A stretch of DNA of 64,000 nucleotides from an uncultured Croceitalea sp. (GTDB lineage Bacteria > Bacteroidota > Bacteroidia > Flavobacteriales > Flavobacteriaceae): the NCBI GenBank assembly GCA_947503285.1, contig CANNDD010000001.1:372001-436000 (forward strand). The letters run 5' to 3'. The notes below the pieces were generated by a model that saw only the letters and a list, made by a program, of their open reading frames with translations, was not told the origin of the DNA and did no database searches. A program made the translations under genes and the position numbers. Shown here piece after piece: positions 1-64,000 of the stretch. Every line of letters begins with the position of its first letter. Within the stretch, counting starts at the first letter, position 1.

Positions 1-1122
1 TACTCAGATTCATCCATTTTAAAGAAAATGAATGAAACCGAGCCATTGGGCTACATTCTGAAACCCTTTGATAAACGTGATATTCGAGTGGCTCTAGAGT
101 TGGCTTTCACAAAATTGCAGAGCAATTCAAATCGTTCTTTACCTGTTGATGTAGTAAAGAAGGATATCGATTTATCACAACATATCGTAGGTGAAAGCAT
201 GCCGCTCAAGAATGTATTGACCATGATCAAACAAGTTGCCAACACCGACGTAACGGTGCTTATTGAAGGGGAGACCGGTGTGGGCAAAGAATTGATGATG
301 GAAGCGCTATTTAAGTCATCAAATCGCAGCAATAAAAGTCTTGTAAAGGTAAATTGTGCCACGTTACCATCAGAACTTATTGAATCTGTCTTATTCGGAC
401 ATGAAAAAGGCAGTTTTACCGGCGCCACTGAAAAACGTATCGGTAAGTTTGAACAAGCCAACGGGGGAACTATTTTTTTAGATGAAATAGGTGAACTGCC
501 TTTGCCTAGCCAATCAAAACTGTTGCGTTGTCTCCAAGAAAAAGAGATTGAGACGGTAGGCGGTTCGATTCAGAAAAAAATAGATGTACGCGTAATCGCA
601 GCTACCAACAAAAATCTTGCGGATGAAGTAAAGGAAGGTAATTTCAGGGCAGACCTTTATTTTAGGTTAAATGTCTTTCCTATTAAAGTACCTCCCCTAA
701 GGGAACGCAAAGAAGATATCGTTCCCTTGGCCAACTATTTTCTAAAAAGGGGCATAAGCAAATTCAACAAACCAAATATGGAATTTGATGAGTTCAGCCT
801 TAAAAAAATGAAAACCTATCAATGGCCAGGTAATATCAGGGAGCTTCAACATTATATCGATAGGGCCTTATTATTGGCTACCAACGGTACCGTTCATCTT
901 GATCTGAGCGATCAATTGGTCAATGAGGAAGAAAACAAAAAGGGGCACGAATTGCGATCACTTGAAGATGTCGAAAGGGAACAGATCATCTACACCCTTA
1001 AGTATTGTAAAGGAAAGATCAGGGGTGCCGGAGGTGCTGCTGAAATCTTAAAACTACACCCCAATACCCTGGATTTCAGAATTAAGAAATTAGGAATCAT
1101 CAAAGAAAATCTTTTTACTTAA
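1..1122 (+). CDS. sigma-54-dependent response regulator, 5' partial
   Basis: This is an NtrC-family transcription activator whose start lies outside the window; the frame is open from base 1. The first 30 or so residues, containing LGYILKPFDK, are the end of a receiver domain with its conserved lysine. An AAA+ sigma-54 interaction domain follows, with Walker A GETGVGKE, Walker [12 protein letters not shown] and arginine-finger region FRADLYFRLN. A Fis-type HTH lies at the C-terminus (GAAEILKLHPNTLDFRIKKLG). The loop that contacts sigma-54 reads GSFTGA rather than GAFTGA, with all other positions kept. The partner kinase is presumably to the left of the window. The family role is ATP-driven opening of sigma-54 promoters after phosphorylation; the target genes are unknown. 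It converges on the ECF sigma gene. Confidence 0.93.
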   Translation, partial: YSDSSILKKMNETEPLGYILKPFDKRDIRVALELAFTKLQSNSNRSLPVDVVKKDIDLSQHIVGESMPLKNVLTMIKQVANTDVTVLIEGETGVGKELMMEALFKSSNRSNKSLVKVNCATLPSELIESVLFGHEKGSFTGATEKRIGKFEQANGGTIFLDEIGELPLPSQSKLLRCLQEKEIETVGGSIQKKIDVRVIAATNKNLADEVKEGNFRADLYFRLNVFPIKVPPLRERKEDIVPLANYFLKRGISKFNKPNMEFDEFSLKKMKTYQWPGNIRELQHYIDRALLLATNGTVHLDLSDQLVNEEENKKGHELRSLEDVEREQIIYTLKYCKGKIRGAGGAAEILKLHPNTLDFRIKKLGIIKENLFT

Positions 1123-1197
1123 AAAGGCAAAATCAAATTCCTAATTAAGTAATCTTAGAGAATTCATTGTACCGAGCAAAGGTGCGTCAAACTTACC

Positions 1198-1228
1198 GTT
1201 GTGGCCAAGGGGTTCCCTTGGCCACAAC
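1198..1228. terminator. perfect 14-bp palindrome between convergent genes
   Basis: A 14-bp perfect stem (GTTGTGGCCAAGGG and its complement) with a 3-nt loop sits between the ends of the response regulator and the ECF sigma gene. It lacks a clear T-run on either side, so it may be a bidirectional terminator or a mRNA 3'-end stabilising hairpin. Confidence 0.55.
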
Positions 1229-1252
1229 TAAACCCTACAATATACACCTGAA

Positions 1253-1807
1253 TCAAATGGCATTTCGATATTCGGCAAACTCCGAGGCCAGGTTTTTCTT
1301 GGCCCTGGAAACCAAAACCCAAACATTATTGCGGGATATATTCAAGATTTCACTGATGGCATCCGTATCATACTCTTTCATTACTTTCATCTCAAATACC
1401 TTCGCCTGTTTTTTAGGTAACTTGTCTAAAGATCGTGACAACCTTGCCGAAAAAAGATTGTTTTCTGCCACATAATCAAACTTAGTTTCCTCTTCCATTA
1501 TACAGGCGGGTTCTTTGAAATATTTTTGAAAATATTCTTCATTTGAAAGCATGTTTCTCTCAATTTTACCCTTAGCCGTCTGTTGTGCCCTATAATAATC
1601 AATGATCTTATGTTTCAAAATAGAGGTAATCCATGTTTTCTCGGTTGACTTTTGACTGAAATTCTTCATAGAACGCAAACCTGCAATAAAAGTGTCTTGT
1701 ATAAGATCTTCCACTTTACTCTCATCAGAAATCTTCTTCTTCGCATAATTGAATAGATAATCGTAATAATCTCGAATCCAATTATCTGGGTTAATGGTTG
1801 TTTTCAT
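1253..1807 (-). CDS. ECF-type sigma-70 family RNA polymerase sigma factor
   Basis: About 184 residues, the usual size for an ECF sigma factor. Region 2 is seen in YDYLFNYAKKKISDESKVED followed by LIQDTFI, and region 4 in LPKKQAKVFEMKVM followed by the HTH ISEILNISRNNVWVLVSRAKKNL. A second ATG two codons upstream (1813) is equally possible; I chose the internal one, which starts MKTTINPDNW. No anti-sigma factor gene follows it and the next genes run the other way, so how its activity is controlled cannot be seen. It could be an orphan sigma factor of the type common in Bacteroidota. Confidence 0.9.
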   Translation of the reverse strand: MKTTINPDNWIRDYYDYLFNYAKKKISDESKVEDLIQDTFIAGLRSMKNFSQKSTEKTWITSILKHKIIDYYRAQQTAKGKIERNMLSNEEYFQKYFKEPACIMEEETKFDYVAENNLFSARLSRSLDKLPKKQAKVFEMKVMKEYDTDAISEILNISRNNVWVLVSRAKKNLASEFAEYRNAI

Positions 1808-2106
1808 AAGCATTCTTGTTCATTAGATATGTTCAATCGTAACTAAGAAATCTTTGTGCCAAGAATCAAATAAAATGTAAAACACTGTATTTCAGAATTT
1901 TAAATATCAGACAAGCAACCTTCATCCTACAACATTCCGTAGTTGTCACATATTCTTACAATAACTTGTGGGCTGATTCCATTTGCAGTTCACGAATTCG
2001 CATTAAAGCATGATAGGTATCATAAAGTCCATCGACTTATGATAAAGCCAACTAAAAAGTCCATAAATTGTTACCTTTTAGTATTTGTACCAAAAAACGA
2101 GAAAAC

Positions 2107-2553
2107 ATGAAAGCTACTTTAGTTCTATTTTTAACGCTTTTAACCAGTTTGGCAATAGCCCAAAAAAGCCATTTGAATGCCAAAAAAAACCTTTTTCTAG
2201 AAGGTTATGATATTGTATCGTATTTTGAAGATGGCCCCGTCAAAGGAAGTGAAGACTTCGAATATGGTTATCAAGGTGCTACGTTTAGATTCAAGTCAAA
2301 GAAAAATCTGGAATCGTTTATGACCGATCCCCAAAAATATTTACCGGCCTATGGAGGTTATTGCGCCTATGCTATAGCCGTAAGTGGTAAAAAAGTGAAA
2401 GTGGATCCAGAAACTTTTGAAATACGCCAAGGCCGCTTATTTCTATTTTATAATTTTGGAAAAAACAATACCTTGGAGTCTTGGTCGAAAGAAAACCCTG
2501 AAGTACTAATTCCCAAGGCCGATAAAAATTGGTCAAAGGTAATTGCCAAATAA
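2107..2553 (+). CDS. secreted YHS domain protein
   Basis: The protein has a signal peptide (MKATLVLFLTLLTSLAIAQ) and then a YHS-like domain: GYDIVSYFEDG, the FRFKSKKNLESFMTDPQKY stretch and YGGYCAYA. YHS domains are small modules often tied to metal handling; the exact role here is unknown. The ATG at 2107 was chosen over an upstream in-frame TTG (2068) because it opens the signal peptide. It is the first gene of a five-gene operon; the next gene starts 5 bp after its stop. Confidence 0.85.
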   Translation: MKATLVLFLTLLTSLAIAQKSHLNAKKNLFLEGYDIVSYFEDGPVKGSEDFEYGYQGATFRFKSKKNLESFMTDPQKYLPAYGGYCAYAIAVSGKKVKVDPETFEIRQGRLFLFYNFGKNNTLESWSKENPEVLIPKADKNWSKVIAK

Positions 2554-2558
2554 TTTTT

Positions 2559-3224
2559 ATGGTAACTAAAAACCGCCCTACCCTTTTGAAGATTTTCTTT
2601 GCCGCTTTTGGGGTCAGTTTCTTAGGTTCGCTACCTTTAGGTACCATAACCACGACAAGCCTACAATTAACGGTATCTGGTAAGGTGACCAGTGCTTTTC
2701 TGTTTACCCTGGCTACGGTCTTCGTTGAAATGGCCGTGGTGTTATTGCTTTTAAAGAAGTTCAAGGTTGGTACTTTTAGTGATAGGATTGAAAAAGGTAT
2801 TTACCCCTTCGCCATTCTCTTTATTCTTTTTTTGGCGGTAAAAGCTTTTTTCGACGATCCTTCGGGAAGTTATGGGGTGCAGGCCATTGAAGGTTTAAAT
2901 TCAGCCTTCTTACTAGGTATCGTAATCGGTATATTAAATCCGCTGCAAATACCATATTGGTTGGCGTGGAACAACATTTTTCTTAAAAAAAGGCTGGTCA
3001 ATGAATCGTTATCTGCCGTAAGTACGTATATTCTGGCAATAGGTTTGGCTTCCTTTTTGGCAGTAAGCGTATATATTATTGGAGGCACCTATATCTCAAA
3101 ATATTATGAGGAATACAACTATATACTAAATATAATCTTTGGAATTATTTATTTGGCCCTTGCCAGCTATTTAACCATACACTTTTACAAAAAACACTAT
3201 CAAAGCGCGTTAAAAAATGTTTGA
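2559..3224 (+). CDS. LysE-family-like membrane exporter
   Basis: About 221 residues with six predicted hydrophobic segments, starting at the first (LLKIFFAAFGVSFLGSLPLG). The N-terminal SLPLGTITTTSLQ motif and the central GIVIGILNPLQIPYW match the LysE/RhtB style of small amino-acid or metabolite exporter, which keeps G-x(n)-P patterns in helices 1 and 4. The start ATG at 2559 lies 5 bp after the YHS gene, and the 3' end overlaps the DinB-like gene by 8 bp, so translation is probably coupled. The substrate is unknown. Confidence 0.78.
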   Translation: MVTKNRPTLLKIFFAAFGVSFLGSLPLGTITTTSLQLTVSGKVTSAFLFTLATVFVEMAVVLLLLKKFKVGTFSDRIEKGIYPFAILFILFLAVKAFFDDPSGSYGVQAIEGLNSAFLLGIVIGILNPLQIPYWLAWNNIFLKKRLVNESLSAVSTYILAIGLASFLAVSVYIIGGTYISKYYEEYNYILNIIFGIIYLALASYLTIHFYKKHYQSALKNV

Positions 3225-3705
3225 AACTAGCTATAATACCCTTATCCAACTCAAAACTGTTTTGGCCAACCTACCCGAAAACTGTTTCGCAAAGCCCTGT
3301 GAGGCACTCTCTGGTTCAAGTATCGGACAACATACCCGACATGTAATCGAACTCTACCAGTGCTTATTGAAAGGCTATGATAAAGCCGTTATAGATTATG
3401 ATGATAGAGCCCGGGATATTGAAATTGAAACCGATGTACATAAAGCGATAGACGCATTGAATGCTATTCAAGAAGCATTGGAACGGCCCGACAAGAACCT
3501 ACTTTTGGTAAATCGTCTCAATGGCGAAAGCGTAGAGGTACGATCAACATATTTTAGGGAGGTTCTTTACAATTTAGAGCACGTAATACACCACAAAGCG
3601 CTTTTGAAAGTAGGTATTCAAGATTTAGACCAACCATTTTCATTACCAAGCTCTTTTGGTATTGCGCCGGCAACCATAGAATTCAGAAAGAAATGTGTAC
3701 AGTAA
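3217..3705 (+). CDS. DinB-like four-helix protein
   Basis: A 162-residue protein resembling the DinB/YfiT family of metal-binding four-helix bundles. The metal-ligand positions can be seen as His in SSIGQHTRHVIEL near residue 39 and a histidine pair in LEHVIHHKALLKVG near residue 125. Members include thiol transferases and many uncharacterised stress proteins. It overlaps its upstream neighbour by 8 bp and its downstream neighbour by 13 bp, placing it firmly inside the operon. No substrate can be assigned. Confidence 0.8.
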   Translation: MFETSYNTLIQLKTVLANLPENCFAKPCEALSGSSIGQHTRHVIELYQCLLKGYDKAVIDYDDRARDIEIETDVHKAIDALNAIQEALERPDKNLLLVNRLNGESVEVRSTYFREVLYNLEHVIHHKALLKVGIQDLDQPFSLPSSFGIAPATIEFRKKCVQ

Positions 3706-4415
3706 GTTTTGTTCGAATAGAAGACACTTATGTGTTCACCTCAAATCGCGATGAGCATCAAAGTCGACCTTCTGCCTTTCTACCTATCATAGAGCGAAAA
3801 AACAGCGTAAACTTGCTTTTTCCCAAAGATGGGGAAGCGGGCGGTACTTGGTTCGCATCGAATGAATTTGGTACCGTTTGTGTACTTCTTAATGGTGCTT
3901 TCACTGATTATACAAGAAAAACAGGATATAAAAAGAGCAGGGGCCTTATTGTTTTGGACATAATAAGTTCAAGATTTCCTATTACGGCAATAGATACGAT
4001 GGACCTGACCAACATTGCCCCTTTTACCTTAGTACTTTTTCATGAGAACGAGTTATACGATATGCGATGGGACGGACGAGGGAAACATAAAAAGAGATTA
4101 TCGAAAGATATTCCCCATTTGTGGTCATCGGCCACCTTATACAACCTTGAAGAAAAGCATTCTCGGCAATTTGCACTTCAAAACCTTACCCAGAATAATG
4201 ATAAGGTAACCCCTAAGGGTATCTTTGAACTCCATAAAAAAGACCATAATTTGGGCGGGTTTCGTATCGATAGGCCAACGGGCCACAAGACAGTATCAAT
4301 TTCCCAGGCTTTTTTAGACAATAATCAGATTGTAATGAATTACAGTGATTTGACCGAAGAAGTCAACCACTCAGAGCGCCTAAGCCTTAAAAAGGAGAAA
4401 CTGCAGCCCTTATGA
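3693..4415 (+). CDS. NRDE (TANGO2-like) family protein
   Basis: The N-terminus MCTVSF... TSNRDEH contains the Cys-2 and NRDE signature of the TANGO2/NRDE family, which is related to Ntn hydrolases. The 240-residue length is normal. Bacterial function is not established; eukaryotic TANGO2 is linked to Golgi organisation and haem or lipid handling. The start is set by the Cys-2 motif and overlaps the DinB-like gene by 13 bp. Its stop overlaps the ATP-grasp start in an ATGA. Confidence 0.88.
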   Translation: MCTVSFVRIEDTYVFTSNRDEHQSRPSAFLPIIERKNSVNLLFPKDGEAGGTWFASNEFGTVCVLLNGAFTDYTRKTGYKKSRGLIVLDIISSRFPITAIDTMDLTNIAPFTLVLFHENELYDMRWDGRGKHKKRLSKDIPHLWSSATLYNLEEKHSRQFALQNLTQNNDKVTPKGIFELHKKDHNLGGFRIDRPTGHKTVSISQAFLDNNQIVMNYSDLTEEVNHSERLSLKKEKLQPL

Positions 4416-5455
4416 AAAACTTCAATCTATTTTTCTATCGTATTTTTCATTGGGAATATTGGTCCATGAAGTTTATTTATTATCCACTTTTTCCCATTTG
4501 GATATACCTGTCCATTAAATCCCGTTCCCTTTTCTTTTTCAATGCCGCCAATCCTAAAATAAAAAATGGCGGTATGGCCATGGAATCAAAAGACGATATC
4601 TATAAAATGATTCCTGAAGAGCATATACCAAAAACCCTACATTTTCAAAATAATACCGACAGTAATGCCATTTTGAAGGCCTGCGCCGCTACAAATATCA
4701 CTTTTCCCTTTATTATTAAGCCCGATATTGGCATGAAGGGCTTAGGTGTGGCCAAAATTCATGACGGTGAAGAACTTGCCGCGTACTTGAAAAAGAACAA
4801 AACCGATTACATAGTTCAAGAATACATTTCACACCCCAATGAAGTAGGTATTTTTTATGTGCGGCATCCTAATGAGAAAAAAGGCAGTGTTACAGGAATC
4901 GTTTCAAAAGAATTTCTAACCATTACAGGTAACGGAAAAAGTACGGTTGGGGAATTGATCATTGAAAACCCAAGAAGCCATCTACAATTGAATAGACTTC
5001 GAAAAAAGTATGGTTCCTACCTGAAAACCATTCCGGGGAATAAAGAAAAAATTACCCTGATGTCTTTTGGCAGCCATACCCTTGGTGCCCGGTTTTTGGA
5101 TTTATCAAATGCGATAACCCCTGAATTGACGGAAAGGGTCAATGCCATTTGTCAAGGCGTTCCACAATTTTATTACGGCAGATTGGATGTTAAACTCACC
5201 TCTTTAGAAGATTTTACCCAAGGGATCAACTACAGTATCATCGAAATAAATGGTGCGGGCAGTGAGCCCACGCATATCTATGATTCTTCGCACACCATTT
5301 TTTATGCTTGGAAGGAAATCTGTAGGCATTGGTTTCTTTTGCAAAAAATAAGTCAAGCGAATTTTTGCAAAGGGGTAAAATATTTAAGCTTTAAAGAAGG
5401 CTTGTCCATGCTAAAACAAAATGGACAGCTAGAGAAGCAACTGCGCCAGATTTAG
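4412..5455 (+). CDS. ATP-grasp domain protein
   Basis: 347 residues. A hydrophobic stretch near residues 20-35 is followed by an ATP-grasp fold: FPFIIKPDIGMKGLGVAKI (lysine and glycine loop near residues 100-115), DYIVQEYI, and the metal-binding region YYGRLDVKL and YSIIEINGAGSEPTH. The family forms amide or similar bonds via acyl phosphates and includes D-alanine-D-alanine ligase and RimK. The substrates are unknown. It is the last gene of the operon, starting in a 4-bp ATGA overlap. A weak N-terminal hydrophobic patch suggests membrane association. Confidence 0.85.
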   Translation: MKNFNLFFYRIFHWEYWSMKFIYYPLFPIWIYLSIKSRSLFFFNAANPKIKNGGMAMESKDDIYKMIPEEHIPKTLHFQNNTDSNAILKACAATNITFPFIIKPDIGMKGLGVAKIHDGEELAAYLKKNKTDYIVQEYISHPNEVGIFYVRHPNEKKGSVTGIVSKEFLTITGNGKSTVGELIIENPRSHLQLNRLRKKYGSYLKTIPGNKEKITLMSFGSHTLGARFLDLSNAITPELTERVNAICQGVPQFYYGRLDVKLTSLEDFTQGINYSIIEINGAGSEPTHIYDSSHTIFYAWKEICRHWFLLQKISQANFCKGVKYLSFKEGLSMLKQNGQLEKQLRQI

Positions 5456-5849
5456 CCCAATCCACTGGCTCATACCGGCATTTTGTAACAAGTAAGCTTC
5501 AATAAGTTCATGTTTTACACTGGTGGACTTTCCCCAAATGTCTAATTTTCGGGTTCCGGGTCCGAAACCTAAGGTGAATTCTTTTTGAGAACAGCGTTTA
5601 CCCCGTTCATACTTAGTGCACAATATACTGGAGATTTTATCTCACTTCGCAGGTTTATGCCGATAATATGTTCAAGACCGACCTCTTTTACTTAGTGTAA
5701 GTTGAGGGCCCGCCTATTTCTAAGTATTTTTTTGAATATCAAATGATTTGGACCACCCCAGCTATTCTACGAGGCACAGACCATTAACTAGATCAACTTC
5801 GTAACGACCCTGTACCAATATGTCCCAATTCGGTAAGAACAATGATTCA
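5456..5849. other. 394-bp intergenic region between convergent genes
   Basis: No gene is supported here. A 64-codon minus-strand reading frame (5429-5623) overlaps the end of the ATP-grasp gene and could be a decayed gene tail, but it has no recognisable family. No clear terminator was seen. Confidence 0.4.
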
Positions 5850-6671
5850 TCAAAAATAAATACCCTCTGTCGTAGTCCGTACTAGAACACGTTCTTCGTC
5901 ATCCAGAAGATATTCCGCCCGATGTGATACGGCGTAGTTATCAACTATAATTACATCACCAGGCTCCCAATTATGGATATAAAGTGAAGCCTCGCGAGAG
6001 AGCTCATCATGTATGTAAGTTACGATTTCATTGACTTTTTTAAGGGCAAGCTTACCCCCTGTCTTACAATCATCCAGAATATTTTGGGTAAAACCTAAAT
6101 CAAAGTAAATCGTATCTTCTCCCGTATAAGGATGTTTCCACAATAACGGGTGCCGTATGTCTTCCCTATAAAGTACCTTGTAGTTTTTCCATTTTTCTTT
6201 TTCTGAAAGCGGCAAATTTAGATATAGGTTGATTAACGAGGCAAAAGCGGTCTTTGCCCCTTCTTGCGGTATTCTGACCATCTGAAAAACACTCAAATAC
6301 GACGGCCTTTTATTATAAGAGTTATCAGAATGCCATAAAACCCCTGCTTGTCGGGTCTTTCTTTTTCTGAATGAAGTATTGATACCATTCTTCTCATTTA
6401 AGGAGTATACCGCAGGTTGTTCTAATATACCCAGCTTTTTTGTAAATGCTTCTTGTTCATTTTCTGTCCAGACCCTGGCTCCCTTGATAAGCACCAATTT
6501 ATGCTTAGCAATCTTTTGCTTAAGCGCTTTAATTTGATTTGGGCCTATTTTAGTGATATCAGAAAAGTTTAGCAATGCTGCCCCCAAATGCTCATTTATC
6601 CGCTTACTTTCTAAAGTGGATTTTGGTGATGGATCTAGATTCCTCACTTTAGATATCAGTTTTCTTATCAT
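5850..6671 (-). CDS. TauD/TfdA-type Fe(II)/2-oxoglutarate dioxygenase
   Basis: 273 residues with the complete iron-binding triad of this family: His114-x-Asp116 in LWHSDNSY and His250 in NYAVSHRAEY, followed by Arg265 for 2-oxoglutarate. Typical members hydroxylate taurine, sulfonates, amino acids or natural-product scaffolds. The gene stands alone between a convergent operon and a non-coding stretch, so there is no substrate clue. The start at MIRKLISK gives a full-length protein. Confidence 0.88.
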   Translation of the reverse strand: MIRKLISKVRNLDPSPKSTLESKRINEHLGAALLNFSDITKIGPNQIKALKQKIAKHKLVLIKGARVWTENEQEAFTKKLGILEQPAVYSLNEKNGINTSFRKRKTRQAGVLWHSDNSYNKRPSYLSVFQMVRIPQEGAKTAFASLINLYLNLPLSEKEKWKNYKVLYREDIRHPLLWKHPYTGEDTIYFDLGFTQNILDDCKTGGKLALKKVNEIVTYIHDELSREASLYIHNWEPGDVIIVDNYAVSHRAEYLLDDEERVLVRTTTEGIYF

Positions 6672-7181
6672 CGGCTTAGTACAATTTCATTTCTAAATAG
6701 CTTTGAGTCGCAATACGTTAGTATTACCTGCAACATAAATGCCATTGGATTGTCTCGTAAACAAAAAGATCACTATAGAGAAACTGAATAACATTTTATA
6801 CCGTTGGCCTTACAACACACTGTCTAATGAAGAAAGAATCGTGCCAGCCCTTCAAAAAACACAACTTGTTGAAATTCATTTGCTTATCATATCAAGGCTG
6901 TATGTATACCTACAATATATTGTAGTTTTGGTGTTTTTAAACCCCGTATACTGCATTAGGCTATCAATCTTGAAAAAGCATATGAGGGCCTATTATGCTA
7001 TATGACCAACTTAAAAAGGCAAAAAGCTATAATTAAGTTATAGATCTCTTCAAGCTACGGTATTATGGAGTAGTCCAGTTTTTGGGAGGAAACATTACTA
7101 TTTTAAAATTTTCAATTATCTAAAAATCAATTGATTAAAATATTGGCATGCTTTAAGCTAAGACCATATAAAAATAACTTT
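6672..7181. other. 510-bp intergenic region
   Basis: It holds the upstream region of the dioxygenase gene and of the DoxX-like remnant. An 88-codon plus-strand frame at 6739-7005 has no recognisable family or ribosome-binding context and I do not call it a gene. A TAACTTTa motif just before 7182 resembles a -7 box. Confidence 0.4.
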
Positions 7182-7454
7182 ATGAATACGGGGAATTTAC
7201 TTGTCAGAATTGGATTTGGCCTTCTATTTGTTTGGGAAGCACTTGAAAAAATTATTGCCGCATTTTCAGGAGTCGTTGGCTTTCAGAACAATATTGATTA
7301 TTTTTTAAAAGCCAGTGGTTTAGTTTTTCTAGGCGATACAGCAATATACATAGCGGGCGCCCTACTGGTTGCTTTAGAGTTGATTTCAAATGTATTGGTT
7401 GAACGTCATGATACATATAGTGCCTATGACCGCGTTGGCCAAACTGGCCTTTAA
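7182..7454 (+). pseudogene. DoxX-like membrane protein, probably truncated or frameshifted
   Basis: The reading frame opens with NLLVRIGFGLLFVWEALEKI, typical of the first helix of DoxX-family membrane proteins, and has a second helix (AIYIAGALLVALELISNV). It then turns into unrelated charged sequence and stops after about 90 residues; DoxX proteins usually have four helices and 120-150 residues. The +1 frame carries a hydrophobic continuation (TALAKLAFNMW) up to a stop at about 7485. In the original frame, beyond several stops, another helix-like stretch (AFGILGLAATQVYQ) ends at 7571. Together these suggest a decayed gene. A short intact protein cannot be excluded. Confidence 0.45.
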
Positions 7455-7676
7455 TATGTGGGCAAAAAATAATTTCCGTAGCTGAAAGCCTTTAAAATTT
7501 TCAATTAACGTATTGAATATACAGCATTTGGGATACTTGGATTAGCAGCAACACAGGTTTATCAGACTTAATGCGAAAGTTGAATGTCGATATCTTAATT
7601 ACGGTTTTCTTATCATAAATCAATTTTTATTTAATAACTAATCAAGAAATTAGCACTATTAAATCAAAATAAAGCT

Positions 7677-8837
7677 ATGCGAAACTTTGAATTATATGTA
7701 CCCACAAAAATGATTTTTGGCAAGGGTGAAATGAAAAAATTAGCCACCGAAGTACCTAAAGACAAAAAGATATTGGTACTCTACGGAGGGGGCAGTATCA
7801 AAAGAAATGGTATTTACGACCAGGTGGTGACAGCACTTAAAGACCATGACTTCATTGAGTTTTCAGGTATTGAAGCCAACCCAGAATATACTACGCTGCT
7901 CAAGGCACTTGAAATCATTAAAAAAGAGGATATTGGTTACATGCTTGCTGTTGGCGGTGGTTCGGTCATTGATGGCACCAAGTTCTTAGCCTCTGCAGCA
8001 CTGTACGAAGGTGCTACCCCTTGGGATATTTTGGCAAAAAAAATAAGGACCTATAAGGGCTTGCCCTTTGGTACGGTATTGACATTACCCGCCACCGGAA
8101 GTGAAATGAACAGTGGTGCGGTTGTAAGCCGTTCAGAGACCAATGAAAAAATGGTCATGGGTGGCCCTGGGTTGTTCCCCGAGTTTTCAATTTGTGACCC
8201 TACCGTGGTAAGCAGTATTCCTGAAAGGCAGTTGGCCAATGGGGTAGCCGATGCCTTTACCCATGTATTGGAACAATATATGACCTACCCTGCCGACGCA
8301 CCGTTACAGGATCGTTTTTCAGAGTCGATTTTACAGACCTTGATTGAAATTGCCCCAACTGTACTAAAAGAACCAAATGACTACAAGGCGGCCTCCAATT
8401 TCATGTGGTGCTGTACCATGGCGCTTAACGGGTATATTCAAAAGGGAGTGCCAACAGATTGGAGCGTACATATGATCGCACATGAACTCACTGCTTTTTA
8501 TGGTATTGACCATGCCCGAACGTTGGCCATTATCTTACCCAGCGCCTATACCAAGAAGTTTGAAACGAAGAAAGAAAAACTGGCGCAATATGCAGAACGT
8601 GTTTTCAATATTCAAGAGGGAACCATGGAAGAAAAAGCCAAAGCAGCAATTCAAAAAACAGAAGATTTCTACCAATCATTGGGTATAAAAACACGATTAC
8701 GCGATTATACCGATACCTATAAGGGATTTTCGCAAAAAGTTGCCCAAAGCCTTACCGACCACGGTATGACCGCCCTTGGCGAGCATCAAGACATTACCCC
8801 TGAAGTAGCCGCTGAAATTGTTGAAATGGCTTATTGA
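7677..8837 (+). CDS. yqhD: iron-containing alcohol dehydrogenase, YqhD/BdhA type
   Basis: 386 residues, the length of NADPH-dependent YqhD/BdhA enzymes. The nucleotide-binding GGGS appears at residues 37-40 and 93-96. The metal ligands are all present at the expected spacing: Asp192 and His196 in GVADAFTHVLEQ, His265 in DWSVHMIAHE, and His279 in GIDHAR. YqhD reduces a range of aldehydes, including lipid-peroxidation products, to alcohols in the cytoplasm. It is a single-gene unit ended by a strong hairpin terminator. The symbol is family-level; butanol dehydrogenase is an alternative name. Confidence 0.92.
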   Translation: MRNFELYVPTKMIFGKGEMKKLATEVPKDKKILVLYGGGSIKRNGIYDQVVTALKDHDFIEFSGIEANPEYTTLLKALEIIKKEDIGYMLAVGGGSVIDGTKFLASAALYEGATPWDILAKKIRTYKGLPFGTVLTLPATGSEMNSGAVVSRSETNEKMVMGGPGLFPEFSICDPTVVSSIPERQLANGVADAFTHVLEQYMTYPADAPLQDRFSESILQTLIEIAPTVLKEPNDYKAASNFMWCCTMALNGYIQKGVPTDWSVHMIAHELTAFYGIDHARTLAIILPSAYTKKFETKKEKLAQYAERVFNIQEGTMEEKAKAAIQKTEDFYQSLGIKTRLRDYTDTYKGFSQKVAQSLTDHGMTALGEHQDITPEVAAEIVEMAY

Positions 8838-8864
8838 AATTTTCAAAACAACATATGTAATTAA

Positions 8865-8895
8865 AAAAAGCTTCTCATAATGAGAAGCTTTTTGT
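8865..8895 (+). terminator. intrinsic terminator of the alcohol dehydrogenase gene
   Basis: A 13-bp stem, AAAAAGCTTCTCA with its exact complement, a 3-nt loop and a run of T follow the stop codon by about 27 bp. It is symmetrical and could act in both directions. Confidence 0.88.
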
Positions 8896-9165
8896 TTTAC
8901 TATGCTAATTTTCAGGGGTTTTAAATCTCATATAATTTTAAAACGGTCCCTTGAAGAAATGACAACCAATCTAGAAAACCCTACAAACGGATATATAGTA
9001 TTAATTTCAACTGTAATTGAACGAAGTATAGGCCCCAATTTCGAAGGTATTCCTACAACCAACTTTTTGAGTAGATTTGATAAAAACCCTTTAAAAATGG
9101 TATTTTCAAGCCAAATGACATAAAGGTGACACCCAAATGTCGTGTGTTTGGCAAGGCCTTATGGA

Positions 9166-9173
9166 TAGCTTTG
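9166..9173 (+). promoter_or_regulatory. -7 box TAGCTTTG of the HTH-beta-lactamase fusion gene
   Basis: TAGCTTTG matches the Bacteroidota -7 consensus TAnnTTTG and lies 22 bp before the start codon. No TTG is placed at the ideal 19-bp spacing; a TTTG lies 15 bp upstream. Confidence 0.5.
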
Positions 9174-9194
9174 TACCAACAAAATTTTTAAGCA

Positions 9195-10952
9195 ATGCAA
9201 AATCAATCAATAGGAAAAACCCTTGTCTATCAAAGAAAACGGAAAGGCTATTCGCAAGAAGATCTATCTGCTAAAACAGAAGTGACCGTACGTACTATTC
9301 AGCGTATCGAAAAAGGGGACGTCAACCCCCATCTGCAAACCGTAAAATTATTGGCCACTGCACTCGATATTAATGTCGATGAACTCTTAAATCTAGAAAA
9401 CCCTAAAGATGAGGCCATCCAAAAAAAGTGGTTGTTGCTTTTGCACGGCACACCATTATTGGGCTTTGTACTACCCTTCTGTAATGTCCTTTTCCCTTTG
9501 TTCTTATGGATCCATAAAAGGGAGGATAACGCAATTTACGATAGGCACGGTGCCAAAATCATTAATTTTCAGATAACCGTATTATTGCTGTATGCTTTAT
9601 CATTTATAGCCTTATTGACCATTGACAAATGGGGTTTTATCATTTTCGTATCGGTTATTCCCCTTTGTATATTGGTTGTTTTGGCCAATATCGTATATGC
9701 CGTAAAAGAATATAAATGCTATTATCCTTTGGCCATACCCTTTCTAAAATTCAAGGGAAGTAAAACCGTAAAATCCGTACTACTTCTATTTACCGTAATG
9801 GCCTTTGCAAATTGCGCCCCTCAAAAGACCGGGGGAATCAGTCGTTTGGACGGTACCGAAATTTCAAAGGATTCTTTGACCAAAAAAATCAATCAGCTTG
9901 TTACCGATGCTGAAGTGCAAGGGTTGGCAGTTGCTATCTTCAATAATAAGCAACCCGTCTATCAAAACACTTTTGGCTACAAAGATTTTCAGAAAAAATT
10001 AGTTTTGACGGACTCTACGAACATTTACGGAGCTTCTTTGAGCAAAGCGGTTTTTAGTGTTTTGGTCATGAAATTGGTCGAAGACAATGTTATTGATTTG
10101 GATACTCCTTTGGAATCATACCTTCCTAAAAAAATATATGAATATGAACCCCAAACACGTTGGCATGATAATTATGCTGATTTACAAGCAGACAGTCTTT
10201 ACCATAAAATAACGGCCAGAATGTGCTTGGCGCATACAACGGGTTTTGCCAATTGGCGATTTTTTGAATCAGACCGAAAATTAAGGGTGAATAATACTCC
10301 GGGCTCAAAGTATGGCTATAGCGGCGAAGGTTTTGTTTATCTACAGGTCGTATTGGAAAAACTGACTGGAAAAGGACTGGAAGAACTTGCACAAGAAATT
10401 ATCTTCGAACCCTTGCAAATGAACAACTCTTCGTATCAATGGATACCAAGGTTTGAAAAAGACTTTGCCTATGGCCACATGACCGATGGAAAAAAGTATG
10501 GCAAAGACATCGATAATGAACCAAGGTCAGGCAGTACTTTAGAAACCACGGCAAGTGATTATATCAAATTTTTAACGGCTATCCTCAATCAAGAGCTTCT
10601 TAGTAAAGCATCTTATGATGAGATTTTTAGCTCCCAGATCAGAATCCATTCCTTAAAACACTTCGGACCTGATGCGTCGACTACCACAACCAAGTACGAT
10701 ACCATTAATTTGAGCTGCGGATTGGGATGGGTCTATTTTGAAACACCCTACGGAAAAGCAGTTTCCAAAGGAGGCCATGGAGACGGATTTCAACATTATT
10801 CCGTACTCTTTCCAGAATTGGGTAAGGGCATGCTGATTATGACCAACTCTGACAATGGAGAGCGTATCTATAAAGAATTGTTGGAAAGTGCCATAGCTGA
10901 TAAATATACGCCATCAGAATGGTCCAACTATATTCCGTATGATAAGAAATAG
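9195..10952 (+). CDS. HTH_XRE-DUF4870-beta-lactamase-fold fusion, putative membrane-tethered regulator
   Basis: 585 residues in three parts. Residues 1-70 are an XRE-type HTH (RKRKGYSQEDLSAKTEVTVR, then TIQRIEKG). Residues 78-175 are a DUF4870-like membrane domain (DRHGAKIINFQ). Residues 192-207 form a last hydrophobic segment ending in a lipobox-like FANC with Cys207. From about residue 225 comes a class C beta-lactamase/serine hydrolase domain with nucleophile motif SLSK (281-284), Tyr375 in YSG and a late HGD. By inference the HTH is cytoplasmic and the hydrolase domain outside. The outer domain is very like the free lipoprotein hydrolase at 47199-48353. An S9 peptidase follows 37 bp later. 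A second copy of the architecture lies at 44014. Confidence 0.88.
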   Translation: MQNQSIGKTLVYQRKRKGYSQEDLSAKTEVTVRTIQRIEKGDVNPHLQTVKLLATALDINVDELLNLENPKDEAIQKKWLLLLHGTPLLGFVLPFCNVLFPLFLWIHKREDNAIYDRHGAKIINFQITVLLLYALSFIALLTIDKWGFIIFVSVIPLCILVVLANIVYAVKEYKCYYPLAIPFLKFKGSKTVKSVLLLFTVMAFANCAPQKTGGISRLDGTEISKDSLTKKINQLVTDAEVQGLAVAIFNNKQPVYQNTFGYKDFQKKLVLTDSTNIYGASLSKAVFSVLVMKLVEDNVIDLDTPLESYLPKKIYEYEPQTRWHDNYADLQADSLYHKITARMCLAHTTGFANWRFFESDRKLRVNNTPGSKYGYSGEGFVYLQVVLEKLTGKGLEELAQEIIFEPLQMNNSSYQWIPRFEKDFAYGHMTDGKKYGKDIDNEPRSGSTLETTASDYIKFLTAILNQELLSKASYDEIFSSQIRIHSLKHFGPDASTTTTKYDTINLSCGLGWVYFETPYGKAVSKGGHGDGFQHYSVLFPELGKGMLIMTNSDNGERIYKELLESAIADKYTPSEWSNYIPYDKK

Positions 10953-10989
10953 TATTTAGTTTTTAATATAAACTTTGAATCGTATTGAA

Positions 10990-12918
10990 ATGAAAGTCAA
11001 TTTACCAATACTTCTGACCCTACTTCTGTATATCCAAACCTATTCTCAAAAAAGCAATATTATTTCTTATGGTATTGATTCTACAGATCTATCCGCAGAA
11101 CATCACAATCTAAACACTTATAGAAGTACTATCAATTTTCCTCCCTTCATAGGGTGGAGTAGAAATGGCAAGAAGATGTTATTTAATGGCGGCAAGGTTA
11201 TCTATGCCATGAAAAGATACAACTCAGAAATTAAAGAATATGAAAAATTCGACTCTTATCTAAGCTCGTACTTATCACCTGACCGACGTAAGTTTTTATA
11301 TCTAGAAGATGACGATGGCAATGAAGATTATCAGATTTTCCTATTTGATATTAAGACAAACAAAGCCATCGAAATATCAGCGAAAGGGGATAAAAGTTAT
11401 GACCCTTTCTGGTCACCAGACAGTAATCGATTTGCCTATAAGTCGAACAAAAGAAATGCTACGGAAGTAGATTTATATTTTAAGTCACTTACCAATTTAG
11501 ATAATGAGAACTTAGTATTTCAAGACTTTTCAGATGACGGCCAACTATATGATTGGAGTGCCGAAAAAGGCTTGGTATTAGCGGCAAAGGTCATTTCTGA
11601 AAATAACAAGATGCTCTATCTTATCAATGATGTGTCTGGCCATAGTACACAAATCAATTCAACCAAAAGTAATATTGCATATTCAGATGCGAAATTTATC
11701 CCCAATCAAGAAGCCTGCCTCATTGTATCAGATGAATTCTCAGAATTTCTCGAACTTACCTATTATGATTTGAACCAAAAAAGATTCAACAGAATAACGA
11801 GCGATATTCCTTGGGATGTAGAAGCATTGACCATTGACGAATACGGAGAAATAGCGGCATTCAGCACAAACGAAAATGGCTTTTCGAAACTATACATTTT
11901 AGACCTGAAAACCTTGGCATATCAAAAGGTTGCTGATTTCCCTATTGGAATTCTCGATAATCTAGTGATAGCTAACAACGGAACAAAAATTGGGTTCAAT
12001 TTTTATTCGAGCACCTTTTCTCGCAAAGTTTTCTGTTATGACATTAAAAACAAAACTTTGAAGCAATATGCGAGAAAGGGGAAATTACCTGTCGACGCTA
12101 TGACTTTTGCAACTGCCGAACCTTTTACTTTTAAAAGCGTGGATACATCTACGGGAATTGAAAATACTATTCCTGCTTTTATATACAAACCTCAAGGAAG
12201 TGCACGGCCCTCCCCAGTTTTTATCGACATTCATGGCGGACCAGAATATCAAATACGACCTCGATTCAATAGTTTTTACCAGTACTTGGTCAATGAATTG
12301 GGCATAACTGTAATAATTCCAAACATCAGGGGTTCGAATGGCTATGGAAAATCATATATGAAGGCCGATGACACCTGGAATAGGGAAAATGCCATTGCAG
12401 ATGTTGGAGCGCTGTTGGATTGGATAAAGAATGAAAAAAACTTAGATGAAAAGAACGTGTCGATTTATGGGGAATCGTATGGTGGTTATGTGGTCTTGGC
12501 ATCATTGGCGAAATATCCGCAACGGTTAAAATGTGGAATCGATATCGTTGGAATTTCCAATTGGGTAAGTTATCTCGAAAATACCCGTGATTACCGCCGG
12601 GATTTAAGACGGGTAGAGTTTGGTGACGAGCGCATAGAAAGCATGCGAAACTTTTTAAGCGAAATTTCTCCGCTCACCAATGTACAACGAATAGATTCCC
12701 CATTATTAATCGTTCAGGGGTTTAATGACCCTAGGGTAAACTACAAAGAGTCGGTTCAAATGTTTGAATCTTTAAATAAAAAAAATAAGGATGTATGGTT
12801 TTTAATGGCTAAAGATGAAGGGCATGGGTTTCACAAACGCCAGAATTATAAACTACAACAAAATCTCGTCGTTTCTTTTCTAAAAAAACATCTTTTGAAC
12901 TCATATTTCAAAAACTAG
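10990..12918 (+). CDS. secreted S9 family (prolyl oligopeptidase-like) peptidase
   Basis: About 642 residues with a signal peptide (NLPILLTLLLYIQTYSQ), an N-terminal beta-propeller region, and a C-terminal alpha/beta hydrolase domain. The nucleophile elbow is YGESYGGY, with an Asp candidate in GFNDPRVNY and the histidine in EGHGFHKRQ. Typical members cleave small peptides, dipeptidyl or acylaminoacyl. I chose the ATG at 10990, which opens the signal peptide, over an upstream TTG at 10975. It starts 37 bp after the HTH-beta-lactamase fusion and is probably co-transcribed, which hints that the fusion regulator deals with peptide fragments. Confidence 0.9.
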   Translation: MKVNLPILLTLLLYIQTYSQKSNIISYGIDSTDLSAEHHNLNTYRSTINFPPFIGWSRNGKKMLFNGGKVIYAMKRYNSEIKEYEKFDSYLSSYLSPDRRKFLYLEDDDGNEDYQIFLFDIKTNKAIEISAKGDKSYDPFWSPDSNRFAYKSNKRNATEVDLYFKSLTNLDNENLVFQDFSDDGQLYDWSAEKGLVLAAKVISENNKMLYLINDVSGHSTQINSTKSNIAYSDAKFIPNQEACLIVSDEFSEFLELTYYDLNQKRFNRITSDIPWDVEALTIDEYGEIAAFSTNENGFSKLYILDLKTLAYQKVADFPIGILDNLVIANNGTKIGFNFYSSTFSRKVFCYDIKNKTLKQYARKGKLPVDAMTFATAEPFTFKSVDTSTGIENTIPAFIYKPQGSARPSPVFIDIHGGPEYQIRPRFNSFYQYLVNELGITVIIPNIRGSNGYGKSYMKADDTWNRENAIADVGALLDWIKNEKNLDEKNVSIYGESYGGYVVLASLAKYPQRLKCGIDIVGISNWVSYLENTRDYRRDLRRVEFGDERIESMRNFLSEISPLTNVQRIDSPLLIVQGFNDPRVNYKESVQMFESLNKKNKDVWFLMAKDEGHGFHKRQNYKLQQNLVVSFLKKHLLNSYFKN

Positions 12919-12923
12919 TGGAA

Positions 12924-13085
12924 TGAACTCATTTAGACTTTTTGAATTAGCTAAAAAATCGCTCTTTTCTCCTCGCTTTTTGTCTTTTTTTCTTTCCGTA
13001 GCCTCACTATGCAACTCAAAAAAGCAATCGATCGAGAAAAAAATAACTGATTTTCGCTTTAATCCAAAAAGTCTAAATGAGTTCA
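12924..13085. repeat. 162-bp inverted-repeat element between convergent genes
   Basis: A perfect 21-bp inverted repeat (left arm 12924-12944, TGAACTCATTTAGACTTTTTG; right arm 13065-13085) bounds about 120 bp of AT-rich DNA. Inside the arms the pairing continues imperfectly. It contains no gene. It lies between the ends of the S9 peptidase and serine hydrolase genes, and may be a MITE-like element or a large bidirectional terminator. No target-site duplication is obvious. Confidence 0.6.
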
Positions 13086-13169
13086 ATATAAAAATTTAAG
13101 AACCCTTTAGTCTAAAGATTAGATTTAGTCTTTGTGGTTTTTACCTAATTGTAAATGATGTGTTCGTAA

Positions 13170-14540
13170 CTACTTGATTTTAATCCATTCATAGGGCTTA
13201 CCCTGATTGACGATTAACTTTGTAGTATTTCCACTTTGGTCTTGAATAAATTCTAAGGTAGCTTTCGGTCTTGCATTTTTCAATAAAAAAGTATTTTGTG
13301 CCAATGAAACAAGTTCCAATTTGAACTCACCGACCATATTAAAAATTAGTTTTTTTTCTATTTCTTTGATTTCTACAATCTTTGAGCTACCGTCCGACGG
13401 CTTATATCTTCCTTTAAAAGAGTTTAACAAATCTTCGTTGGTGTCGTTTGAAGCCAGTTCTCCACCCAAAGCCAACGTTGAAAGATCTTCTGTGATTTCT
13501 TGAACTTTTGAATTTTTGAAATTGGATAAAACAACGACAAAAATGTCTTCGTTGGGCATATACATTAAAAATGAATTAAATGACGAAATACCACCACTAT
13601 GTGCAAGCGTAGCATTGCTGCCCTTTAGTTGTATATGATTTACAAACCATCCACCATAACCGAAAATTCCTTTGTTACCATTCTTTAAAATAGATGTGGT
13701 CGTAGCTTTTGTCAATAGTTCTTCACCTAGTAATTCGTAGTTGTATAAGGCCCGATGCCATTTATACATATCTTCGACGGTCGATAACAAAGCTCCGGCA
13801 GAATACGGAATCGTCATACTTCTGTATGCTCCTTTTACGTAATCGCCTTTTTCTAAAGCGTAACTAGTAGCTCGATTCGGAATTACCTTTGAATTAGCTC
13901 CATAGTACGAATTGGTCATATCTGCCTTTTTAAAAATATGCTCTTCGATATACTGCTGATATGACATTCCGGATACATTTTCAATAATAGATCCCAATAA
14001 AAAAGTGCCTGAACTACTGTAAGACGATCTTGTACCAGGTTCAAACGCCAATGGCTCTTCTTTAAAAAAGTCAATTACTTCACGAATAGTAAAATCTTTT
14101 CGCATTATAAACGGATCCGCAGAATCCATTTGCATATAATCTTTTATGCCAGAAGAATGCGTTAACAATTGTTCAATTGTGATTGAATACCCTTTGTTTG
14201 GAAAAGTGGGAATGTATTTTTGTATGCTGTCCGTTAATACGAGTTTTTCTTTTTCGACAAGTTGCAGAATTGCCAAAGCTGTAAACAATTTTGTAACGGA
14301 ACCTATTTGAAATACCGTATTTGTTTCCACTGGAATTTGCCATTCTAAATTGGCCATTCCGAATCCGTTCTTGTAAAGAATTTTATCATGCTTTGAAACA
14401 AGCACCGCAATACCTGGCTGGTTCTCTTTATAGCGACTTGAAAGGTACCGCTCAATTTCCTTACTTATTTTTTTGTTTTCTTGACTGGTAGATTTAAAAG
14501 AAATCAACACCAAAAAAAGACAAGCTAAAATATTCTTCAT
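13170..14540 (-). CDS. secreted beta-lactamase-fold serine hydrolase
   Basis: 456 residues from the ATG that opens the signal peptide (MKNILACLFLVLISF); an in-frame start nine codons upstream would spoil it. It is a class C beta-lactamase/D-alanyl-D-alanine carboxypeptidase-like domain with the nucleophile SVTK (81-84), Tyr174 in SSYSSSG and a late HSG. A C-terminal all-beta extension of about 80 residues follows, as in many esterase or peptidase members. Real beta-lactam activity cannot be inferred from family membership. It lies 54 bp downstream of a membrane AraC regulator on the same strand, so the two probably form an operon. Confidence 0.88.
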   Translation of the reverse strand: MKNILACLFLVLISFKSTSQENKKISKEIERYLSSRYKENQPGIAVLVSKHDKILYKNGFGMANLEWQIPVETNTVFQIGSVTKLFTALAILQLVEKEKLVLTDSIQKYIPTFPNKGYSITIEQLLTHSSGIKDYMQMDSADPFIMRKDFTIREVIDFFKEEPLAFEPGTRSSYSSSGTFLLGSIIENVSGMSYQQYIEEHIFKKADMTNSYYGANSKVIPNRATSYALEKGDYVKGAYRSMTIPYSAGALLSTVEDMYKWHRALYNYELLGEELLTKATTTSILKNGNKGIFGYGGWFVNHIQLKGSNATLAHSGGISSFNSFLMYMPNEDIFVVVLSNFKNSKVQEITEDLSTLALGGELASNDTNEDLLNSFKGRYKPSDGSSKIVEIKEIEKKLIFNMVGEFKLELVSLAQNTFLLKNARPKATLEFIQDQSGNTTKLIVNQGKPYEWIKIK

Positions 14541-14594
14541 TTGCTCTATTTTTTGCAAATGAAGCAAAAGAAGTACCCACGTGTCTACCCAAAT

Positions 14595-15746
14595 CTAGAT
14601 TTGAGAATAACTTTCACCCGTATTCTTGCTATGTTTTTGCAGAAACTCGCTCGGTGACTGTTGTGTGATTGATTTAAAAGTTCGTTGAAATGTTGCTTGC
14701 GAATTAAAACCACACTCAAAAGCAATACCGGTTATCGTCAAATCTTCAAATTTTTCTTTTAGAAGTCTTGATTTAAATTTTTCAATTCTATAACCATTCA
14801 CAAATTCATTGAAGGTTTTACCCTTATACTGGTTTAAAACTGTAGAAATAGTTTTCTGTTTAATATTGGTGTGTGTTACAATATCATTCAATTTTAGGGA
14901 GGGGTCCAAAAACAGTTGATCTTCTTCCATTACTTTCTGTAGAACAGTCATAGTTCTTTTTATGGTTTCATGCGAAAGTCCATTAACATTTAGCGTTTTA
15001 CGATAGGTGTTTACGCTGATAATAATTCCGTTGGTCCCTAGCCAGTAAACTACTATGACAAGCGGAATGTAAATAGGATACCAACCCACTAAATTCAACA
15101 AAGAATTAGACGAAAAGGGAATTATATAAGGTATGAGATGGATGAGCCATACTGCGGCAAATATCGAAAATCCGATAGTAAATCTTTTAGTCCATTTTAG
15201 TACCTTCTTAACCCTTCTATTCTCCTCATGGAAGCTTATAATTTTAAAAGTCAGATACAAATAAACGGTTAGGGAAAGCCATCTGGGAATATCGACATAC
15301 ACTTGATACGTTTGAATGAAATTAGCCCACTGCGCATTACTTTTATGACTAAAAATACCTAACAAACCACCTGTAATATAAATGGCGGCAGCTACATAAG
15401 GTACAACATCCAATAAAGTACTATAGAAATGGACACGGTCTTTTTTTTCTAGTTTAAAGTCGGGGTATCCTAATGTTGATTTCACATAAAAATATACCAA
15501 TGGGCCAATGGGCATTATAATGACCAAAGGAACAATAGCTTCTATAATATTCCATAGCATCGAAGCTTCCTCTATGGTTTCAAGAAGATAAATGTTTAGA
15601 CAAGCCAATGAAATCAAAAAAATGAGTGCTGAAAGAATAGTATCAGCACTCTTGTGCGATTTTAAGTTAAATAGTACGACCGAGGTAATTAAACCCTGTA
15701 TTGTACCAACTAACAGAAGCGTATTTAAAAAACTAAATGCCATCAA
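14595..15746 (-). CDS. membrane-anchored AraC-family regulator
   Basis: 383 residues. The N-terminal 250 or so carry about seven hydrophobic segments, and the C-terminal 100 are an AraC-type double HTH (TGIAFECGFNSQATFQRTFK then SITQQSPSEFL). This architecture is common in Bacteroidota, where the membrane part probably senses a ligand and the HTH acts from the membrane. The adjacent secreted serine hydrolase gene is the obvious candidate target. A second ATG one codon later is equally possible as the start. Confidence 0.9.
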   Translation of the reverse strand: MMAFSFLNTLLLVGTIQGLITSVVLFNLKSHKSADTILSALIFLISLACLNIYLLETIEEASMLWNIIEAIVPLVIIMPIGPLVYFYVKSTLGYPDFKLEKKDRVHFYSTLLDVVPYVAAAIYITGGLLGIFSHKSNAQWANFIQTYQVYVDIPRWLSLTVYLYLTFKIISFHEENRRVKKVLKWTKRFTIGFSIFAAVWLIHLIPYIIPFSSNSLLNLVGWYPIYIPLVIVVYWLGTNGIIISVNTYRKTLNVNGLSHETIKRTMTVLQKVMEEDQLFLDPSLKLNDIVTHTNIKQKTISTVLNQYKGKTFNEFVNGYRIEKFKSRLLKEKFEDLTITGIAFECGFNSQATFQRTFKSITQQSPSEFLQKHSKNTGESYSQI

Positions 15747-16154
15747 AGATTATTGAACTACTTTATTTGGATACTATAGATAGCATTCCTTTGTTTCAAT
15801 TTAGGTCAAAATTAGTGCCAATCAATCAATTGAGACAAAGATAATTTTCTGAAGCTCTTATTTAGAATTTAGCCCATTATTAAAATCAAACTAAGATTGT
15901 CTTTTCGTATTTCCTAAAAATTCACTAATTGACTTCATAGCCAGTACCCTACTGTTATCACCATTGGATGAATAAAGAAAATCCATTTTAAAAGGTCAGA
16001 ATGTTCCGTGATAATCCCCTTTAACCCCTATCTGATTCAGATATCTTACATTTTGGTCATTTACACTTTGATTTTGGTTAACCCATAGGCTCGCTTTGGA
16101 AATACATTTGTACTGTAAAAATTAAACAAATACAAAAACCTTAAATACAGTACG
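15747..16154. other. 408-bp divergent intergenic region upstream of the RND operon
   Basis: It lies between the divergent membrane AraC gene and the RND operon. The right end holds the paired half-site promoter described separately. The rest is AT-rich and no gene or hairpin stands out. Confidence 0.5.
16054..16110 (+). promoter_or_regulatory. AraC-type paired half-site promoter of the RND operon
   Basis: TGGTCA at 16054 and TGGTTA at 16075 are 21 bp apart. The second starts 32 nt before TTTG of the -7 box TACATTTG (16103-16110). The same layout occurs at six other promoters in the window. The distance to the ATG is about 45 nt. Confidence 0.75.
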
Positions 16155-17381
16155 ATGAAAACAATTAATTTAAAAACCAGGAATTTTAGTGTAAAAGTCT
16201 TCGTCATTTTTGCCCTAATGCTAGGTGCAATGGCCTTATTGGCCTTTTCGGCATTTGACAAGGAAGAACAAAAAGAAATAGCTTCAGTGGAACCAAAAGG
16301 GCTTCCAGTAGAAGTATCAAACCCAGTATTCGAAAAAATCACGGAATGGGATGAGTACACCGGTCGTTTTGAAGCGAGTAACCGTGTAGAGGTAAGGGCT
16401 CGCGTTAGTGGTTACATTGAGAACGTTAGTTTTAAAGACGGTCAGTCCGTAACTAAAGGAGACGTATTATTTACCATCGACCAGAGACCTTTTAAGATTG
16501 CCTTAAACCAAGCAAGGGCAAGTTACGGTCAAGCACAGGCAAGACTGACGATAGCTCAGGATAATTTTAGTCGTGTCGCATCTTTAAGGGAATCAGGCGC
16601 GGTATCCGCTGAGGAGTACGATAGCCGTAAACAGGCATTGGCCGGTGCCAAAGCTTCCATACAATTGGCTCAGGCAGCTGTAGACAACGCACGATTGAAT
16701 CTAGAATTTACACGGGTAAAAGCCCCAATTTCGGGCCGCGTAAGTCGTGATATGGTCAATCAAGGCAACTTAATCGATGGTGGTTCTTCAAGTTCGACCT
16801 TATTGACTACGATAGTAGCCACAAGCCCAATTCACTTTTACTTTCAAGGAAGTGAATCCGATTACTTAAAGTACACCCGATTGGCACAAAGCGGGGAACG
16901 GGAATCATCACGTTCCAAAGCAAATCCCGTAATGTTAAAATTACAGGATGAAACGGATTATACCCACGAAGGGGTTATGGATTTTGTGGACAATGAAATT
17001 GATAGAAGTACGGGAACCATCGAAGGTAGGGCAACTTTAGAAAACAAAGACGGTTTAATCGAGCCAGGTATGTTCGGTCAAGCAAGATTATTGGGAAGTG
17101 CAGAACACGAAGCCTTAATGATTCCCGATGAGATCATCGGCACCAATCAATCAGTACGCTATGTATACGTACTTGATGAAAATAACCAAGTAGCCATAAA
17201 GAACGTAGAACTTGGTTCACTACATACCAACGGACTTCGTATCATTAAAAATGGGTTAACTCCAGAAGATAAAGTGATTACGAACAACATCCAGAAAATT
17301 AGACCAGGGGTCGTGGTAAGTCCGACTGAAAAATCCATACATCAAAATGAGGATGCTTTAGCTTTCTCAGAGGCGCAATAA
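16155..17381 (+). CDS. RND efflux periplasmic adaptor (AcrA/MexA type)
   Basis: 408 residues with an N-terminal membrane anchor (VFVIFALMLGAMALLAFSAF) and the usual membrane-fusion fold: an N-terminal barrel half, lipoyl half (RVSGYIENVSFKDGQSVTKG), a coiled-coil hairpin, second lipoyl half (TRVKAPISGRVSRDMVNQGN) and C-terminal barrel. It bridges the inner-membrane pump and the outer-membrane channel encoded next. The start is supported by the promoter about 45 nt upstream. Gene order adaptor-pump-channel is standard for a tripartite HAE1 pump. Confidence 0.95.
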   Translation: MKTINLKTRNFSVKVFVIFALMLGAMALLAFSAFDKEEQKEIASVEPKGLPVEVSNPVFEKITEWDEYTGRFEASNRVEVRARVSGYIENVSFKDGQSVTKGDVLFTIDQRPFKIALNQARASYGQAQARLTIAQDNFSRVASLRESGAVSAEEYDSRKQALAGAKASIQLAQAAVDNARLNLEFTRVKAPISGRVSRDMVNQGNLIDGGSSSSTLLTTIVATSPIHFYFQGSESDYLKYTRLAQSGERESSRSKANPVMLKLQDETDYTHEGVMDFVDNEIDRSTGTIEGRATLENKDGLIEPGMFGQARLLGSAEHEALMIPDEIIGTNQSVRYVYVLDENNQVAIKNVELGSLHTNGLRIIKNGLTPEDKVITNNIQKIRPGVVVSPTEKSIHQNEDALAFSEAQ

Positions 17382-17398
17382 AACCCAATAACATTTTG

Positions 17399-17460
17399 GT
17401 ATCCTTGATTTCCCTCTCTATTACTTCGATTAATAGCTGAAAAGAGAGAGGCTAGGATAC
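17399..17460 (+). other. hairpin between adaptor and pump genes
   Basis: GTATCCT pairs with AGGATAC, and inside it CCTCTCT pairs with AGAGAGG, giving a long imperfect hairpin in the 107-bp gap. It lacks a T-run, so it looks like an mRNA processing or stability element rather than a full terminator. Confidence 0.5.
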
Positions 17461-17488
17461 TACTGTCCAACATTAAAAAATAGAAACA

Positions 17489-20400
17489 ATGAAATTTAGT
17501 CACATTTTTATCAAAAGACCCATCTTCGCAGCGGTGCTCAGCATCCTGATACTGATAGTGGGCGGATTGGCATACGTTTCCTTGCCAGTATCACAATTTC
17601 CAGATGTAGCGCCACCTACAGTACAAGTAGTAGCAACCTACCCTGGAGCAAATGCACAAACACTTTCAGAAACCGTTGCTACGCCTTTAGAGCAGGAAAT
17701 CAACGGTGTGGAAGGAATGATTTATATGACCTCACAGTCTTCGGCAGATGGCCGTGTTACCTTACAGGTAGCCTTTGAATTGGGTACCGATTTAGACCGC
17801 GCCCAAGTTCAGGTACAAAATAGGGTAGCCATTGCAGAGCCGAGGTTACCGGAATCGGTAAGACGTTTAGGAATAACCACCAACAAAGTATCGCCCGATA
17901 TTTTGCTCGTTGTTAATATGTATTCCCCCAATAAAACATACGATCAAACCTATATCGGAAATTATGCCACCCTTCAAATGATCGACCAGATTGCAAGGAT
18001 CAAGGGAGTAGGCGACATTCAAATATTCGGAGCAGCGGAATATGCGATGCGTATTTGGTTAGACCCAGACAGGATCGCAAACCTTGATATGACCGCTGGT
18101 GAAGTAGTGGCCGCTTTAAGGGCCCAAAATGTTCAAATCGCAAGTGGTACGTTGAACACATTACCCTCAGGGAAACAATCCGCTTTTGAAATCAATATAC
18201 AGACCCAGGGGAAGCTGGTCACCCAAGACCAATTTGAGAATATCATCATTAAATCGGGTGAAAACGGCCGTATCGTACAATTGAAAGACGTTGGTCGTGT
18301 AGAATTAGGCGCACAAAACTATGCTACCAAAGGATATTTGGGAAAAGACCCTGCGATTGCAATGCCCATTTTCCAACAACCGGGCGGAAACGCTTTGGAA
18401 ACTGCAGCTTCCATACAAGAAAAAGTAGCCGAATTAGCAAAAAACTTTCCTGAAGATTTGGAATATAAGATTGCATACAATCCAACGGAATTCGTTCAGA
18501 AATCCGTAGATGAAGTATATCATACCATTTTCGAAGCAGTACTACTGGTCATCTTTGTTATCTTATTATTTCTACAATCGTGGAGGGCAGCTATCATTCC
18601 GATATTAGCGATTCCAGTATCCTTGATCGGTACATTTGCCGTAATGCAGGCCATTGGCTTTTCATTGAATAACTTAACCTTATTCGGACTGGTACTGGCA
18701 ATCGGTATCGTAGTAGATGATGCCATTGTGGTGGTAGAAAATATGGAACGGTACTTAAAACAGGGATTATCCCCAAAGGATGCAGCCCGTAAAACAATGG
18801 ATGAAGTGGGTGGTGCCTTGGTAGCTATCGGACTGGTATTGATTGCCGTTTTTGTACCAACAGCATTTTTAGAAGGTATCTCAGGACAGTTCTACAAGCA
18901 ATTCGGATTGACCATAGCCGTGGCAACGGCAATATCGGTTTTCGTATCGCTTACCTTAAGTCCGGCAATGGCTGCTTTATTGATGCGTCACGAAGCCCAC
19001 GACCCTAACAAAAATACACCCTTACTTTTAAGACCGTTTAAATGGTTGGGCGACGGCTTTAACCGTTTTATGGACAAGCTCTCCGAACGATTTGGAAACA
19101 GCGTTCGAAAACTTATCAGAACAGGTACGATGGTAATGGTCGTATATGGCGGATTGATTGCTTTAACAGGATTTGAATTCAATAGAGTTTCAACAGGTTT
19201 TGTACCTCAAATGGACCAAGGGTATTTCATTAACGTTATCCAATTGCCGTCGGGGGCTTCATTATCTAGAACGGATGAAGTCGTTCAAGAAGCGATCGAT
19301 AAAATATTGAACGTAGATGGTGTTGAAAATACAGTTGCATTTACTGGCTACGATGGAGCTTCTGCCACAAATGCTTCCAATGCAGCAGCGATTTTTTCTA
19401 CTCTTGAAGATTTTGATGTTAGAAGTGAAAAAGGATTGACGACCGAGTCCATCCTTGCTGAATTACGACAAGAACTGGGAAGCATAGACAATGCATTTGG
19501 TGTGGTTATTCCACCACCATCGGTACGAGGTATCGGTAATGCTGGTGGTTTTAGAATGATGGTGCAAGACCGTGGAAATCTGGGAACCGCTGAATTGATG
19601 AATGCTACCAATGCACTCGCTGCCGCAGCAAATGCAGACCCAGCTTTAAATAGTGTATTTACGTTCTTTAATAACCAAACACCACAATTATTCTTGGATA
19701 TTGACCGTGTTAAAGCGGAGCAGTTGGGGATTGATGTTGCAGATATTTTTCAGTCATTGGAAATCTACATGGGCTCCGCTTTTGTAAACGAATTTAACTA
19801 CTTGGGTAGAACCTATCAGGTAACCGCCCAAGCAGACGCGCCCAATCGATTGACACCTGATGATATTTCTAGGATTAAGGTAAGAAACAATCAAGGCGAG
19901 ATGGTGCCATTAGGCACGGTAAGTACCCAGAAAGATATTGCAGGCCCAAGTAGGGTACCACGATTTAATCTATATCCAGCTGCTTCTTTGGTAGGTGATG
20001 TAAATCCAGGATTTAGCTCTGGCCAAGCTTTGGATAGAATGGAGGCCCTTGCCGAAGAGGTTTTACCCCAAGGAATTTCCTTTGAATGGACGGAACTGGC
20101 CTACCAACAAAAACAAACAGGAAATACGGCAGCCATTGCCTTCTTATTGGCAGTTATCTTTGTATTCCTTTTACTTGCGGCACAGTTTGAAAGTTTAGTA
20201 TTGCCGTTAGCGGTCATCTTTATTGTACCGATGGTATTACTATCGGCAATGATCGGTATTGATTTAGCGGGACTGGATAATAACATTATGGTTCAAATAG
20301 GGCTCGTTGTTTTGGTAGGTCTAGCCAGTAAAAATGCCATTCTCATCGTTGAGTTTGCGAAACAGCTGGAAGACCAAGGCAAAGACTTGAAAACGGCTGT

Positions 20401-20677
20401 CATCGAAGCTTCTAAACTGCGTTTACGCCCAATCTTAATGACTGCAATGGCATTCATATTAGGGGTCGTGCCTTTAGCAATTGCAACGGGTGCAGGTGCT
20501 GAGCTTCGAGTTTCCCTTGGTATTGCCGTATTTAGCGGAATGCTCGGAGTCACCATCTTCGGAATCTTTTTAACACCCGTATTTTACTACTTGGGAAGAC
20601 GATTGACAACTAAAAAAACAAAGACGGAAAAGGTTAAAAAACCAGAGGTGTTGACCGAACAAGTCCAAACTTCATAG
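17489..20677 (+). CDS. RND multidrug efflux permease, HAE1 (AcrB/MexB) type
   Basis: 1062 residues, the size of AcrB-type pumps. It starts with FSHIFIKRPIFAAVLSILIL and has twelve membrane helices with two large periplasmic loops. The proton-relay aspartates are visible in helix 4 (GLVLAIGIVVDDAIVVVENM) and the helix 10 region has GLASKNAILIVEFA with the conserved lysine. It exports hydrophobic or amphiphilic compounds from periplasm or membrane in exchange for protons. The substrate range cannot be told from sequence. It is the second gene of the tripartite operon. Confidence 0.96.
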   Translation: MKFSHIFIKRPIFAAVLSILILIVGGLAYVSLPVSQFPDVAPPTVQVVATYPGANAQTLSETVATPLEQEINGVEGMIYMTSQSSADGRVTLQVAFELGTDLDRAQVQVQNRVAIAEPRLPESVRRLGITTNKVSPDILLVVNMYSPNKTYDQTYIGNYATLQMIDQIARIKGVGDIQIFGAAEYAMRIWLDPDRIANLDMTAGEVVAALRAQNVQIASGTLNTLPSGKQSAFEINIQTQGKLVTQDQFENIIIKSGENGRIVQLKDVGRVELGAQNYATKGYLGKDPAIAMPIFQQPGGNALETAASIQEKVAELAKNFPEDLEYKIAYNPTEFVQKSVDEVYHTIFEAVLLVIFVILLFLQSWRAAIIPILAIPVSLIGTFAVMQAIGFSLNNLTLFGLVLAIGIVVDDAIVVVENMERYLKQGLSPKDAARKTMDEVGGALVAIGLVLIAVFVPTAFLEGISGQFYKQFGLTIAVATAISVFVSLTLSPAMAALLMRHEAHDPNKNTPLLLRPFKWLGDGFNRFMDKLSERFGNSVRKLIRTGTMVMVVYGGLIALTGFEFNRVSTGFVPQMDQGYFINVIQLPSGASLSRTDEVVQEAIDKILNVDGVENTVAFTGYDGASATNASNAAAIFSTLEDFDVRSEKGLTTESILAELRQELGSIDNAFGVVIPPPSVRGIGNAGGFRMMVQDRGNLGTAELMNATNALAAAANADPALNSVFTFFNNQTPQLFLDIDRVKAEQLGIDVADIFQSLEIYMGSAFVNEFNYLGRTYQVTAQADAPNRLTPDDISRIKVRNNQGEMVPLGTVSTQKDIAGPSRVPRFNLYPAASLVGDVNPGFSSGQALDRMEALAEEVLPQGISFEWTELAYQQKQTGNTAAIAFLLAVIFVFLLLAAQFESLVLPLAVIFIVPMVLLSAMIGIDLAGLDNNIMVQIGLVVLVGLASKNAILIVEFAKQLEDQGKDLKTAVIEASKLRLRPILMTAMAFILGVVPLAIATGAGAELRVSLGIAVFSGMLGVTIFGIFLTPVFYYLGRRLTTKKTKTEKVKKPEVLTEQVQTS

Positions 20678-20700
20678 CGCATATTAGATTTTGGTCATAG

Positions 20701-20734
20701 TAAGGGTGTTATTGGTTATCAAAAAACACCCTTA
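20701..20734 (+). other. hairpin between pump and outer-membrane channel genes
   Basis: A perfect 10-bp stem (TAAGGGTGTT with its complement) and a 14-nt loop sit in the 99-bp gap. With no T-run it may be a partial terminator or mRNA stabiliser that sets the ratio of the subunits. Confidence 0.55.
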
Positions 20735-20776
20735 CCTACCGAAATTTGTATCAAGAAATCAAAAAAATTTAAACAG

Positions 20777-22252
20777 ATGAAAAATTTAACACTAATAACA
20801 CTACTATCCCTGATATTGGTTTCCTGTGGGGTTACCAAAAGGGATTTTGAAGTCAACTCCAATGTTGAGCTAGAAAGTAATTATTTAGAAAATATATCGG
20901 AAGATTCCGCTATCCTAAAAGCCAATACGACGGCCACTATCGAATGGTGGTCAGCATTTAATGACCCTATTTTAGATACCCTAATTGATAAGGCTAGAAA
21001 ACACAATCTGGATATCAATATGGCCGTTGCAAATCTATATGCATCAAGAGCGATGGTCAAGGAAACAAAATTGGATAGATTACCAACGGTGACGGCAAAC
21101 GGAAACGTGACCAGAACCCGCTTAGGTGAAAATATATTTGTACCGGGTGCGAACCCGACATTTACGACCTATAATTCCAGTTTTGATGCTTTTTGGGAAA
21201 CCGATTTGTTTGGTCGCGTATCCAACAGGATAAAGGGCGCTTATGCCAACCAACAAATAGCAATGACGGATGTACAAGGAACATATGTAAGCATTTTTGC
21301 CGAAGTCGCCAGAAATTATATGGAACTGCGGGGTGCACAATACCAATTGGATATTGCAAACCGTAACCTTAAAGGGCAACAAGAAACCTATGATTTAACG
21401 GTTCGCCTTTCCGAAGCAGGAACCAGTAATCAATTGGATGTATCTAGGGCATTGGCACAACTGGAAAATACAAGAGCCACCATACCACCATTAAATGCTA
21501 GGATTGAGGCTTTAAAAAACAGCATTAGTGTATTGATTGGGGAAGTTCCTGGTAACCTGGATGGTGATATCATCACTAAAAAACCATTGCCAAGCCTTCC
21601 AGAGTCGGTAGCTATTGGGAACGTAACGGATTTATTACGAAGACGCCCGGATGTAAAACGTGCAGAAGCCGAATTACAAGTGCAAATCGCTACGTACAAT
21701 TTGTCGGTAGCAGAGTTATATCCTAAAATCCAGTTCGGAGGTTCTATAGGATTTTCAGCGGTTGATTTTTCAAACTTTGGAAACAATGATTCCTTTACCT
21801 GGAGCATCTTTCCTAGCATCAGTTGGGCAGCTTTTAACTTAGGTCGCGTAAAAAAGCAAATTAAGAAAGAAGATGCGCTGACCTTAGCGGCATTGCAACG
21901 CTATGAAAAAACGGTATTGGAAGCCTTGGAGGAAATTAGAACGGCAATGACCAATTATACCAATGAACTGGAACGAAGGGAAACCCTTAGAAAGTCATCC
22001 TTAGCAAGTGCAAAAGCTACTGACATTGCGAGGAAACGTTTTAACGCAGGCCTGGATAGTTTTATTGATTACCTGAGCGCGGATAACACCTTATTATTGG
22101 CAGAAAACAGATTGGCCAGTAGCGAAATAGCTTCTGCTACTTCTTTGATCGCCATCTACAAAGCACTTGGTGGTGGATGGGAAATCATTGAAACGGATGA
22201 ATTGGACCAACGATTTGAAGAATTGAAAACAGCAGATACGAGTTCAAAGTAA
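20777..22252 (+). CDS. outer-membrane channel lipoprotein of RND system (OprM/TolC, NodT type)
   Basis: 491 residues with a lipoprotein signal (LLSLILVSCG) and two repeated outer-membrane efflux halves rich in coiled coil. The conserved family segment LLRRRPDVKRAEAELQ lies near residue 290, and EWWSAFNDPILDTLIDKA near residue 55. It forms the trimeric exit duct for the adaptor and pump encoded upstream. It closes the operon; hairpins follow downstream. Confidence 0.95.
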   Translation: MKNLTLITLLSLILVSCGVTKRDFEVNSNVELESNYLENISEDSAILKANTTATIEWWSAFNDPILDTLIDKARKHNLDINMAVANLYASRAMVKETKLDRLPTVTANGNVTRTRLGENIFVPGANPTFTTYNSSFDAFWETDLFGRVSNRIKGAYANQQIAMTDVQGTYVSIFAEVARNYMELRGAQYQLDIANRNLKGQQETYDLTVRLSEAGTSNQLDVSRALAQLENTRATIPPLNARIEALKNSISVLIGEVPGNLDGDIITKKPLPSLPESVAIGNVTDLLRRRPDVKRAEAELQVQIATYNLSVAELYPKIQFGGSIGFSAVDFSNFGNNDSFTWSIFPSISWAAFNLGRVKKQIKKEDALTLAALQRYEKTVLEALEEIRTAMTNYTNELERRETLRKSSLASAKATDIARKRFNAGLDSFIDYLSADNTLLLAENRLASSEIASATSLIAIYKALGGGWEIIETDELDQRFEELKTADTSSK

Positions 22253-22258
22253 ACTACC

Positions 22259-22330
22259 CCGGGGCAAGCCCGCGAGGCATTCATAGGAAACAAACGTTTA
22301 ATTTCGAGGCAAGCCTCGGAGTATTATACC
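22259..22330 (+). repeat. dispersed palindromic repeat, copy 1
   Basis: It contains GGGGCAAGCCCGCGAGG and then AATTTCGAGGCAAGCCTCGG. Related but diverged copies lie near 51196-51265 and 58584-58655 in the opposite orientation. The core TCGA-n-GC-aa-GC-n-TCG is palindromic. Here it follows the RND operon. Confidence 0.55.
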
Positions 22331-22358
22331 CTTTGGTGGTGCCAATAAAAACACATGG

Positions 22359-22391
22359 GTTGAGACCCCATGTTGAACTCGGGGTCTCAAC
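22359..22391 (+). terminator. 11-bp hairpin after the RND operon
   Basis: GTTGAGACCCC pairs with GGGGTCTCAAC around an 11-nt loop. It lies about 100 bp after the channel gene. No T-run follows, so termination strength is uncertain. Confidence 0.5.
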
Positions 22392-22457
22392 TAACAAAAT
22401 TGAATTCTGTGAAATCCTTTTTATTTTATGATTTCATTGACTTTAGTGTTGGATAGG

Positions 22458-22497
22458 GCAGCAGTCTTTTTATGATGAAAAGGCTGCTGCTTTTTTA
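22458..22497 (+). terminator. intrinsic terminator upstream of AraC gene
   Basis: GCAGCAGTCTTTTT pairs with GAAAAGGCTGCTGC and is followed by six T. It ends readthrough from the RND operon and lies right against the next gene, so the promoter of that AraC gene must overlap it or the gene depends on readthrough. Confidence 0.8.
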
Positions 22498-22521
22498 TTG
22501 AATTTGTGTATTTTGAAAAAA

Positions 22522-23424
22522 ATGAAAGAACAAAAAATATATAACTCGATATCCGAATTCTTCGCTTCCATCAATCTCGAGATTGAACAGGATTTTGATT
22601 TTACCATTCATAGTTTGGACAAACTTCACGGAGAAGACCCGATGACCTCACCCTATTTTAGAACAAATTATGTAGCGTTCTTGGTCATTGAGTCCGGAAA
22701 AGGGCATTACACCATAGACGAAAACTGGTTCGAGTTAAAACCTTTCTCCTTTTACTTCACCTTGCCAGGCCATCTTAAATCGTTTACCATAGAAGAGAAT
22801 TGGAAAGGTTATATGATTACCTTCTCTTTGGAATTTCTAAGGTCGCAATATCCTGGAAGCATTCAGTACGATTTTCCGTTTTTGCTCAATGAGACCGTTC
22901 CCGTGATGTATTTGGATGACAATACATTTGATAGAATCTCTGAGATGTGTGCCTCATTAGAAAAAGAATACAGTGGAGACTCTTCGTTCAAAAAGCGTAT
23001 CGTGGCCAATCAGTTGGTGACCTTTTTATTTCTCACAAAAGAACTATTGTTATCCCACAAAGCGATTATCTCGGCCGAGAACCGGCCTGCGGAAATCGTA
23101 AAACTGTTTCAGACGGCCCTCAATAAAAACCTATTGGATATCGTAAAGGGTAATGCCAACCACATTTTAAATGTACAAGAGTATGCCGATGAACTTTCAA
23201 TGCATCCCAACTATCTGAGCAATGTGGTAAAGTCGGAAACGGGTAAGACCGTGAAAGACTGGATTGATGAGCGAATTATCTCAGAGGCAAAATCATTGCT
23301 CAACAATACCAATAAAACCATAGCGCAAATTGCCTATGGTCTTACTTTTGACGATACGTCTAATTTTTCACGTTTTTTCAAGAAAAAAACAGGCCTGACA
23401 CCGGCGAAATATCGTCAATCTTAG
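22522..23424 (+). CDS. AraC-family regulator (cupin sensor plus HTH)
   Basis: About 300 residues. The N-terminal half is a cupin-like sensor (GHYTIDENWFELKPFSFYF) and the C-terminal 100 residues are the double HTH: NVQEYADELSMHPNYLSNVV, and QIAYGLTFDDTSNFSRFFKK then KTGLTPAKYR. I chose the ATG at 22522; in-frame TTG codons upstream (22498) fall in the terminator T-run. It lies directly upstream of the SDR gene whose promoter has the paired half-sites, so it is a candidate activator of that and similar promoters. Confidence 0.92.
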   Translation: MKEQKIYNSISEFFASINLEIEQDFDFTIHSLDKLHGEDPMTSPYFRTNYVAFLVIESGKGHYTIDENWFELKPFSFYFTLPGHLKSFTIEENWKGYMITFSLEFLRSQYPGSIQYDFPFLLNETVPVMYLDDNTFDRISEMCASLEKEYSGDSSFKKRIVANQLVTFLFLTKELLLSHKAIISAENRPAEIVKLFQTALNKNLLDIVKGNANHILNVQEYADELSMHPNYLSNVVKSETGKTVKDWIDERIISEAKSLLNNTNKTIAQIAYGLTFDDTSNFSRFFKKKTGLTPAKYRQS

Positions 23425-23428
23425 AAAT

Positions 23429-23485
23429 TGACCATAAGGTCTTAAAAACGGACCTAACCTGCGCTTCCCTTTTACTGGACATTTG
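23429..23485 (+). promoter_or_regulatory. AraC-type paired half-site promoter of SDR gene
   Basis: TGACCA at 23429 and GGACCT at 23450 are 21 bp apart; TTTG of the -7 region starts at 23482, exactly 32 nt after the second. The initially transcribed region GTAGTGTAATTAAAA is shared with the promoters near 31.67 and 38.36 kb. Confidence 0.68.
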
Positions 23486-23533
23486 TAGTGTAATTAAAAA
23501 ACAAATATTAATTCACTTAAAAATCATAGTAAA

Positions 23534-24292
23534 ATGGAAAATTCAAATCAAACATTAAAAGGAAAAGTAGCAATCGTAACTGGTGCATCTAAAAACATGG
23601 GTGCACAAACCGCTACCTATTTAGGAAATGAAGGGGCAAACGTAATCGTACACCACTTTAGTGACCATAGTAAAGAAGATGCACAAAGCATAGTCGACAC
23701 CATCAAATCTTCAGGTGGTGATGCCAAATTGGTACAAGCTGATTTAAGAAAGGTGTCCGAAATCAAACGCATTTTTGATGAGGCGGAAAATGCCTTCGGA
23801 AAAGTCGACATTCTCGTCAACACCGCTGGTACAATGTTGAAAAAACCTGCTGCCGAGGTACTAGAAGACGAGTATGACCAGATGTTCAACATCCATACCA
23901 AAACAGCTTTTTTCTTATTGAGTGAAGCCGCAAAACGGGTAAATGATGGCGCACGTGTCGTTAATATTTCTACCACCTTAACTTCGGTAACCACAGGATT
24001 CTATTCCGTATATGCAGGTGCCAAAGCAGCCACCGAGCAGTTTGTAAATAAAATTGCGAAGGAAGTAGGCCCAAGAGGTGTTACGGTTAACTCAATTGCA
24101 CCAGGCCCATTGAACACTTCGTTCTTCTACCCGGTAGAAAACGACCAGTCCATCGACTTCTTAAAGCATATGTCGGTTCAGAATCGATTGGGTGAGATTT
24201 CCGATGTGATTCCGGCCATTAAGTTCTTGACCAGTCCAGAAGCAGGTTGGGTGACCGCTCAAAACATCCGTGTAAATGGCGGAATGTTCTAA
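23534..24292 (+). CDS. short-chain dehydrogenase/reductase
   Basis: 252 residues with the full classical SDR pattern: cofactor motif TGASKNMG at 17-24, DILVNTAG, catalytic Ser in VVNISTTLTS, YAGAK (Tyr-x3-Lys), and PGPLNTS after it. The ending WVTAQNIRVNGGM is typical. Such enzymes interconvert alcohols and ketones with NAD(P)H; the substrate is unknown. It is under its own paired-half-site promoter and is followed by a terminator. Confidence 0.92.
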   Translation: MENSNQTLKGKVAIVTGASKNMGAQTATYLGNEGANVIVHHFSDHSKEDAQSIVDTIKSSGGDAKLVQADLRKVSEIKRIFDEAENAFGKVDILVNTAGTMLKKPAAEVLEDEYDQMFNIHTKTAFFLLSEAAKRVNDGARVVNISTTLTSVTTGFYSVYAGAKAATEQFVNKIAKEVGPRGVTVNSIAPGPLNTSFFYPVENDQSIDFLKHMSVQNRLGEISDVIPAIKFLTSPEAGWVTAQNIRVNGGMF

Positions 24293-24329
24293 AAATCCAT
24301 CCTGAATAATAAGTAAAATCAATAATCAT

Positions 24330-24357
24330 AGGCAGGGAAGCCCATTCCCTGCCTTTT
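24330..24357 (+). terminator. intrinsic terminator after the SDR gene
   Basis: A 10-bp perfect stem, AGGCAGGGAA with TTCCCTGCCT, has a 5-nt loop and a short T-run. It lies only 15 bp before the next start codon, so the next gene is reached by readthrough or has a promoter overlapping the hairpin. Confidence 0.78.
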
Positions 24358-24371
24358 AAAAAATTTAAAAA

Positions 24372-24818
24372 ATGAGACCCACAGCAATAAACATCAAGAA
24401 ATTAAGCAAAGTGCCTTTTTTTAGCGCGCTTTCGCAAAAGCAGTTACAACAAGTAGCAGAAGAAGCCGAAGAGTTCGGTTTTGAAGCCAACGAACTTGTA
24501 AAAAAACGAAAAAACACTAATAATCCATTTTGGATTTTATTATATGGAAGCTGGTCGATGAAAAGATTTTTAGATGGTATGGAAAAGCCTGTTGTTTATG
24601 AAACCGATAGACTGGGTTCTTGGCATGGCGGAATTTCAATCATTGATACCATAGCACAAGCAGAGATTAAAGCGACTTCGAATAGCTATATAATGCGAGT
24701 GAGTCCAGAACTGATGGAACAATGGATTAAAGATGGTCTACCTATTGAGAAACATCTATTAAAAGGAATCGGTTTTGGCGGAAGATTCCTTTATGAACAT
24801 CTTAGCAGTAACGATTAA
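24372..24818 (+). CDS. small cyclic-nucleotide-binding-like domain protein without HTH
   Basis: 148 residues covering one cNMP-binding beta-roll: LSKVPFFSALSQKQLQQVAE at the start, FWILLYGSWSMKR, and DRLGSWHGGISIID in place of the usual phosphate-binding cassette. There is no C-terminal HTH as in Crp/Fnr, so it is not by itself a DNA-binding regulator. The match of the cassette is loose, and nucleotide binding is uncertain. It sits after the SDR terminator and before another AraC gene, and may be a ligand or partner-binding module. Its function is unknown. Confidence 0.72.
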   Translation: MRPTAINIKKLSKVPFFSALSQKQLQQVAEEAEEFGFEANELVKKRKNTNNPFWILLYGSWSMKRFLDGMEKPVVYETDRLGSWHGGISIIDTIAQAEIKATSNSYIMRVSPELMEQWIKDGLPIEKHLLKGIGFGGRFLYEHLSSND

Positions 24819-24839
24819 ATTCATATTTCAAATCCTCAT

Positions 24840-24875
24840 AAATCAGCAGTCAATTGAAGGTTGCTGATTTTTAAT
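24840..24875 (+). terminator. intrinsic terminator before AraC gene
   Basis: AAATCAGCA pairs with TGCTGATTT across a 13-nt loop, followed by TTAATTTT. It separates the cNMP-like gene from the AraC gene. Confidence 0.72.
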
Positions 24876-24892
24876 TTTACTATATTGTCTTG

Positions 24893-25795
24893 GTGAAATC
24901 CAAAACAAACTACTATAAAGATATTTTCACATTACTTAAAGGTTTAAAAACGGTTCGGCCTTTGAGTGCAGACTTCCATATCCATAAATTTTCAGATACA
25001 CCAGATAGTTGGGTGAAGGAAACCAGTATCTTCCGAAGCGATACCTATTCCATCATTTTATTGACCGAAGGGGAAGCCGAATATAAGATTGGGCTATCCG
25101 ATTATCATATTACCGAGGGGAGCATTTACTTCCAGGCACCACAACACCTACGTTATTACAATCGACTGTCGGAATGGGAAGGCTACGTGATTGTCTTTAT
25201 GGAACCCTTTTTTGAGGACCATCCCACACTTAAAAAATTAGTGACCGAGTTTGATGGCTTTAAAATCACTTCAAAAGTGGTTGTGAAATTAGATGATGAC
25301 ATCGTATTGGAAACGGAACAAATGTTCCGACATTTGTACGACATCAGCTATTCAAATAGTGTACATCGTTTTGATAAGGCCAAATCCTTATTGGAACTGA
25401 TTATGCATCAAAGTACGGAGCATTATAATTTTTTGTACCAAAATCAAAAAGAAACCAAACAAAACCGTATCGTCAAGCGCTTCGAGGAAATCGTTGAAGA
25501 GCACCTCTATGACATTACGACCAACAAAGTAGAACGCTTGATAAGTATATCCGAGATTGCGGAGCGTATCCACATCAATGCGACCTATCTAGGGGAAGTA
25601 CTAAAGAAAGTAACCGGTAGAACGCCTAAGGAAATTCTTTCCGATAGAATCATATTGGAAGCCCGTTCGTTGTTGAACAATACCAATATGGCCATCAATG
25701 AGATTGCCTACTTCCTAAAGTTTCAGGATGCCTCTAATTTCACCAAGTTTTTCAAATCAAAAACTGGTTTTTCGCCATCTGAATACCGTCAATAG
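24893..25795 (+). CDS. AraC-family regulator (cupin sensor plus HTH)
   Basis: About 300 residues. The sensor half contains SIILLTEGEAEYKIGLSDYH; the HTH half has ISEIAERIHINATYLGEVLK and NEIAYFLKFQDASNFTKFFK then KTGFSPSEYRQ. There is no ATG near the expected beginning; the start is GTG at 24893 or the TTG just before it (24890). It precedes the aldo/keto reductase operon with its paired half-site promoter and is a likely local regulator. It is a clear relative of the AraC protein at 22522. Confidence 0.9.
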   Translation: MKSKTNYYKDIFTLLKGLKTVRPLSADFHIHKFSDTPDSWVKETSIFRSDTYSIILLTEGEAEYKIGLSDYHITEGSIYFQAPQHLRYYNRLSEWEGYVIVFMEPFFEDHPTLKKLVTEFDGFKITSKVVVKLDDDIVLETEQMFRHLYDISYSNSVHRFDKAKSLLELIMHQSTEHYNFLYQNQKETKQNRIVKRFEEIVEEHLYDITTNKVERLISISEIAERIHINATYLGEVLKKVTGRTPKEILSDRIILEARSLLNNTNMAINEIAYFLKFQDASNFTKFFKSKTGFSPSEYRQ

Positions 25796-25824
25796 CATCC
25801 CTTTTTCATTAAAAACTGGAATTT

Positions 25825-25881
25825 TTACCTGCTTTGGTTGATTTTTGACCATAGAATCGCCTTGTAGCTGTCGGATATTTG
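25825..25881 (+). promoter_or_regulatory. AraC-type paired half-site promoter of aldo/keto reductase operon
   Basis: TTACCT at 25825 and TGACCA at 25846 are 21 bp apart, and TTTG starts at 25878, 32 nt after the second. The first half-site is the weakest of the set. Downstream GTACTGTA matches the RND promoter. Confidence 0.62.
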
Positions 25882-25906
25882 TACTGTACTAAAAAAACAA
25901 TACAAA

Positions 25907-26713
25907 ATGAAAACAGATAACACATTTAAATTAGGGGATTTCGAAATCAACAGAATCGGTTTTGGAACCATGCGGGCTTCAACGGGAGCTGGTATTTGGG
26001 GTGATAATTCCAATAAAGAAAACACCATTAAAGTAATCAGGACTGCCATTGAAAATGGGGTCAATTTTATCGATACCGCGGATTCTTATGGGCCTTACAC
26101 TTCAGAGTTACTGGTACAGGAAGCCATTAGACCCTATAAAGACCAAGTACTATTGGCCACAAAAGGTGGCGCGGTAAAATACAAACCCGGAGCTGTAATG
26201 GCGAATGGGCATCCGTACTACCTCCGAACGGCTATAGAAGGAAGCTTAAAGCGTTTGGAACGTGAAACCATCGATATGTATTTCCTACATCGTGTAGACC
26301 CCAATATTCCTATTGAAGAATCCGTAGGGGCTTTGGCACAATTTCAAAAAGAAGGTAAAATCAAGCATATCGGTATTTCCAATGTGACGGTTGAGCAACT
26401 TGAAAGAGCGCAATCGGTTGCTAAAATTGATGCGGTGCAGAACGCTTTCAGTTTTAAGGACAGACGTTACGAAGCTGTTGTACAGAAAACCACAAAGGAA
26501 AATATTGCCTTTGTAGCACATACACCAGTAGCAGTAAATAATTGGGATGACGCCGCTTTCGCAAAAGCAAAGGAAGCAGGTATATCCACCAATCAACTTT
26601 CCCTTGCTTGGCTATTACAATATGCACCGAACGTGATTTCCATTCCCGGAACATCCTCAGAAAAACACTTGATGGAGAACCTCGCTTCTCAAAACAGCAA
26701 CATCAAATTTTAA
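25907..26713 (+). CDS. aldo/keto reductase
   Basis: 268 residues with the AKR catalytic tetrad: Asp56 and Tyr61 in FIDTADSYGPY, Lys86 in LLATKGG, His128 in MYFLHRVD. The C-terminal NADPH-binding part (ISIPGTSSEKHLMENL) is present. The family reduces carbonyls of aldehydes, ketones and quinone-like compounds. It is the first gene of a run of five co-directional genes with short gaps (26.7-30.3 kb). Confidence 0.93.
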   Translation: MKTDNTFKLGDFEINRIGFGTMRASTGAGIWGDNSNKENTIKVIRTAIENGVNFIDTADSYGPYTSELLVQEAIRPYKDQVLLATKGGAVKYKPGAVMANGHPYYLRTAIEGSLKRLERETIDMYFLHRVDPNIPIEESVGALAQFQKEGKIKHIGISNVTVEQLERAQSVAKIDAVQNAFSFKDRRYEAVVQKTTKENIAFVAHTPVAVNNWDDAAFAKAKEAGISTNQLSLAWLLQYAPNVISIPGTSSEKHLMENLASQNSNIKF

Positions 26714-26744
26714 TTATACAATAACACATAAAATCTAGAAAATC

Positions 26745-27317
26745 ATGAAATCGAATATTCACGAATACCAAAACAAGTATGTAGTAATGAGTAAAAAAAT
26801 AGTACCCGTAATCGCAATCATATTGGTAAGTGTACTGGTTTACAGCTTTGTTAGTAATGAAAGAATCCCAAAAGATAAAGGATTGGCAACAATGAAGGCA
26901 GACCACCTTTTGTTAGGGGTGAACAACTTTGAGGAAACCCTTCAATGGTACCACGACATTTTGGGCTTTGAAGTAGAGGTGCAATGGAAAGTTGAAGGTC
27001 TGGATAATCTGGATTTAGCTTACTTGAACAATGGAAACTTCCGACTTGAAATTATAGGGGATAAATCTTCTGAACAAAACAACAAACAGGTAACCGATTT
27101 TGCCGATCACTTGTCACACCAAGGTTTTGCACATCTCTGTTTTCAGGTCGATGATATTGACTTGGCAATGAAACAGCTGAACGATAAGGGCATAGAAACC
27201 TTTGTACAACCTGCGACATATCCTCTTGACACTTATAAAAGAAGGGTGGCCTTTATCAAAGACCTTAATGGCAATGTCATCGAATTTGCTGGACCGCTAG
27301 TAAATAACAAGAAATAA
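26745..27317 (+). CDS. membrane-anchored VOC (glyoxalase-like) domain protein
   Basis: 190 residues. An N-terminal hydrophobic segment (IVPVIAIILVSVLVYSFV, about 19-36) suggests a membrane anchor or uncleaved signal. The rest is one vicinal-oxygen-chelate domain: HLLLGVNNFEETLQWYHDIL, HLCFQVDDIDLAMK, and FIKDLNGNVIEFAGP with the conserved Glu. VOC proteins bind metals and include glyoxalase I, dioxygenases and resistance proteins. A periplasm-facing VOC domain is unusual. It lies 31 bp after the aldo/keto reductase. Confidence 0.85.
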   Translation: MKSNIHEYQNKYVVMSKKIVPVIAIILVSVLVYSFVSNERIPKDKGLATMKADHLLLGVNNFEETLQWYHDILGFEVEVQWKVEGLDNLDLAYLNNGNFRLEIIGDKSSEQNNKQVTDFADHLSHQGFAHLCFQVDDIDLAMKQLNDKGIETFVQPATYPLDTYKRRVAFIKDLNGNVIEFAGPLVNNKK

Positions 27318-27346
27318 AAACGATAACAATTTTAAAAAGTTTAAAA

Positions 27347-28153
27347 ATGAAGACTAAAGCAATCGGAAAAGTAGGTTTGATAGTAGCAATATTATTATCA
27401 TTCGTTACAAATGCACAGGAAAGTAACACCGTACAAATAGAGCAAAATTATAACCAACAGGAGATTGGTAAAATTGGTATACGCACCACCTTTGAACTTA
27501 ATGAAAATGAGGTAGAAAAAAGTATTTCAAAACTTCAAAGACTATCGCAATTTGCGACGGGTAAGAGCAATCCTATTTTCTACAGGTTTTTTCAAAATGC
27601 AGAACGGCCCAATCAAATCATACTTTTTGAGGAATGGGCATCGATCACCGATTATCAAGATAAAACCTATCAATCGTACCGAAAGAAATACCTAGACGCT
27701 GTAGCCACTTCCATAAGTGGGGTAAAATGGTACAGGGCCATTGATAGTAAACGAGAAAAACACAACAAAGCCGACTTGACATTCTTGGATACCGTCCCGG
27801 CAACAGCACCTACCGCACAGAAGACGTTGGATAGGTTGAATAAGGTCGGAATGGGAACAAGTCCATTCGTATTGTTTGTAGATGTGCCGATTAAAAAAGA
27901 AGGCATCACAGCTACCCGAAAGTCCGTTGCCCAAATACAGGTTGAGACGTTGAAGGAGGAAAGGGCCATCCACTACGGATACTTTCAAAATTTGGAAGAT
28001 GCCGGCGATTTTTTACTCTTTGAATGGTGGACCGAGTTTGAAGGGATGAACGACCATTTGCAATACGACCATTTCGTACAATTGATGAAAACCTTCGGTG
28101 CCTTCGGCGGTGATGGCCGTAAAATTGGAATTTATAGACCCTTGAAATTTTAA
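27347..28153 (+). CDS. secreted protein with two antibiotic-biosynthesis-monooxygenase-like domains
   Basis: 268 residues with a signal peptide (VGLIVAILLSFVTNAQ). Two ferredoxin-like ABM-type repeats seem present: the first around ISKLQRLSQFATGKSNP and IILFEEWASITDYQ, the second around AQIQVETLKEERAI and FLLFEWWTEFEGMNDHLQ. ABM-type domains include quinol monooxygenases (YgiN) and small oxidases needing no cofactor. Assignment of the second repeat is less firm. It is part of the aldo/keto reductase operon. Confidence 0.72.
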   Translation: MKTKAIGKVGLIVAILLSFVTNAQESNTVQIEQNYNQQEIGKIGIRTTFELNENEVEKSISKLQRLSQFATGKSNPIFYRFFQNAERPNQIILFEEWASITDYQDKTYQSYRKKYLDAVATSISGVKWYRAIDSKREKHNKADLTFLDTVPATAPTAQKTLDRLNKVGMGTSPFVLFVDVPIKKEGITATRKSVAQIQVETLKEERAIHYGYFQNLEDAGDFLLFEWWTEFEGMNDHLQYDHFVQLMKTFGAFGGDGRKIGIYRPLKF

Positions 28154-28194
28154 GGGCAGAAAGAAGAATTATACTATTTAAAAAAATAAGAAAA

Positions 28195-30135
28195 ATGAAA
28201 ACAATATTTACGATAGCAATGGAGGTACTCACAATATTTATAAGCCTTGCTTCAGAGACAATACAATTAAAGGAAATAGCGAGTTTTAAAGAGCACAGAC
28301 CTACGGCAGTAGCCGTTTCACAAGAAGGTAGGATTTTTACGAACCTTCCCTATTCCAGCTACTCATCGGATTCACATTCGAATTCGGTTTTGGAAATTTT
28401 CGAGGATGGAAGTCAAATGCCATTTCCAAATGAAAATTGGAACCAAAAAGGATTCACTTTAAATACAGCTGACAGTCACTTTATTAACGTACAGAGCTTA
28501 ACCATCGATGCCCAAAATGATTTATGGGTCTTGGACACCGGCTCGCCCAAACGTCAAGGTGTGATTGAAGGCGGAGCAAGATTGATACAAATTGATTTGG
28601 CAACGAATCAACTTGTTGGCATTATTACTATCGATAGTACCATACTTTCTGAAAAGAGCTATTTGAATGATGTACGCATAGATAAATCACAATCCTTTGC
28701 CTATATCACCGATAGTGTTGACGGCGGAATACTAGTAATCAACCTGAATTCTGGGCAACAAAAACGAGTGCTTCAAAACACATACCCAAAAAATGATATA
28801 CAGAAAACATTGACCATTGAAGGAATTTCATTGGAGGATGCCGCAAATTTTTATGCCACAGATGGCATTGCCTACGATTCCCACAATGAAGCCATCTATT
28901 TTCAATACAGACCCTTTTCGGGCTCTACTGCTTTGATGAAAATAGACACCAAAGCGCTGAACGATTTTACACTTTCGCAAAAGCAAATGGAAGAACAGCT
29001 ACACTTGGTTAGGCATACGGTGATAACTGACGGTGTTACCTTCAAGAATGGATATCTCTATTTGACCGATTTAGAGCGCAATGCCATTACCAGGTACAAT
29101 CCCGAAACAAATGAATTGATTGAAGTCACTTCAAATGATAAAATCAGCTGGCCGGATAGTATTGATTTTGATAGCGAAGGTAATTTATACTTTACTACGG
29201 CACAGTTCCATAGATTACCTGGGCTAAATAACGGTGTGGATGTACAGAAAGGAGATTTTAAAATCTACAAGGTTCCTATGTCCAACAAATCAAAGACAGC
29301 ATTCAAATTAAAATTCGCACCACATATCGGCCTGACCAGTTTGGAGGACGGTATGTTCATCAACCACGCAGGGCAAAACCCCATTGCACAAATACAGTTT
29401 ATCGCTTCACAGGGTTTTAAGGGGATTGAAGATAATTTTATGAAAATACGTCCTGTCGAGCAGCAGATGGCCATTGCCCAAGAACTTGAAAAAAACGCAA
29501 TGCAACTCGGTTCCTTTGTGCATAATACTACGACTTGGCAAGACGCTACGTTGGTTTCTGAACCCTCTGAAGTACGGGAAATTATACTCAAGGAAATCAA
29601 AGAAACCGTTGAAGTAGCCAAACGGGTGAACGGCAAATACCTGACCTTACTTTCTGGAAAAAGTCATCCCACATTGGAACGGCAATATCAAAAAGCCAAC
29701 TTCATAGAAAACCTACGGGTCATTGCCAAAGAAGCTGAGAAAGCCGGTCTCATTCTAGGGCTGGAAGCGATTAACGGCAAAGAGTTTCCTGGAACGTTTA
29801 TCACTAAAGTTACCGATGCCTACGAAATCGTAAAAGCAGTCAATAGTCCTTCCATTAAACTGACATTTGATATGTACCATATACAGATTGAAAATGGGAA
29901 CATCATCAACAATTTTGACAGAACGTTTGATGAAATCGCCTATATCCATATGGCAGACAACCCCGGAAGAAGTGAACCCGGAACAGGGGAAATGAATTTC
30001 GTTAACATTCTGAAACATATTTATAAAAGCGGCTACAAAGGATTTATAGATATGGAACACGTGAACAGTATTTCCGGTAAAAAAGGAGAGCAACGCGTGT
30101 TGGAAATTTATAAAGACATAAACGATAAGTTATGA
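28195..30135 (+). CDS. fusion of Yellow/MRJP-like beta-propeller and hydroxypyruvate-isomerase-like TIM barrel
   Basis: 646 residues. A signal-like N-terminus is followed by a six-bladed propeller of the major royal jelly/Yellow type (residues about 30-355), with LTIDAQNDLWVLDTGSPKR, LNDVRIDKSQSFAYITDS and DGVTFKNGYLYLTDLERN. From about 370 it becomes an AP-endonuclease/Hyi-like TIM barrel: FKLKFAPHIGLTSLEDGMF, GLILGLEAINGKEFPGTF, LTFDMYHIQIENG, IHMADNPGRSEPGTGEMNF and GFIDMEH, including metal-binding Glu, Asp, His and Glu residues. The two halves are in one uninterrupted frame. Such a fusion is unfamiliar to me. It is secreted by inference and translationally coupled to the next gene. Confidence 0.85.
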   Translation: MKTIFTIAMEVLTIFISLASETIQLKEIASFKEHRPTAVAVSQEGRIFTNLPYSSYSSDSHSNSVLEIFEDGSQMPFPNENWNQKGFTLNTADSHFINVQSLTIDAQNDLWVLDTGSPKRQGVIEGGARLIQIDLATNQLVGIITIDSTILSEKSYLNDVRIDKSQSFAYITDSVDGGILVINLNSGQQKRVLQNTYPKNDIQKTLTIEGISLEDAANFYATDGIAYDSHNEAIYFQYRPFSGSTALMKIDTKALNDFTLSQKQMEEQLHLVRHTVITDGVTFKNGYLYLTDLERNAITRYNPETNELIEVTSNDKISWPDSIDFDSEGNLYFTTAQFHRLPGLNNGVDVQKGDFKIYKVPMSNKSKTAFKLKFAPHIGLTSLEDGMFINHAGQNPIAQIQFIASQGFKGIEDNFMKIRPVEQQMAIAQELEKNAMQLGSFVHNTTTWQDATLVSEPSEVREIILKEIKETVEVAKRVNGKYLTLLSGKSHPTLERQYQKANFIENLRVIAKEAEKAGLILGLEAINGKEFPGTFITKVTDAYEIVKAVNSPSIKLTFDMYHIQIENGNIINNFDRTFDEIAYIHMADNPGRSEPGTGEMNFVNILKHIYKSGYKGFIDMEHVNSISGKKGEQRVLEIYKDINDKL

Positions 30136-30344
30136 AAAAACTAAAATCCACACTCATTGTTTGGATAGCTATTTATCCTGCAATTACCCTAATCTTATTA
30201 CTGTTCGGTGATATGCTAAATCAACTTCCAATCTTGCTTAGAACATTCATCTTAACTATAATACTTGTGCCTACTATGGTATATCTACTCATTCCATTTT
30301 GGACAAAGGTGTTTAACAAAGTACCATTAAGAATAAATAAGTAA
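30132..30344 (+). CDS. small two-helix membrane protein
   Basis: 70 residues, two hydrophobic helices (LIVWIAIYPAITLILLLFG and TFILTIILVPTMVYLLIPF). It overlaps the propeller-isomerase gene by 4 bp in an ATGA, so it is translationally coupled. I do not recognise a named family. Its position suggests a role in the operon, perhaps at the membrane. Confidence 0.75.
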   Translation: MKKLKSTLIVWIAIYPAITLILLLFGDMLNQLPILLRTFILTIILVPTMVYLLIPFWTKVFNKVPLRINK

Positions 30345-30369
30345 ACCCGTTAGTGTTGCTATTAGTTTT

Positions 30370-30426
30370 TGGTCATTTAGTCTTGCATAATGGTCGTCTA
30401 TCAAACTAATGTCAGCGATAGATTTG
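30370..30426 (+). promoter_or_regulatory. AraC-type paired half-site promoter of epoxide-hydrolase-like gene
   Basis: TGGTCA at 30370 and TGGTCG at 30391 are 21 bp apart; the -7 box TAGATTTG has TTTG at 30423, 32 nt after the second half-site. Confidence 0.75.
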
Positions 30427-30469
30427 TGGTATAAATAAATAATAACACATTTAAACTACAATATTCGCC

Positions 30470-31489
30470 ATGAAAAATACAAGCAACATTAAAAAAACAA
30501 GTATTAGTCTTACAAAAACACCCTTCAATAAATCGATACTGGTGTTATTGTTTACTATCGTATTCATATCGTTCACCTCTGCCCAAAAACCCGGTAATCC
30601 CGTTCCAGTATTTGAGGGATTTGACGAAGCGACATACGAGCGTGATTTTCAGCATTACTTTACCGAGGTAAATGATATTACACTTCACTATGTTATGGGA
30701 GGGGATGGCCCGGCATTGGTGTTACTTCACGGTTGGCCATTTACATCGTATTCATTTCGTCAAATAATGCCCGAACTCGCTAAGCACTTTACGGTTATCG
30801 CTGTTGACCTACGTGGATTTGGGGATAGTGATAAACCCGATTCGGCCAATATGACAAAGCCTCAAATGGCTGATGATATTGTTGATTTGATGCAACAGCT
30901 AGGACATCAAAAAATTGCAATACTCGGTCACGATTGGGGCGGTGTAGTCGCCTATGAAATTGCTTGGAATAATCCTGAACTCGTTGAGCGTATGATATTC
31001 TTTGAAATGATTTTACCCGGTTTTGGGATGGATGACCCCAAGGTTCAGGCAGGTTTCTGGCAATTTGGGTTTCATCGTGCCCCTGATATTGCCGAAACAC
31101 TTGTAGAAGGAAAAGAACGGGAATATGTAGAATTCTTATTACGGGGACAGAACATTTACAACAGACGCGCTTTTACCCGAGAAGATATTGATGAATTTAT
31201 GCGCACCTATGGGGAACCGGGGGGATTCAGAACAACCTTTCAACTTTATCGGGATGCGGATGTAGATGGTGAGCGATTCAAGCGTTACGCCGCCGAAAGA
31301 AAACTTGATATTCCAGTTCTAGCCCTTGGCGGAATTACCTCTATGCGTAATCTTACGGAGCGGGATATGCAAGAGATTGCAACGAATGTAGAAGGGATTG
31401 TAATACCACAATTTGGTCACGCCATCGAAGAAAATCCGCAAGGCGTTATCGATGCAACATTACCATTTTTACTAAAAGGCAAAGAATAA
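30470..31489 (+). CDS. secreted alpha/beta hydrolase, epoxide hydrolase/haloalkane dehalogenase-like
   Basis: 339 residues. An N-terminal hydrophobic segment ending in FISFTSAQ (about 22-39) looks like a signal peptide preceded by a long charged n-region. The oxyanion-hole HGWP (87-90), the nucleophile Asp155 in LGHDWGGVV and His317 in QFGHAIEENP fit soluble epoxide hydrolase relatives, where an aspartate replaces serine. The reaction would be ring opening of epoxides or hydrolysis of carbon-halogen bonds. It is a single-gene unit with its own regulated promoter and a strong terminator. Confidence 0.9.
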   Translation: MKNTSNIKKTSISLTKTPFNKSILVLLFTIVFISFTSAQKPGNPVPVFEGFDEATYERDFQHYFTEVNDITLHYVMGGDGPALVLLHGWPFTSYSFRQIMPELAKHFTVIAVDLRGFGDSDKPDSANMTKPQMADDIVDLMQQLGHQKIAILGHDWGGVVAYEIAWNNPELVERMIFFEMILPGFGMDDPKVQAGFWQFGFHRAPDIAETLVEGKEREYVEFLLRGQNIYNRRAFTREDIDEFMRTYGEPGGFRTTFQLYRDADVDGERFKRYAAERKLDIPVLALGGITSMRNLTERDMQEIATNVEGIVIPQFGHAIEENPQGVIDATLPFLLKGKE

Positions 31490-31555
31490 GAAACCTTCTT
31501 TTCTTGGTATTCTTTAAGCCTTATTACCAGATACCCCCATAACTCTTAGCAAAGC

Positions 31556-31594
31556 AAAAAAGCCAGTTTTTCCAATTGAAAAGCTGGCTTTTTT
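31556..31594 (+). terminator. intrinsic terminator after epoxide-hydrolase-like gene
   Basis: AAAAAAGCCAG pairs with CTGGCTTTTTT; the inner bases TTTTTCCAATTGAAAA can extend the stem. It ends in a T-run. Confidence 0.88.
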
Positions 31595-31620
31595 TATGAT
31601 GTATTTAGATTCATTTAAAA

Positions 31621-31677
31621 TGGTCATTTGTTCTTGGTAATTGGTCAAAGTAAAGGGCTGCTTCAGAGGTAAATTTG
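31621..31677 (+). promoter_or_regulatory. AraC-type paired half-site promoter of SnoaL/NmrA/YhdH operon
   Basis: TGGTCA at 31621 and TGGTCA at 31642 are an exact repeat 21 bp apart; the -7 box TAAATTTG has TTTG at 31674, 32 nt after the second. Confidence 0.8.
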
Positions 31678-31711
31678 TAGTGTAATTATGAATAATCTAA
31701 AAACAATAACA

Positions 31712-32251
31712 ATGAAAAATTTAAATACGAATAAAATTATTCCAGGACGTTTATCTGAAAAATCACTAACTGATTCAGAAAAAATACAATTGCTATACGA
31801 TAGGGAAGTCATCGCTCAAATCGTAAGCACCTATGCGTACAGTCTTGACAAAAAAGACTGGGAAATGCACAGGGCATTATTTGTAGATGATTTACAAATG
31901 GATTTCTCAGTATCCATAGGTGGGGAAGGAGGCATCATGGAGGTAAAAGCAGATGACTGGGTAGCTGGCGCCGCTAAATTCTTTGATGCGCTTGATGCCA
32001 CCCAGCATGACCTAACCCCTTATAAAATAGTGGTTGATGGTGATGAGGCCTATGTCTCTGTAATGCTACACGCCCAACACTACAAGAAAAACAATTTTGG
32101 AAGCCCCGTACAGATTATGGTCGGTACCCATAATTTTTGGATGCGAAAGGTAGATGATGTATGGAAAATTTATAAAGTCATTGAAGAATTAAGCTGGAAT
32201 GAAGGCAATTATAAAGTCTTTGACCTTGCCGTAGAAGAATCAAGTAAGTAA
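31712..32251 (+). CDS. SnoaL/NTF2-like protein
   Basis: About 179 residues, a single cone-shaped NTF2-like domain of the SnoaL type (LLYDREVIAQIVSTYAYSLD, KKDWEMHRALFVDDLQMDFS, FWMRKVDDVWKIYKV). Such domains serve as isomerases, dehydratases, cyclases or binding proteins. I chose the ATG at 31712 over one at 31688, because the promoter's TTTG ends at 31677 and the upstream ATG would be almost leaderless. It heads a three-gene operon. Confidence 0.8.
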   Translation: MKNLNTNKIIPGRLSEKSLTDSEKIQLLYDREVIAQIVSTYAYSLDKKDWEMHRALFVDDLQMDFSVSIGGEGGIMEVKADDWVAGAAKFFDALDATQHDLTPYKIVVDGDEAYVSVMLHAQHYKKNNFGSPVQIMVGTHNFWMRKVDDVWKIYKVIEELSWNEGNYKVFDLAVEESSK

Positions 32252-32294
32252 GATCCCATCGAAGGGTATAATCGAAAAATAATATCAAATAAAA

Positions 32295-33194
32295 ATGGAA
32301 AATAAAAAAAACATCCTCATCGTAGGAGCAACAGGTCAAGTAGGGAACAAGGTTATAGAACTACTTAACGGGAATAAAGCGTTAAACCTTTTTGGAACCT
32401 CAAGAAATAAAGAAAAACTAAAAACACTTAGTGGTGCCAATATAAAAGGCGTGTACTTAGACCTCGAAGACAATGATTCCATAAGACCCGCTTTAAAAGG
32501 AATGGACAGTGCCCTATTAATGACTAGTTATACTGCGGATATGATGCGGCAAAGCAAACGCTTTTTGGATATTGCAAAAGAAGAAGGTGTGAAACATATT
32601 GTCCACATAGGTGCATCGGGCACCAATACCAATGAAATAGCACACTGGGGCTGGCATCAATTTATTGAAGCCTATATCGAAAAATTAGGGTTTGACTATA
32701 CCCATTTACAGCCGGAATCCTTTATGCAGAATATCTTCAACTTTGGCTGGCTTCAAGAAAATACCCTTCACGATTTTATAGGGAATGCCAATTGGACGTG
32801 GGTTGATACGGACGATATTGCAGAAGTCATAGCACAACTGTTTATCCATCCTGAAAAATACCTTAATGAAACCATCCCACTTGGTTATGATGGAAAAACG
32901 ATAACTGAAATTTCAAGTTTGATGGCTGAAGCTACCCAACAAGATTTTGAAGTGGTGAAACACCACCCAGATGAATTTAGGGATATGACCTACCAAGGCA
33001 CCAAAGATTCCGTATATGCGGACGCCTATATGAAGTGTGTATCCGACCAATTTGCCTTGAATGCTTCCGGTGCGCTTGCTACGGGAGAAACCTTTGACAA
33101 TTTCGAATACATCACTGGTCGTAAACCTACCAGTTGGAAAGATTTTATTCAAAAAAACAAGCATAGAATAGGGAATCAAGCCGTATTGGCATAA
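32295..33194 (+). CDS. NmrA-like NAD(P)-binding protein
   Basis: 299 residues of the atypical SDR/NmrA type, starting with the Rossmann motif ILIVGATGQVGNKVIELL and continuing with GVYLDLEDNDSIRPALKGMD and ESFMQNIFNFGW. Relatives include quinone reductases (QorB type) and NADP sensor proteins. It lies between a SnoaL-like gene and a YhdH-type reductase, 43 and 18 bp away, so quinone or enone reduction would fit, by inference only. Confidence 0.9.
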   Translation: MENKKNILIVGATGQVGNKVIELLNGNKALNLFGTSRNKEKLKTLSGANIKGVYLDLEDNDSIRPALKGMDSALLMTSYTADMMRQSKRFLDIAKEEGVKHIVHIGASGTNTNEIAHWGWHQFIEAYIEKLGFDYTHLQPESFMQNIFNFGWLQENTLHDFIGNANWTWVDTDDIAEVIAQLFIHPEKYLNETIPLGYDGKTITEISSLMAEATQQDFEVVKHHPDEFRDMTYQGTKDSVYADAYMKCVSDQFALNASGALATGETFDNFEYITGRKPTSWKDFIQKNKHRIGNQAVLA

Positions 33195-33212
33195 TAACAA
33201 AAGAAAAGTAGT

Positions 33213-34193
33213 ATGGAAGCGATTGTAATTGAAAAGGAAAAAGATAAAGCGGTACCAAAATTTAAAACTATCGACGAATCGGCACTTCCCAAAGGAGATG
33301 TCTTAGTAAGGGTCAATTATTCAGCCTTGAATTATTCCGATGCTGCAACAATGTTCAATATATGGAATATGGTGGAATCTTTTCCCCATATTCCAGGTAT
33401 TGATTTCGTGGGCACAGTGATTTGGAGTTCAAACGAAAAATTCGATGTGGGTGAGCGTGTGTTACACACCAGCTACGGTGTGGGTTACAATCGCTTTGGC
33501 GGATTGGCGGAAAAAGCGGTTTCCAATGGGGATTGGTTGATTAAAGTACCCGATTCGGTAACGGATATACAGGTCATGGGACTGGGAACCGTCGGACTTA
33601 CGGCAATGTTGGCTATCACTGAATTAGAAACCAACGGACTTATACCAGACGATGGAAAAGTACTAGTTACTGGTGCAACGGGTGGCGTAGGCTCTTTAAG
33701 CATTCAATTATTACATCAATTAGGCTATGAAGTAGTCGCCAGTACAGGAAAGTTGGATTCTTCAGCGGAATACTTGAAATCTATCGGAGCGTCTGAAGTT
33801 ATTGACCGTGATGTTTTCAAAACTGAAACTAAAGAAAATTTAGAAGATGAAAACTATGCAGGTTTTATAGATTCCATAGGTAGTAATACATTATCCAGGG
33901 CCATTAAGCAATTGCAATATGAAGGCGTTGGTATCTCAACAGGAATAGTGACCGGTTTAGACCTTGATATATCTTTAGCACCCTTTGTGATGCGGGGTGT
34001 TAAGCTAATCGGAATCAATTCTGTCTACGCGGAAAAGGGGAAACGCGAACGCGCATGGAAACGACTTTTTGAGTTGGTGGATTTTGAGACCTTAGGGAAA
34101 TCCCTTAGGATCGAACCCATTGAGAAAGTTCCCCAATTGGCCCAGAATATGCTGAATGGAAATAATACCGGAAGAATCGTAGTACGCGTTTAA
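33213..34193 (+). CDS. YhdH/AcuI-family quinone oxidoreductase (medium-chain reductase)
   Basis: 326 residues with LPKGDVLVRVNYSALNYSDA, PHIPGIDFVGTV and the cofactor motif VLVTGATGGVGSLSIQLL. No zinc ligands are seen, as expected. Members of this subgroup reduce enones such as acryloyl-CoA with NADPH. It ends the operon and lies 61 bp before an AraC gene. Confidence 0.92.
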   Translation: MEAIVIEKEKDKAVPKFKTIDESALPKGDVLVRVNYSALNYSDAATMFNIWNMVESFPHIPGIDFVGTVIWSSNEKFDVGERVLHTSYGVGYNRFGGLAEKAVSNGDWLIKVPDSVTDIQVMGLGTVGLTAMLAITELETNGLIPDDGKVLVTGATGGVGSLSIQLLHQLGYEVVASTGKLDSSAEYLKSIGASEVIDRDVFKTETKENLEDENYAGFIDSIGSNTLSRAIKQLQYEGVGISTGIVTGLDLDISLAPFVMRGVKLIGINSVYAEKGKRERAWKRLFELVDFETLGKSLRIEPIEKVPQLAQNMLNGNNTGRIVVRV

Positions 34194-34254
34194 AGCTTTC
34201 TTTTTCGTATATAAATCCATATCTTACCGTACTACTAAAAATTAGCAGTATACG

Positions 34255-35160
34255 GTGAAAATCGATGATATATACACGTTCTCAAAAATTGAGGATTACT
34301 ATGACTTTATAAACTTTGAATGCAAGGTATTCGACGGTTTTTCCATAGGTAGGTTGGAAGATTCGGCAGTGAATATCCCCCAAGTAATGCCACCTTACCG
34401 GAAACGGTTTTTTAAGATAATGGTGATTTTGGGTGGAGAAATCGATATGAAAAATAATTCTGAAGAAAAGCATTTGGAGAGCAATACGCTTTTCTTTTCA
34501 GGAGAAGGTCATATACAGTCTTGGGAGAGTATCAAACCCCTTTCAGGCTTTATCCTCTATTTCACTTCAGATTTTTATTCCGTTGTCCATAAAAAGAACA
34601 AACTGCATTCTGATTTCCCATTCTTTACCCAGAATGCCTCAATGGGTATCAAGATCACCCCAGAAGAAACGGATCATTTAAAGAATACCTGTGAAAATAT
34701 CATTCAACTGTCTGAACAAGATTTGGCCAATAAGAATGATATCTTCCGGTCATACCTCAATATCGTATTGTTGGAATCACTGAACCTTTATAAGCAAAAG
34801 ATAGGAACGAGTAGCGTTACCGAGGATTCTGATACGCGTATCTTGAATCAATTCAATGAGTTGATAGAAGAACAATACGGTACAAATAAAGAAGATGTTT
34901 TGAAATCAGTTAAGGAGTTCGCCAATACAATGGCAATACACCCTACACATCTTAATTATGTGGTTAAAAATTTAACGGGAAAGACCGCATTACAGACCAT
35001 TCATAATCGACGCTTACTTGAAGCCAAATCCCTATTGAGACAAACTTCCAAAACCGTAAGTGAGATTGCTTACGACCTTCATTTTGACAACCCTACCCAT
35101 TTTGTGCGTTTTGTAAAGAAAAAAACGGGTAAAACACCCGTTCAGTTTAGGAATACTTAA
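34255..35160 (+). CDS. AraC-family regulator (cupin sensor plus HTH)
   Basis: 301 residues starting with GTG ([10 protein letters not shown]). The sensor half has [13 protein letters not shown] and [18 protein letters not shown]; the HTH half has [20 protein letters not shown] and [20 protein letters not shown] then [10 protein letters not shown]. It lies just after the YhdH gene and may be transcribed with it. TACCGTA and TACGGT in the 50 bp upstream form a loose inverted pair that could be an operator, but this is weak. Confidence 0.9.
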
Positions 35161-35528
35161 AAAAGATTTGTTGTCGCCCATGTTTTGTCCCGGCCTTTAT
35201 TCGTGATAAAAGTATATATATGGTATAATCATAAGAATAACGCTTTAAACAAGATGCTATAAAAATGCTATAATCAGCTTTGATAGTCTGGATAGCAATC
35301 TAGCTTCACATAACCCTAATATTAATAGTATTTGGGGAATATTTGAACCATTGACCAATACTACCCAGAACTTTTCTATTGACTCTTGTTCCAGTAATCT
35401 TAATGATGTACGTACCCATTCCATTCTGAACAAAGGGCTTTCGGTTTAAAAAGTAACCAAACAGTGATTTTTCAGGGATAGGAATCACCGTTTTTTAATT
35501 ACCTTGGTAAGGTCTAAAACCAATTGGC
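35161..35528. other. 368-bp intergenic region
   Basis: No gene is supported. A 60-codon minus-strand frame at 35306-35488 has no recognisable family. Near 35498 is TTACCTTGGTAAGGTC, a palindrome followed by CCAATTGG, just before the MFS gene; its half TTACCT resembles the half-sites of the AraC-type promoters but no TTTG lies 32 nt downstream. Confidence 0.4.
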
Positions 35529-36860
35529 TTGTTTAAATTTTTTACATCTAAAATATTTCCAATCCTCTTGGTAAACTTTATTGGAATCCTCGGGTATAGC
35601 CTAGTGATTCCAATATTGATTTTTATAGTAACCGATTTTGGGGGAAATGGTTTTATTTATGGTATTCTTGGCGCTACCTATCCGTTCTTTCAATTTATAG
35701 GTGCCCCGATCTTGGGTCGCCTATCCGACAAGATCGGAAGAAAGAAGGTATTGATAATCTCGCAAGTAGGTACCTTTATTGCCTGGCTTCTATTCCTTTT
35801 GGCTTTTGCATTGCCTAAAACCCAACTTTGGCAACAAAATACGGAACTTACAGGGAGCTATATGATGACCCTGCCGCTGATCATTATATTTCTAGCACGC
35901 ATTTTTGACGGGTTCACAGGGGGTAATATTTCCGTTGCGAATGCCTATATGTCCGATATATCCACGGACGAGGACCGAAATCGTAATTTCGGACTGATGG
36001 GTTCTTCTACAAGTTTAGGTTTTGTAATTGGTCCGGCCTTTGCAGGTCTTTTGGCAAGTTCATTTTTAGGTGAGATACTTCCATTGATTCTCGCTGCCCT
36101 AATTTCTTTGGCCGCAATTTTCGTAATCAATTTTAGGCTTGAAGAAAGCGTACCTTGTATCGTTGATACGGGTGGCATATCCATTAAAAATGTACGGCGC
36201 TTTTTTCAGATTGAGCATAAAGACTGTTTTACAGAGGGTAGCGAAGCGCTAGAACCTGAAAGTAGTACGGGTTGGAGACGTGTTCTGAAAATAAAGGGGG
36301 TACCCTTATTGTACGGTATCTATTTTTTGACCTTTTTTGGCTTTAGCCTTTTTTACGCTGGTCTTCCTATTTACGCCAATGGTATTCTAGAATGGTCTGC
36401 CATAGATCTAGGCATCTTTCTCGCCTATTCCAGCTTTATTATGATTCTAGTACAGGGACCTTTACTAAGTAGGCTATCAAAAAAAATATCGAGTAATTCC
36501 TTAGTGCTGATAGGTTCTTTTTTTCTAGCCTCAAGTTTCTTTTTATTGGCAATGAAGAACACCACCGTTCTATATATAGCCAATACCTTATTGTCTTTGG
36601 GCAATGGATTGATGTGGCCTAGTTTCTTAGCGCTTTTATCTGCAGCCGGCACCAAAAAAGCACAAGGAGCCATACAAGGCTACGGAACATCGATGGGTAG
36701 CATCGCAAGTATGTTAGGTTTGGTAATCGGGGGTACACTCTTTGAAAGCATAACTACGTCGGTCTTTATTCTAGGGGCATGTATCTTTGTGATTATAACA
36801 CTTTTGATGCTAATACATAGACATCGACATAGTGGAAGTGAAGCACTGCAACCAGCTTAA
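35529..36860 (+). CDS. MFS transporter (drug:H+ antiporter type)
   Basis: 443 residues with twelve hydrophobic segments. The family motif GRLSDKIGRKKVLIISQ follows helix 2, and a second characteristic region ARIFDGFTGGNISVANAYMSD resembles tetracycline/multidrug exporters. The central loop (about 212-255) is long. The only in-frame start near the first helix is TTG at 35529. It lies in the AraC-rich block and may export the same class of compound as the RND pump. Confidence 0.88.
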   Translation: MFKFFTSKIFPILLVNFIGILGYSLVIPILIFIVTDFGGNGFIYGILGATYPFFQFIGAPILGRLSDKIGRKKVLIISQVGTFIAWLLFLLAFALPKTQLWQQNTELTGSYMMTLPLIIIFLARIFDGFTGGNISVANAYMSDISTDEDRNRNFGLMGSSTSLGFVIGPAFAGLLASSFLGEILPLILAALISLAAIFVINFRLEESVPCIVDTGGISIKNVRRFFQIEHKDCFTEGSEALEPESSTGWRRVLKIKGVPLLYGIYFLTFFGFSLFYAGLPIYANGILEWSAIDLGIFLAYSSFIMILVQGPLLSRLSKKISSNSLVLIGSFFLASSFFLLAMKNTTVLYIANTLLSLGNGLMWPSFLALLSAAGTKKAQGAIQGYGTSMGSIASMLGLVIGGTLFESITTSVFILGACIFVIITLLMLIHRHRHSGSEALQPA

Positions 36861-36912
36861 CACCTGTCCTATTTATATCCAATCGCCAAAAATGGCAATT
36901 TTAATTGGATTA

Positions 36913-36969
36913 TGGTCATTATGCCTTGGGTTTTGGTTAACCAAAGGCTTCAACACGGTTTTAAATTTG
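36913..36969 (+). promoter_or_regulatory. AraC-type paired half-site promoter of a small membrane protein gene
   Basis: TGGTCA at 36913 and TGGTTA at 36934 are 21 bp apart; -7 box TAAATTTG has TTTG at 36966, 32 nt after the second. Around the second box it is almost identical to the RND operon promoter (TTTTGGTTAACC in both). Confidence 0.78.
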
Positions 36970-36994
36970 TAATGAATTTAAAACCAAGGAAATA

Positions 36995-37252
36995 ATGAAA
37001 AATGGATGCCATCAATTAGACAGACCTTCACTATTGTATATCATTTTGGAAGAGCTGGTCTTTTTAAAAGAGACGCGAAAAACAACAGCTTACATTCTGA
37101 ACGTATTGAAACGTTCTTACAACGGCGTCAAAGCAAAATACCGACGTGTTGTAAAAAACGAATGGACCCAAGCATACTTGATCCTCGCCGGATACATGAC
37201 ATTTTCGACCTTGCTCCTATTCGTTACCTATAAACTGGTCATGATATATTGA
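36995..37252 (+). CDS. small single-helix membrane protein, unknown
   Basis: 85 residues with a charged, basic N-terminal two-thirds and one C-terminal hydrophobic helix (LAGYMTFSTLLLFVTYKLVMIY). I recognise no family. It is called because its ATG is 26 nt after a promoter of the shared AraC-type design, one of the clearest of the set. A second, overlapping frame (37006-37233) lacks this support. Confidence 0.6.
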   Translation: MKNGCHQLDRPSLLYIILEELVFLKETRKTTAYILNVLKRSYNGVKAKYRRVVKNEWTQAYLILAGYMTFSTLLLFVTYKLVMIY

Positions 37253-37372
37253 AAAGCCGTTATGGGTGCCCTTGACCAAACCATGATTGGGCCAGGAAAC
37301 ACCTTCCTTATCTAGGGATGTTACGCACTACACTGAAATACTATTTTCAGGAATAAATAGACCTATCGTATT

Positions 37373-37402
37373 TTGGTGATATTGGTCAAAAAAATAACTT
37401 TG
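37373..37402 (+). promoter_or_regulatory. consensus promoter of AraC gene with internal TGGTCA box
   Basis: TTG at 37373, a 19-bp spacer and TAACTTTG at 37395 form an almost ideal Bacteroidota promoter. A TGGTCA box (37383) lies between the -33 and -7 elements, where a bound protein would block RNA polymerase, suggesting autorepression. The transcript would have almost no leader. Confidence 0.62.
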
Positions 37403-37406
37403 TGGT

Positions 37407-38297
37407 ATGTCAAAAAAAGAAATACCGGTATTTGAAACAAGTAACGATATTCACGAAGCTACGGGCTTTGACCATCGTAGTCATATACCCGGGTTTGACA
37501 TTTTCACCCTTGAATCACTTGAACCCACGACAAGAAGATGTATGCCCCCATATCGCCAAGGATTCTATCAAATAGGTATTCTTAGCAATACTACCGGCAG
37601 CGAAATCAATTTGAATACCAATGCCGTTAAGTTGGAAAAACTACCCCTTTGGTTTGTGGTGCCAGGGCAAATATTTTCTTGGGTACGCAGTTCAGAGACT
37701 GCCGGCTATCATATTCAATTTCGAAAAGAATTCATCGCCCATTCGATAGCCAATTTGACCGAAGAGTTTCCTTTTCTAAAACTTACCGAAAACAGTGTGT
37801 TCTTAATGACGGAAGAAGAACAAAAGTCCTTGGAATTTGATATGGCCAGGATGCTGTCCGTTTTTGAAAATCCCCACCCATATCAAGAACGCATGTTACA
37901 GGGCATGCTGGTTTCATTACTATATAATTGTAAAGCAGTTTTTGAGCGATTTAAAACTACCGAAAGCCACTTATCCAGAGGCCAGATTTTAACCCAACAA
38001 TTTCAGCAATTGGTGGATAGGATTTACGCTGATTCCAAAAATGTCAGTGATTATGCCGAGCAACTAAATGTTACCCCCAATTACCTTACAACCACGGTAA
38101 AGCAAATCACCGGCAAAACGGCCAAGAATATCATACAAGAGCGTATTTTCTTGGAAAGTAAAACGATGCTGACCTTTACCGACTTGGATATTGCCCAAAT
38201 AGGATTTCAACTTAACTTTCAAGAACCCACCCATTTCACACGCTTCTTTAAAAAGTTTAGCGGAACTACCCCGAACAAATTCAGACAAGCATTGTAA
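37407..38297 (+). CDS. AraC-family regulator (cupin sensor plus HTH)
   Basis: 296 residues. The sensor half has PPYRQGFYQIGIL and WFVVPGQIFSWV; the HTH half has VSDYAEQLNVTPNYLTTTVK and AQIGFQLNFQEPTHFTRFFK followed by KFSGTTPNKFRQ. The small-molecule ligand is unknown. Start ATG at 37407 is only a few bases after the -7 box, so translation is nearly leaderless. It precedes the last SDR gene with a paired half-site promoter. Confidence 0.92.
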   Translation: MSKKEIPVFETSNDIHEATGFDHRSHIPGFDIFTLESLEPTTRRCMPPYRQGFYQIGILSNTTGSEINLNTNAVKLEKLPLWFVVPGQIFSWVRSSETAGYHIQFRKEFIAHSIANLTEEFPFLKLTENSVFLMTEEEQKSLEFDMARMLSVFENPHPYQERMLQGMLVSLLYNCKAVFERFKTTESHLSRGQILTQQFQQLVDRIYADSKNVSDYAEQLNVTPNYLTTTVKQITGKTAKNIIQERIFLESKTMLTFTDLDIAQIGFQLNFQEPTHFTRFFKKFSGTTPNKFRQAL

Positions 38298-38308
38298 TAC
38301 CCATATTT

Positions 38309-38364
38309 AGGTCATTACCTATTAAAAACTGGTTATTTTTTTATGGCTATTGGCCAGAACTTTG
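38309..38364 (+). promoter_or_regulatory. AraC-type paired half-site promoter of the second SDR gene
   Basis: AGGTCA at 38309 and TGGTTA at 38330 are 21 bp apart; TTTG starts at 38361, 31 nt after the second, one less than the others. Downstream GTATTGTAATTAAAA matches the other promoters. Confidence 0.68.
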
Positions 38365-38387
38365 TATTGTAATTAAAAAGATATACT

Positions 38388-39065
38388 ATGGACGATAGAA
38401 AAATAGCTTTAGTGACAGAAGCTGAAAATGGGCTGGCCTATAGGCTTGCAGGCATCTTAAGGGAAAAAGGATATGAGGTGATCATTGCGGCCCAAACAAC
38501 GGCATATAACGATTTGAGAACGAAAGACTTGAAAGGGATGCGATTATTGGAAATGGATGTCACCACCACCAGCGGCATTACCCAATTATACGCTTACATT
38601 AAAACGGTATACGGAAAACTTGATGTACTTATCAATAATGCGGAAATAGCGAATGGGTTTGGCCAGAAGTTGACCGAATTGGATATCACCCAGGTAAGGA
38701 AACTATATGATCGGAATTTCTTTTCGGTATTGCAACTAACCCAAAAATTGTACCCTTTATTACGGAAAGGCCATTCTTCGCGAATTATCAATAGTACTAG
38801 CGGACTGGGAAATCTAAGTAAGATGGGTAATGAGGATTTTTGTTATTCGAACTATAAAATGACGGCCTACTCCACTGCAAAGGCAGCTTTGGAAATGTTG
38901 ACCCTTTTATTATCAAAGGAATTTGAGGGTACCAACGTAACCATTTCGGGTTTTGACCCTATACGCCTGAAAAACTGTACCCACAACAGTGTCAAATTAT
39001 CTAGCGAGGTCGAACATGAACTTCTTGAACTATTGGAAACCCAGACACATTTTGAAACGATTTGA
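38388..39065 (+). CDS. SDR-family protein with altered cofactor motif
   Basis: 225 residues with an SDR fold: DVLINNAE, catalytic Ser in IINSTSGLG and Tyr-Lys in YSTAKAALEML. The N-terminal glycine motif, normally TGxxxGIG, reads TEAENGLA, so two glycines are missing and cofactor binding may be weak or lost. The C-terminal part after FDPIRLKN is short. It may be an active enzyme with unusual cofactor geometry or a regulatory relative. It has its own regulated promoter. Confidence 0.82.
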   Translation: MDDRKIALVTEAENGLAYRLAGILREKGYEVIIAAQTTAYNDLRTKDLKGMRLLEMDVTTTSGITQLYAYIKTVYGKLDVLINNAEIANGFGQKLTELDITQVRKLYDRNFFSVLQLTQKLYPLLRKGHSSRIINSTSGLGNLSKMGNEDFCYSNYKMTAYSTAKAALEMLTLLLSKEFEGTNVTISGFDPIRLKNCTHNSVKLSSEVEHELLELLETQTHFETI

Positions 39066-39162
39066 AATGAGTAAAATACCATTTTCAAAGCACCCATTTC
39101 ACGGCACAAAAAAATAAATCCCCTCTAGGTTGATATCTAAAAAGTACCATTTAGCATGCGGT

Positions 39163-40824
39163 CTAATTCTCGTTCAAGTATTTATGCACCATGCTGATTG
39201 ACATTGAACCCTCTCCCACGGCCGAGGCTACCCTATTCATAGCACCACTTCGAACATCACCGGCCGCAAAAATACCCGGCACGCTGGTCTCTAAAAGATA
39301 TGGAGGCTTGTTTTGTTTCCATTGCGCTTCGGTAGATGTACTATCCAGCACATCCCTACCGGTTACCAAAAACCCTTTTTGATCCTTTAAAAAATCATTT
39401 CCTGTCCAATCTGTGTAGGGGCGTGCCCCAATAAAGATGAATATTGCCCGTGCATCAAGTAGCTCCTCTGATTTTAAGGTATTGTTGCGCAGTACCACTT
39501 GTTCAAGTCTAGATTCACCGATTGCCTCAATAATCTCAGAATTGGCGACCAATTCTATATTATCGGTATTATTTATTTGATCGATCAAATAAGAACTCAT
39601 CGTACTTTCTAAAGAATCCCTACGTATCACAATACTGACTTTTTTGGCATATTTTGATAGATACATGGCCCCCTGCCCCGCACTATTGCCCCCGCCTACC
39701 ACAAATACGTTGCCGTCTTTACAGGTATGGGCCTCGGTAGTCGCCGCACCATAGTACACGCCTGCTCCCGTTAGGGCATCCATGCCCTTGTTCGACAACT
39801 TTCGATAAGCAACGCCCGTTGCGATGACCACAGCTTTGCCCTTTACTTGGTCGCCGTTTGAAAGGGTGACGATCTTATAAGAATCTTGCACTTCAATTTT
39901 ACTGACCTCTAGCGGGGACAGAAATTCAATACCGAACCTCGTGGCCTGTGTAATGGCCCTTCGGGCAAGATCGGATCCGCTTAGCCCTTTTGGAAACCCT
40001 AGGTAATTCTCGATGCGCGAACTGGTACCTGCCTGTCCACCCGGAGCTTTTCGGTCGATAAGTAAGGTTTTCAGGCCTTCACTGCCCCCATAGACCGCAG
40101 CGGCCAATCCGGCAGGGCCGGCCCCAATAATGATAACATCATATAAGGCTTCTTGGGCGTTGACGTGCAATCCTAATTTCTGCGCAATTTCAGTAAGGTC
40201 AGGGTTTTTCAAGACACTTCCATCCTCAAAAAAAACCGAAGGCAAGTCTTTTGATTCAAGCTTATTGGTTGCGACCAATTCCTTCGCGACATCCTCATTC
40301 TCTATATTTAGAAATTGATAGGGAAACATGTTTCCTGACAAAAAATCCTTGATGATATGCGTATTTCTAGAAAATGGATATCCTACCACGCGTAACCCTG
40401 AAAAGGGAGGGGAATAATGGGCAAGCCAATCTTGTAAAACGTCATCGATTACCGGATATAACTTTTCTTCTGGGGGATTCCATGGTTTGAGCAAATAATA
40501 ATCCAATTGCACCTCATTGATTGCCTTGATGGCAGCATCGGTATCAGAATAAGCGGTAAGCAATACCCTTTTTGCTTGGGGATAGCTGCTCAGTGCCTTC
40601 TCTAAAAAATCTACCCCCAACATGTCGGGCATGCGTTGATCTGAAAGCAACAACGCTACTTCCCCTCCTTTATTCTTGAGCTCTTGAATGGCTTCAAGTG
40701 CCTCATGGGCCGAAGTTGTGGCCATGATCCTATAATCGTTTCGATATCTAGAACGCAGATCCCCCCGTATGGCGGCCAAAACTTGTGGATCATCATCTAC
40801 GGCAATTATGATTGGCTTTTTCAC
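39163..40824 (-). CDS. receiver domain-thioredoxin-reductase-like flavoprotein fusion
   Basis: 553 residues. Residues 1-130 are a receiver domain (IIIAVDDDPQ, LLSDQRMPDM with the phosphorylatable Asp, LLKPWNPPEEK). A thioredoxin-like middle part (about 140-220) follows. From about 228 comes a TrxR-like FAD/NADPH domain with IIIGAGPAGLAAAVYG and VFVVGGGNSAGQGAMYL, closing with GIFAAGDVR. At the place where TrxR has CxxC this protein has YGAATTEA, so it lacks the redox dithiol. It overlaps the upstream kinase gene by 4 bp. By inference it is a flavin-based signal output of that kinase. Confidence 0.9.
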   Translation of the reverse strand: MKKPIIIAVDDDPQVLAAIRGDLRSRYRNDYRIMATTSAHEALEAIQELKNKGGEVALLLSDQRMPDMLGVDFLEKALSSYPQAKRVLLTAYSDTDAAIKAINEVQLDYYLLKPWNPPEEKLYPVIDDVLQDWLAHYSPPFSGLRVVGYPFSRNTHIIKDFLSGNMFPYQFLNIENEDVAKELVATNKLESKDLPSVFFEDGSVLKNPDLTEIAQKLGLHVNAQEALYDVIIIGAGPAGLAAAVYGGSEGLKTLLIDRKAPGGQAGTSSRIENYLGFPKGLSGSDLARRAITQATRFGIEFLSPLEVSKIEVQDSYKIVTLSNGDQVKGKAVVIATGVAYRKLSNKGMDALTGAGVYYGAATTEAHTCKDGNVFVVGGGNSAGQGAMYLSKYAKKVSIVIRRDSLESTMSSYLIDQINNTDNIELVANSEIIEAIGESRLEQVVLRNNTLKSEELLDARAIFIFIGARPYTDWTGNDFLKDQKGFLVTGRDVLDSTSTEAQWKQNKPPYLLETSVPGIFAAGDVRSGAMNRVASAVGEGSMSISMVHKYLNEN

Positions 40825-42224
40825 GTGTTTTCTTGTTCTATATTATGATTTTTGGGCAGGCATACCTCAAATATCGTTTCCCCTGGTTTCGATTTTACCT
40901 TAAGCTGTCCATTGTGTTGTTTGATGATCTTCATGGCAACATCAAGCCCCAACCCGGTACCTTCCCCAATCTCCTTTGTCGTAAAAAAAGGTTCGAAAAT
41001 ATGGTTTAGATGTTCTTCTGCTATACCAGAGCCGTTATCCTTCACGTATACATAAACAAAATTCCCCGAGGCTTTGGTCTGAACTGAGATTTCTCCGCCT
41101 TTGTCCGGTAGCGCATGAATCGCGTTATCAATCAAGTTGGTCCAAACTTGGTTCAGTTCTCCGGGAAGCCCATGGATTTTTGGCACGTTACCATCAAACT
41201 GTACGGTAATCTTATGTCCGACTTTTGATATCTTATGGTCCAATACGTTAATGGTGCTTTGTATGCCCGTATGAATGTCCAACATTTGAAAATCCAGGCT
41301 TTGATCCATGTAAGAATAGGTCTTTACCGATTTTACCAGGGTCTCTATTCTTGAAGACGCCTCTTTGATGTCGGTAACCGTTTTATGGGTCGTCATGTTC
41401 TGAACGATCCATTTTAAAACAGGATTAAAATCCTCTTCACGAAGAAATGATTTCACATATAATAAATCATCTGTATTGAATTGGTACTCGACCAGAAGGG
41501 GAACCAAGTCGTACTTATCTTCAAGGCTACAATCCGTGAACCAATCATATAGATCATCTTCTAGATTGTTTTTTTCGAGCATGGAAAGCCCTGATGGTTT
41601 CTCTTCGAGCTTTCGATACATAAAATCATTTATTTTGTCAATAGCAGCGGCGTCGGCCCTAATTTTAATCACTTTTTTGAAATCTTCGGGCAATCCCTTT
41701 AAATGTTGCTGTAACAAAGAAGCACTTCGTACCATCGCAGAAGCCGGATTGTTAAGTTCATGGGCCAAGCCTGCCGAAAGCTTCCCTAAGGCAATGAGCT
41801 TTTCATTTTGCACCTCGATCTGGGTGATATTGCGAATACGATTGTTCATTTCATGCACCAAAACCTCAGTCAATTCATAGAACTTACCTATCAAGACCTG
41901 AAGTTTATCGCGGTGCAATTTACCGACCACGGCGGGCTTAATGGCAATGGCAAAACCACTGGCATTTTTAGCCCTGGAATAGGGCAACAAACCTGATATA
42001 TCATATTTTCTAAGTCTTCCGAACGCCTTACGACTATTGTTCCTTTGAAAATAAATCTCGAAATCACCCTCAAAAATAAGTAGTAAATTATCAATGGAAC
42101 TGCCCAACTCGAACAGATAGCTACCTGTTGCAAGCTCTTCAATCTCCAAATTTTCCCTCAACCACTCCAATTGTTCTTTTGGCACCTTTTGTAATTGGGG
42201 GAAATCGGTAAGTTCGTAGGTCAT
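40821..42224 (-). CDS. cNMP-binding-domain sensor histidine kinase
   Basis: 467 residues. Residues 1-120 form a cNMP-binding-like beta-roll (LLLIFEGDFEIYFQRN). A histidine-kinase core follows, with the phospho-acceptor His in LAHELNNPASAMVRSA, and the ATPase domain: VWTNLIDNAIHAL (N box), VKDNGSGI (G1) and GEGTGLGLDVAM (G2). No membrane segments, so it is cytoplasmic. It is upstream of, and overlaps, the receiver-flavoprotein gene. It is divergent from the CPA2 antiporter gene with a 173-bp gap. Confidence 0.9.
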   Translation of the reverse strand: MTYELTDFPQLQKVPKEQLEWLRENLEIEELATGSYLFELGSSIDNLLLIFEGDFEIYFQRNNSRKAFGRLRKYDISGLLPYSRAKNASGFAIAIKPAVVGKLHRDKLQVLIGKFYELTEVLVHEMNNRIRNITQIEVQNEKLIALGKLSAGLAHELNNPASAMVRSASLLQQHLKGLPEDFKKVIKIRADAAAIDKINDFMYRKLEEKPSGLSMLEKNNLEDDLYDWFTDCSLEDKYDLVPLLVEYQFNTDDLLYVKSFLREEDFNPVLKWIVQNMTTHKTVTDIKEASSRIETLVKSVKTYSYMDQSLDFQMLDIHTGIQSTINVLDHKISKVGHKITVQFDGNVPKIHGLPGELNQVWTNLIDNAIHALPDKGGEISVQTKASGNFVYVYVKDNGSGIAEEHLNHIFEPFFTTKEIGEGTGLGLDVAMKIIKQHNGQLKVKSKPGETIFEVCLPKNHNIEQENT

Positions 42225-42397
42225 ATTCGTATCTTGTAATATACCGGCATGTAGCCAATTTTGTTCCCTGAAAGATAACGAACTTCAGCTAAAAAAGCAG
42301 CCTAGAAACAACAAAGGATCCCATCATCTTTTCAAAGGGGAAATCGATTTTTCAGACCAAGGAATAGTTGTAAATTGACAACACCAAAAATCAACTT

Positions 42398-43588
42398 ATG
42401 CAACATCATGTACTTTTCAACCTGTTCGCCATTTTTGGTGTGGCCACGGCAGTAATCGTAATATGCAAGTTTCTTAAAATCAGGTATATTATCGGCTATC
42501 TGATAACGGGGGTATTGTTAAGCCCGAATACCAGCAGGTATTTTGCCGATATGGAAGAGGTTGATGTATACGCTGAAATCGGAATAATACTTTTACTCTT
42601 TACGGTAGGATTGGAATTTTCATTCAGCAATCTCAAACGAATCAAGAACTATGTTTTAATCGGCGGAGCTTCACAGGTTTTCTTTACCATCGTGCTTACC
42701 GCCTCGCTGATATGGGTGTTGATGCGACCCTCATTAGAGGAGAGTATTTTTTGGGGGTTTCTCTATGCATTGAGTAGCACGGCGATTGTGGTGAAGGTGA
42801 TGCAAGACACCAACAAGATCACCACCCCACACGGAAAGTTTGTTTTGGCCATCTTACTTTTTCAAGATATCATGATCGTTCCGTTGATGTTGTTTACCCC
42901 GATACTTGCAGGTGCGGGGGAAACCAGTACCGCTGAGGCTTTGCTTTGGCTATTGGGCAAATTGATCTTGATGGGCGGAATTGCGTATTTACTGGCTCGC
43001 TTTATCATTCCGTTTTTCTTGAAGACCGTAATGAAGATTCAAAGTCAAGAGGTTTTTTTGATAGCTACCGTCTTCATAGTCACCGGCGTCGCCCTACTCA
43101 CTGAGAAACTGGGGCTCTCTTTGGCCTTGGGGGCATTTATTGCAGGCTTGATCATTGCAGAAACAGAATATAACCGCATGGCCATATCATGTTTTCTTCC
43201 ATTTCGCTATGTTTTTATGAGTTTCTTTTTTATCTCGATGGGGATGTTGCTTGATTACCAAATTTTCACGACCGATTTCGGGTGGATCGTTTTCTGGTTC
43301 TTCTTTGCATTGATCGTAAAGGCCATAGCAGGAATTTTGGCCGTAAAAGTGATGAAACTGGATTGGAAGACCGCTCTGGCCGTTGGGTTTTCCATTGCGC
43401 AAATTGGGGAATTCTCTTTTGTATTGGCGCAAAGCGGATTGGAATACGAACTTATAAGCAAAAACAATTATCAAATCTTCTTGGCCGTATCCATTTTGTT
43501 GATGTCGGTAACCCCGTTTATCGTTGCCAAGGCCGAAAAAATACAACCCACCTTTGCCAAATTAACACGAACTAAGGGCCATGTCTGA
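42398..43588 (+). CDS. CPA2-family (Kef-type) cation:proton antiporter
   Basis: 396 residues with about 12 hydrophobic segments. The hallmarks include YLITGVLLSPNT, VGLEFSFSNLKRI, YALSSTAIVVKVM and LLFQDIMIVPLML. The membrane domain is complete; there is no C-terminal TrkA-N domain, so it is a short-form member. The family exchanges potassium or sodium for protons. The stop codon overlaps a glutaredoxin-like gene by 8 bp, suggesting redox or electrophile-linked control as in the E. coli KefB/KefC systems. Confidence 0.9.
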   Translation: MQHHVLFNLFAIFGVATAVIVICKFLKIRYIIGYLITGVLLSPNTSRYFADMEEVDVYAEIGIILLLFTVGLEFSFSNLKRIKNYVLIGGASQVFFTIVLTASLIWVLMRPSLEESIFWGFLYALSSTAIVVKVMQDTNKITTPHGKFVLAILLFQDIMIVPLMLFTPILAGAGETSTAEALLWLLGKLILMGGIAYLLARFIIPFFLKTVMKIQSQEVFLIATVFIVTGVALLTEKLGLSLALGAFIAGLIIAETEYNRMAISCFLPFRYVFMSFFFISMGMLLDYQIFTTDFGWIVFWFFFALIVKAIAGILAVKVMKLDWKTALAVGFSIAQIGEFSFVLAQSGLEYELISKNNYQIFLAVSILLMSVTPFIVAKAEKIQPTFAKLTRTKGHV

Positions 43589-43838
43589 AAAAAAGCTAAA
43601 ATTGTATGGTACCAACTGGTGTACCAAATCTGCCAACCTTCGGAATTACCTTCAGTCCATTTGGATGGAATTTGAAGATTATAATGTCGAGACCCAACCG
43701 GAAGCAGATAAAACCGTCCGTGCACTTTATGATGGTCAATTGAAATTCCCCACCGTTACGTATGGGGAACATTTTTTGAAAAATCCGTCCATCAAAGAAT
43801 TGGATGAATTTTTAGAGGAGCATGATTTGATGACCTGA
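43581..43838 (+). CDS. glutaredoxin-like protein, CxxS type
   Basis: 85 residues, thioredoxin fold: LKLYGTNWCTKSANLRNYL with Cys14 and Ser17 (a CTKS active site), KFPTVTYGEHFLKNPS with the cis-proline. With one cysteine it would be of the monothiol type. It overlaps the antiporter gene by 8 bp, so translation is coupled. Confidence 0.88.
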   Translation: MSEKKLKLYGTNWCTKSANLRNYLQSIWMEFEDYNVETQPEADKTVRALYDGQLKFPTVTYGEHFLKNPSIKELDEFLEEHDLMT

Positions 43839-43990
43839 CCTTATGCCGTTAGCCCCTTTTAAAGATTCCATAGGCAAAGTTTGACATGGGCTTGGGGATG
43901 CCCTATTTTTTTTAGCAAAAACCCTTTGCAAATACGATAATGGCGGAAAGATGGCATGCTTATGACGTCATCAACACAAGTTAGAATACA

Positions 43991-43998
43991 TATATTTG
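43991..43998 (+). promoter_or_regulatory. -7 box TATATTTG of the second HTH-beta-lactamase fusion
   Basis: TATATTTG matches TAnnTTTG and lies 15 bp before the start codon. No good TTG lies at the expected spacing. Confidence 0.48.
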
Positions 43999-44013
43999 GG
44001 CAGTCTATAATCT

Positions 44014-45987
44014 ATGGAAAAACAATCCCTTGGGATGCAATTGGTCCATCTCAGAAAATTAAAAGGCCATACCCAAAATAGCCTGGCAGCAGCATCTGGC
44101 GTTGCCATAAGAACGATTCAACGCATAGAGAAAGATGAGGTGAGTCCGCAAATCGAAACCATAAAACTGCTTGCTGAATCTTTGGGGGTACCAGCCGATG
44201 CGCTATTGTCCACTAAAATACCTGAGCACGAAAACCTTCAAAAAAAATGGTTGTTTTTTATACATGTTTCCCCTTTGCTAGGTTTCCTATTTCCATTCTC
44301 CGTATTATTTCCGCTTTTTCTTTGGCTTCATAAAAAAGAGGACGATCTTATTTATGACATTCATGGTATCAAAGTCATCAATTTTCAGTTGAGTATGACC
44401 ATATTGTATGTGCTCGCTTTCATCGCCTTGCTCTTCATTCAAGGTTGGGGATTTTTGTTTTTTATTCTTATTTTTCCATTTAATTTTCTAGTTATCACTT
44501 ATAACATTTTTAAAACCGTGTACACGAAAAACTGTTACTACCCCCTCGCGATTCCTTTTCTAAAAAATCCAAAAAATAGACCCAAAAACAAGAAATTCCT
44601 TTTTATGATTTCCATGTTCATTGTTTTTTTTGGGTGTACCTCAAATACGGAAGGCAATGAATTTGAAAAACTTGCTGAATACGAGGGAAAATATGAATAT
44701 AGCAACAACACCTCTTTGGCCATTGTCGCCTCTAAACTGGATACCACCCTGTATGCCGTCATTGACAAAGCAAAATATCCTTTAAAACAAATCCATCTAG
44801 ACAGTTTTGTCAATATACAAAATAGCCCTGTGGTGTTTCAAAGGGATAAGAACAAGAGAATCATCGGTTATAAGTCAAGTGGCCAAACCTTTGACCTGAT
44901 TACCAGGGAATATGAAAGACCTGAACTATTGCCAAGAAAAGAATTGTTCAACAAAGCTGAAAGCTATGCTTACCAAATACCGGTAGCACTGAATGATGGA
45001 TTGGAAACAGGTGCCTTGGCAGATGCGTTTGAAAATCCCGATGAGATCATCGAAATGGTTAAAAAGACGATTGATGGCAGCTATCCTGACGTTCACAGTA
45101 TCTTAATCTATAAGAACGACAAACTGGTGCTTGAAGAATATTTTTATGGTTATGATAAGGATACCCCGCACCAATTACGTTCGGCAACAAAACCGATTAT
45201 TGGTGGTATCATGGGCATCGCCATTGATCAAGGATTCATCAAAAGTGAACAAGAAAAACTTTTACCCTTCTTCGAATCAAGCTATCCTGATATCTTGAAT
45301 ATGGATGATAGGAAAAAGGCAATAACCATCGAGAATTTTCTAATGTACCGCCATGGTCTTGATTGCGACAACAACAATGCTGAAAGTAAAGGAAATGAGA
45401 TGTCAATGATGGAGAGCAATGATTGGGTTAAGTTTACGCTTGATCTACCAGCAGTGACCGAGCCTGGCACGGTATCTTCGTATTGCACCGGTTGTGCATT
45501 GACCATAGGCAGCTTGGTAGAAAAAGTAACCAACGAAAAAATTGAGGATTTTGCCAAGAAAAACCTTTTTGAACCTCTGGGAATAACCAATTACAAGTGG
45601 GTTTTTGAACCAAATCAAGAGAGCATGACAAATTTTAGTCAACTTTCATTGACACCTAGGGATTTGGTAAAGTTGGGCAAAGTTTACAAAGACAAGGGTA
45701 AATGGAACGGAAAACAGATCTTATCAGAAAGCTGGGTCAACAAAACGTTCGATACCGACGATGGAGATTATGGTTATGCTTGGAAGCATAAGTACTATAT
45801 CCTTGATGGAAAACGCTATGACTCTTATTTAGCCACAGGAAATGGGGGGCAAAAAATCAGCGTTTGGCCAGAACTGGATATGGTTACGGTTTTCACCGGG
45901 GGTAATTATAATTCTTACCTAATTTATGGCAAGAGTACCCCACCAAACGAGATGATCCCGAAGTATCTATTAAATGCGGTTGAATAA
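44014..45987 (+). CDS. HTH_XRE-DUF4870-beta-lactamase-fold fusion, second paralog
   Basis: 657 residues. Residues 1-65 are an XRE HTH (RKLKGHTQNSLAAASGVAIR, TIQRIEKD). Residues 78-182 are the DUF4870-like membrane domain, including DIHGIKVINFQ, very similar to the protein at 9195, and the conserved NCYYPLAIPFLK. Residues 194-208 end in a lipobox-like FFGC with Cys208. An extra beta-rich segment of about 110 residues precedes the serine hydrolase domain, whose nucleophile motif is SATK. Tyr is in SSYCTGCAL. The outer domain is closer to 6-aminohexanoate-hydrolase-like members than to that of the first fusion. It converges on a peptidase operon. Confidence 0.87.
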   Translation: MEKQSLGMQLVHLRKLKGHTQNSLAAASGVAIRTIQRIEKDEVSPQIETIKLLAESLGVPADALLSTKIPEHENLQKKWLFFIHVSPLLGFLFPFSVLFPLFLWLHKKEDDLIYDIHGIKVINFQLSMTILYVLAFIALLFIQGWGFLFFILIFPFNFLVITYNIFKTVYTKNCYYPLAIPFLKNPKNRPKNKKFLFMISMFIVFFGCTSNTEGNEFEKLAEYEGKYEYSNNTSLAIVASKLDTTLYAVIDKAKYPLKQIHLDSFVNIQNSPVVFQRDKNKRIIGYKSSGQTFDLITREYERPELLPRKELFNKAESYAYQIPVALNDGLETGALADAFENPDEIIEMVKKTIDGSYPDVHSILIYKNDKLVLEEYFYGYDKDTPHQLRSATKPIIGGIMGIAIDQGFIKSEQEKLLPFFESSYPDILNMDDRKKAITIENFLMYRHGLDCDNNNAESKGNEMSMMESNDWVKFTLDLPAVTEPGTVSSYCTGCALTIGSLVEKVTNEKIEDFAKKNLFEPLGITNYKWVFEPNQESMTNFSQLSLTPRDLVKLGKVYKDKGKWNGKQILSESWVNKTFDTDDGDYGYAWKHKYYILDGKRYDSYLATGNGGQKISVWPELDMVTVFTGGNYNSYLIYGKSTPPNEMIPKYLLNAVE

Positions 45988-46023
45988 ATCCGTACAGAAT
46001 AGCACCTAGTGCTTTATACCACA

Positions 46024-47196
46024 TCAGTTCAACCTTTTATATTTTTTTAAAGTCTTGACCAATAGTTCATGGGGTAAGGCATAGGCCTTATTTCCGTTGA
46101 TTCCTTCCATATCATCAGCGGCCAACATGGCATTGATGATAGCCTCTTCAACAGCTTGGGAAGTGGCCTCGAACAAGGGGGTCATTTGATCATTCGGAAG
46201 CGTATGAACCGTAGTCATGACTTCTCGGTCAAACGCCTTTTCATTAGCCGTGGAAAAAGCGATAAAGATATCACCGGATCCATTGCTTCCATAGCCTCCA
46301 ACGGCCCTAATCCCCAATGGAACGCGTTGTGCTATCCGTTTTAACTGGTGGGGAAGCAAAGGTGCATCCGTCGCTACGACAACGATTATGGAACCATCTC
46401 CAGGTTGCCGCCTTGACTTTGGAGCATCTTTAAATACATAATTTAAGGTATCCCTTAATTCCTGACCAACGGGAACCCCGGCCACGGTCAAATTTTTCTT
46501 GGCACCAAAATTTGCCTGTACCAAGGCTGCAAGGGTATAGGTGCTATCCTTCATTTTTACTATTCTCGAAGAAGTTCCAGTTCCTCCTTTAAAACCTAAA
46601 CACATCATTCCCGTGCCTCCACCTATATTTCCTTCTTTAATTGCTGCTCCAGAAACGTTCTCAATGGCCTCTAGCACATGCTTTTCTTTGACATGAAACC
46701 CATAAATATCATTCAAGAATCCATCATAGGTTTCCGCGACTACGGGATAGGTATACCACCAATCTTCCCCACTATACCAATCTTGGTCAACATACCACTT
46801 CAGAACGGCATCCCTAACTACACCAACGCTATTGGTATTGGTAATCATAATAGGGGTCTCTAAAAAACCGGACTCGGTTACCCAGGTCGTGCCGGTCATT
46901 TCACCATTGCCATTTAAACTGTACCAATTGGCATATACAGGGCTGAATTTCTTTGCTTTTCCCCTTGGAAAAATGGCGGTAACCCCAGTTCTAATCGGGC
47001 CTTTTCCTAAAACATTTCCACCCTTTCCCGAAATTATAGTGCTATACCCTACTTCAACACCTTTAACATCGGTAATGGCATTTAATTTTCCCGTCTTTCC
47101 CTCAAACGGAATCTTTAGATCCCTAGCCCTTGGTTTCTGGGAAAAGACCAAAAGGCCAACGCTCAAAAATAATACGGTACTAATAGTTCTTTTCAT
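46024..47196 (-). CDS. secreted P1-family (DmpA/BapA-type) peptidase
   Basis: 390 residues with a signal peptide (TVLFLSVGLLVFSQ). The self-cleaving nucleophile is Ser269 in PGDGSIIVVVATDAPLLPHQ, and GGGTGMMCLGFKGGTG lies upstream. Members cleave N-terminal D-amino acids, D-amides or beta-peptides. It is the third gene of an operon, 2 bp after the serine hydrolase at 47199, which itself follows an amidohydrolase. The neighbours make turnover of unusual or cell-wall-derived peptides a reasonable inference. Confidence 0.92.
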   Translation of the reverse strand: MKRTISTVLFLSVGLLVFSQKPRARDLKIPFEGKTGKLNAITDVKGVEVGYSTIISGKGGNVLGKGPIRTGVTAIFPRGKAKKFSPVYANWYSLNGNGEMTGTTWVTESGFLETPIMITNTNSVGVVRDAVLKWYVDQDWYSGEDWWYTYPVVAETYDGFLNDIYGFHVKEKHVLEAIENVSGAAIKEGNIGGGTGMMCLGFKGGTGTSSRIVKMKDSTYTLAALVQANFGAKKNLTVAGVPVGQELRDTLNYVFKDAPKSRRQPGDGSIIVVVATDAPLLPHQLKRIAQRVPLGIRAVGGYGSNGSGDIFIAFSTANEKAFDREVMTTVHTLPNDQMTPLFEATSQAVEEAIINAMLAADDMEGINGNKAYALPHELLVKTLKKYKRLN

Positions 47197-47198
47197 TC

Positions 47199-48353
47199 TT
47201 ATTCGTATTTGGCCAATATTTTTTCCAACGCCTTCATATCCATATGTAGATCTGTCCGTAAAAACGAGGCAATTTCATTGGTAAAGTTAGAGAACATGAT
47301 TTTTTCGGAATTTGAAAATAATACCAATCCGAATTTTGCATCAGGATAAAAGATAGTGAAGGCCGTAAAATCGCCATTATTTCCCCCGTGGGAATACATC
47401 CAACCATTCGGGGTGTTTTTCATGCCAAAGGCGAGACCCCAATGCGTATTGCCCAGAACCGCCTTTTCATAGTCCCCTTCAGGAATTACGACCTGCTTCT
47501 TCAGTAGCTCTGCATACGATTCGTCAGAAATATGTGCACCTAAAATCATAGCGCCAATAAAGCGTGCATAACTATCAATATCAGTATGTAGGTTATGGGC
47601 CGAACCAAATTCATCAACCCTAAAGTCAGATGGACCATTTGATTCCACTTTACCATTTTTATGCCCCCAGGCTTTATGTTTGGCTATATCTTCATTCCAG
47701 TCATAATATAGTCTTTCGGCCTTCAAGGGTATGGCAATATCTTGCTTGAAAATCTCAAAAAGTCCATCCCTATCCACATAGTTCACCTGTGCCAATGCAC
47801 GAGCGAGATACTGAAAGCCTTCACCTGAATAAGCATACGTGTCGCCCGGAGGAAAAATGAATTTTAAGGTATCGTTTTCCAATCTCCAATTCGGCAATCC
47901 CGTAGTATGTGAAAGCACCATACGAGCTGTTATCTTCCTATGGCGTTCATCATGTTGAATATCTTGATAATCCACATATTCATATAAGGGAGTATCAAGG
48001 GCTATCAAACCTTTATCCATTTGCTTTATAGCAAAATATGCAAATAAGGGTTTAGAAAGTGAAGCAGCCTCAAAAATGGTTTTTTTAGTGACTTTTTTTT
48101 GGTTTTTAAGTGAGCTTACCCCAAATGTCTTACTATACACAACTTGATCTCCATTGAGTATCGCAATTCCTAACCCGGGCACCTCATATTGTGACAACTG
48201 TTTTTCAATAAATACATCGAAATCGGAAATATTTATTTCGGTTCCGTTCGGTACAAGTATCGTCTTTTTATGGGAGTCGCCACATGATACCACTAAGATC
48301 CAGGTTGTCAGAAGAAAAAATTTAAAAAATGCTATGGTTAGGTTATGTTTCAT
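47199..48353 (-). CDS. lipoprotein beta-lactamase-fold serine hydrolase
   Basis: 384 residues with a lipoprotein signal (FLLTTWILVVSCGDS). Class C beta-lactamase-like: nucleophile motif SLSK in EAASLSKPLF, YSG in YAYSGEGFQYLA, and HGG in YSHGGNNGDF. It is the closest free relative in the window of the outer domain of the HTH fusion at 9195. It lies 2 bp upstream of the P1 peptidase and 26 bp after the amidohydrolase. Substrates are unknown; peptides or esters fit the family. Confidence 0.9.
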   Translation of the reverse strand: MKHNLTIAFFKFFLLTTWILVVSCGDSHKKTILVPNGTEINISDFDVFIEKQLSQYEVPGLGIAILNGDQVVYSKTFGVSSLKNQKKVTKKTIFEAASLSKPLFAYFAIKQMDKGLIALDTPLYEYVDYQDIQHDERHRKITARMVLSHTTGLPNWRLENDTLKFIFPPGDTYAYSGEGFQYLARALAQVNYVDRDGLFEIFKQDIAIPLKAERLYYDWNEDIAKHKAWGHKNGKVESNGPSDFRVDEFGSAHNLHTDIDSYARFIGAMILGAHISDESYAELLKKQVVIPEGDYEKAVLGNTHWGLAFGMKNTPNGWMYSHGGNNGDFTAFTIFYPDAKFGLVLFSNSEKIMFSNFTNEIASFLRTDLHMDMKALEKILAKYE

Positions 48354-48379
48354 TTCATAGTGATTGATTTCAGCGGTGT

Positions 48380-49678
48380 TTACTCTTTAATATATACTTT
48401 TCCATCCTTCATGACGAAAACCACATTGAATATGGTATCTGAAAAATCTTTCTCAAGGTCTCCCCTTACGGCAATAATATCGGCAAAAGCCCCTTTTTTG
48501 ATAACCCCAATACGATTGGACATGTTCATAAATTTACTGGATAGGTATGTGGATGATCTCAGAATCTCAAGGGGTTCCATGCCTTCTTCTTGATACGCAA
48601 CAAGGATGTTCTTAGCTGCCTCACCTTGCGGAATTTCAAAATCCATATAATTATCAGATCCTGTCAAAATGGTGACACCTGCTTTTATGGCCCTTTGCAA
48701 GCGGTCCCTTTTACGGCTTTGGTAACTGATTACTGCCTTTTCAAGATCTCCTTTAAAGTCTAGGAGTTCAAAGTACTTATAGAGTAGTTTTTTCGATATA
48801 TCAGTAGGCACCAACGCAGTTCCCTTTTTAGCCATAAGGGTCAGTGTGGAGTCAGCAATAGCATAACCATGTTCAATGGCATCCACCCCAGCTGTGGTTG
48901 CTTCCCAAACGGCGATGTTGCTAGTTGCATGCGCCGTAACCTTTTTGTTGTAGCGGTTAGCCATTTTGACAATGGCCCTCATTTCATCGATGGTCAAGCT
49001 CGTGTTATTGGGCGTATTATTGGCACAGATTTTTATGATATCCGCCCCATAGTTTACGTTTTCCCTTACTGCATTAATCGCGTCATCTACATTTTTAATA
49101 ATCCTGTATTCGTTGGATGTAATTTGATGGTGATGCTTGAGTATTCCCACAACCTGTCCACCTTCCGAAGAAATAATGGGGCCAGAGACGAACATGCGCG
49201 GTCCGACAACGGTTCCTTCGGTAATGGCCTGTTTTAAGGCAACATCTAAAAATTGTCCTGAATTGCCTAAGTCCCTTACGGTAGTAAAACCACTTTCAAG
49301 AAATGATTTTGCCCTTTTCGCACCACGTAATGCCCTTAGGGCATCTCCTTGAAACAAAATTTCATTGGCAATAGGGTGTTTGTCCGTTACGGCTTCTGAA
49401 TGTAAAAGATGTGTATGCCCGTCTATTAAACCCGGTAAAACGGTGTAAGAAGACAAATCAATGACCGATGTGTTTTCTGGAATGGGAATAGTAGTCCCAA
49501 CTTCGAATATCGTATTATTTACGACTTTAATGATATGGTCACTTAATATCCTGCCTTTTTCAGAATCAAACAACCTTCCCGCTTTGATATACTTTATATC
49601 CTCCTTTTCTGCAGATTGTGCAAATACGAATCCTACGAAGCAAAGGCATAAGCAAGCAAACACTACAGATTTTTTCAT
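48380..49678 (-). CDS. secreted metal-dependent amidohydrolase
   Basis: 432 residues with a signal peptide (VVFACLCLCFVGFVFAQ). Metal-binding HxH is at 88-90 in PGLIDGHTHLL, further ligands in KKVTAHATS and DAIEHGYAI, and Asp in TGSDNYMDF. It resembles the imidazolonepropionase-like/Xaa-Pro dipeptidase branch of the amidohydrolase superfamily. It is first in the operon with the lipoprotein hydrolase and P1 peptidase. Confidence 0.9.
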   Translation of the reverse strand: MKKSVVFACLCLCFVGFVFAQSAEKEDIKYIKAGRLFDSEKGRILSDHIIKVVNNTIFEVGTTIPIPENTSVIDLSSYTVLPGLIDGHTHLLHSEAVTDKHPIANEILFQGDALRALRGAKRAKSFLESGFTTVRDLGNSGQFLDVALKQAITEGTVVGPRMFVSGPIISSEGGQVVGILKHHHQITSNEYRIIKNVDDAINAVRENVNYGADIIKICANNTPNNTSLTIDEMRAIVKMANRYNKKVTAHATSNIAVWEATTAGVDAIEHGYAIADSTLTLMAKKGTALVPTDISKKLLYKYFELLDFKGDLEKAVISYQSRKRDRLQRAIKAGVTILTGSDNYMDFEIPQGEAAKNILVAYQEEGMEPLEILRSSTYLSSKFMNMSNRIGVIKKGAFADIIAVRGDLEKDFSDTIFNVVFVMKDGKVYIKE

Positions 49679-49824
49679 GAAGCTATTGATAGTTGTTAAT
49701 AAGTGCTTCTATTTTGATTTTCAGAAACTCAGCGTATGAATAAAATCATTTTTCAAAAGGAGGGACTTCCCAAAATGAGCATATTTCAGTAACTCAGAAT
49801 ATAGTGACCCAGAAAATCACCTTT

Positions 49825-51147
49825 TTATTCTACCCGTTTACCTTCATATGATTTTACACCATATTGGTATAAAACCACATTGTCAAACGATTGGTTTCCG
49901 CCTTCTACGAATTCTACTTTCAATTCTTCATCTACCAAGAAGACCATTTCCGTTTGCGCCACCAATCTCACGGATTTCTGACCAGGAATAACCAAGTTGA
50001 GCTTTCCATTTTCAGCAACAATATTGAAAGTAACATTTTCCTTGATTTGAAAAGTACCTGTATAATTTTCTAAGTTCTCGACGGGCACGATATATTTTTC
50101 GGTCGGAACCATTTTTTTATCCTTGATCTCAAAGATTTCCTTACCCTCATCAAGATAGGTCTCTACAACCTTTTGGTATACCTTATAACCTTCGTTGGCA
50201 TTGGTGAAAATGACCATTCCCTTTTTTGATTTAGGTAATAGCACCGCGAAGGTCTTGATACCATTTTCATCACCCGAATGCATGATTACCGACTCTTTAT
50301 TGGAAAGTTCAGGTATTACCTCCCATCCCAATCCGTAAAATAAGTTCTCTTTGACCTTGACCTGTGGTGAGACCATATCTTCAAAAACCGGTTTAGAAAA
50401 GGCCGCCCCATTGATTACGTAAGCACATACTTCCGTATAGTCTTTAATAGTAGTCAACAAGCCCGCGGCAGCATTTAATTCGGTTCTTGGGGCATATTCA
50501 TACTCCCCAAAATTTTTGTCAAAAGGATAAACTACTTTTTTCATATCCCAACTCGGCTGCCATATAAAGGCTATATTGGTAAGCCCAATCGGTTTAAAAA
50601 GCACCTCTTCGGCCAATTTTGGCAAATCTTCACCTAATTTGTTCTGCAAAGCCTTTCGCAGGTATTCATAACCCTCACCCGAATACAGGTATTGACTACC
50701 GGGTTCAAAATTGAATTTCAATTTCTTTGAAGGGCTCATATTTCTCCAGTTGACAAAACCTGACTGATGACTTAAGACAAATCGAGCGCTCAACTTTTTG
50801 AGATTGTCATCTACCTTCAGGTCGGGGTCTAAGTGATATTTATACAGAGGTTCATCAAGCGATAACTTTCCTTGCGACACCAAATTAAGTACTACGGTAG
50901 CAAATATGGGTTTGGTAAGGGAAGCTACCGTAAAAATACTTTGGTTATTTGCGGGCAACCCGATGCGCTGTTCTCCAAAAACCTTGGTGTATGTAACCTT
51001 TCCATTTTCAATAATGCCAATGGCAACGGCAGGAACTTTATGCTCTTCTTGCCATTTCGGTACTTTTTCTTCAAAATCGGAAGTAGTTCCACCTTGGCCA
51101 AAGGCACAAACGGTAAGTATTAGAAAAAGAAATTTTAAATTTCTCAT
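49825..51147 (-). CDS. secreted beta-lactamase-fold serine hydrolase with C-terminal beta domain
   Basis: 440 residues from the ATG opening the signal peptide (NLKFLFLILTVCAFGQ); an in-frame start 22 codons earlier spoils it. Nucleophile motif SLTK in TVASLTKPIF, YSG in YLYSGEGYEYLR, and HSGDENG late. About 90 residues after the hydrolase domain form a beta-rich extension. It is one of five proteins of this fold in the window. Confidence 0.9.
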   Translation of the reverse strand: MRNLKFLFLILTVCAFGQGGTTSDFEEKVPKWQEEHKVPAVAIGIIENGKVTYTKVFGEQRIGLPANNQSIFTVASLTKPIFATVVLNLVSQGKLSLDEPLYKYHLDPDLKVDDNLKKLSARFVLSHQSGFVNWRNMSPSKKLKFNFEPGSQYLYSGEGYEYLRKALQNKLGEDLPKLAEEVLFKPIGLTNIAFIWQPSWDMKKVVYPFDKNFGEYEYAPRTELNAAAGLLTTIKDYTEVCAYVINGAAFSKPVFEDMVSPQVKVKENLFYGLGWEVIPELSNKESVIMHSGDENGIKTFAVLLPKSKKGMVIFTNANEGYKVYQKVVETYLDEGKEIFEIKDKKMVPTEKYIVPVENLENYTGTFQIKENVTFNIVAENGKLNLVIPGQKSVRLVAQTEMVFLVDEELKVEFVEGGNQSFDNVVLYQYGVKSYEGKRVE

Positions 51148-51195
51148 AGTATATGGGTATTTTGGGTTTATGGTTATTATTTTTTGCCTGACAAT

Positions 51196-51265
51196 TGAGA
51201 TTGGATGCTTCAATACATGTGTCGAAATATAGATTTAGATTCATTTGTATACCTCACGGGCCTAC
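51196..51265 (-). repeat. dispersed palindromic repeat, copy 2
   Basis: On the minus strand it reads ATTTCGACACATGTATTGAA and then GCATCCAATCTC. It aligns with the copies near 22.3 and 58.6 kb, with changes mostly being transitions. It lies directly upstream of the serine hydrolase gene and may hold its promoter (TATATTTC). Confidence 0.45.
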
Positions 51266-51354
51266 CTTTCTCGGCAGATAGCCTTACCCGGGGCAGTTTA
51301 CCATGTGACGATAAATTAGGTGGGAAGGTTACAAGATTTTTCACACGCTTATAA

Positions 51355-52551
51355 TTATTGGCGTTTTCTGCTGGGTTCAAGCCCATAAATGGAGTTGAAT
51401 TTCTCGTCTGCAGCTATGACATAGCTTCCATTTACATCCAATCTTTTTATGACGCTAGTATTCATGTTAATCAAGGCCTGCGTCGCCCTAATAGGGTTAC
51501 CATGAAATGAGATGTCCGTTAGGCTTTTTAGACCATATAGTGGCCATAAATTGCCAATCTCATTGTCAGCCAACAAAGCCCATTTTAAGTGCTCCATATT
51601 GGATAAAGGCTCAATGGATTTGATTTTATTGCCCGTCAAGAACAATTTTCTAAGTTTGTTTAGGTTTTTTAAGACTTGAATGTCCGCAATGCTATTTTCC
51701 CGTAAATCAAGCCATTCAATATTGGTCAGATTTTTAAGAAAACCCAAATCCCTCAAATTATTTTTACGAAGCACTAAGACCCCAATACTTTTTATGTTTG
51801 ACAAAGGACTAAAGTCTTCGATTTTTGTATCCATTAAGTTTACTTGAACCAATTTATGGAGCCCACTCATAGCTTGAATATCCGAGATGGGATTTTTTTC
51901 CAATATCAACACTTCCAATGATTCCAATCCCCTTACCGCTTCGATATTGGTGACCTTGTTATTCGGAATCCATATCCCTTCTAGCTTGGTCAGTTCTTTT
52001 AGGGGTGTGATATCTTCCAATTCATTGAACGCCATATTAAAATGTATCAGTTCTGTCCAGTTTTTGACAACTTCTATACTTTTGATATTATTGAAATTTC
52101 CTGAAATACCACTGAGCTTCTTTAAATTCGATAACGGACCAATAGTGGTAAGCTGATTTCTATCAAAAAGGAAGTGCTCAAGGTTAACAAGGTTTTCAAG
52201 GGCTTTTAATGACTTGATTTTATTACCGTTAATGACCAAGTTCTTAAGCTTGATCAAGCCTGCAAGCGGACTTAAATCACTAATGGCATTGTTATCAAGC
52301 CTTAAAGAAGTAAGGTTTTTAGCATATTCCAATCCTTTTAAAGACTTGACCCCCCTCCCTACTGCTGAAAAACGGGTCAATGATTCTAAATCGGCCTTCG
52401 TGAGTGCCCCTGTTGGTTTATCAAAATGTTCTCGTATTGCGTGATCTAGGTAAAAATCCTCAATTACGACAATACTGTCATTATCTTGGGCAGCGGCCAG
52501 GGTAAAAAAAGTCAGTGTCAGGGTCGATACGATTATCTTTAAAGTGTCCAT
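51355..52551 (-). CDS. secreted leucine-rich-repeat protein
   Basis: 398 residues with a signal peptide (IIVSTLTLTFFTLAAAQ). After about 60 residues there are roughly 13 repeats of the internalin-type 22-residue LRR (pattern LxxLxLxxNxIxDIxPL), for instance LTSLRLDNNAISDLSPLAGL and LVQVNLMDTKIEDFSPLSNI. LRRs bind proteins or glycans. There is no visible C-terminal sorting domain or anchor. It is separated from the surrounding hydrolases by gaps of 207 and 84 bp. Confidence 0.93.
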   Translation of the reverse strand: MDTLKIIVSTLTLTFFTLAAAQDNDSIVVIEDFYLDHAIREHFDKPTGALTKADLESLTRFSAVGRGVKSLKGLEYAKNLTSLRLDNNAISDLSPLAGLIKLKNLVINGNKIKSLKALENLVNLEHFLFDRNQLTTIGPLSNLKKLSGISGNFNNIKSIEVVKNWTELIHFNMAFNELEDITPLKELTKLEGIWIPNNKVTNIEAVRGLESLEVLILEKNPISDIQAMSGLHKLVQVNLMDTKIEDFSPLSNIKSIGVLVLRKNNLRDLGFLKNLTNIEWLDLRENSIADIQVLKNLNKLRKLFLTGNKIKSIEPLSNMEHLKWALLADNEIGNLWPLYGLKSLTDISFHGNPIRATQALINMNTSVIKRLDVNGSYVIAADEKFNSIYGLEPSRKRQ

Positions 52552-52616
52552 AAGAGATAGTTATTATTGTTTCAAAATTCAATAACTCTAGCGGCTCTAA
52601 AAAAGAAATTGCCCTA

Positions 52617-52650
52617 AAAAAGGTTTCATCGTATACTATGAAACCTTTTT
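52617..52650 (-). terminator. terminator overlapping the end of a membrane AraC gene
   Basis: AAAAAGGTTTCAT pairs with ATGAAACCTTTTT across 8 nt. On the minus strand the stem covers the last codons and stop codon of the AraC gene and then runs into T residues. Confidence 0.82.
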
Positions 52651-53769
52651 CTTATCGGAGACTTGGCCAATATATGTTTTTGGCGTTTGGGAAGTGAATT
52701 TATAAAAGGCCCTATAAAAGGTGGTTTTTGATTTAAAACCTGAATCAGCGGCAATTGATTCGATGGTAAAATTAGTGTATGCCCCGTTTTGTATTTTATC
52801 CTTCACCTCATCCACACGAAATTTATTGGCGAAGTCATTAAAAGTTACATTCAAATGGGTGTTCAGTAAGTTTGACAAAACGGCAGGGGTTACTTGAAGT
52901 TGTTTGGAAAAAGTGGACAACGAAAAATCTTTATTCAAATAGGGCTTTTCGGTTTCCATTTTATGAAGGATGTTTTTAAGCTGTCTTTCGATTACCGTTT
53001 TATCAAAGCCCATCTTAGTTGACCTAAAGGTAGAGTAGGTCACGTATCCCACCAATGAAATAACATAAAGCAGTACGGCATTATATATCTTAACCGCCAT
53101 AGTGAGCGAAAAACCCAACCAATCGTCTAAAGGCGAGCTCCTCCAATACCCATAAATCCTGCCTATGACTGTTGAAATCAATTCAAATAAGGCACCGGCG
53201 AAAAAGAATAAAAACAAATAAATCAACCAGTTGCGATACTTAAGATTGTCTTTTGAGAATAGCTCCGTTCCTTTCTTTTTCAATTCTAGAAATGATAATG
53301 TCGTATAGGCGAATGCCTGGCACAAAAGCACAAAATAATATGCAGACTGCACCTCAAAATAAGCTAGCTTCGATAGTAAGTTCCCTTTATCTTGAATAGC
53401 AACAAATAAACTACCTACCCAAACGATGACATAGTACAAAGTAAAAATCACAGGGACTATGAAGTGCCCAATACGTTTACTATCTATCTTAAAATTGACT
53501 TTACGTATCGATTCGAAATAGAGATATAACAACGGAAAAATGAAAATGACCAGATTTAAGGGGATGAATCTTAGATAATCATTCGTCTCAATAAGCCCGG
53601 TATTACCCAAAAAAGTAGGCACCAATGAAAGACCGGCCACAACTAAAATCAGCATTAGTAATTTGTTCTGGGGTTGCCGCCAGTCCCTATTCTTGAATAT
53701 CAAAAACAGCATTATGGTACTTTGGAACAACCCGAAAAGAAGTAATGCCGCTGTAGGGGTAAAGCTCAT
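52636..53769 (-). CDS. membrane-anchored AraC-family regulator
   Basis: 377 residues, about seven hydrophobic segments in the first 250, then a double HTH (LSTFSKQLQVTPAVLSNLLN; ESIAADSGFKSKTTFYRAFY, KFTSQTPKTYI). It has the same plan as the regulator at 14595, and also lies beside secreted hydrolase genes. It precedes the LRR gene on the same strand, but a terminator at its 3' end separates them. Confidence 0.9.
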   Translation of the reverse strand: MSFTPTAALLLFGLFQSTIMLFLIFKNRDWRQPQNKLLMLILVVAGLSLVPTFLGNTGLIETNDYLRFIPLNLVIFIFPLLYLYFESIRKVNFKIDSKRIGHFIVPVIFTLYYVIVWVGSLFVAIQDKGNLLSKLAYFEVQSAYYFVLLCQAFAYTTLSFLELKKKGTELFSKDNLKYRNWLIYLFLFFFAGALFELISTVIGRIYGYWRSSPLDDWLGFSLTMAVKIYNAVLLYVISLVGYVTYSTFRSTKMGFDKTVIERQLKNILHKMETEKPYLNKDFSLSTFSKQLQVTPAVLSNLLNTHLNVTFNDFANKFRVDEVKDKIQNGAYTNFTIESIAADSGFKSKTTFYRAFYKFTSQTPKTYIGQVSDKKKVS

Positions 53770-54074
53770 ATCATCAAATTCGTTTACTAAAATTTTAGCC
53801 TAACCGAAGGCAATTTACGGCCTAAAATTAGTGCATTGTAACATGGTTCGCAATCTCAACGCAAGACCTTAACGTTAAGATCTTTGACCAAGTACCTTCA
53901 AAAAAGCCACTTTTCATATTCTATTTCTAAGTTGTGGTGTAGTTGCGACCGAATTTCGCTTTTTGCACATGATTTATGGGAATACAAACTTATGGATGAA
54001 TTGTGATACTTCGTAACCCCCTTCCACGAAATCTAAAAAAGATGTTGTTTCGGTTGATTCGGTTTGCGCAACAC
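53770..54074. other. 305-bp intergenic region
   Basis: It lies between two minus-strand genes and holds the upstream region of the membrane AraC gene. No gene, hairpin or strong promoter stands out. Confidence 0.4.
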
Positions 54075-55646
54075 CTAAACTTCTTGAAAGTGTTGTCGTT
54101 CTATTTCGCCCCCATTTTCCCTAATCCAGTTATAAAGCTCTTTTTCGGTAGTTCTATCGTACTTCGTTACTTGGTGCTGATGCCTTATCAACTGGTCTAA
54201 AGAAATCTCATAGTATGATTCGACTATCTGGTTCTGATTTTCAGAAGAAACGAATAACCTCCATTGCATGGCACCGCCTCGATAGCGTTTATTCCGTATG
54301 GCTTTTATTCTTTTTATGGTTTTTTCTTTTAGCGTATCACTTATGGAATATATAATGTTGACCATTACCCAACCTCCTTTATCATTGTCCCTTGAAATTG
54401 ATAGTTCAGGCAGATCAGTTGCCATCGTAAAATTACCATCTTTGGCAAGATCCAATGGAAATACTATGGCAATGAAACCAATGACCGCACTTGCCAGACC
54501 TGCGCCATAAAGGGCATATTGCAAGGTGGTCTGATCAGCAAGCAACCCCCAAAGTGCGCTACCTATGCCCATACTACCTGACATTGCCATTAGAAAGTAA
54601 GCCATACCACGTGCGCCATACCATTTGGGCAATGCATATTGGGCCGATGTCATTATACTGGTAAACGCCATTTGCCAGCAGATTCCTGATATAAAGCATA
54701 TTGCGATCGCAATATGAGGCGAGCCAACAAAGCCTAACAAGAACAAACAGATACCAAGTATCGAAGACACGAGTACGGTCAATTTATTCGCCCCCAATTT
54801 ATTGGTGACATAACTGGAAAAGATCACACTACTCACCGCCCCAAATCCTGCTGCTCCCAACAGGTAGCCATATAAATCGGCACCTCCGTTGAATTGCTCT
54901 TTGGCCACAAGGGGCATTAAGGCCCAAAGGGAAGCCGCTGGAAAGAAAAACAGCAAGGCCCTGATAATACTATGATAAAGGGCCGGTGTATATCGTAAAA
55001 AACGGATGGAATCGCCTATTGCCCATGTTAATCGTTGGTTTGGTAGTTTTTCTTCCTGTTCTTCCCTCTTCCAAAAAAGGATGACAAGTACTACGGCACC
55101 AAAAGATATGGCGTCTAACCAAAAAGGCATATCCAAGGCATAAAGCGTGATGAGGCTTCCCGCCAAGATAGGCCCCAAGGCCCGACTTAAATTATAGGCG
55201 ATACCCGTTAGGTTGATAGCTGTCCTTAACTGTTCGCGCTTGACCAGCTGTGGGGTAAGTGCGGCAAGCACTGGTCTTGAGAACGCCGCCCCTACCCCAT
55301 TAAGTAAGGTGAAAAGTAGTAGCAAGAATACCGTGGCCTTATCTAAATAAACGATATAGGCAAAGATTAATGTATTCAAGATCAACAGGCTTTGGGAAAT
55401 TATTACAATCCTTTTTTGATTGTAAATATCCCCAATGGCACCCGTCGGTAATGCCAAGATGAATAGTGGTATCAGCGTAGCTGTTTGCACCAGCGAAACC
55501 ATAAATGCCGAAGAGTCAAGCTCGGTCATTAACCAGCTAGAACCCACGGCAAATAACCATGTGCCCGTATTCGAGATAAAAGTCGCTATTACGAATAGCA
55601 GGAAAAAGGTATTCTTGTAGGGACTGGAAGATTTCTTTGAACCCAT
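54075..55646 (-). CDS. MFS exporter (enterobactin-exporter-like, MFS_3) with C-terminal soluble domain
   Basis: 523 residues from the ATG at 55646, or 538 from a GTG at 55691 that overlaps the cupin gene by 20 bp. Eleven to twelve hydrophobic segments cover about 415 residues (FLLFVIATFISNTGTW, LALPTGAIGDIYNQKRIVII). The last 110 residues are soluble with YRGGAMQWRLFVSSENQNQI and YYEISLDQLIRHQHQVTKYD, an extension known in this MFS branch and resembling a dimeric ferredoxin-like fold. The substrate is unknown. It is coupled to the upstream cupin. Confidence 0.86.
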   Translation of the reverse strand: MGSKKSSSPYKNTFFLLFVIATFISNTGTWLFAVGSSWLMTELDSSAFMVSLVQTATLIPLFILALPTGAIGDIYNQKRIVIISQSLLILNTLIFAYIVYLDKATVFLLLLFTLLNGVGAAFSRPVLAALTPQLVKREQLRTAINLTGIAYNLSRALGPILAGSLITLYALDMPFWLDAISFGAVVLVILFWKREEQEEKLPNQRLTWAIGDSIRFLRYTPALYHSIIRALLFFFPAASLWALMPLVAKEQFNGGADLYGYLLGAAGFGAVSSVIFSSYVTNKLGANKLTVLVSSILGICLFLLGFVGSPHIAIAICFISGICWQMAFTSIMTSAQYALPKWYGARGMAYFLMAMSGSMGIGSALWGLLADQTTLQYALYGAGLASAVIGFIAIVFPLDLAKDGNFTMATDLPELSISRDNDKGGWVMVNIIYSISDTLKEKTIKRIKAIRNKRYRGGAMQWRLFVSSENQNQIVESYYEISLDQLIRHQHQVTKYDRTTEKELYNWIRENGGEIERQHFQEV

Positions 55647-55671
55647 ATGGCTTACGTTGGCATGTTTAAAT

Positions 55672-56073
55672 TCAGGATAGTTCGGGAGCACTTAGGTCTT
55701 CACCCTCACGTGGCAAATCGTATTGGATCCATTCACTGTTGAGGTGGATATCAAGGGAATCTAGACGACCTGGGCCTACATTCTTATAGGTATGGGGTAT
55801 GTTCGCCGGCCCGAAAACGACCGCTCCTTCTTCTGCAATAAATTTTTTCTCCCCAACGGTAAACTCTGCGCGACCTTCAAGTATGTGGAATACCTCATCA
55901 TAGGGATGAACATGCATATTTGGCCCCTCACCTATTCCATCAACACTATATCGAATCGATACGCAATTGTACCCATATTCATGGCCTTCCAATGCCCCTT
56001 TCGGGGGATTCTCTTTTTTGATCCACTCTTCTTTGGAAACCAATACTGGTGCTACTCTTGATTTTTTTGGCAT
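55672..56073 (-). CDS. cupin domain protein
   Basis: 133 residues, a single cupin: NMHVHPYDEVFHILEGRAEF gives the first metal motif (two His and a Glu) and GPANIPHTYKNVGPG the second (His). It could be a small metal-dependent enzyme or a binding protein. It sits just upstream of the MFS exporter, overlapping it if the GTG start is used, so the two are likely functional partners. Confidence 0.88.
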   Translation of the reverse strand: MPKKSRVAPVLVSKEEWIKKENPPKGALEGHEYGYNCVSIRYSVDGIGEGPNMHVHPYDEVFHILEGRAEFTVGEKKFIAEEGAVVFGPANIPHTYKNVGPGRLDSLDIHLNSEWIQYDLPREGEDLSAPELS

Positions 56074-56369
56074 TTTTCTACTTTGATTTAATCCGTTCTT
56101 AAATCCAATTTTTTAAACGGAAAGGTTAACGTTTTACTCACTTACTTGTGAAACGAGCAGGATATCAACTCGTTTTTGATTGGTCTTTATAGACCTTAAA
56201 GGCGCAAAATATTGGTTTTTGACCTGACGTCAGAACGTAATCCAATTAAAAGCTAACTGATATGGAATATGTATATTAGAAAGTGCTATCAATTTTCAAA
56301 AAAATCATGCCTCTTTTAATAGTGCGATATGTCATGGTTTTTCCCAGATTAACGTTTAGAAAAATAACG

Positions 56370-57995
56370 CTAAAGTATCTCGGCCTCCTGTGCCAAGAAT
56401 TTATGGACCTGGCTCACCGCCAATGCTCCTTCACCAACGGCAGAGGCAACCCTTTTAGTGGAGTCTTTCCTAACATCACCCACGGCAAAAATACCGGAAC
56501 AACTCGTTTCTAAAGATTGTGGCTTAAACCCTAATTCTTCATTGATGTTAGCCCCAGTGAGAATAAAATGCCGATCATCGGTTGCCACGGTACCTAGTAG
56601 CCAACCAGAAAAGGGTTTGGCCCCTATGAAGGTGAAAAGATTCTGGATCGTGAATACTTGGGTGTCTTGCGTTTTGGTATTGATAACGTCTATGGAATCC
56701 AACGAATAATCGCCATATAGTCGTTGCACTTCACTATTCAAATGTACCTCTACATTTGAGCAACTCCTGATACGTTGTACCAAGTAATCCGACATTTTAG
56801 AGCCTAGATCACTTGATCGTACGAACATATGGGCTTTCGAAGCATATTTGGCAAGAAATAATACCGCTTGGCCCGCTGAATTTCCACCACCTATGATTCC
56901 TATTTCTTCTCCTTTACAGCTCACCGCGTTCATCTCAGTGGCGGAGTAATAGATACCTTGACCTTCATACTTCTCAAAATTTTCTATAGGGGGTTTGCTA
57001 TAGTCCGCACCAGTAGCCGCAATTAATGATTTACAACGCACAAAGGTTCCGTCATCCAAAACCACCCGATATCCGGTCGTACATTTTTTAAGCCCTTTTA
57101 CGGTATGGGGTATAGAGATATGACATCCAAATTTCTGGGCCTGCAAATAGGCGCGTTTAGCCAATTCGGTTCCTGATATTCCCGTAGGAAAGCCTAAATA
57201 ATTTTCGATTTTTGAGCTTTTACCGGCTTGCCCACCGGGACTATTGGAATCTATGGTAAGCACCTGCAAACCTTCAGAAGCGGCATATACGCTCGATGCT
57301 AGTCCGCCCGGACCTGCCCCCACGACAATGAGGTCATAGATCTGATCGTTAAATTCTAAAAGAACACCGGATATTTGTGCCATTTCCTTTACGCTGGGGT
57401 TGCGATGGATTTTGTCATCCATATCAATGATGATGGGCAAATCTTCTTCCCTAACATCAAAAGAGGCTAGAATGTCTTGTGCCCTTTCATCTTCTGATAA
57501 GTCTATCCATGTATGCCAAATATAGTTTTTGGTCATAAAATCCCTTAGCACATAAGAAGCTTTTGAGTTTCCTTTGCCCAAAAGCCTAAAACCACCCTCA
57601 AAATTTTGTAAAAACACCTCTTGTCGAACTAGAAAGGTGTTGAGCAAAATATCACTGATATCGGAATATTTGGTAATAAGTCGTTGCAGGTTGTCTGGCT
57701 CAATTTCTAAAAGTAAGCTCTGTGATTCCGTTATGGCCGTAAATATAGACGCTCTTTTGGATAGCATGTCACTATCACCGGTAAATTGATTGGCGGTATG
57801 CACTACAACAATACTATTGGCATCGTTCGGATTCTCAATGCGCACCTTACCTTGGAGTATGACATAGAACCTATAATTCTTATCGCCATGGGCCACCACG
57901 ATCTTATCTTTTGGAAAGCGTTTTACAACGCCAAAAGGCCGCATTAGATTTATTTGCTGGCGCGTGAGTTCGGGAAACCTGTTTTCTACTTCCAT
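56370..57995 (-). CDS. cNMP-binding domain-thioredoxin-reductase-like flavoprotein fusion
   Basis: 541 residues. A Crp-like beta-roll covers about 1-130 (RFYVILQGKVRIENP, FTGDSDMLSKRASIF). A short linker and thioredoxin-like part follow, then a TrxR-like domain from about 217: LIVVGAGPGGLASSVYA, GIIGGGNSAGQAVLFLAKY and GIFAVGDVRKDSTKRVASAV. The CxxC of real TrxR is absent (YSATEMNA at that place). It has the same domain logic as the protein at 39163, with a cNMP domain in place of the receiver. A YceI gene lies upstream, 28 bp away, in the same direction. Confidence 0.9.
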   Translation of the reverse strand: MEVENRFPELTRQQINLMRPFGVVKRFPKDKIVVAHGDKNYRFYVILQGKVRIENPNDANSIVVVHTANQFTGDSDMLSKRASIFTAITESQSLLLEIEPDNLQRLITKYSDISDILLNTFLVRQEVFLQNFEGGFRLLGKGNSKASYVLRDFMTKNYIWHTWIDLSEDERAQDILASFDVREEDLPIIIDMDDKIHRNPSVKEMAQISGVLLEFNDQIYDLIVVGAGPGGLASSVYAASEGLQVLTIDSNSPGGQAGKSSKIENYLGFPTGISGTELAKRAYLQAQKFGCHISIPHTVKGLKKCTTGYRVVLDDGTFVRCKSLIAATGADYSKPPIENFEKYEGQGIYYSATEMNAVSCKGEEIGIIGGGNSAGQAVLFLAKYASKAHMFVRSSDLGSKMSDYLVQRIRSCSNVEVHLNSEVQRLYGDYSLDSIDVINTKTQDTQVFTIQNLFTFIGAKPFSGWLLGTVATDDRHFILTGANINEELGFKPQSLETSCSGIFAVGDVRKDSTKRVASAVGEGALAVSQVHKFLAQEAEIL

Positions 57996-58023
57996 ATACC
58001 CAATTTAAATTTTCTTGTTATCC

Positions 58024-58554
58024 TTATATTTTTACCAGTTCCAAATAGCTGTGTACATGGGCAAAATCGCCTATAACTTGTATGCCATCAATATTTTTTT
58101 CCATCCAATCGATTCCGAATAGTTTTCGTTCTAAATCCCCAGATATTTCCAACCCCAGTCTTTCTTCTTTGTCAAGACCTCTGGTCTGACCCGTGTAATG
58201 GGCGGTTATATTAATATCCTTACGGGTTCCTTTAATGAACAGAACGCCATTTACGGAGTAATGCTCGATATCCAATCTTTGAAATGCCCCACTTTGAAAG
58301 GTGATGTATTTATGGAACTCCTCATCAAAGAAATCTGCGGACAAAAGATGTTGGTCGCGTATTTTATTTTTGGTATTTAAACTACGAACCGTGGCCCTCA
58401 TATCAATTTTGGAATCAATTAAACTGTCTGAATAAATCTGCTTAAGACTTCCTTGGAATTCTATAAAGAACCCGCTAATGGAGCTAATGTTCAGATGTCC
58501 AATTTTGAATCCTATCTCAGAGTGTTTTGAGTCGATTTTCCATTCTTGATACAT
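58024..58554 (-). CDS. YceI-family lipid-binding-like protein
   Basis: 176 residues. The YceI pattern is clear: WKIDSKHSEIGFKIGHLNIS at the start, IDMRATVRSLNTKNKIRDQHLLSADFFD in the middle (GSI-NT-N-RD-HL--DFFD motif) and ITFQS. YceI proteins bind isoprenoid quinones or fatty acids in a lipocalin-like barrel. There is no signal peptide, unlike most members, so it may be cytoplasmic. It is followed 28 bp later by the cNMP-flavoprotein. Confidence 0.9.
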   Translation of the reverse strand: MYQEWKIDSKHSEIGFKIGHLNISSISGFFIEFQGSLKQIYSDSLIDSKIDMRATVRSLNTKNKIRDQHLLSADFFDEEFHKYITFQSGAFQRLDIEHYSVNGVLFIKGTRKDINITAHYTGQTRGLDKEERLGLEISGDLERKLFGIDWMEKNIDGIQVIGDFAHVHSYLELVKI

Positions 58555-59051
58555 GCCTTTTATTTTTGATATTTACCCGATCATCGAGATTGAATGCCCC
58601 GACGCTTGCATCGAAATTTGAATTCCTATTTGTGTACAGCGGGCAAGCCCCGAAATAGTTCACTATTGAAACATGGTTTCATTTCAAAGGTTGTTTCGTC
58701 AAGAGTGACCTTGAATTTGCCATCATAGATCAAATGTCCGTATTAGGCCAGACGGTACTTCATATAACCGGCCAGGTACTTTAAACAACAAGGGTTTTAT
58801 GACACCTCTCAAACCAACGGTCCGTAAGGGTAATGGAAAACCAAGATGTTGAATCCAAGGCGTCTTTATGGCTTTACCTTGGATTGTAGACCGGTTTATA
58901 TGTAGCTTGAGGATACCGTCACATGAATCCCTATATTGTGACACATCCATGTTTTATCTACACATATTTTTTTATAAAAATACAGAGGTCTTTGAGAGTG
59001 GTCACACCATTAAAACGAGGATTAATTGTACTTTTTACAGGTTTGTATTAA
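58555..59051. other. 497-bp intergenic region
   Basis: It contains the third copy of the dispersed repeat next to the YceI gene and a small hairpin (TGAAAC-atg-GTTTCA near 58666). A 75-codon minus-strand frame (58723-58950) has no recognisable family and is not called. Confidence 0.45.
58584..58655 (-). repeat. dispersed palindromic repeat, copy 3
   Basis: On the minus strand it reads GGGGCTTGCCCGC, then AATTTCGATGCAAGCGTCGG and GGCATTCAATCTCG. It matches copy 1 and copy 2 best in the core and lies directly upstream of the YceI gene. Confidence 0.55.
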
Positions 59052-62000
59052 TTAACTTCGGGTGATATCCAATCGTTTCATACGATACTCAAGGGTTGTC
59101 GGTCTCACACCCAGTTTGCGGGCCGCTCCATTTTTGCCACTAACTTTCCATTTGTGGTGCTCAAGAACCTGTAAAAGATATTTTCGTTCCACATCATCCC
59201 GAAGTTTTTTTATGCCATCCATATCCAGCGCATCTATGGGGACCGTTTCAATATCAGTAATCTCATTGCCGCTTGCAGACACCCATTCTGGATGCTGCAT
59301 ACTACTATGGCCCGGATATATTTGCAGTATTTTATCCTTCTGCGAGATAACGGCCTGTTCCACCAGGTTTTGCAATTCACGTACATTGCCCGGCCAACTA
59401 TGTTTTAGCAGTCTTTTTTGTGTTTTCTTAGATATACCCCTGAACGGCAGCCCATAACGTTCAGCAAATTGTTTGGCAAAAAATTCGGTCAATAAAAGTA
59501 CATCTTCACTTCGCACCGTCAAGGGCGGCACTTCTATGGGGTAACCGTTTAGACGGTAGTATAGGTCTTCACGAAAATTGCCGTTTTTAACTTCTTGACC
59601 CAATACCCTATTGGTCGCGGCAATGATCCTGATATCAAGTTTAATGGTAGTGTTACTGCCCAAACGTTCCAATTCGCGTTCTTGCAGTACCCTGAGTAGT
59701 TTGGCTTGAAGCTCCAATGGCATTTCACCGATCTCATCCAAGAATATGGTTCCGCCGTTCGCAAGCTCGAACTTACCGATACGTTTGCTTACAGCGCCTG
59801 TGAAAGCACCTCGTTCGTGGCCAAAAAGCTCTGATTCCACTATCTGTGAAGGTATGGCGGCACAGTTTACCTTGACCAGCACTCGGTCTTTACGGTTTGA
59901 GTTTTCGTGTATGGCCCGTGCGATCAATTCTTTACCAGTTCCCGTTTCACCCAATAGCAGTACCGTTGCATCTACCGAGGAGACTTCTTTTATTTTATCG
60001 AACACCGTTTGCATCGCCTCACTTTCGCCTACAATATCACTAAAGTTATAGGCTTCACGAACCACGGATTCAAGATAGGTTTTCTCACTTCGTAGTTGCT
60101 CCGTTAGACGCTTAATCTCTTGATTGGCGCACCAATTATCAAATGAAATGACCAGCGTGTTACCAATACTGTCTAAAATGTCAAGATGTTTTAGTGTATA
60201 GGCCCCGGTACTCGTGTGAAATAGGAATAACTGAAAATCGGATTCTTTGTTATTGGAATCAAACGTATAACACAAGCTAGTTTGAAACTTTTTAAAACCT
60301 GTTATTTTGGTTTTGGTTAGGTTTAAAAATGCATTCCCTTGTATTTGGGAGGCAATATGCTCAAGCCATTTGGCCGTATCACCTTTGCCCACGCCAAAAA
60401 CCGCTTTCATAGCCGTATCGTCCAAGTAGCGAAGTTTATTCTTGCCCAGCCTGTCAAAGGTCAAAAGTTCTTCTTCATTGATGTTCTTGACAACTACAAA
60501 ATCAAATGGGAAGAAAGCGGTCAAATGGGTTAGCATAAATTGCCATTTCTCCTTTAAGCCCGTATCTTTTTCAATCTCTTGGCTCGCTCTGAGTTCGAAA
60601 GCTTGTAATTCGTTTTTAAGGACGATTTTTTTACGGTTCAGAATGTTGGCGACCGCAACGGAAATTTGCTCCGTGATGGTTTGAAAAAAAGAGATATCAT
60701 TTTTGGCATATACATTTGCTTTTGCAGAGGCGAAGAAGATAAAGCCAAATGCATTATCCCCATATATCAAGGGTGCGGCAATGGTTTGTAACAGGGTTCT
60801 GTCCGCCGTCAATTTTTTGAAAGCATTTTGGACTTTGGCAGGCATATTGGCGAGGTCGGAGACCAGTAGCCCATTTTCCAATACAAAGGCACCGAAATTT
60901 TTTAGTCGCTCATTTTGAGTATCCACCCTATTGATACCAGCGGTATTATGCACATAATTTTTATCCAAAAGTGTGGGATAGGCCAACTCGTGAAAGTATT
61001 CGCCGGTATCGTCAAGGGTATAGATGCCTAGATCGTCATAGGGCAATACAGGCCTGATGGTTTTATCGATGACGCCATACAAAAGTTCATTGGTATTGGC
61101 CGTTGCCAATGCCTCTGAAACCGCCAATAATTTTTGGCTGAATTCCTTTTCCTTTATGATGGTCGTAGTGGCCAATATATTGGAAACCACCACGGAAATC
61201 TGCTCAGAAATAGCATTGAACAGCGGTAAATCTTTCTCTGACCATCTGTTTTTATCCGTACTGGTAAAATTAAGCATCCCAATCTCCTTACCAGCATAAA
61301 TTAATGGGCCAGCTATGATTTGCCTCAATCCGGCATCCATCATAATTTGTAGTTGCGGATGCGATGTTTGTTCATTGATGGTCTTCAGCTCTTCAACAAT
61401 AGGCCCATTTTGCATTACCCATTCCACACCGCTATTCTTATGCGTATACAAGGCATTGACGCCAAATTTTTCATCGATTAAATGTTGTGCAACGGATCTG
61501 TCAAATAAATCCTTATCCGTAAGTTCATAGTGGAATTGACCGGTTTCATTCAACACAAAAATACCGAGTTCATCATAGTTGAAAACGGGTTTTATGGACT
61601 TAAAAATTACCTTGTATAGTTTATCTTCAGTGGTTACCGTGGCCAGTGCTTTTGATACATTCAACAGGCGTTGTTTCTGTTCCTTTTCCAATAAAATGGC
61701 CTCTTTGGCCAATATATTGGAAACTACCACGGAAATCTGCTCGGAAAGCGCCTGAAATAGCGACACGTATTTTGTAGACCATTTATCGGCCGTTGTACTT
61801 GTAAAATTCAGCATTCCAATATTCTCCCCAGCATAGGTCAACGGGCCTGCAATTATCTGTTGAATCCCAGCTTCCATCATTAATTGATGTTGCGGATGCG
61901 GAGCCTTTTTATGAAGCTCTTCCATAGTTAAAACTATGGGGCCATTTTTCATTAACCATGCTACGGAAGTACCACGATGCTCATAAAGGGCATTTTTACC

Positions 62001-64000
62001 GAATTTCGCTTCGACCATGTGCTGTGAAACGCGATTATCAATGGTCTCAGTGTCATTGAGTTCATAATGGTATTTACCACTCTTATCCAAAACAAAGACA
62101 CCAAGTTCATCATAATCAATTAAAGGTTTTATAGACCTGAAAATGACTTTGTACAATTCATCTTCATCGGTGACCGTGGTAAGTGCATTGGATACATTCA
62201 GTAGGCGTTGTTTTTGTTCTTTTTCCAATAGAATGGCCTCCGTTGCCAAAATGTTCGAGACCACGACCGACAACTGTTCAAGAATATTACTGAACAACGG
62301 GATGTCCTTTTGCGACCAGAAATCCTTTTGTTTGGATGTAAAACAGCACATTCCAATTTTAGTACCGCCAATTACCAAAGGGCCACCAATAAACTGTTTT
62401 AAGCCCCCTTCAATCATATATTGATGTTGCGGATGTGAAGCTATTTTATCCAAATCTTCCATTGTAATCGCAATCGGGCCATTATCCATTAACCATGCCA
62501 CTGAGGTGCCTTTATGCTTGTACCGGTTATGCGCCCCAAATTTTTCTTCGATTAAATATTGGGATACGGAGTTATCATAAACAGACCCATCGATAAGCTC
62601 ATAGTGGTACGATTTATTTTTATCGAACACAAAAAGGCCTAATTCATCATAGGGAAAAATAGGCCTGATATTTTCAAAAATAACTTTGTAAAGCTTTTTC
62701 GCATCCGTCACCGATACCAGGTGCTGTGTTATGTTCAATAGGCTATTGCTAAATTCCCGCTCACGAACTATGGATTCAGTATTCAGGATATTGGATACGG
62801 CAATGGACAATTGTTCGGTAACGGATTTAAAGAGCGGGAAAGTCTCTTTTGAGAAAAAATCCTTTTCCGATGAATTGATACAAAACATCCCTAATACCTC
62901 ATTGCCTATTTTAAAATTCGAGGCCAAACAGTCTCGGTATTCCAAACCGAGGGATTCCAGAACGGCCACTTGATAATAATCAGGAAATTTCTCGTTCAAT
63001 TGTTTAAAATCAAATAAGAACACGTTATCATTTTGTGCAACTTGCTGCATCATAAAATCAACTACAGAGCCTTTGTGTTTTACCCTATTGACACCTGTAT
63101 CCACTAAGGCCTCGTTCCAAGCTGAAGGACTGATATTTGGCTCCATTGCTGCCAAATCATAATGGTGTTCCTTATCTTCGGTCAGCAAAAAAACACCGAC
63201 ATCATGAAACTTGAAGATGGGCTTGAGCTCCTCCAAGGTAAATTTTAGAAAATCTGGAAGTGTTCTTATTTTTGAGACACTTTCCGTTATACCAAGTAAA
63301 GTCTCTTTGAATGCTTTTTCGTCTTGAAGTCGCTGGGTAGCTAAGATTGAATTGAGACAGACTGCCAATTGTTTACCGACTTCCCCGAAAAATTCAAGCT
63401 GTTCCGATTTAAAAAAGTTTTTTTCATTGAAGTTGATACTGAAAAGTCCGAGCAGTTCGCCTTGAAATTGAAGTAGCGTCACCACGGATACTTGAAGCCC
63501 CGACGCTTCAATGGTCTTCTTTTGCTCGTATCCGTACCACTCCATGATTTCATCGACGGCATAGATTTTTGGTGACCCGTTTTTATGCAAATCCTGAACA
63601 CCCCATTCGATAAAAGAATCTTTATAAGTAAACCACTCATCACCCAATGTAGAACTTAGACTATAATTTCGTTCGGAAGGGGATATGGTCGGGAAACGAA
63701 CCGTTAGGTCTTGATATTTTCCGTTTGCTATAAGTACAATACCTACGTCATCAAATTGAAATACATCCTTCAATTTATTCATCACGTACTCCAAGAAATC
63801 AGGAAGCGTCTTTATAGTCGATAACTGTTGACCAATAGCAAGCAGTTGGGTTTTTTGGCTTTCGTTATGTAAAATCTGTTCACGCTCAATGATATTGTTA
63901 AGAACAATACTTACTACCTCCGCAATTTGTTTTGCGATTTCTAGGTCTTTTTTTGAAAAACGACCTTTTTCATTGGACCATAAAAATAGTAACCCAAATT
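59052..64000 (-). CDS. giant multi-GAF sigma-54-dependent regulator, 5' partial
   Basis: At least 1649 residues; the frame is open to the window edge, so the start lies outside. Going N- to C-terminal there is the tail of one GAF-like module and then seven more, each ending in a helix like LFxxxxEQxSVxVSNILAxE. Three successive repeats are exactly 537 nt (179 residues) apart. Next comes an AAA+ sigma-54 domain: Walker [15 protein letters not shown] intact, Walker B FLDEIGEM, arginine-finger [12 protein letters not shown] Fis-type HTH ends it ([20 protein letters not shown]). GAF modules typically bind small molecules, nucleotides or haem. The output is sigma-54 activation without a phospho-acceptor domain. 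Confidence 0.92.

Follow-up and report, generated by a model that had tools for sequence, protein, structure and literature searches.

At least three AraC-type regulators, sharing one promoter geometry and differing in their half-sites, very probably govern the efflux and detoxification cluster of the window (the whole stretch of 64,000 nucleotides analysed here): AraC4 would act on six promoters, AraC1 on that of SDR1 and AraC2 on that of the aldo/keto reductase operon. The single local regulon of seven promoters put forward in the preliminary description survives in part: 16054, 30370, 31621, 36913 and 38309 remain together, 23429 and 25825 leave the set, and 20692, which had been missed, enters it. 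The regulator genes, like the sites and target genes given below by start and end, lie on the + strand: AraC1 at 22498..23424, AraC2 at 24890..25795, AraC3 at 34255..35160 and AraC4 at 37407..38297. The four proteins are 296-308 aa long and match HTH_18 and HTH_AraC above cut-off; Pfam places an AraC-type ligand domain in AraC1 and AraC2.

All seven half-site pairs originally listed are present with the 21-bp spacing claimed for them, and the distance from the start of the second half-site to TTTG is 32 nt as described, or 31 nt at 38309. In sequence they resemble one another to differing degrees: when the window was scanned on both strands (2 x 64,000 positions) with leave-one-out matrices, 31621 ranked 4, 16054, 30370 and 36913 each 6, 38309 10, 23429 14 and 25825 880. 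The eighth site of the window, 20692, has perfect half-sites and TTTG at +32.

The AraC4 matrix was built from 25 compact-cassette pump promoters of other genera, none from the window. In its final form it uses half-site columns only and larger pseudocounts, replacing an earlier small-pseudocount matrix that had given 31621 a score of -12 and 36913 one of 4.1. The six top-scoring window positions are exactly those of the proposed set, at 15.4 to 23.4 bits. They comprise the AraC4-type site and -7 box TACATTTG of the MFP-RND pump operon (16054..16110, half-sites at 16054 and 16075; 23.4 bits), whose target genes MFP, RND permease and outer-membrane channel occupy 16155..22252; an AraC4-type site in an internal promoter upstream of the outer-membrane pump gene (20692..20748; 16.6 bits); TGGTCA-class sites, for AraC4 or AraC3, upstream of an epoxide-hydrolase / haloalkane-dehalogenase-like gene (30370..30426; 19.7 bits) and of the SnoaL-NmrA-YhdH-AraC3 genes (31621..31677; 21.1 bits); a TGGTCA-class site upstream of the gene for an 85-aa small protein (36913..36969; 20.0 bits); and an AraC4-type site upstream of SDR2 (38309..38364, TTTG at +31; 15.4 bits), the gene, at 38388..39065, that adjoins AraC4 in the compact cassette. 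Taken singly, 20692 and 38309 fall under the best null score from 300 simulated windows, 18.6, so that their support comes from conservation. A further match at 34421 (13.9 bits), inside AraC3, is probably due to chance. With the matrix and TTTG held together and the half-site spacing varied, seven matches are found at 21, five each at 20 and 22 and 0-3 elsewhere; we attribute the matches at 20 and 22 to the first half-site alone carrying much of the score. Shifting the TTTG distance off 31-33 reduces matches of at least 8 bits from seven to 0-2.

The pattern is rare once TTTG is included. Exact TGGTCA-N15-TGGTY-N27-TTTG has six matches in the 4.34-Mb genome, five of them within the window cluster (P about 4e-9 for uniform placement, multiplied by the number of spans; a post hoc figure). 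The tighter TGGTCATT-N4-CTT-N6-TGGTYA-N26-TTTG, with up to 3 mismatches, has four matches in the genome, all in the window, against one in the backward-read control; in 100 shuffles of the window the TGGTCATT-N4-CTT pattern averaged 0.02 matches. With up to 2 mismatches this stricter pattern is found in 13 of 299 genomes, namely 4/6 of those with AraC4 and 9/293 of the others. Half-site pairs counted without regard to TTTG are common: with 1 mismatch at most, the genome has 149 against 70 in the control. One such pair, C1:365998, 6 kb to the left of the window, was rejected because TTTG is missing at the required distance. The initially transcribed stretch is indeed similar among the promoters, as had been reported, but was rejected as a mark of the regulon: with 2 mismatches at most, the genome has 14 copies of TTTGTAnTGTAATTAAAA and the control 7, five of the 14 being at the originally listed sites, and an exact copy lies upstream of a DJ-1-like gene (identity read from sequence) in the absence of the repeat.

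AraC4, whose second HTH helix reads PTHFTRFFK and whose best NCBIfam model, HpaA, matches below its cut-off, is on these sequence comparisons the best candidate and the likely regulator of the six-site set. Its orthologues (at least 60% identity) occur in 6/299 genomes of the family, the next best match being 34%. Relatives carry a compact cassette of pump genes, AraC4 and the dehydrogenase SDR2, in which AraC4 is the sole AraC gene between pump and SDR2. The preliminary description had raised the case of relatives that keep the genes yet lose the sites; at the pump promoter the site is kept, with spacing 21, in 25/25 compact cassettes examined, while the intervening DNA varies, and TTTG stands at +32 in 24 of them and +31 in the other. 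In G217 the half-sites and spacer of 16054 are identical. Scanning found counterparts of 20692 at the channel gene in six promoters of expanded relatives, and of 36913 at the small-protein gene in six relatives' promoters, all at +32; the SDR2 counterpart of 38309 keeps its +31 in 10 expanded relatives tabulated. The SDR2 second half-site with TTTG is present in 11/12 expanded loci but in only 7/26 compact loci, which counts against assigning the whole set to AraC4. Across the 249 genomes searched, exact AraC4-type sites occur in 5/5 genomes with AraC4 against 12/244 others. The 13 exact matches in those 12 genomes correspond to the background set by the backward control (20 in 249); 12 of them have no AraC gene within up to 1.5 kb on either side, and the thirteenth, in G222, is a promoter site behind that genome's own AraC1-like gene.

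The two remaining sites follow regulators of their own. The candidate AraC1 site (TGACC / GGACC; 23429..23485, -7.1 bits) lies behind AraC1 and upstream of SDR1, and the candidate AraC2 site (TTACC / TGACCA; 25825..25881, -6.6 bits) behind AraC2 and upstream of the aldo/keto reductase operon; their half-sites differ from those of AraC4, their geometry is the same, and both fall outside the AraC4 regulon. Sites of the 23429 type are kept behind AraC1 orthologues in two other loci (L099 and L100), and of the 25825 type behind AraC2 orthologues in four (L107, L063, L066 and L093), where the half-site is TYACCA. G211 has the AraC1 site together with neither an AraC4 orthologue nor an exact AraC4-type site, and in G217 AraC2 and its site are on another contig. 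Comparison of these loci suggests that 23429 and 25825 probably answer to two other AraC-family regulators, AraC1 and AraC2.

AraC regulators are numerous in this genome, which has 60 HTH_18 domains, and 36 promoters downstream of other AraC genes, taken together, show the 21-bp repeat again (z 7.4). For this comparison 40 of the 60 HTH_18 places were taken, the remainder being the six of the window and 14 whose frames are long (354-974 aa); with 28 loci from other genomes they made 68 (one duplicate promoter, L041, dropped), and in 36 of these both TTTG and reading frame were usable. Eighteen of the 36 promoters come from other genomes, with kinship among several of them; for the 18 own-genome promoters alone the value at shift 21 is 0.364, compared with 0.277 (sd 0.023) elsewhere. 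Because of this recurrence, identical geometry is no evidence of one regulator; it marks a family rule. A scripted table of 74 AraC genes shows a clear 21-bp repeat in 16, with GGT accompanying the helix THFxRF in 3/3 and other helices in 1/13 (Fisher P 0.007; the genes are related). Six THFxRF genes, window AraC3 and AraC4 among them, are below the repeat threshold, and L114 is an HFxRF gene without GGT; given these and the kinship of the genes, the link between helix and half-site stays a lead. A blind test of this link by exact patterns with TTTG in the 249 genomes brought no fresh case: TGGTCA...TGGTY gave 28 matches, and among the 13 in genomes lacking AraC4 the G222 site above is the one with an AraC gene within up to 1.5 kb; TGACC...TGACC gave 14, of which one, in G217 and likewise already counted, has such a gene. 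The window AraC1 site, having GGACC, escapes the latter pattern.

That one AraC protein governs all seven promoters, as first proposed, would fit their identical spacing and similar initially transcribed regions, but is now hardly credible: five of the seven fit the AraC4 matrix and 23429 and 25825, with their negative scores, do not; these two follow AraC1 and AraC2 with conserved half-sites of another kind, and the geometry is common to other AraC genes. On the matrix scores and the separate half-sites we reject it. Still more remote is the reading of the repeats as a core promoter element, or as chance in AT-rich DNA. The abundance of half-site pairs on their own speaks for it; against it stand the concentration of exact TTTG-linked matches in the cluster (5/6), the control-level counts in genomes lacking AraC4 and the loss of matches when the TTTG distance is shifted. 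The window shuffles, the matrix null and the genome-wide exact-pattern counts led us to reject a chance origin.

A more serious competitor, though on balance an unlikely one, is that AraC3 rather than AraC4 is the main regulator of 16054, 30370, 31621 and 36913, or that both share them. These four of the six window sites have CTT in the second A-box, as do three of the five sites found directly behind AraC3 in five relatives (the window has none there), sites that use TGGTCA; AraC3 comes immediately after the genes served by 31621, and its second recognition helix, PTHFVRF, is like the PTHFTRF of AraC4. CTT is found in 0/25 compact AraC4 sites, so AraC3 may, by this comparison, co-read the four; yet those same compact pump promoters keep their site though no AraC3 lies between pump and SDR2, and the relatives' small-protein promoters lack CTT as well (0/6). 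An improbable alternative makes them operators for repression, with AraC4 obstructing the promoter from the -33 region. The second half-site does cover that region, and in 15/40 relatives the 75 nt before AraC4 contain a single half-site-like match, compatible with autorepression there; but TTG is lacking from the -33 region in 6/6 window promoters and 25/25 compact pump promoters (it is present in 1/6 channel-gene promoters and 1/5 AraC3-adjacent sites), so the promoters should be weak without an activator, and the second half-site occupies the position of class II activators.

PMC9723704 places the -7 box at -12 to -5. On that placement, with TTTG at +31 or +32, the second half-site would span about -40 to -35. 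Three features of a class II activator site are found here: an AraC-type double HTH, a direct repeat of about 21 bp, and a proximal half-site that adjoins or covers the -33/-35 region where the promoter has no such element.

E. coli AraC at araI1-araI2 likewise uses two direct half-sites, separated by about two turns of the helix and with the second up against the -35 region, and a sequence match was found to its DNA-binding domain (2k9s), but the half-sites and the promoter -7 box of the cluster differ. Rob, SoxS and MarA are AraC-family activators that unite the AcrAB-TolC RND pump and detoxification enzymes in one regulon, and bind the marbox as monomers; here the site consists of direct repeats at 21 bp and the pump cluster itself includes the regulator gene, and matches to the RobA and SoxS models are weak. 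In pump type the cluster resembles MexEF-OprN (the best MFP model matches, MexE and OqxA, are both below cut-off), and mexEF-oprN also adjoins an oxidoreductase gene, but its regulator MexT is LysR-type and the one proposed here AraC-type. For the AraC-type HTCS of Bacteroides thetaiotaomicron, PMC3878776 reports predicted motifs that are direct repeats with an average of 21 bp between tandem sites, and paralogues proposed to control adjacent genes. As portrayed there, HTCS share with our proteins the AraC-type DNA-binding domain and the 21-bp direct repeats, but are hybrid sensor kinases that serve the use of polysaccharides, whereas the cluster AraCs are soluble one-component proteins with detoxification and efflux targets; in HTCS a periplasmic sensor and a histidine kinase are fused to the AraC domain, and Pfam found no kinase or sensor domain in AraC1-4, which sets them apart.

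From the sites, their geometry, conservation and co-occurrence with AraC4 we infer how the cluster may work. AraC4 would bind two TGGTCA/TGGTTA half-sites 21 bp apart, probably as two side-by-side monomers, the second half-site sitting in place of the missing -33 element, and would bring RNA polymerase to the TAnnTTTG-like -7 box, turning on the RND pump, the outer-membrane channel, the epoxide-hydrolase-like gene, SnoaL-NmrA-YhdH(-AraC3), the 85-aa protein and SDR2. AraC1 would act likewise on the SDR1 promoter through TGACC half-sites, and AraC2 on the aldo/keto reductase promoter through TYACCA half-sites. The ancestral unit may have been pump-AraC4-SDR2, into which further AraC-plus-target modules would have been inserted between pump and AraC4. 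The inducer, to guess from the enzymes, might be a reactive electrophile, for instance an aldehyde or a quinone.

The cluster offers one candidate regulator with six target promoters and a precisely defined site, and in AraC1 and AraC2 sister regulators that serve as internal specificity controls; it also cautions that shared geometry is not enough to declare a regulon. Tentatively, and with somewhat less than even confidence, we suggest one operator grammar for the soluble AraC proteins of this family: the AraC gene is followed by a 21-bp direct repeat at a fixed distance from TAnnTTTG, the second recognition helix sets the half-site (HFxRF, TGGT; SNFxRF, TGACC; SNF with K or N, YACCA), and the cluster expanded as AraC-plus-target modules were stacked, a change of half-site being all that kept their regulators separate. 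If this is true, the targets of hundreds of uncharacterised AraC regulators would be predictable from sequence alone.

All seven pairs of half-sites that the preliminary description assigned to a single AraC regulon (16054, 23429, 25825, 30370, 31621, 36913 and 38309, each named by the start of its first half-site) are present at 21 bp, with TTTG starting 32 nt after the start of the second half-site (+32), but at +31 for 38309. As one class, the seven do not hold together, for their sequences disagree: in leave-one-out scans of 2 x 64,000 positions, 31621, 16054, 30370 and 36913 ranked 4 to 6, 38309 ranked 10, 23429 (before the dehydrogenase gene SDR1) ranked 14 and 25825 (before the aldo/keto reductase operon) 880. 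A strict pattern made from the first four of these sites matches four times in the 4.34 Mb genome with up to three mismatches, each time inside the window. Scanning for half-sites only, we found an extra site that had been overlooked, at 20692, upstream of the pump's outer-membrane channel gene; both half-sites are exact and TTTG lies at +32. The genome-wide count that the preliminary description proposed, with both spacings exact, gives six matches, five of them inside this cluster (P about 4e-9, assuming uniform placement and calculated after the fact).

Four soluble AraC genes lie near the sites: AraC1 (starting at 22498), AraC2 (24890), AraC3 (34255) and AraC4 (37407), the last three sharing 26-28% identity with AraC1. 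A threshold of 60% identity gives AraC4 orthologues in 6 of the 299 family genomes, including the window's own; the next best match has 34%. Scanning public genome contigs yielded 40 loci; in 39 of these AraC4 identity is 61-82%, and in the remaining, distant one it is 32% over 101 residues. The helix motif PTHFxRFFK is retained by 37 of 40 AraC4 orthologues. The more diverged members of the 39 have a compact layout, consisting of MFP, RND, outer-membrane channel, AraC4 and the dehydrogenase gene SDR2, with AraC1-3 absent between, and occur in records of Arenibacter, Allomuricauda, Leeuwenhoekiella, Robertkochia, Flexithrix and Sphingobacterium, among others. Upstream of AraC4, 15 of the 40 relatives show a lone half-site-like match within 75 nt, which may have a role in autoregulation.

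In every compact locus with the pump promoter within reach (25/25, worth about 15 independent sequences) this promoter carries TGGTCA-like and TGGTTA-like half-sites 21 bp apart, followed by TTTG at +32 in 24 and +31 in one; the stretch from site to -7 box varies despite the kept half-sites. In expanded relatives, which have further modules, the site also precedes SDR2 and the genes for the channel and the small protein, with TTTG at +31 in all ten SDR2 promoters tabulated; in compact loci the SDR2 site was detected in just 7 of 26. Among 249 genomes searched, exact sites occur in all five that have AraC4. The 244 without it hold 13 exact matches, spread over 12 genomes, the backward-read control giving 20 in all 249; for 12 of the 13, no AraC gene was found in the flanking DNA covered, which reached up to 1.5 kb on each side.

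A matrix built from the 25 compact-locus pump promoters, window promoters excluded, and demanding TTTG at 31-33, places 16054, 31621, 36913, 30370, 20692 and 38309, in descending order, at the top of the window (23.4 to 15.4 bits). A seventh match, at 34421 within AraC3, scores 13.9 bits and the following one 7.4; 23429 and 25825 score -7.1 and -6.6. The seven matches of at least 8 bits compare with 1.07 per simulated window (300 windows, third-order), where the best score was 18.6. They fall to 0-2 when the TTTG requirement is moved to other distances, and to 0-3 when half-site spacing is altered, except for 5 at 20 and 5 at 22.

Several further features of these loci were seen. The channel-gene site lies within an inverted repeat, GGGTGTT ... 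AACACCC (20702-20733), whose loop contains the second half-site; both arms recur, slightly changed, upstream of the channel gene in loci L020, L058, L059, L064, L066 and L095, and the repeat is perhaps an intercistronic hairpin. The usual SDR nucleotide-binding motif is TGxxxGxG; at this place SDR2 (38388-39065; L057-L095) has a TE-A/S-GNG-like sequence in most orthologues, and its YxxxK motif is found in all 38 relatives listed. In two compact loci, L022 (genome G144) and L023 (G172), the pump is preceded by a gene that has its own AraC4-type site and encodes a protein of ~150 aa that looks secreted. A tiny membrane-protein-like frame of ~30 codons (MKKFVLITLLYLTVSV... in L058) directly precedes AraC4 at L058 9785, L065 9778 and L095 9785, and also in L059, L060 and L062; in three loci an AraC4-type site precedes it. 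Such a site also accompanies a reductase-like gene (IGIIGSG near its start) at L061 703, L064 2903 and L093 6540, and the L061 protein matches nothing in the window at E up to 1. The window itself encodes two similar proteins (9195-10952 and 44014-45987), each with HTH_3, DUF4870 and a beta-lactamase-family domain.

The two low-scoring sites find counterparts behind other regulators. Behind AraC1 orthologues, in genomes G217 and G211, the SDR1 promoter has TGACC-type half-sites at 21 bp, then TTTG, the first half-site being TGACT in G211; the search reports one stop inside the G211 AraC1 match, and orthologue and exact-pattern searches of this genome found neither AraC4 nor an exact AraC4-type site. 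Behind AraC2 orthologues, the aldo/keto reductase promoter has TYACCA half-sites at 21 bp in four other loci, and in G217 the AraC2 orthologue and its site are on a separate contig. Read most simply, these sequences suggest that 23429 and 25825 are own sites of AraC1 and AraC2, respectively. AraC3 orthologues in five relatives have a TGGTCA-like site immediately behind the gene (TTTG at +32 in four, TTTA in the fifth); the window has none directly behind AraC3. The AraC3 half-site resembles that of AraC4 so closely that sites may be shared by the two regulators. The second A-box reads CTT in 3/5 AraC3-adjacent, 4/6 window and 0/25 compact AraC4 sites.

Because the -7 box TAnnTTTG of Flavobacterium psychrophilum spans -12 to -5, as described in PMC9723704, the second half-site would lie near -40 to -35 and the first near -61 to -56. 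Neither the six window sites nor any of the 25 compact pump promoters has a TTG in the -33 region; an activator bound at the second half-site would replace the missing element. AraC and its relatives are activators that touch RNA polymerase from such a position, and by analogy the activator here would do likewise.

As to function, the RND permease scores above the cut-offs of NF000282 and TIGR00915; the closest models to the pump adaptor (MexE and OqxA) and to AraC4 (HpaA, regulator of 4-hydroxyphenylacetate breakdown) are below cut-off. Among the targets are an acrylyl-CoA-reductase-family protein that passes its cut-off, one NmrA-type protein and two of SDR type, as well as an aldo/keto reductase and a glyoxalase-like protein. 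We infer that the cluster responds to a toxic electrophile or aromatic compound. A literature search, with most subscription journals outside its coverage, found none on this regulon among the titles listed.

The spacing itself extends beyond the cluster. In 36 promoters that follow other AraC genes (18 own-genome, 18 other-genome, the window's four left out), we measured how well the 22 nt at the second site match the sequence displaced from them by 10 to 33. Identity peaks exactly at a shift of 21 (0.426 vs about 0.28, z 7.4; reached by 0/2000 partner shuffles), and own-genome promoters alone give 0.364 vs 0.277. The repeat is not universal, at least 11 of 22 positions matching in 16 of 74 AraC genes. 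A clean instance follows a further AraC gene at L139 (near 33,750 on contig C6 of the window's own genome, G000). There the promoter repeats 13 bp (TTTTCGAACAAAT) directly and without mismatch at a spacing of 21 bp, and its initially transcribed stretch is similar too. AraC genes with HFxRF in the second recognition helix tend toward TGGT half-sites and those with SNFxRF toward TGACC, a tentative code that serves as a lead. Motif spacing of Bacteroides AraC-type hybrid regulators likewise averages 21 bp, according to PMC3878776. This average and the recurrence of 21 bp behind other AraC genes argue that the geometry is a family rule, in which the spacing would mark AraC-type control and the half-site would tell which AraC protein exerts it.
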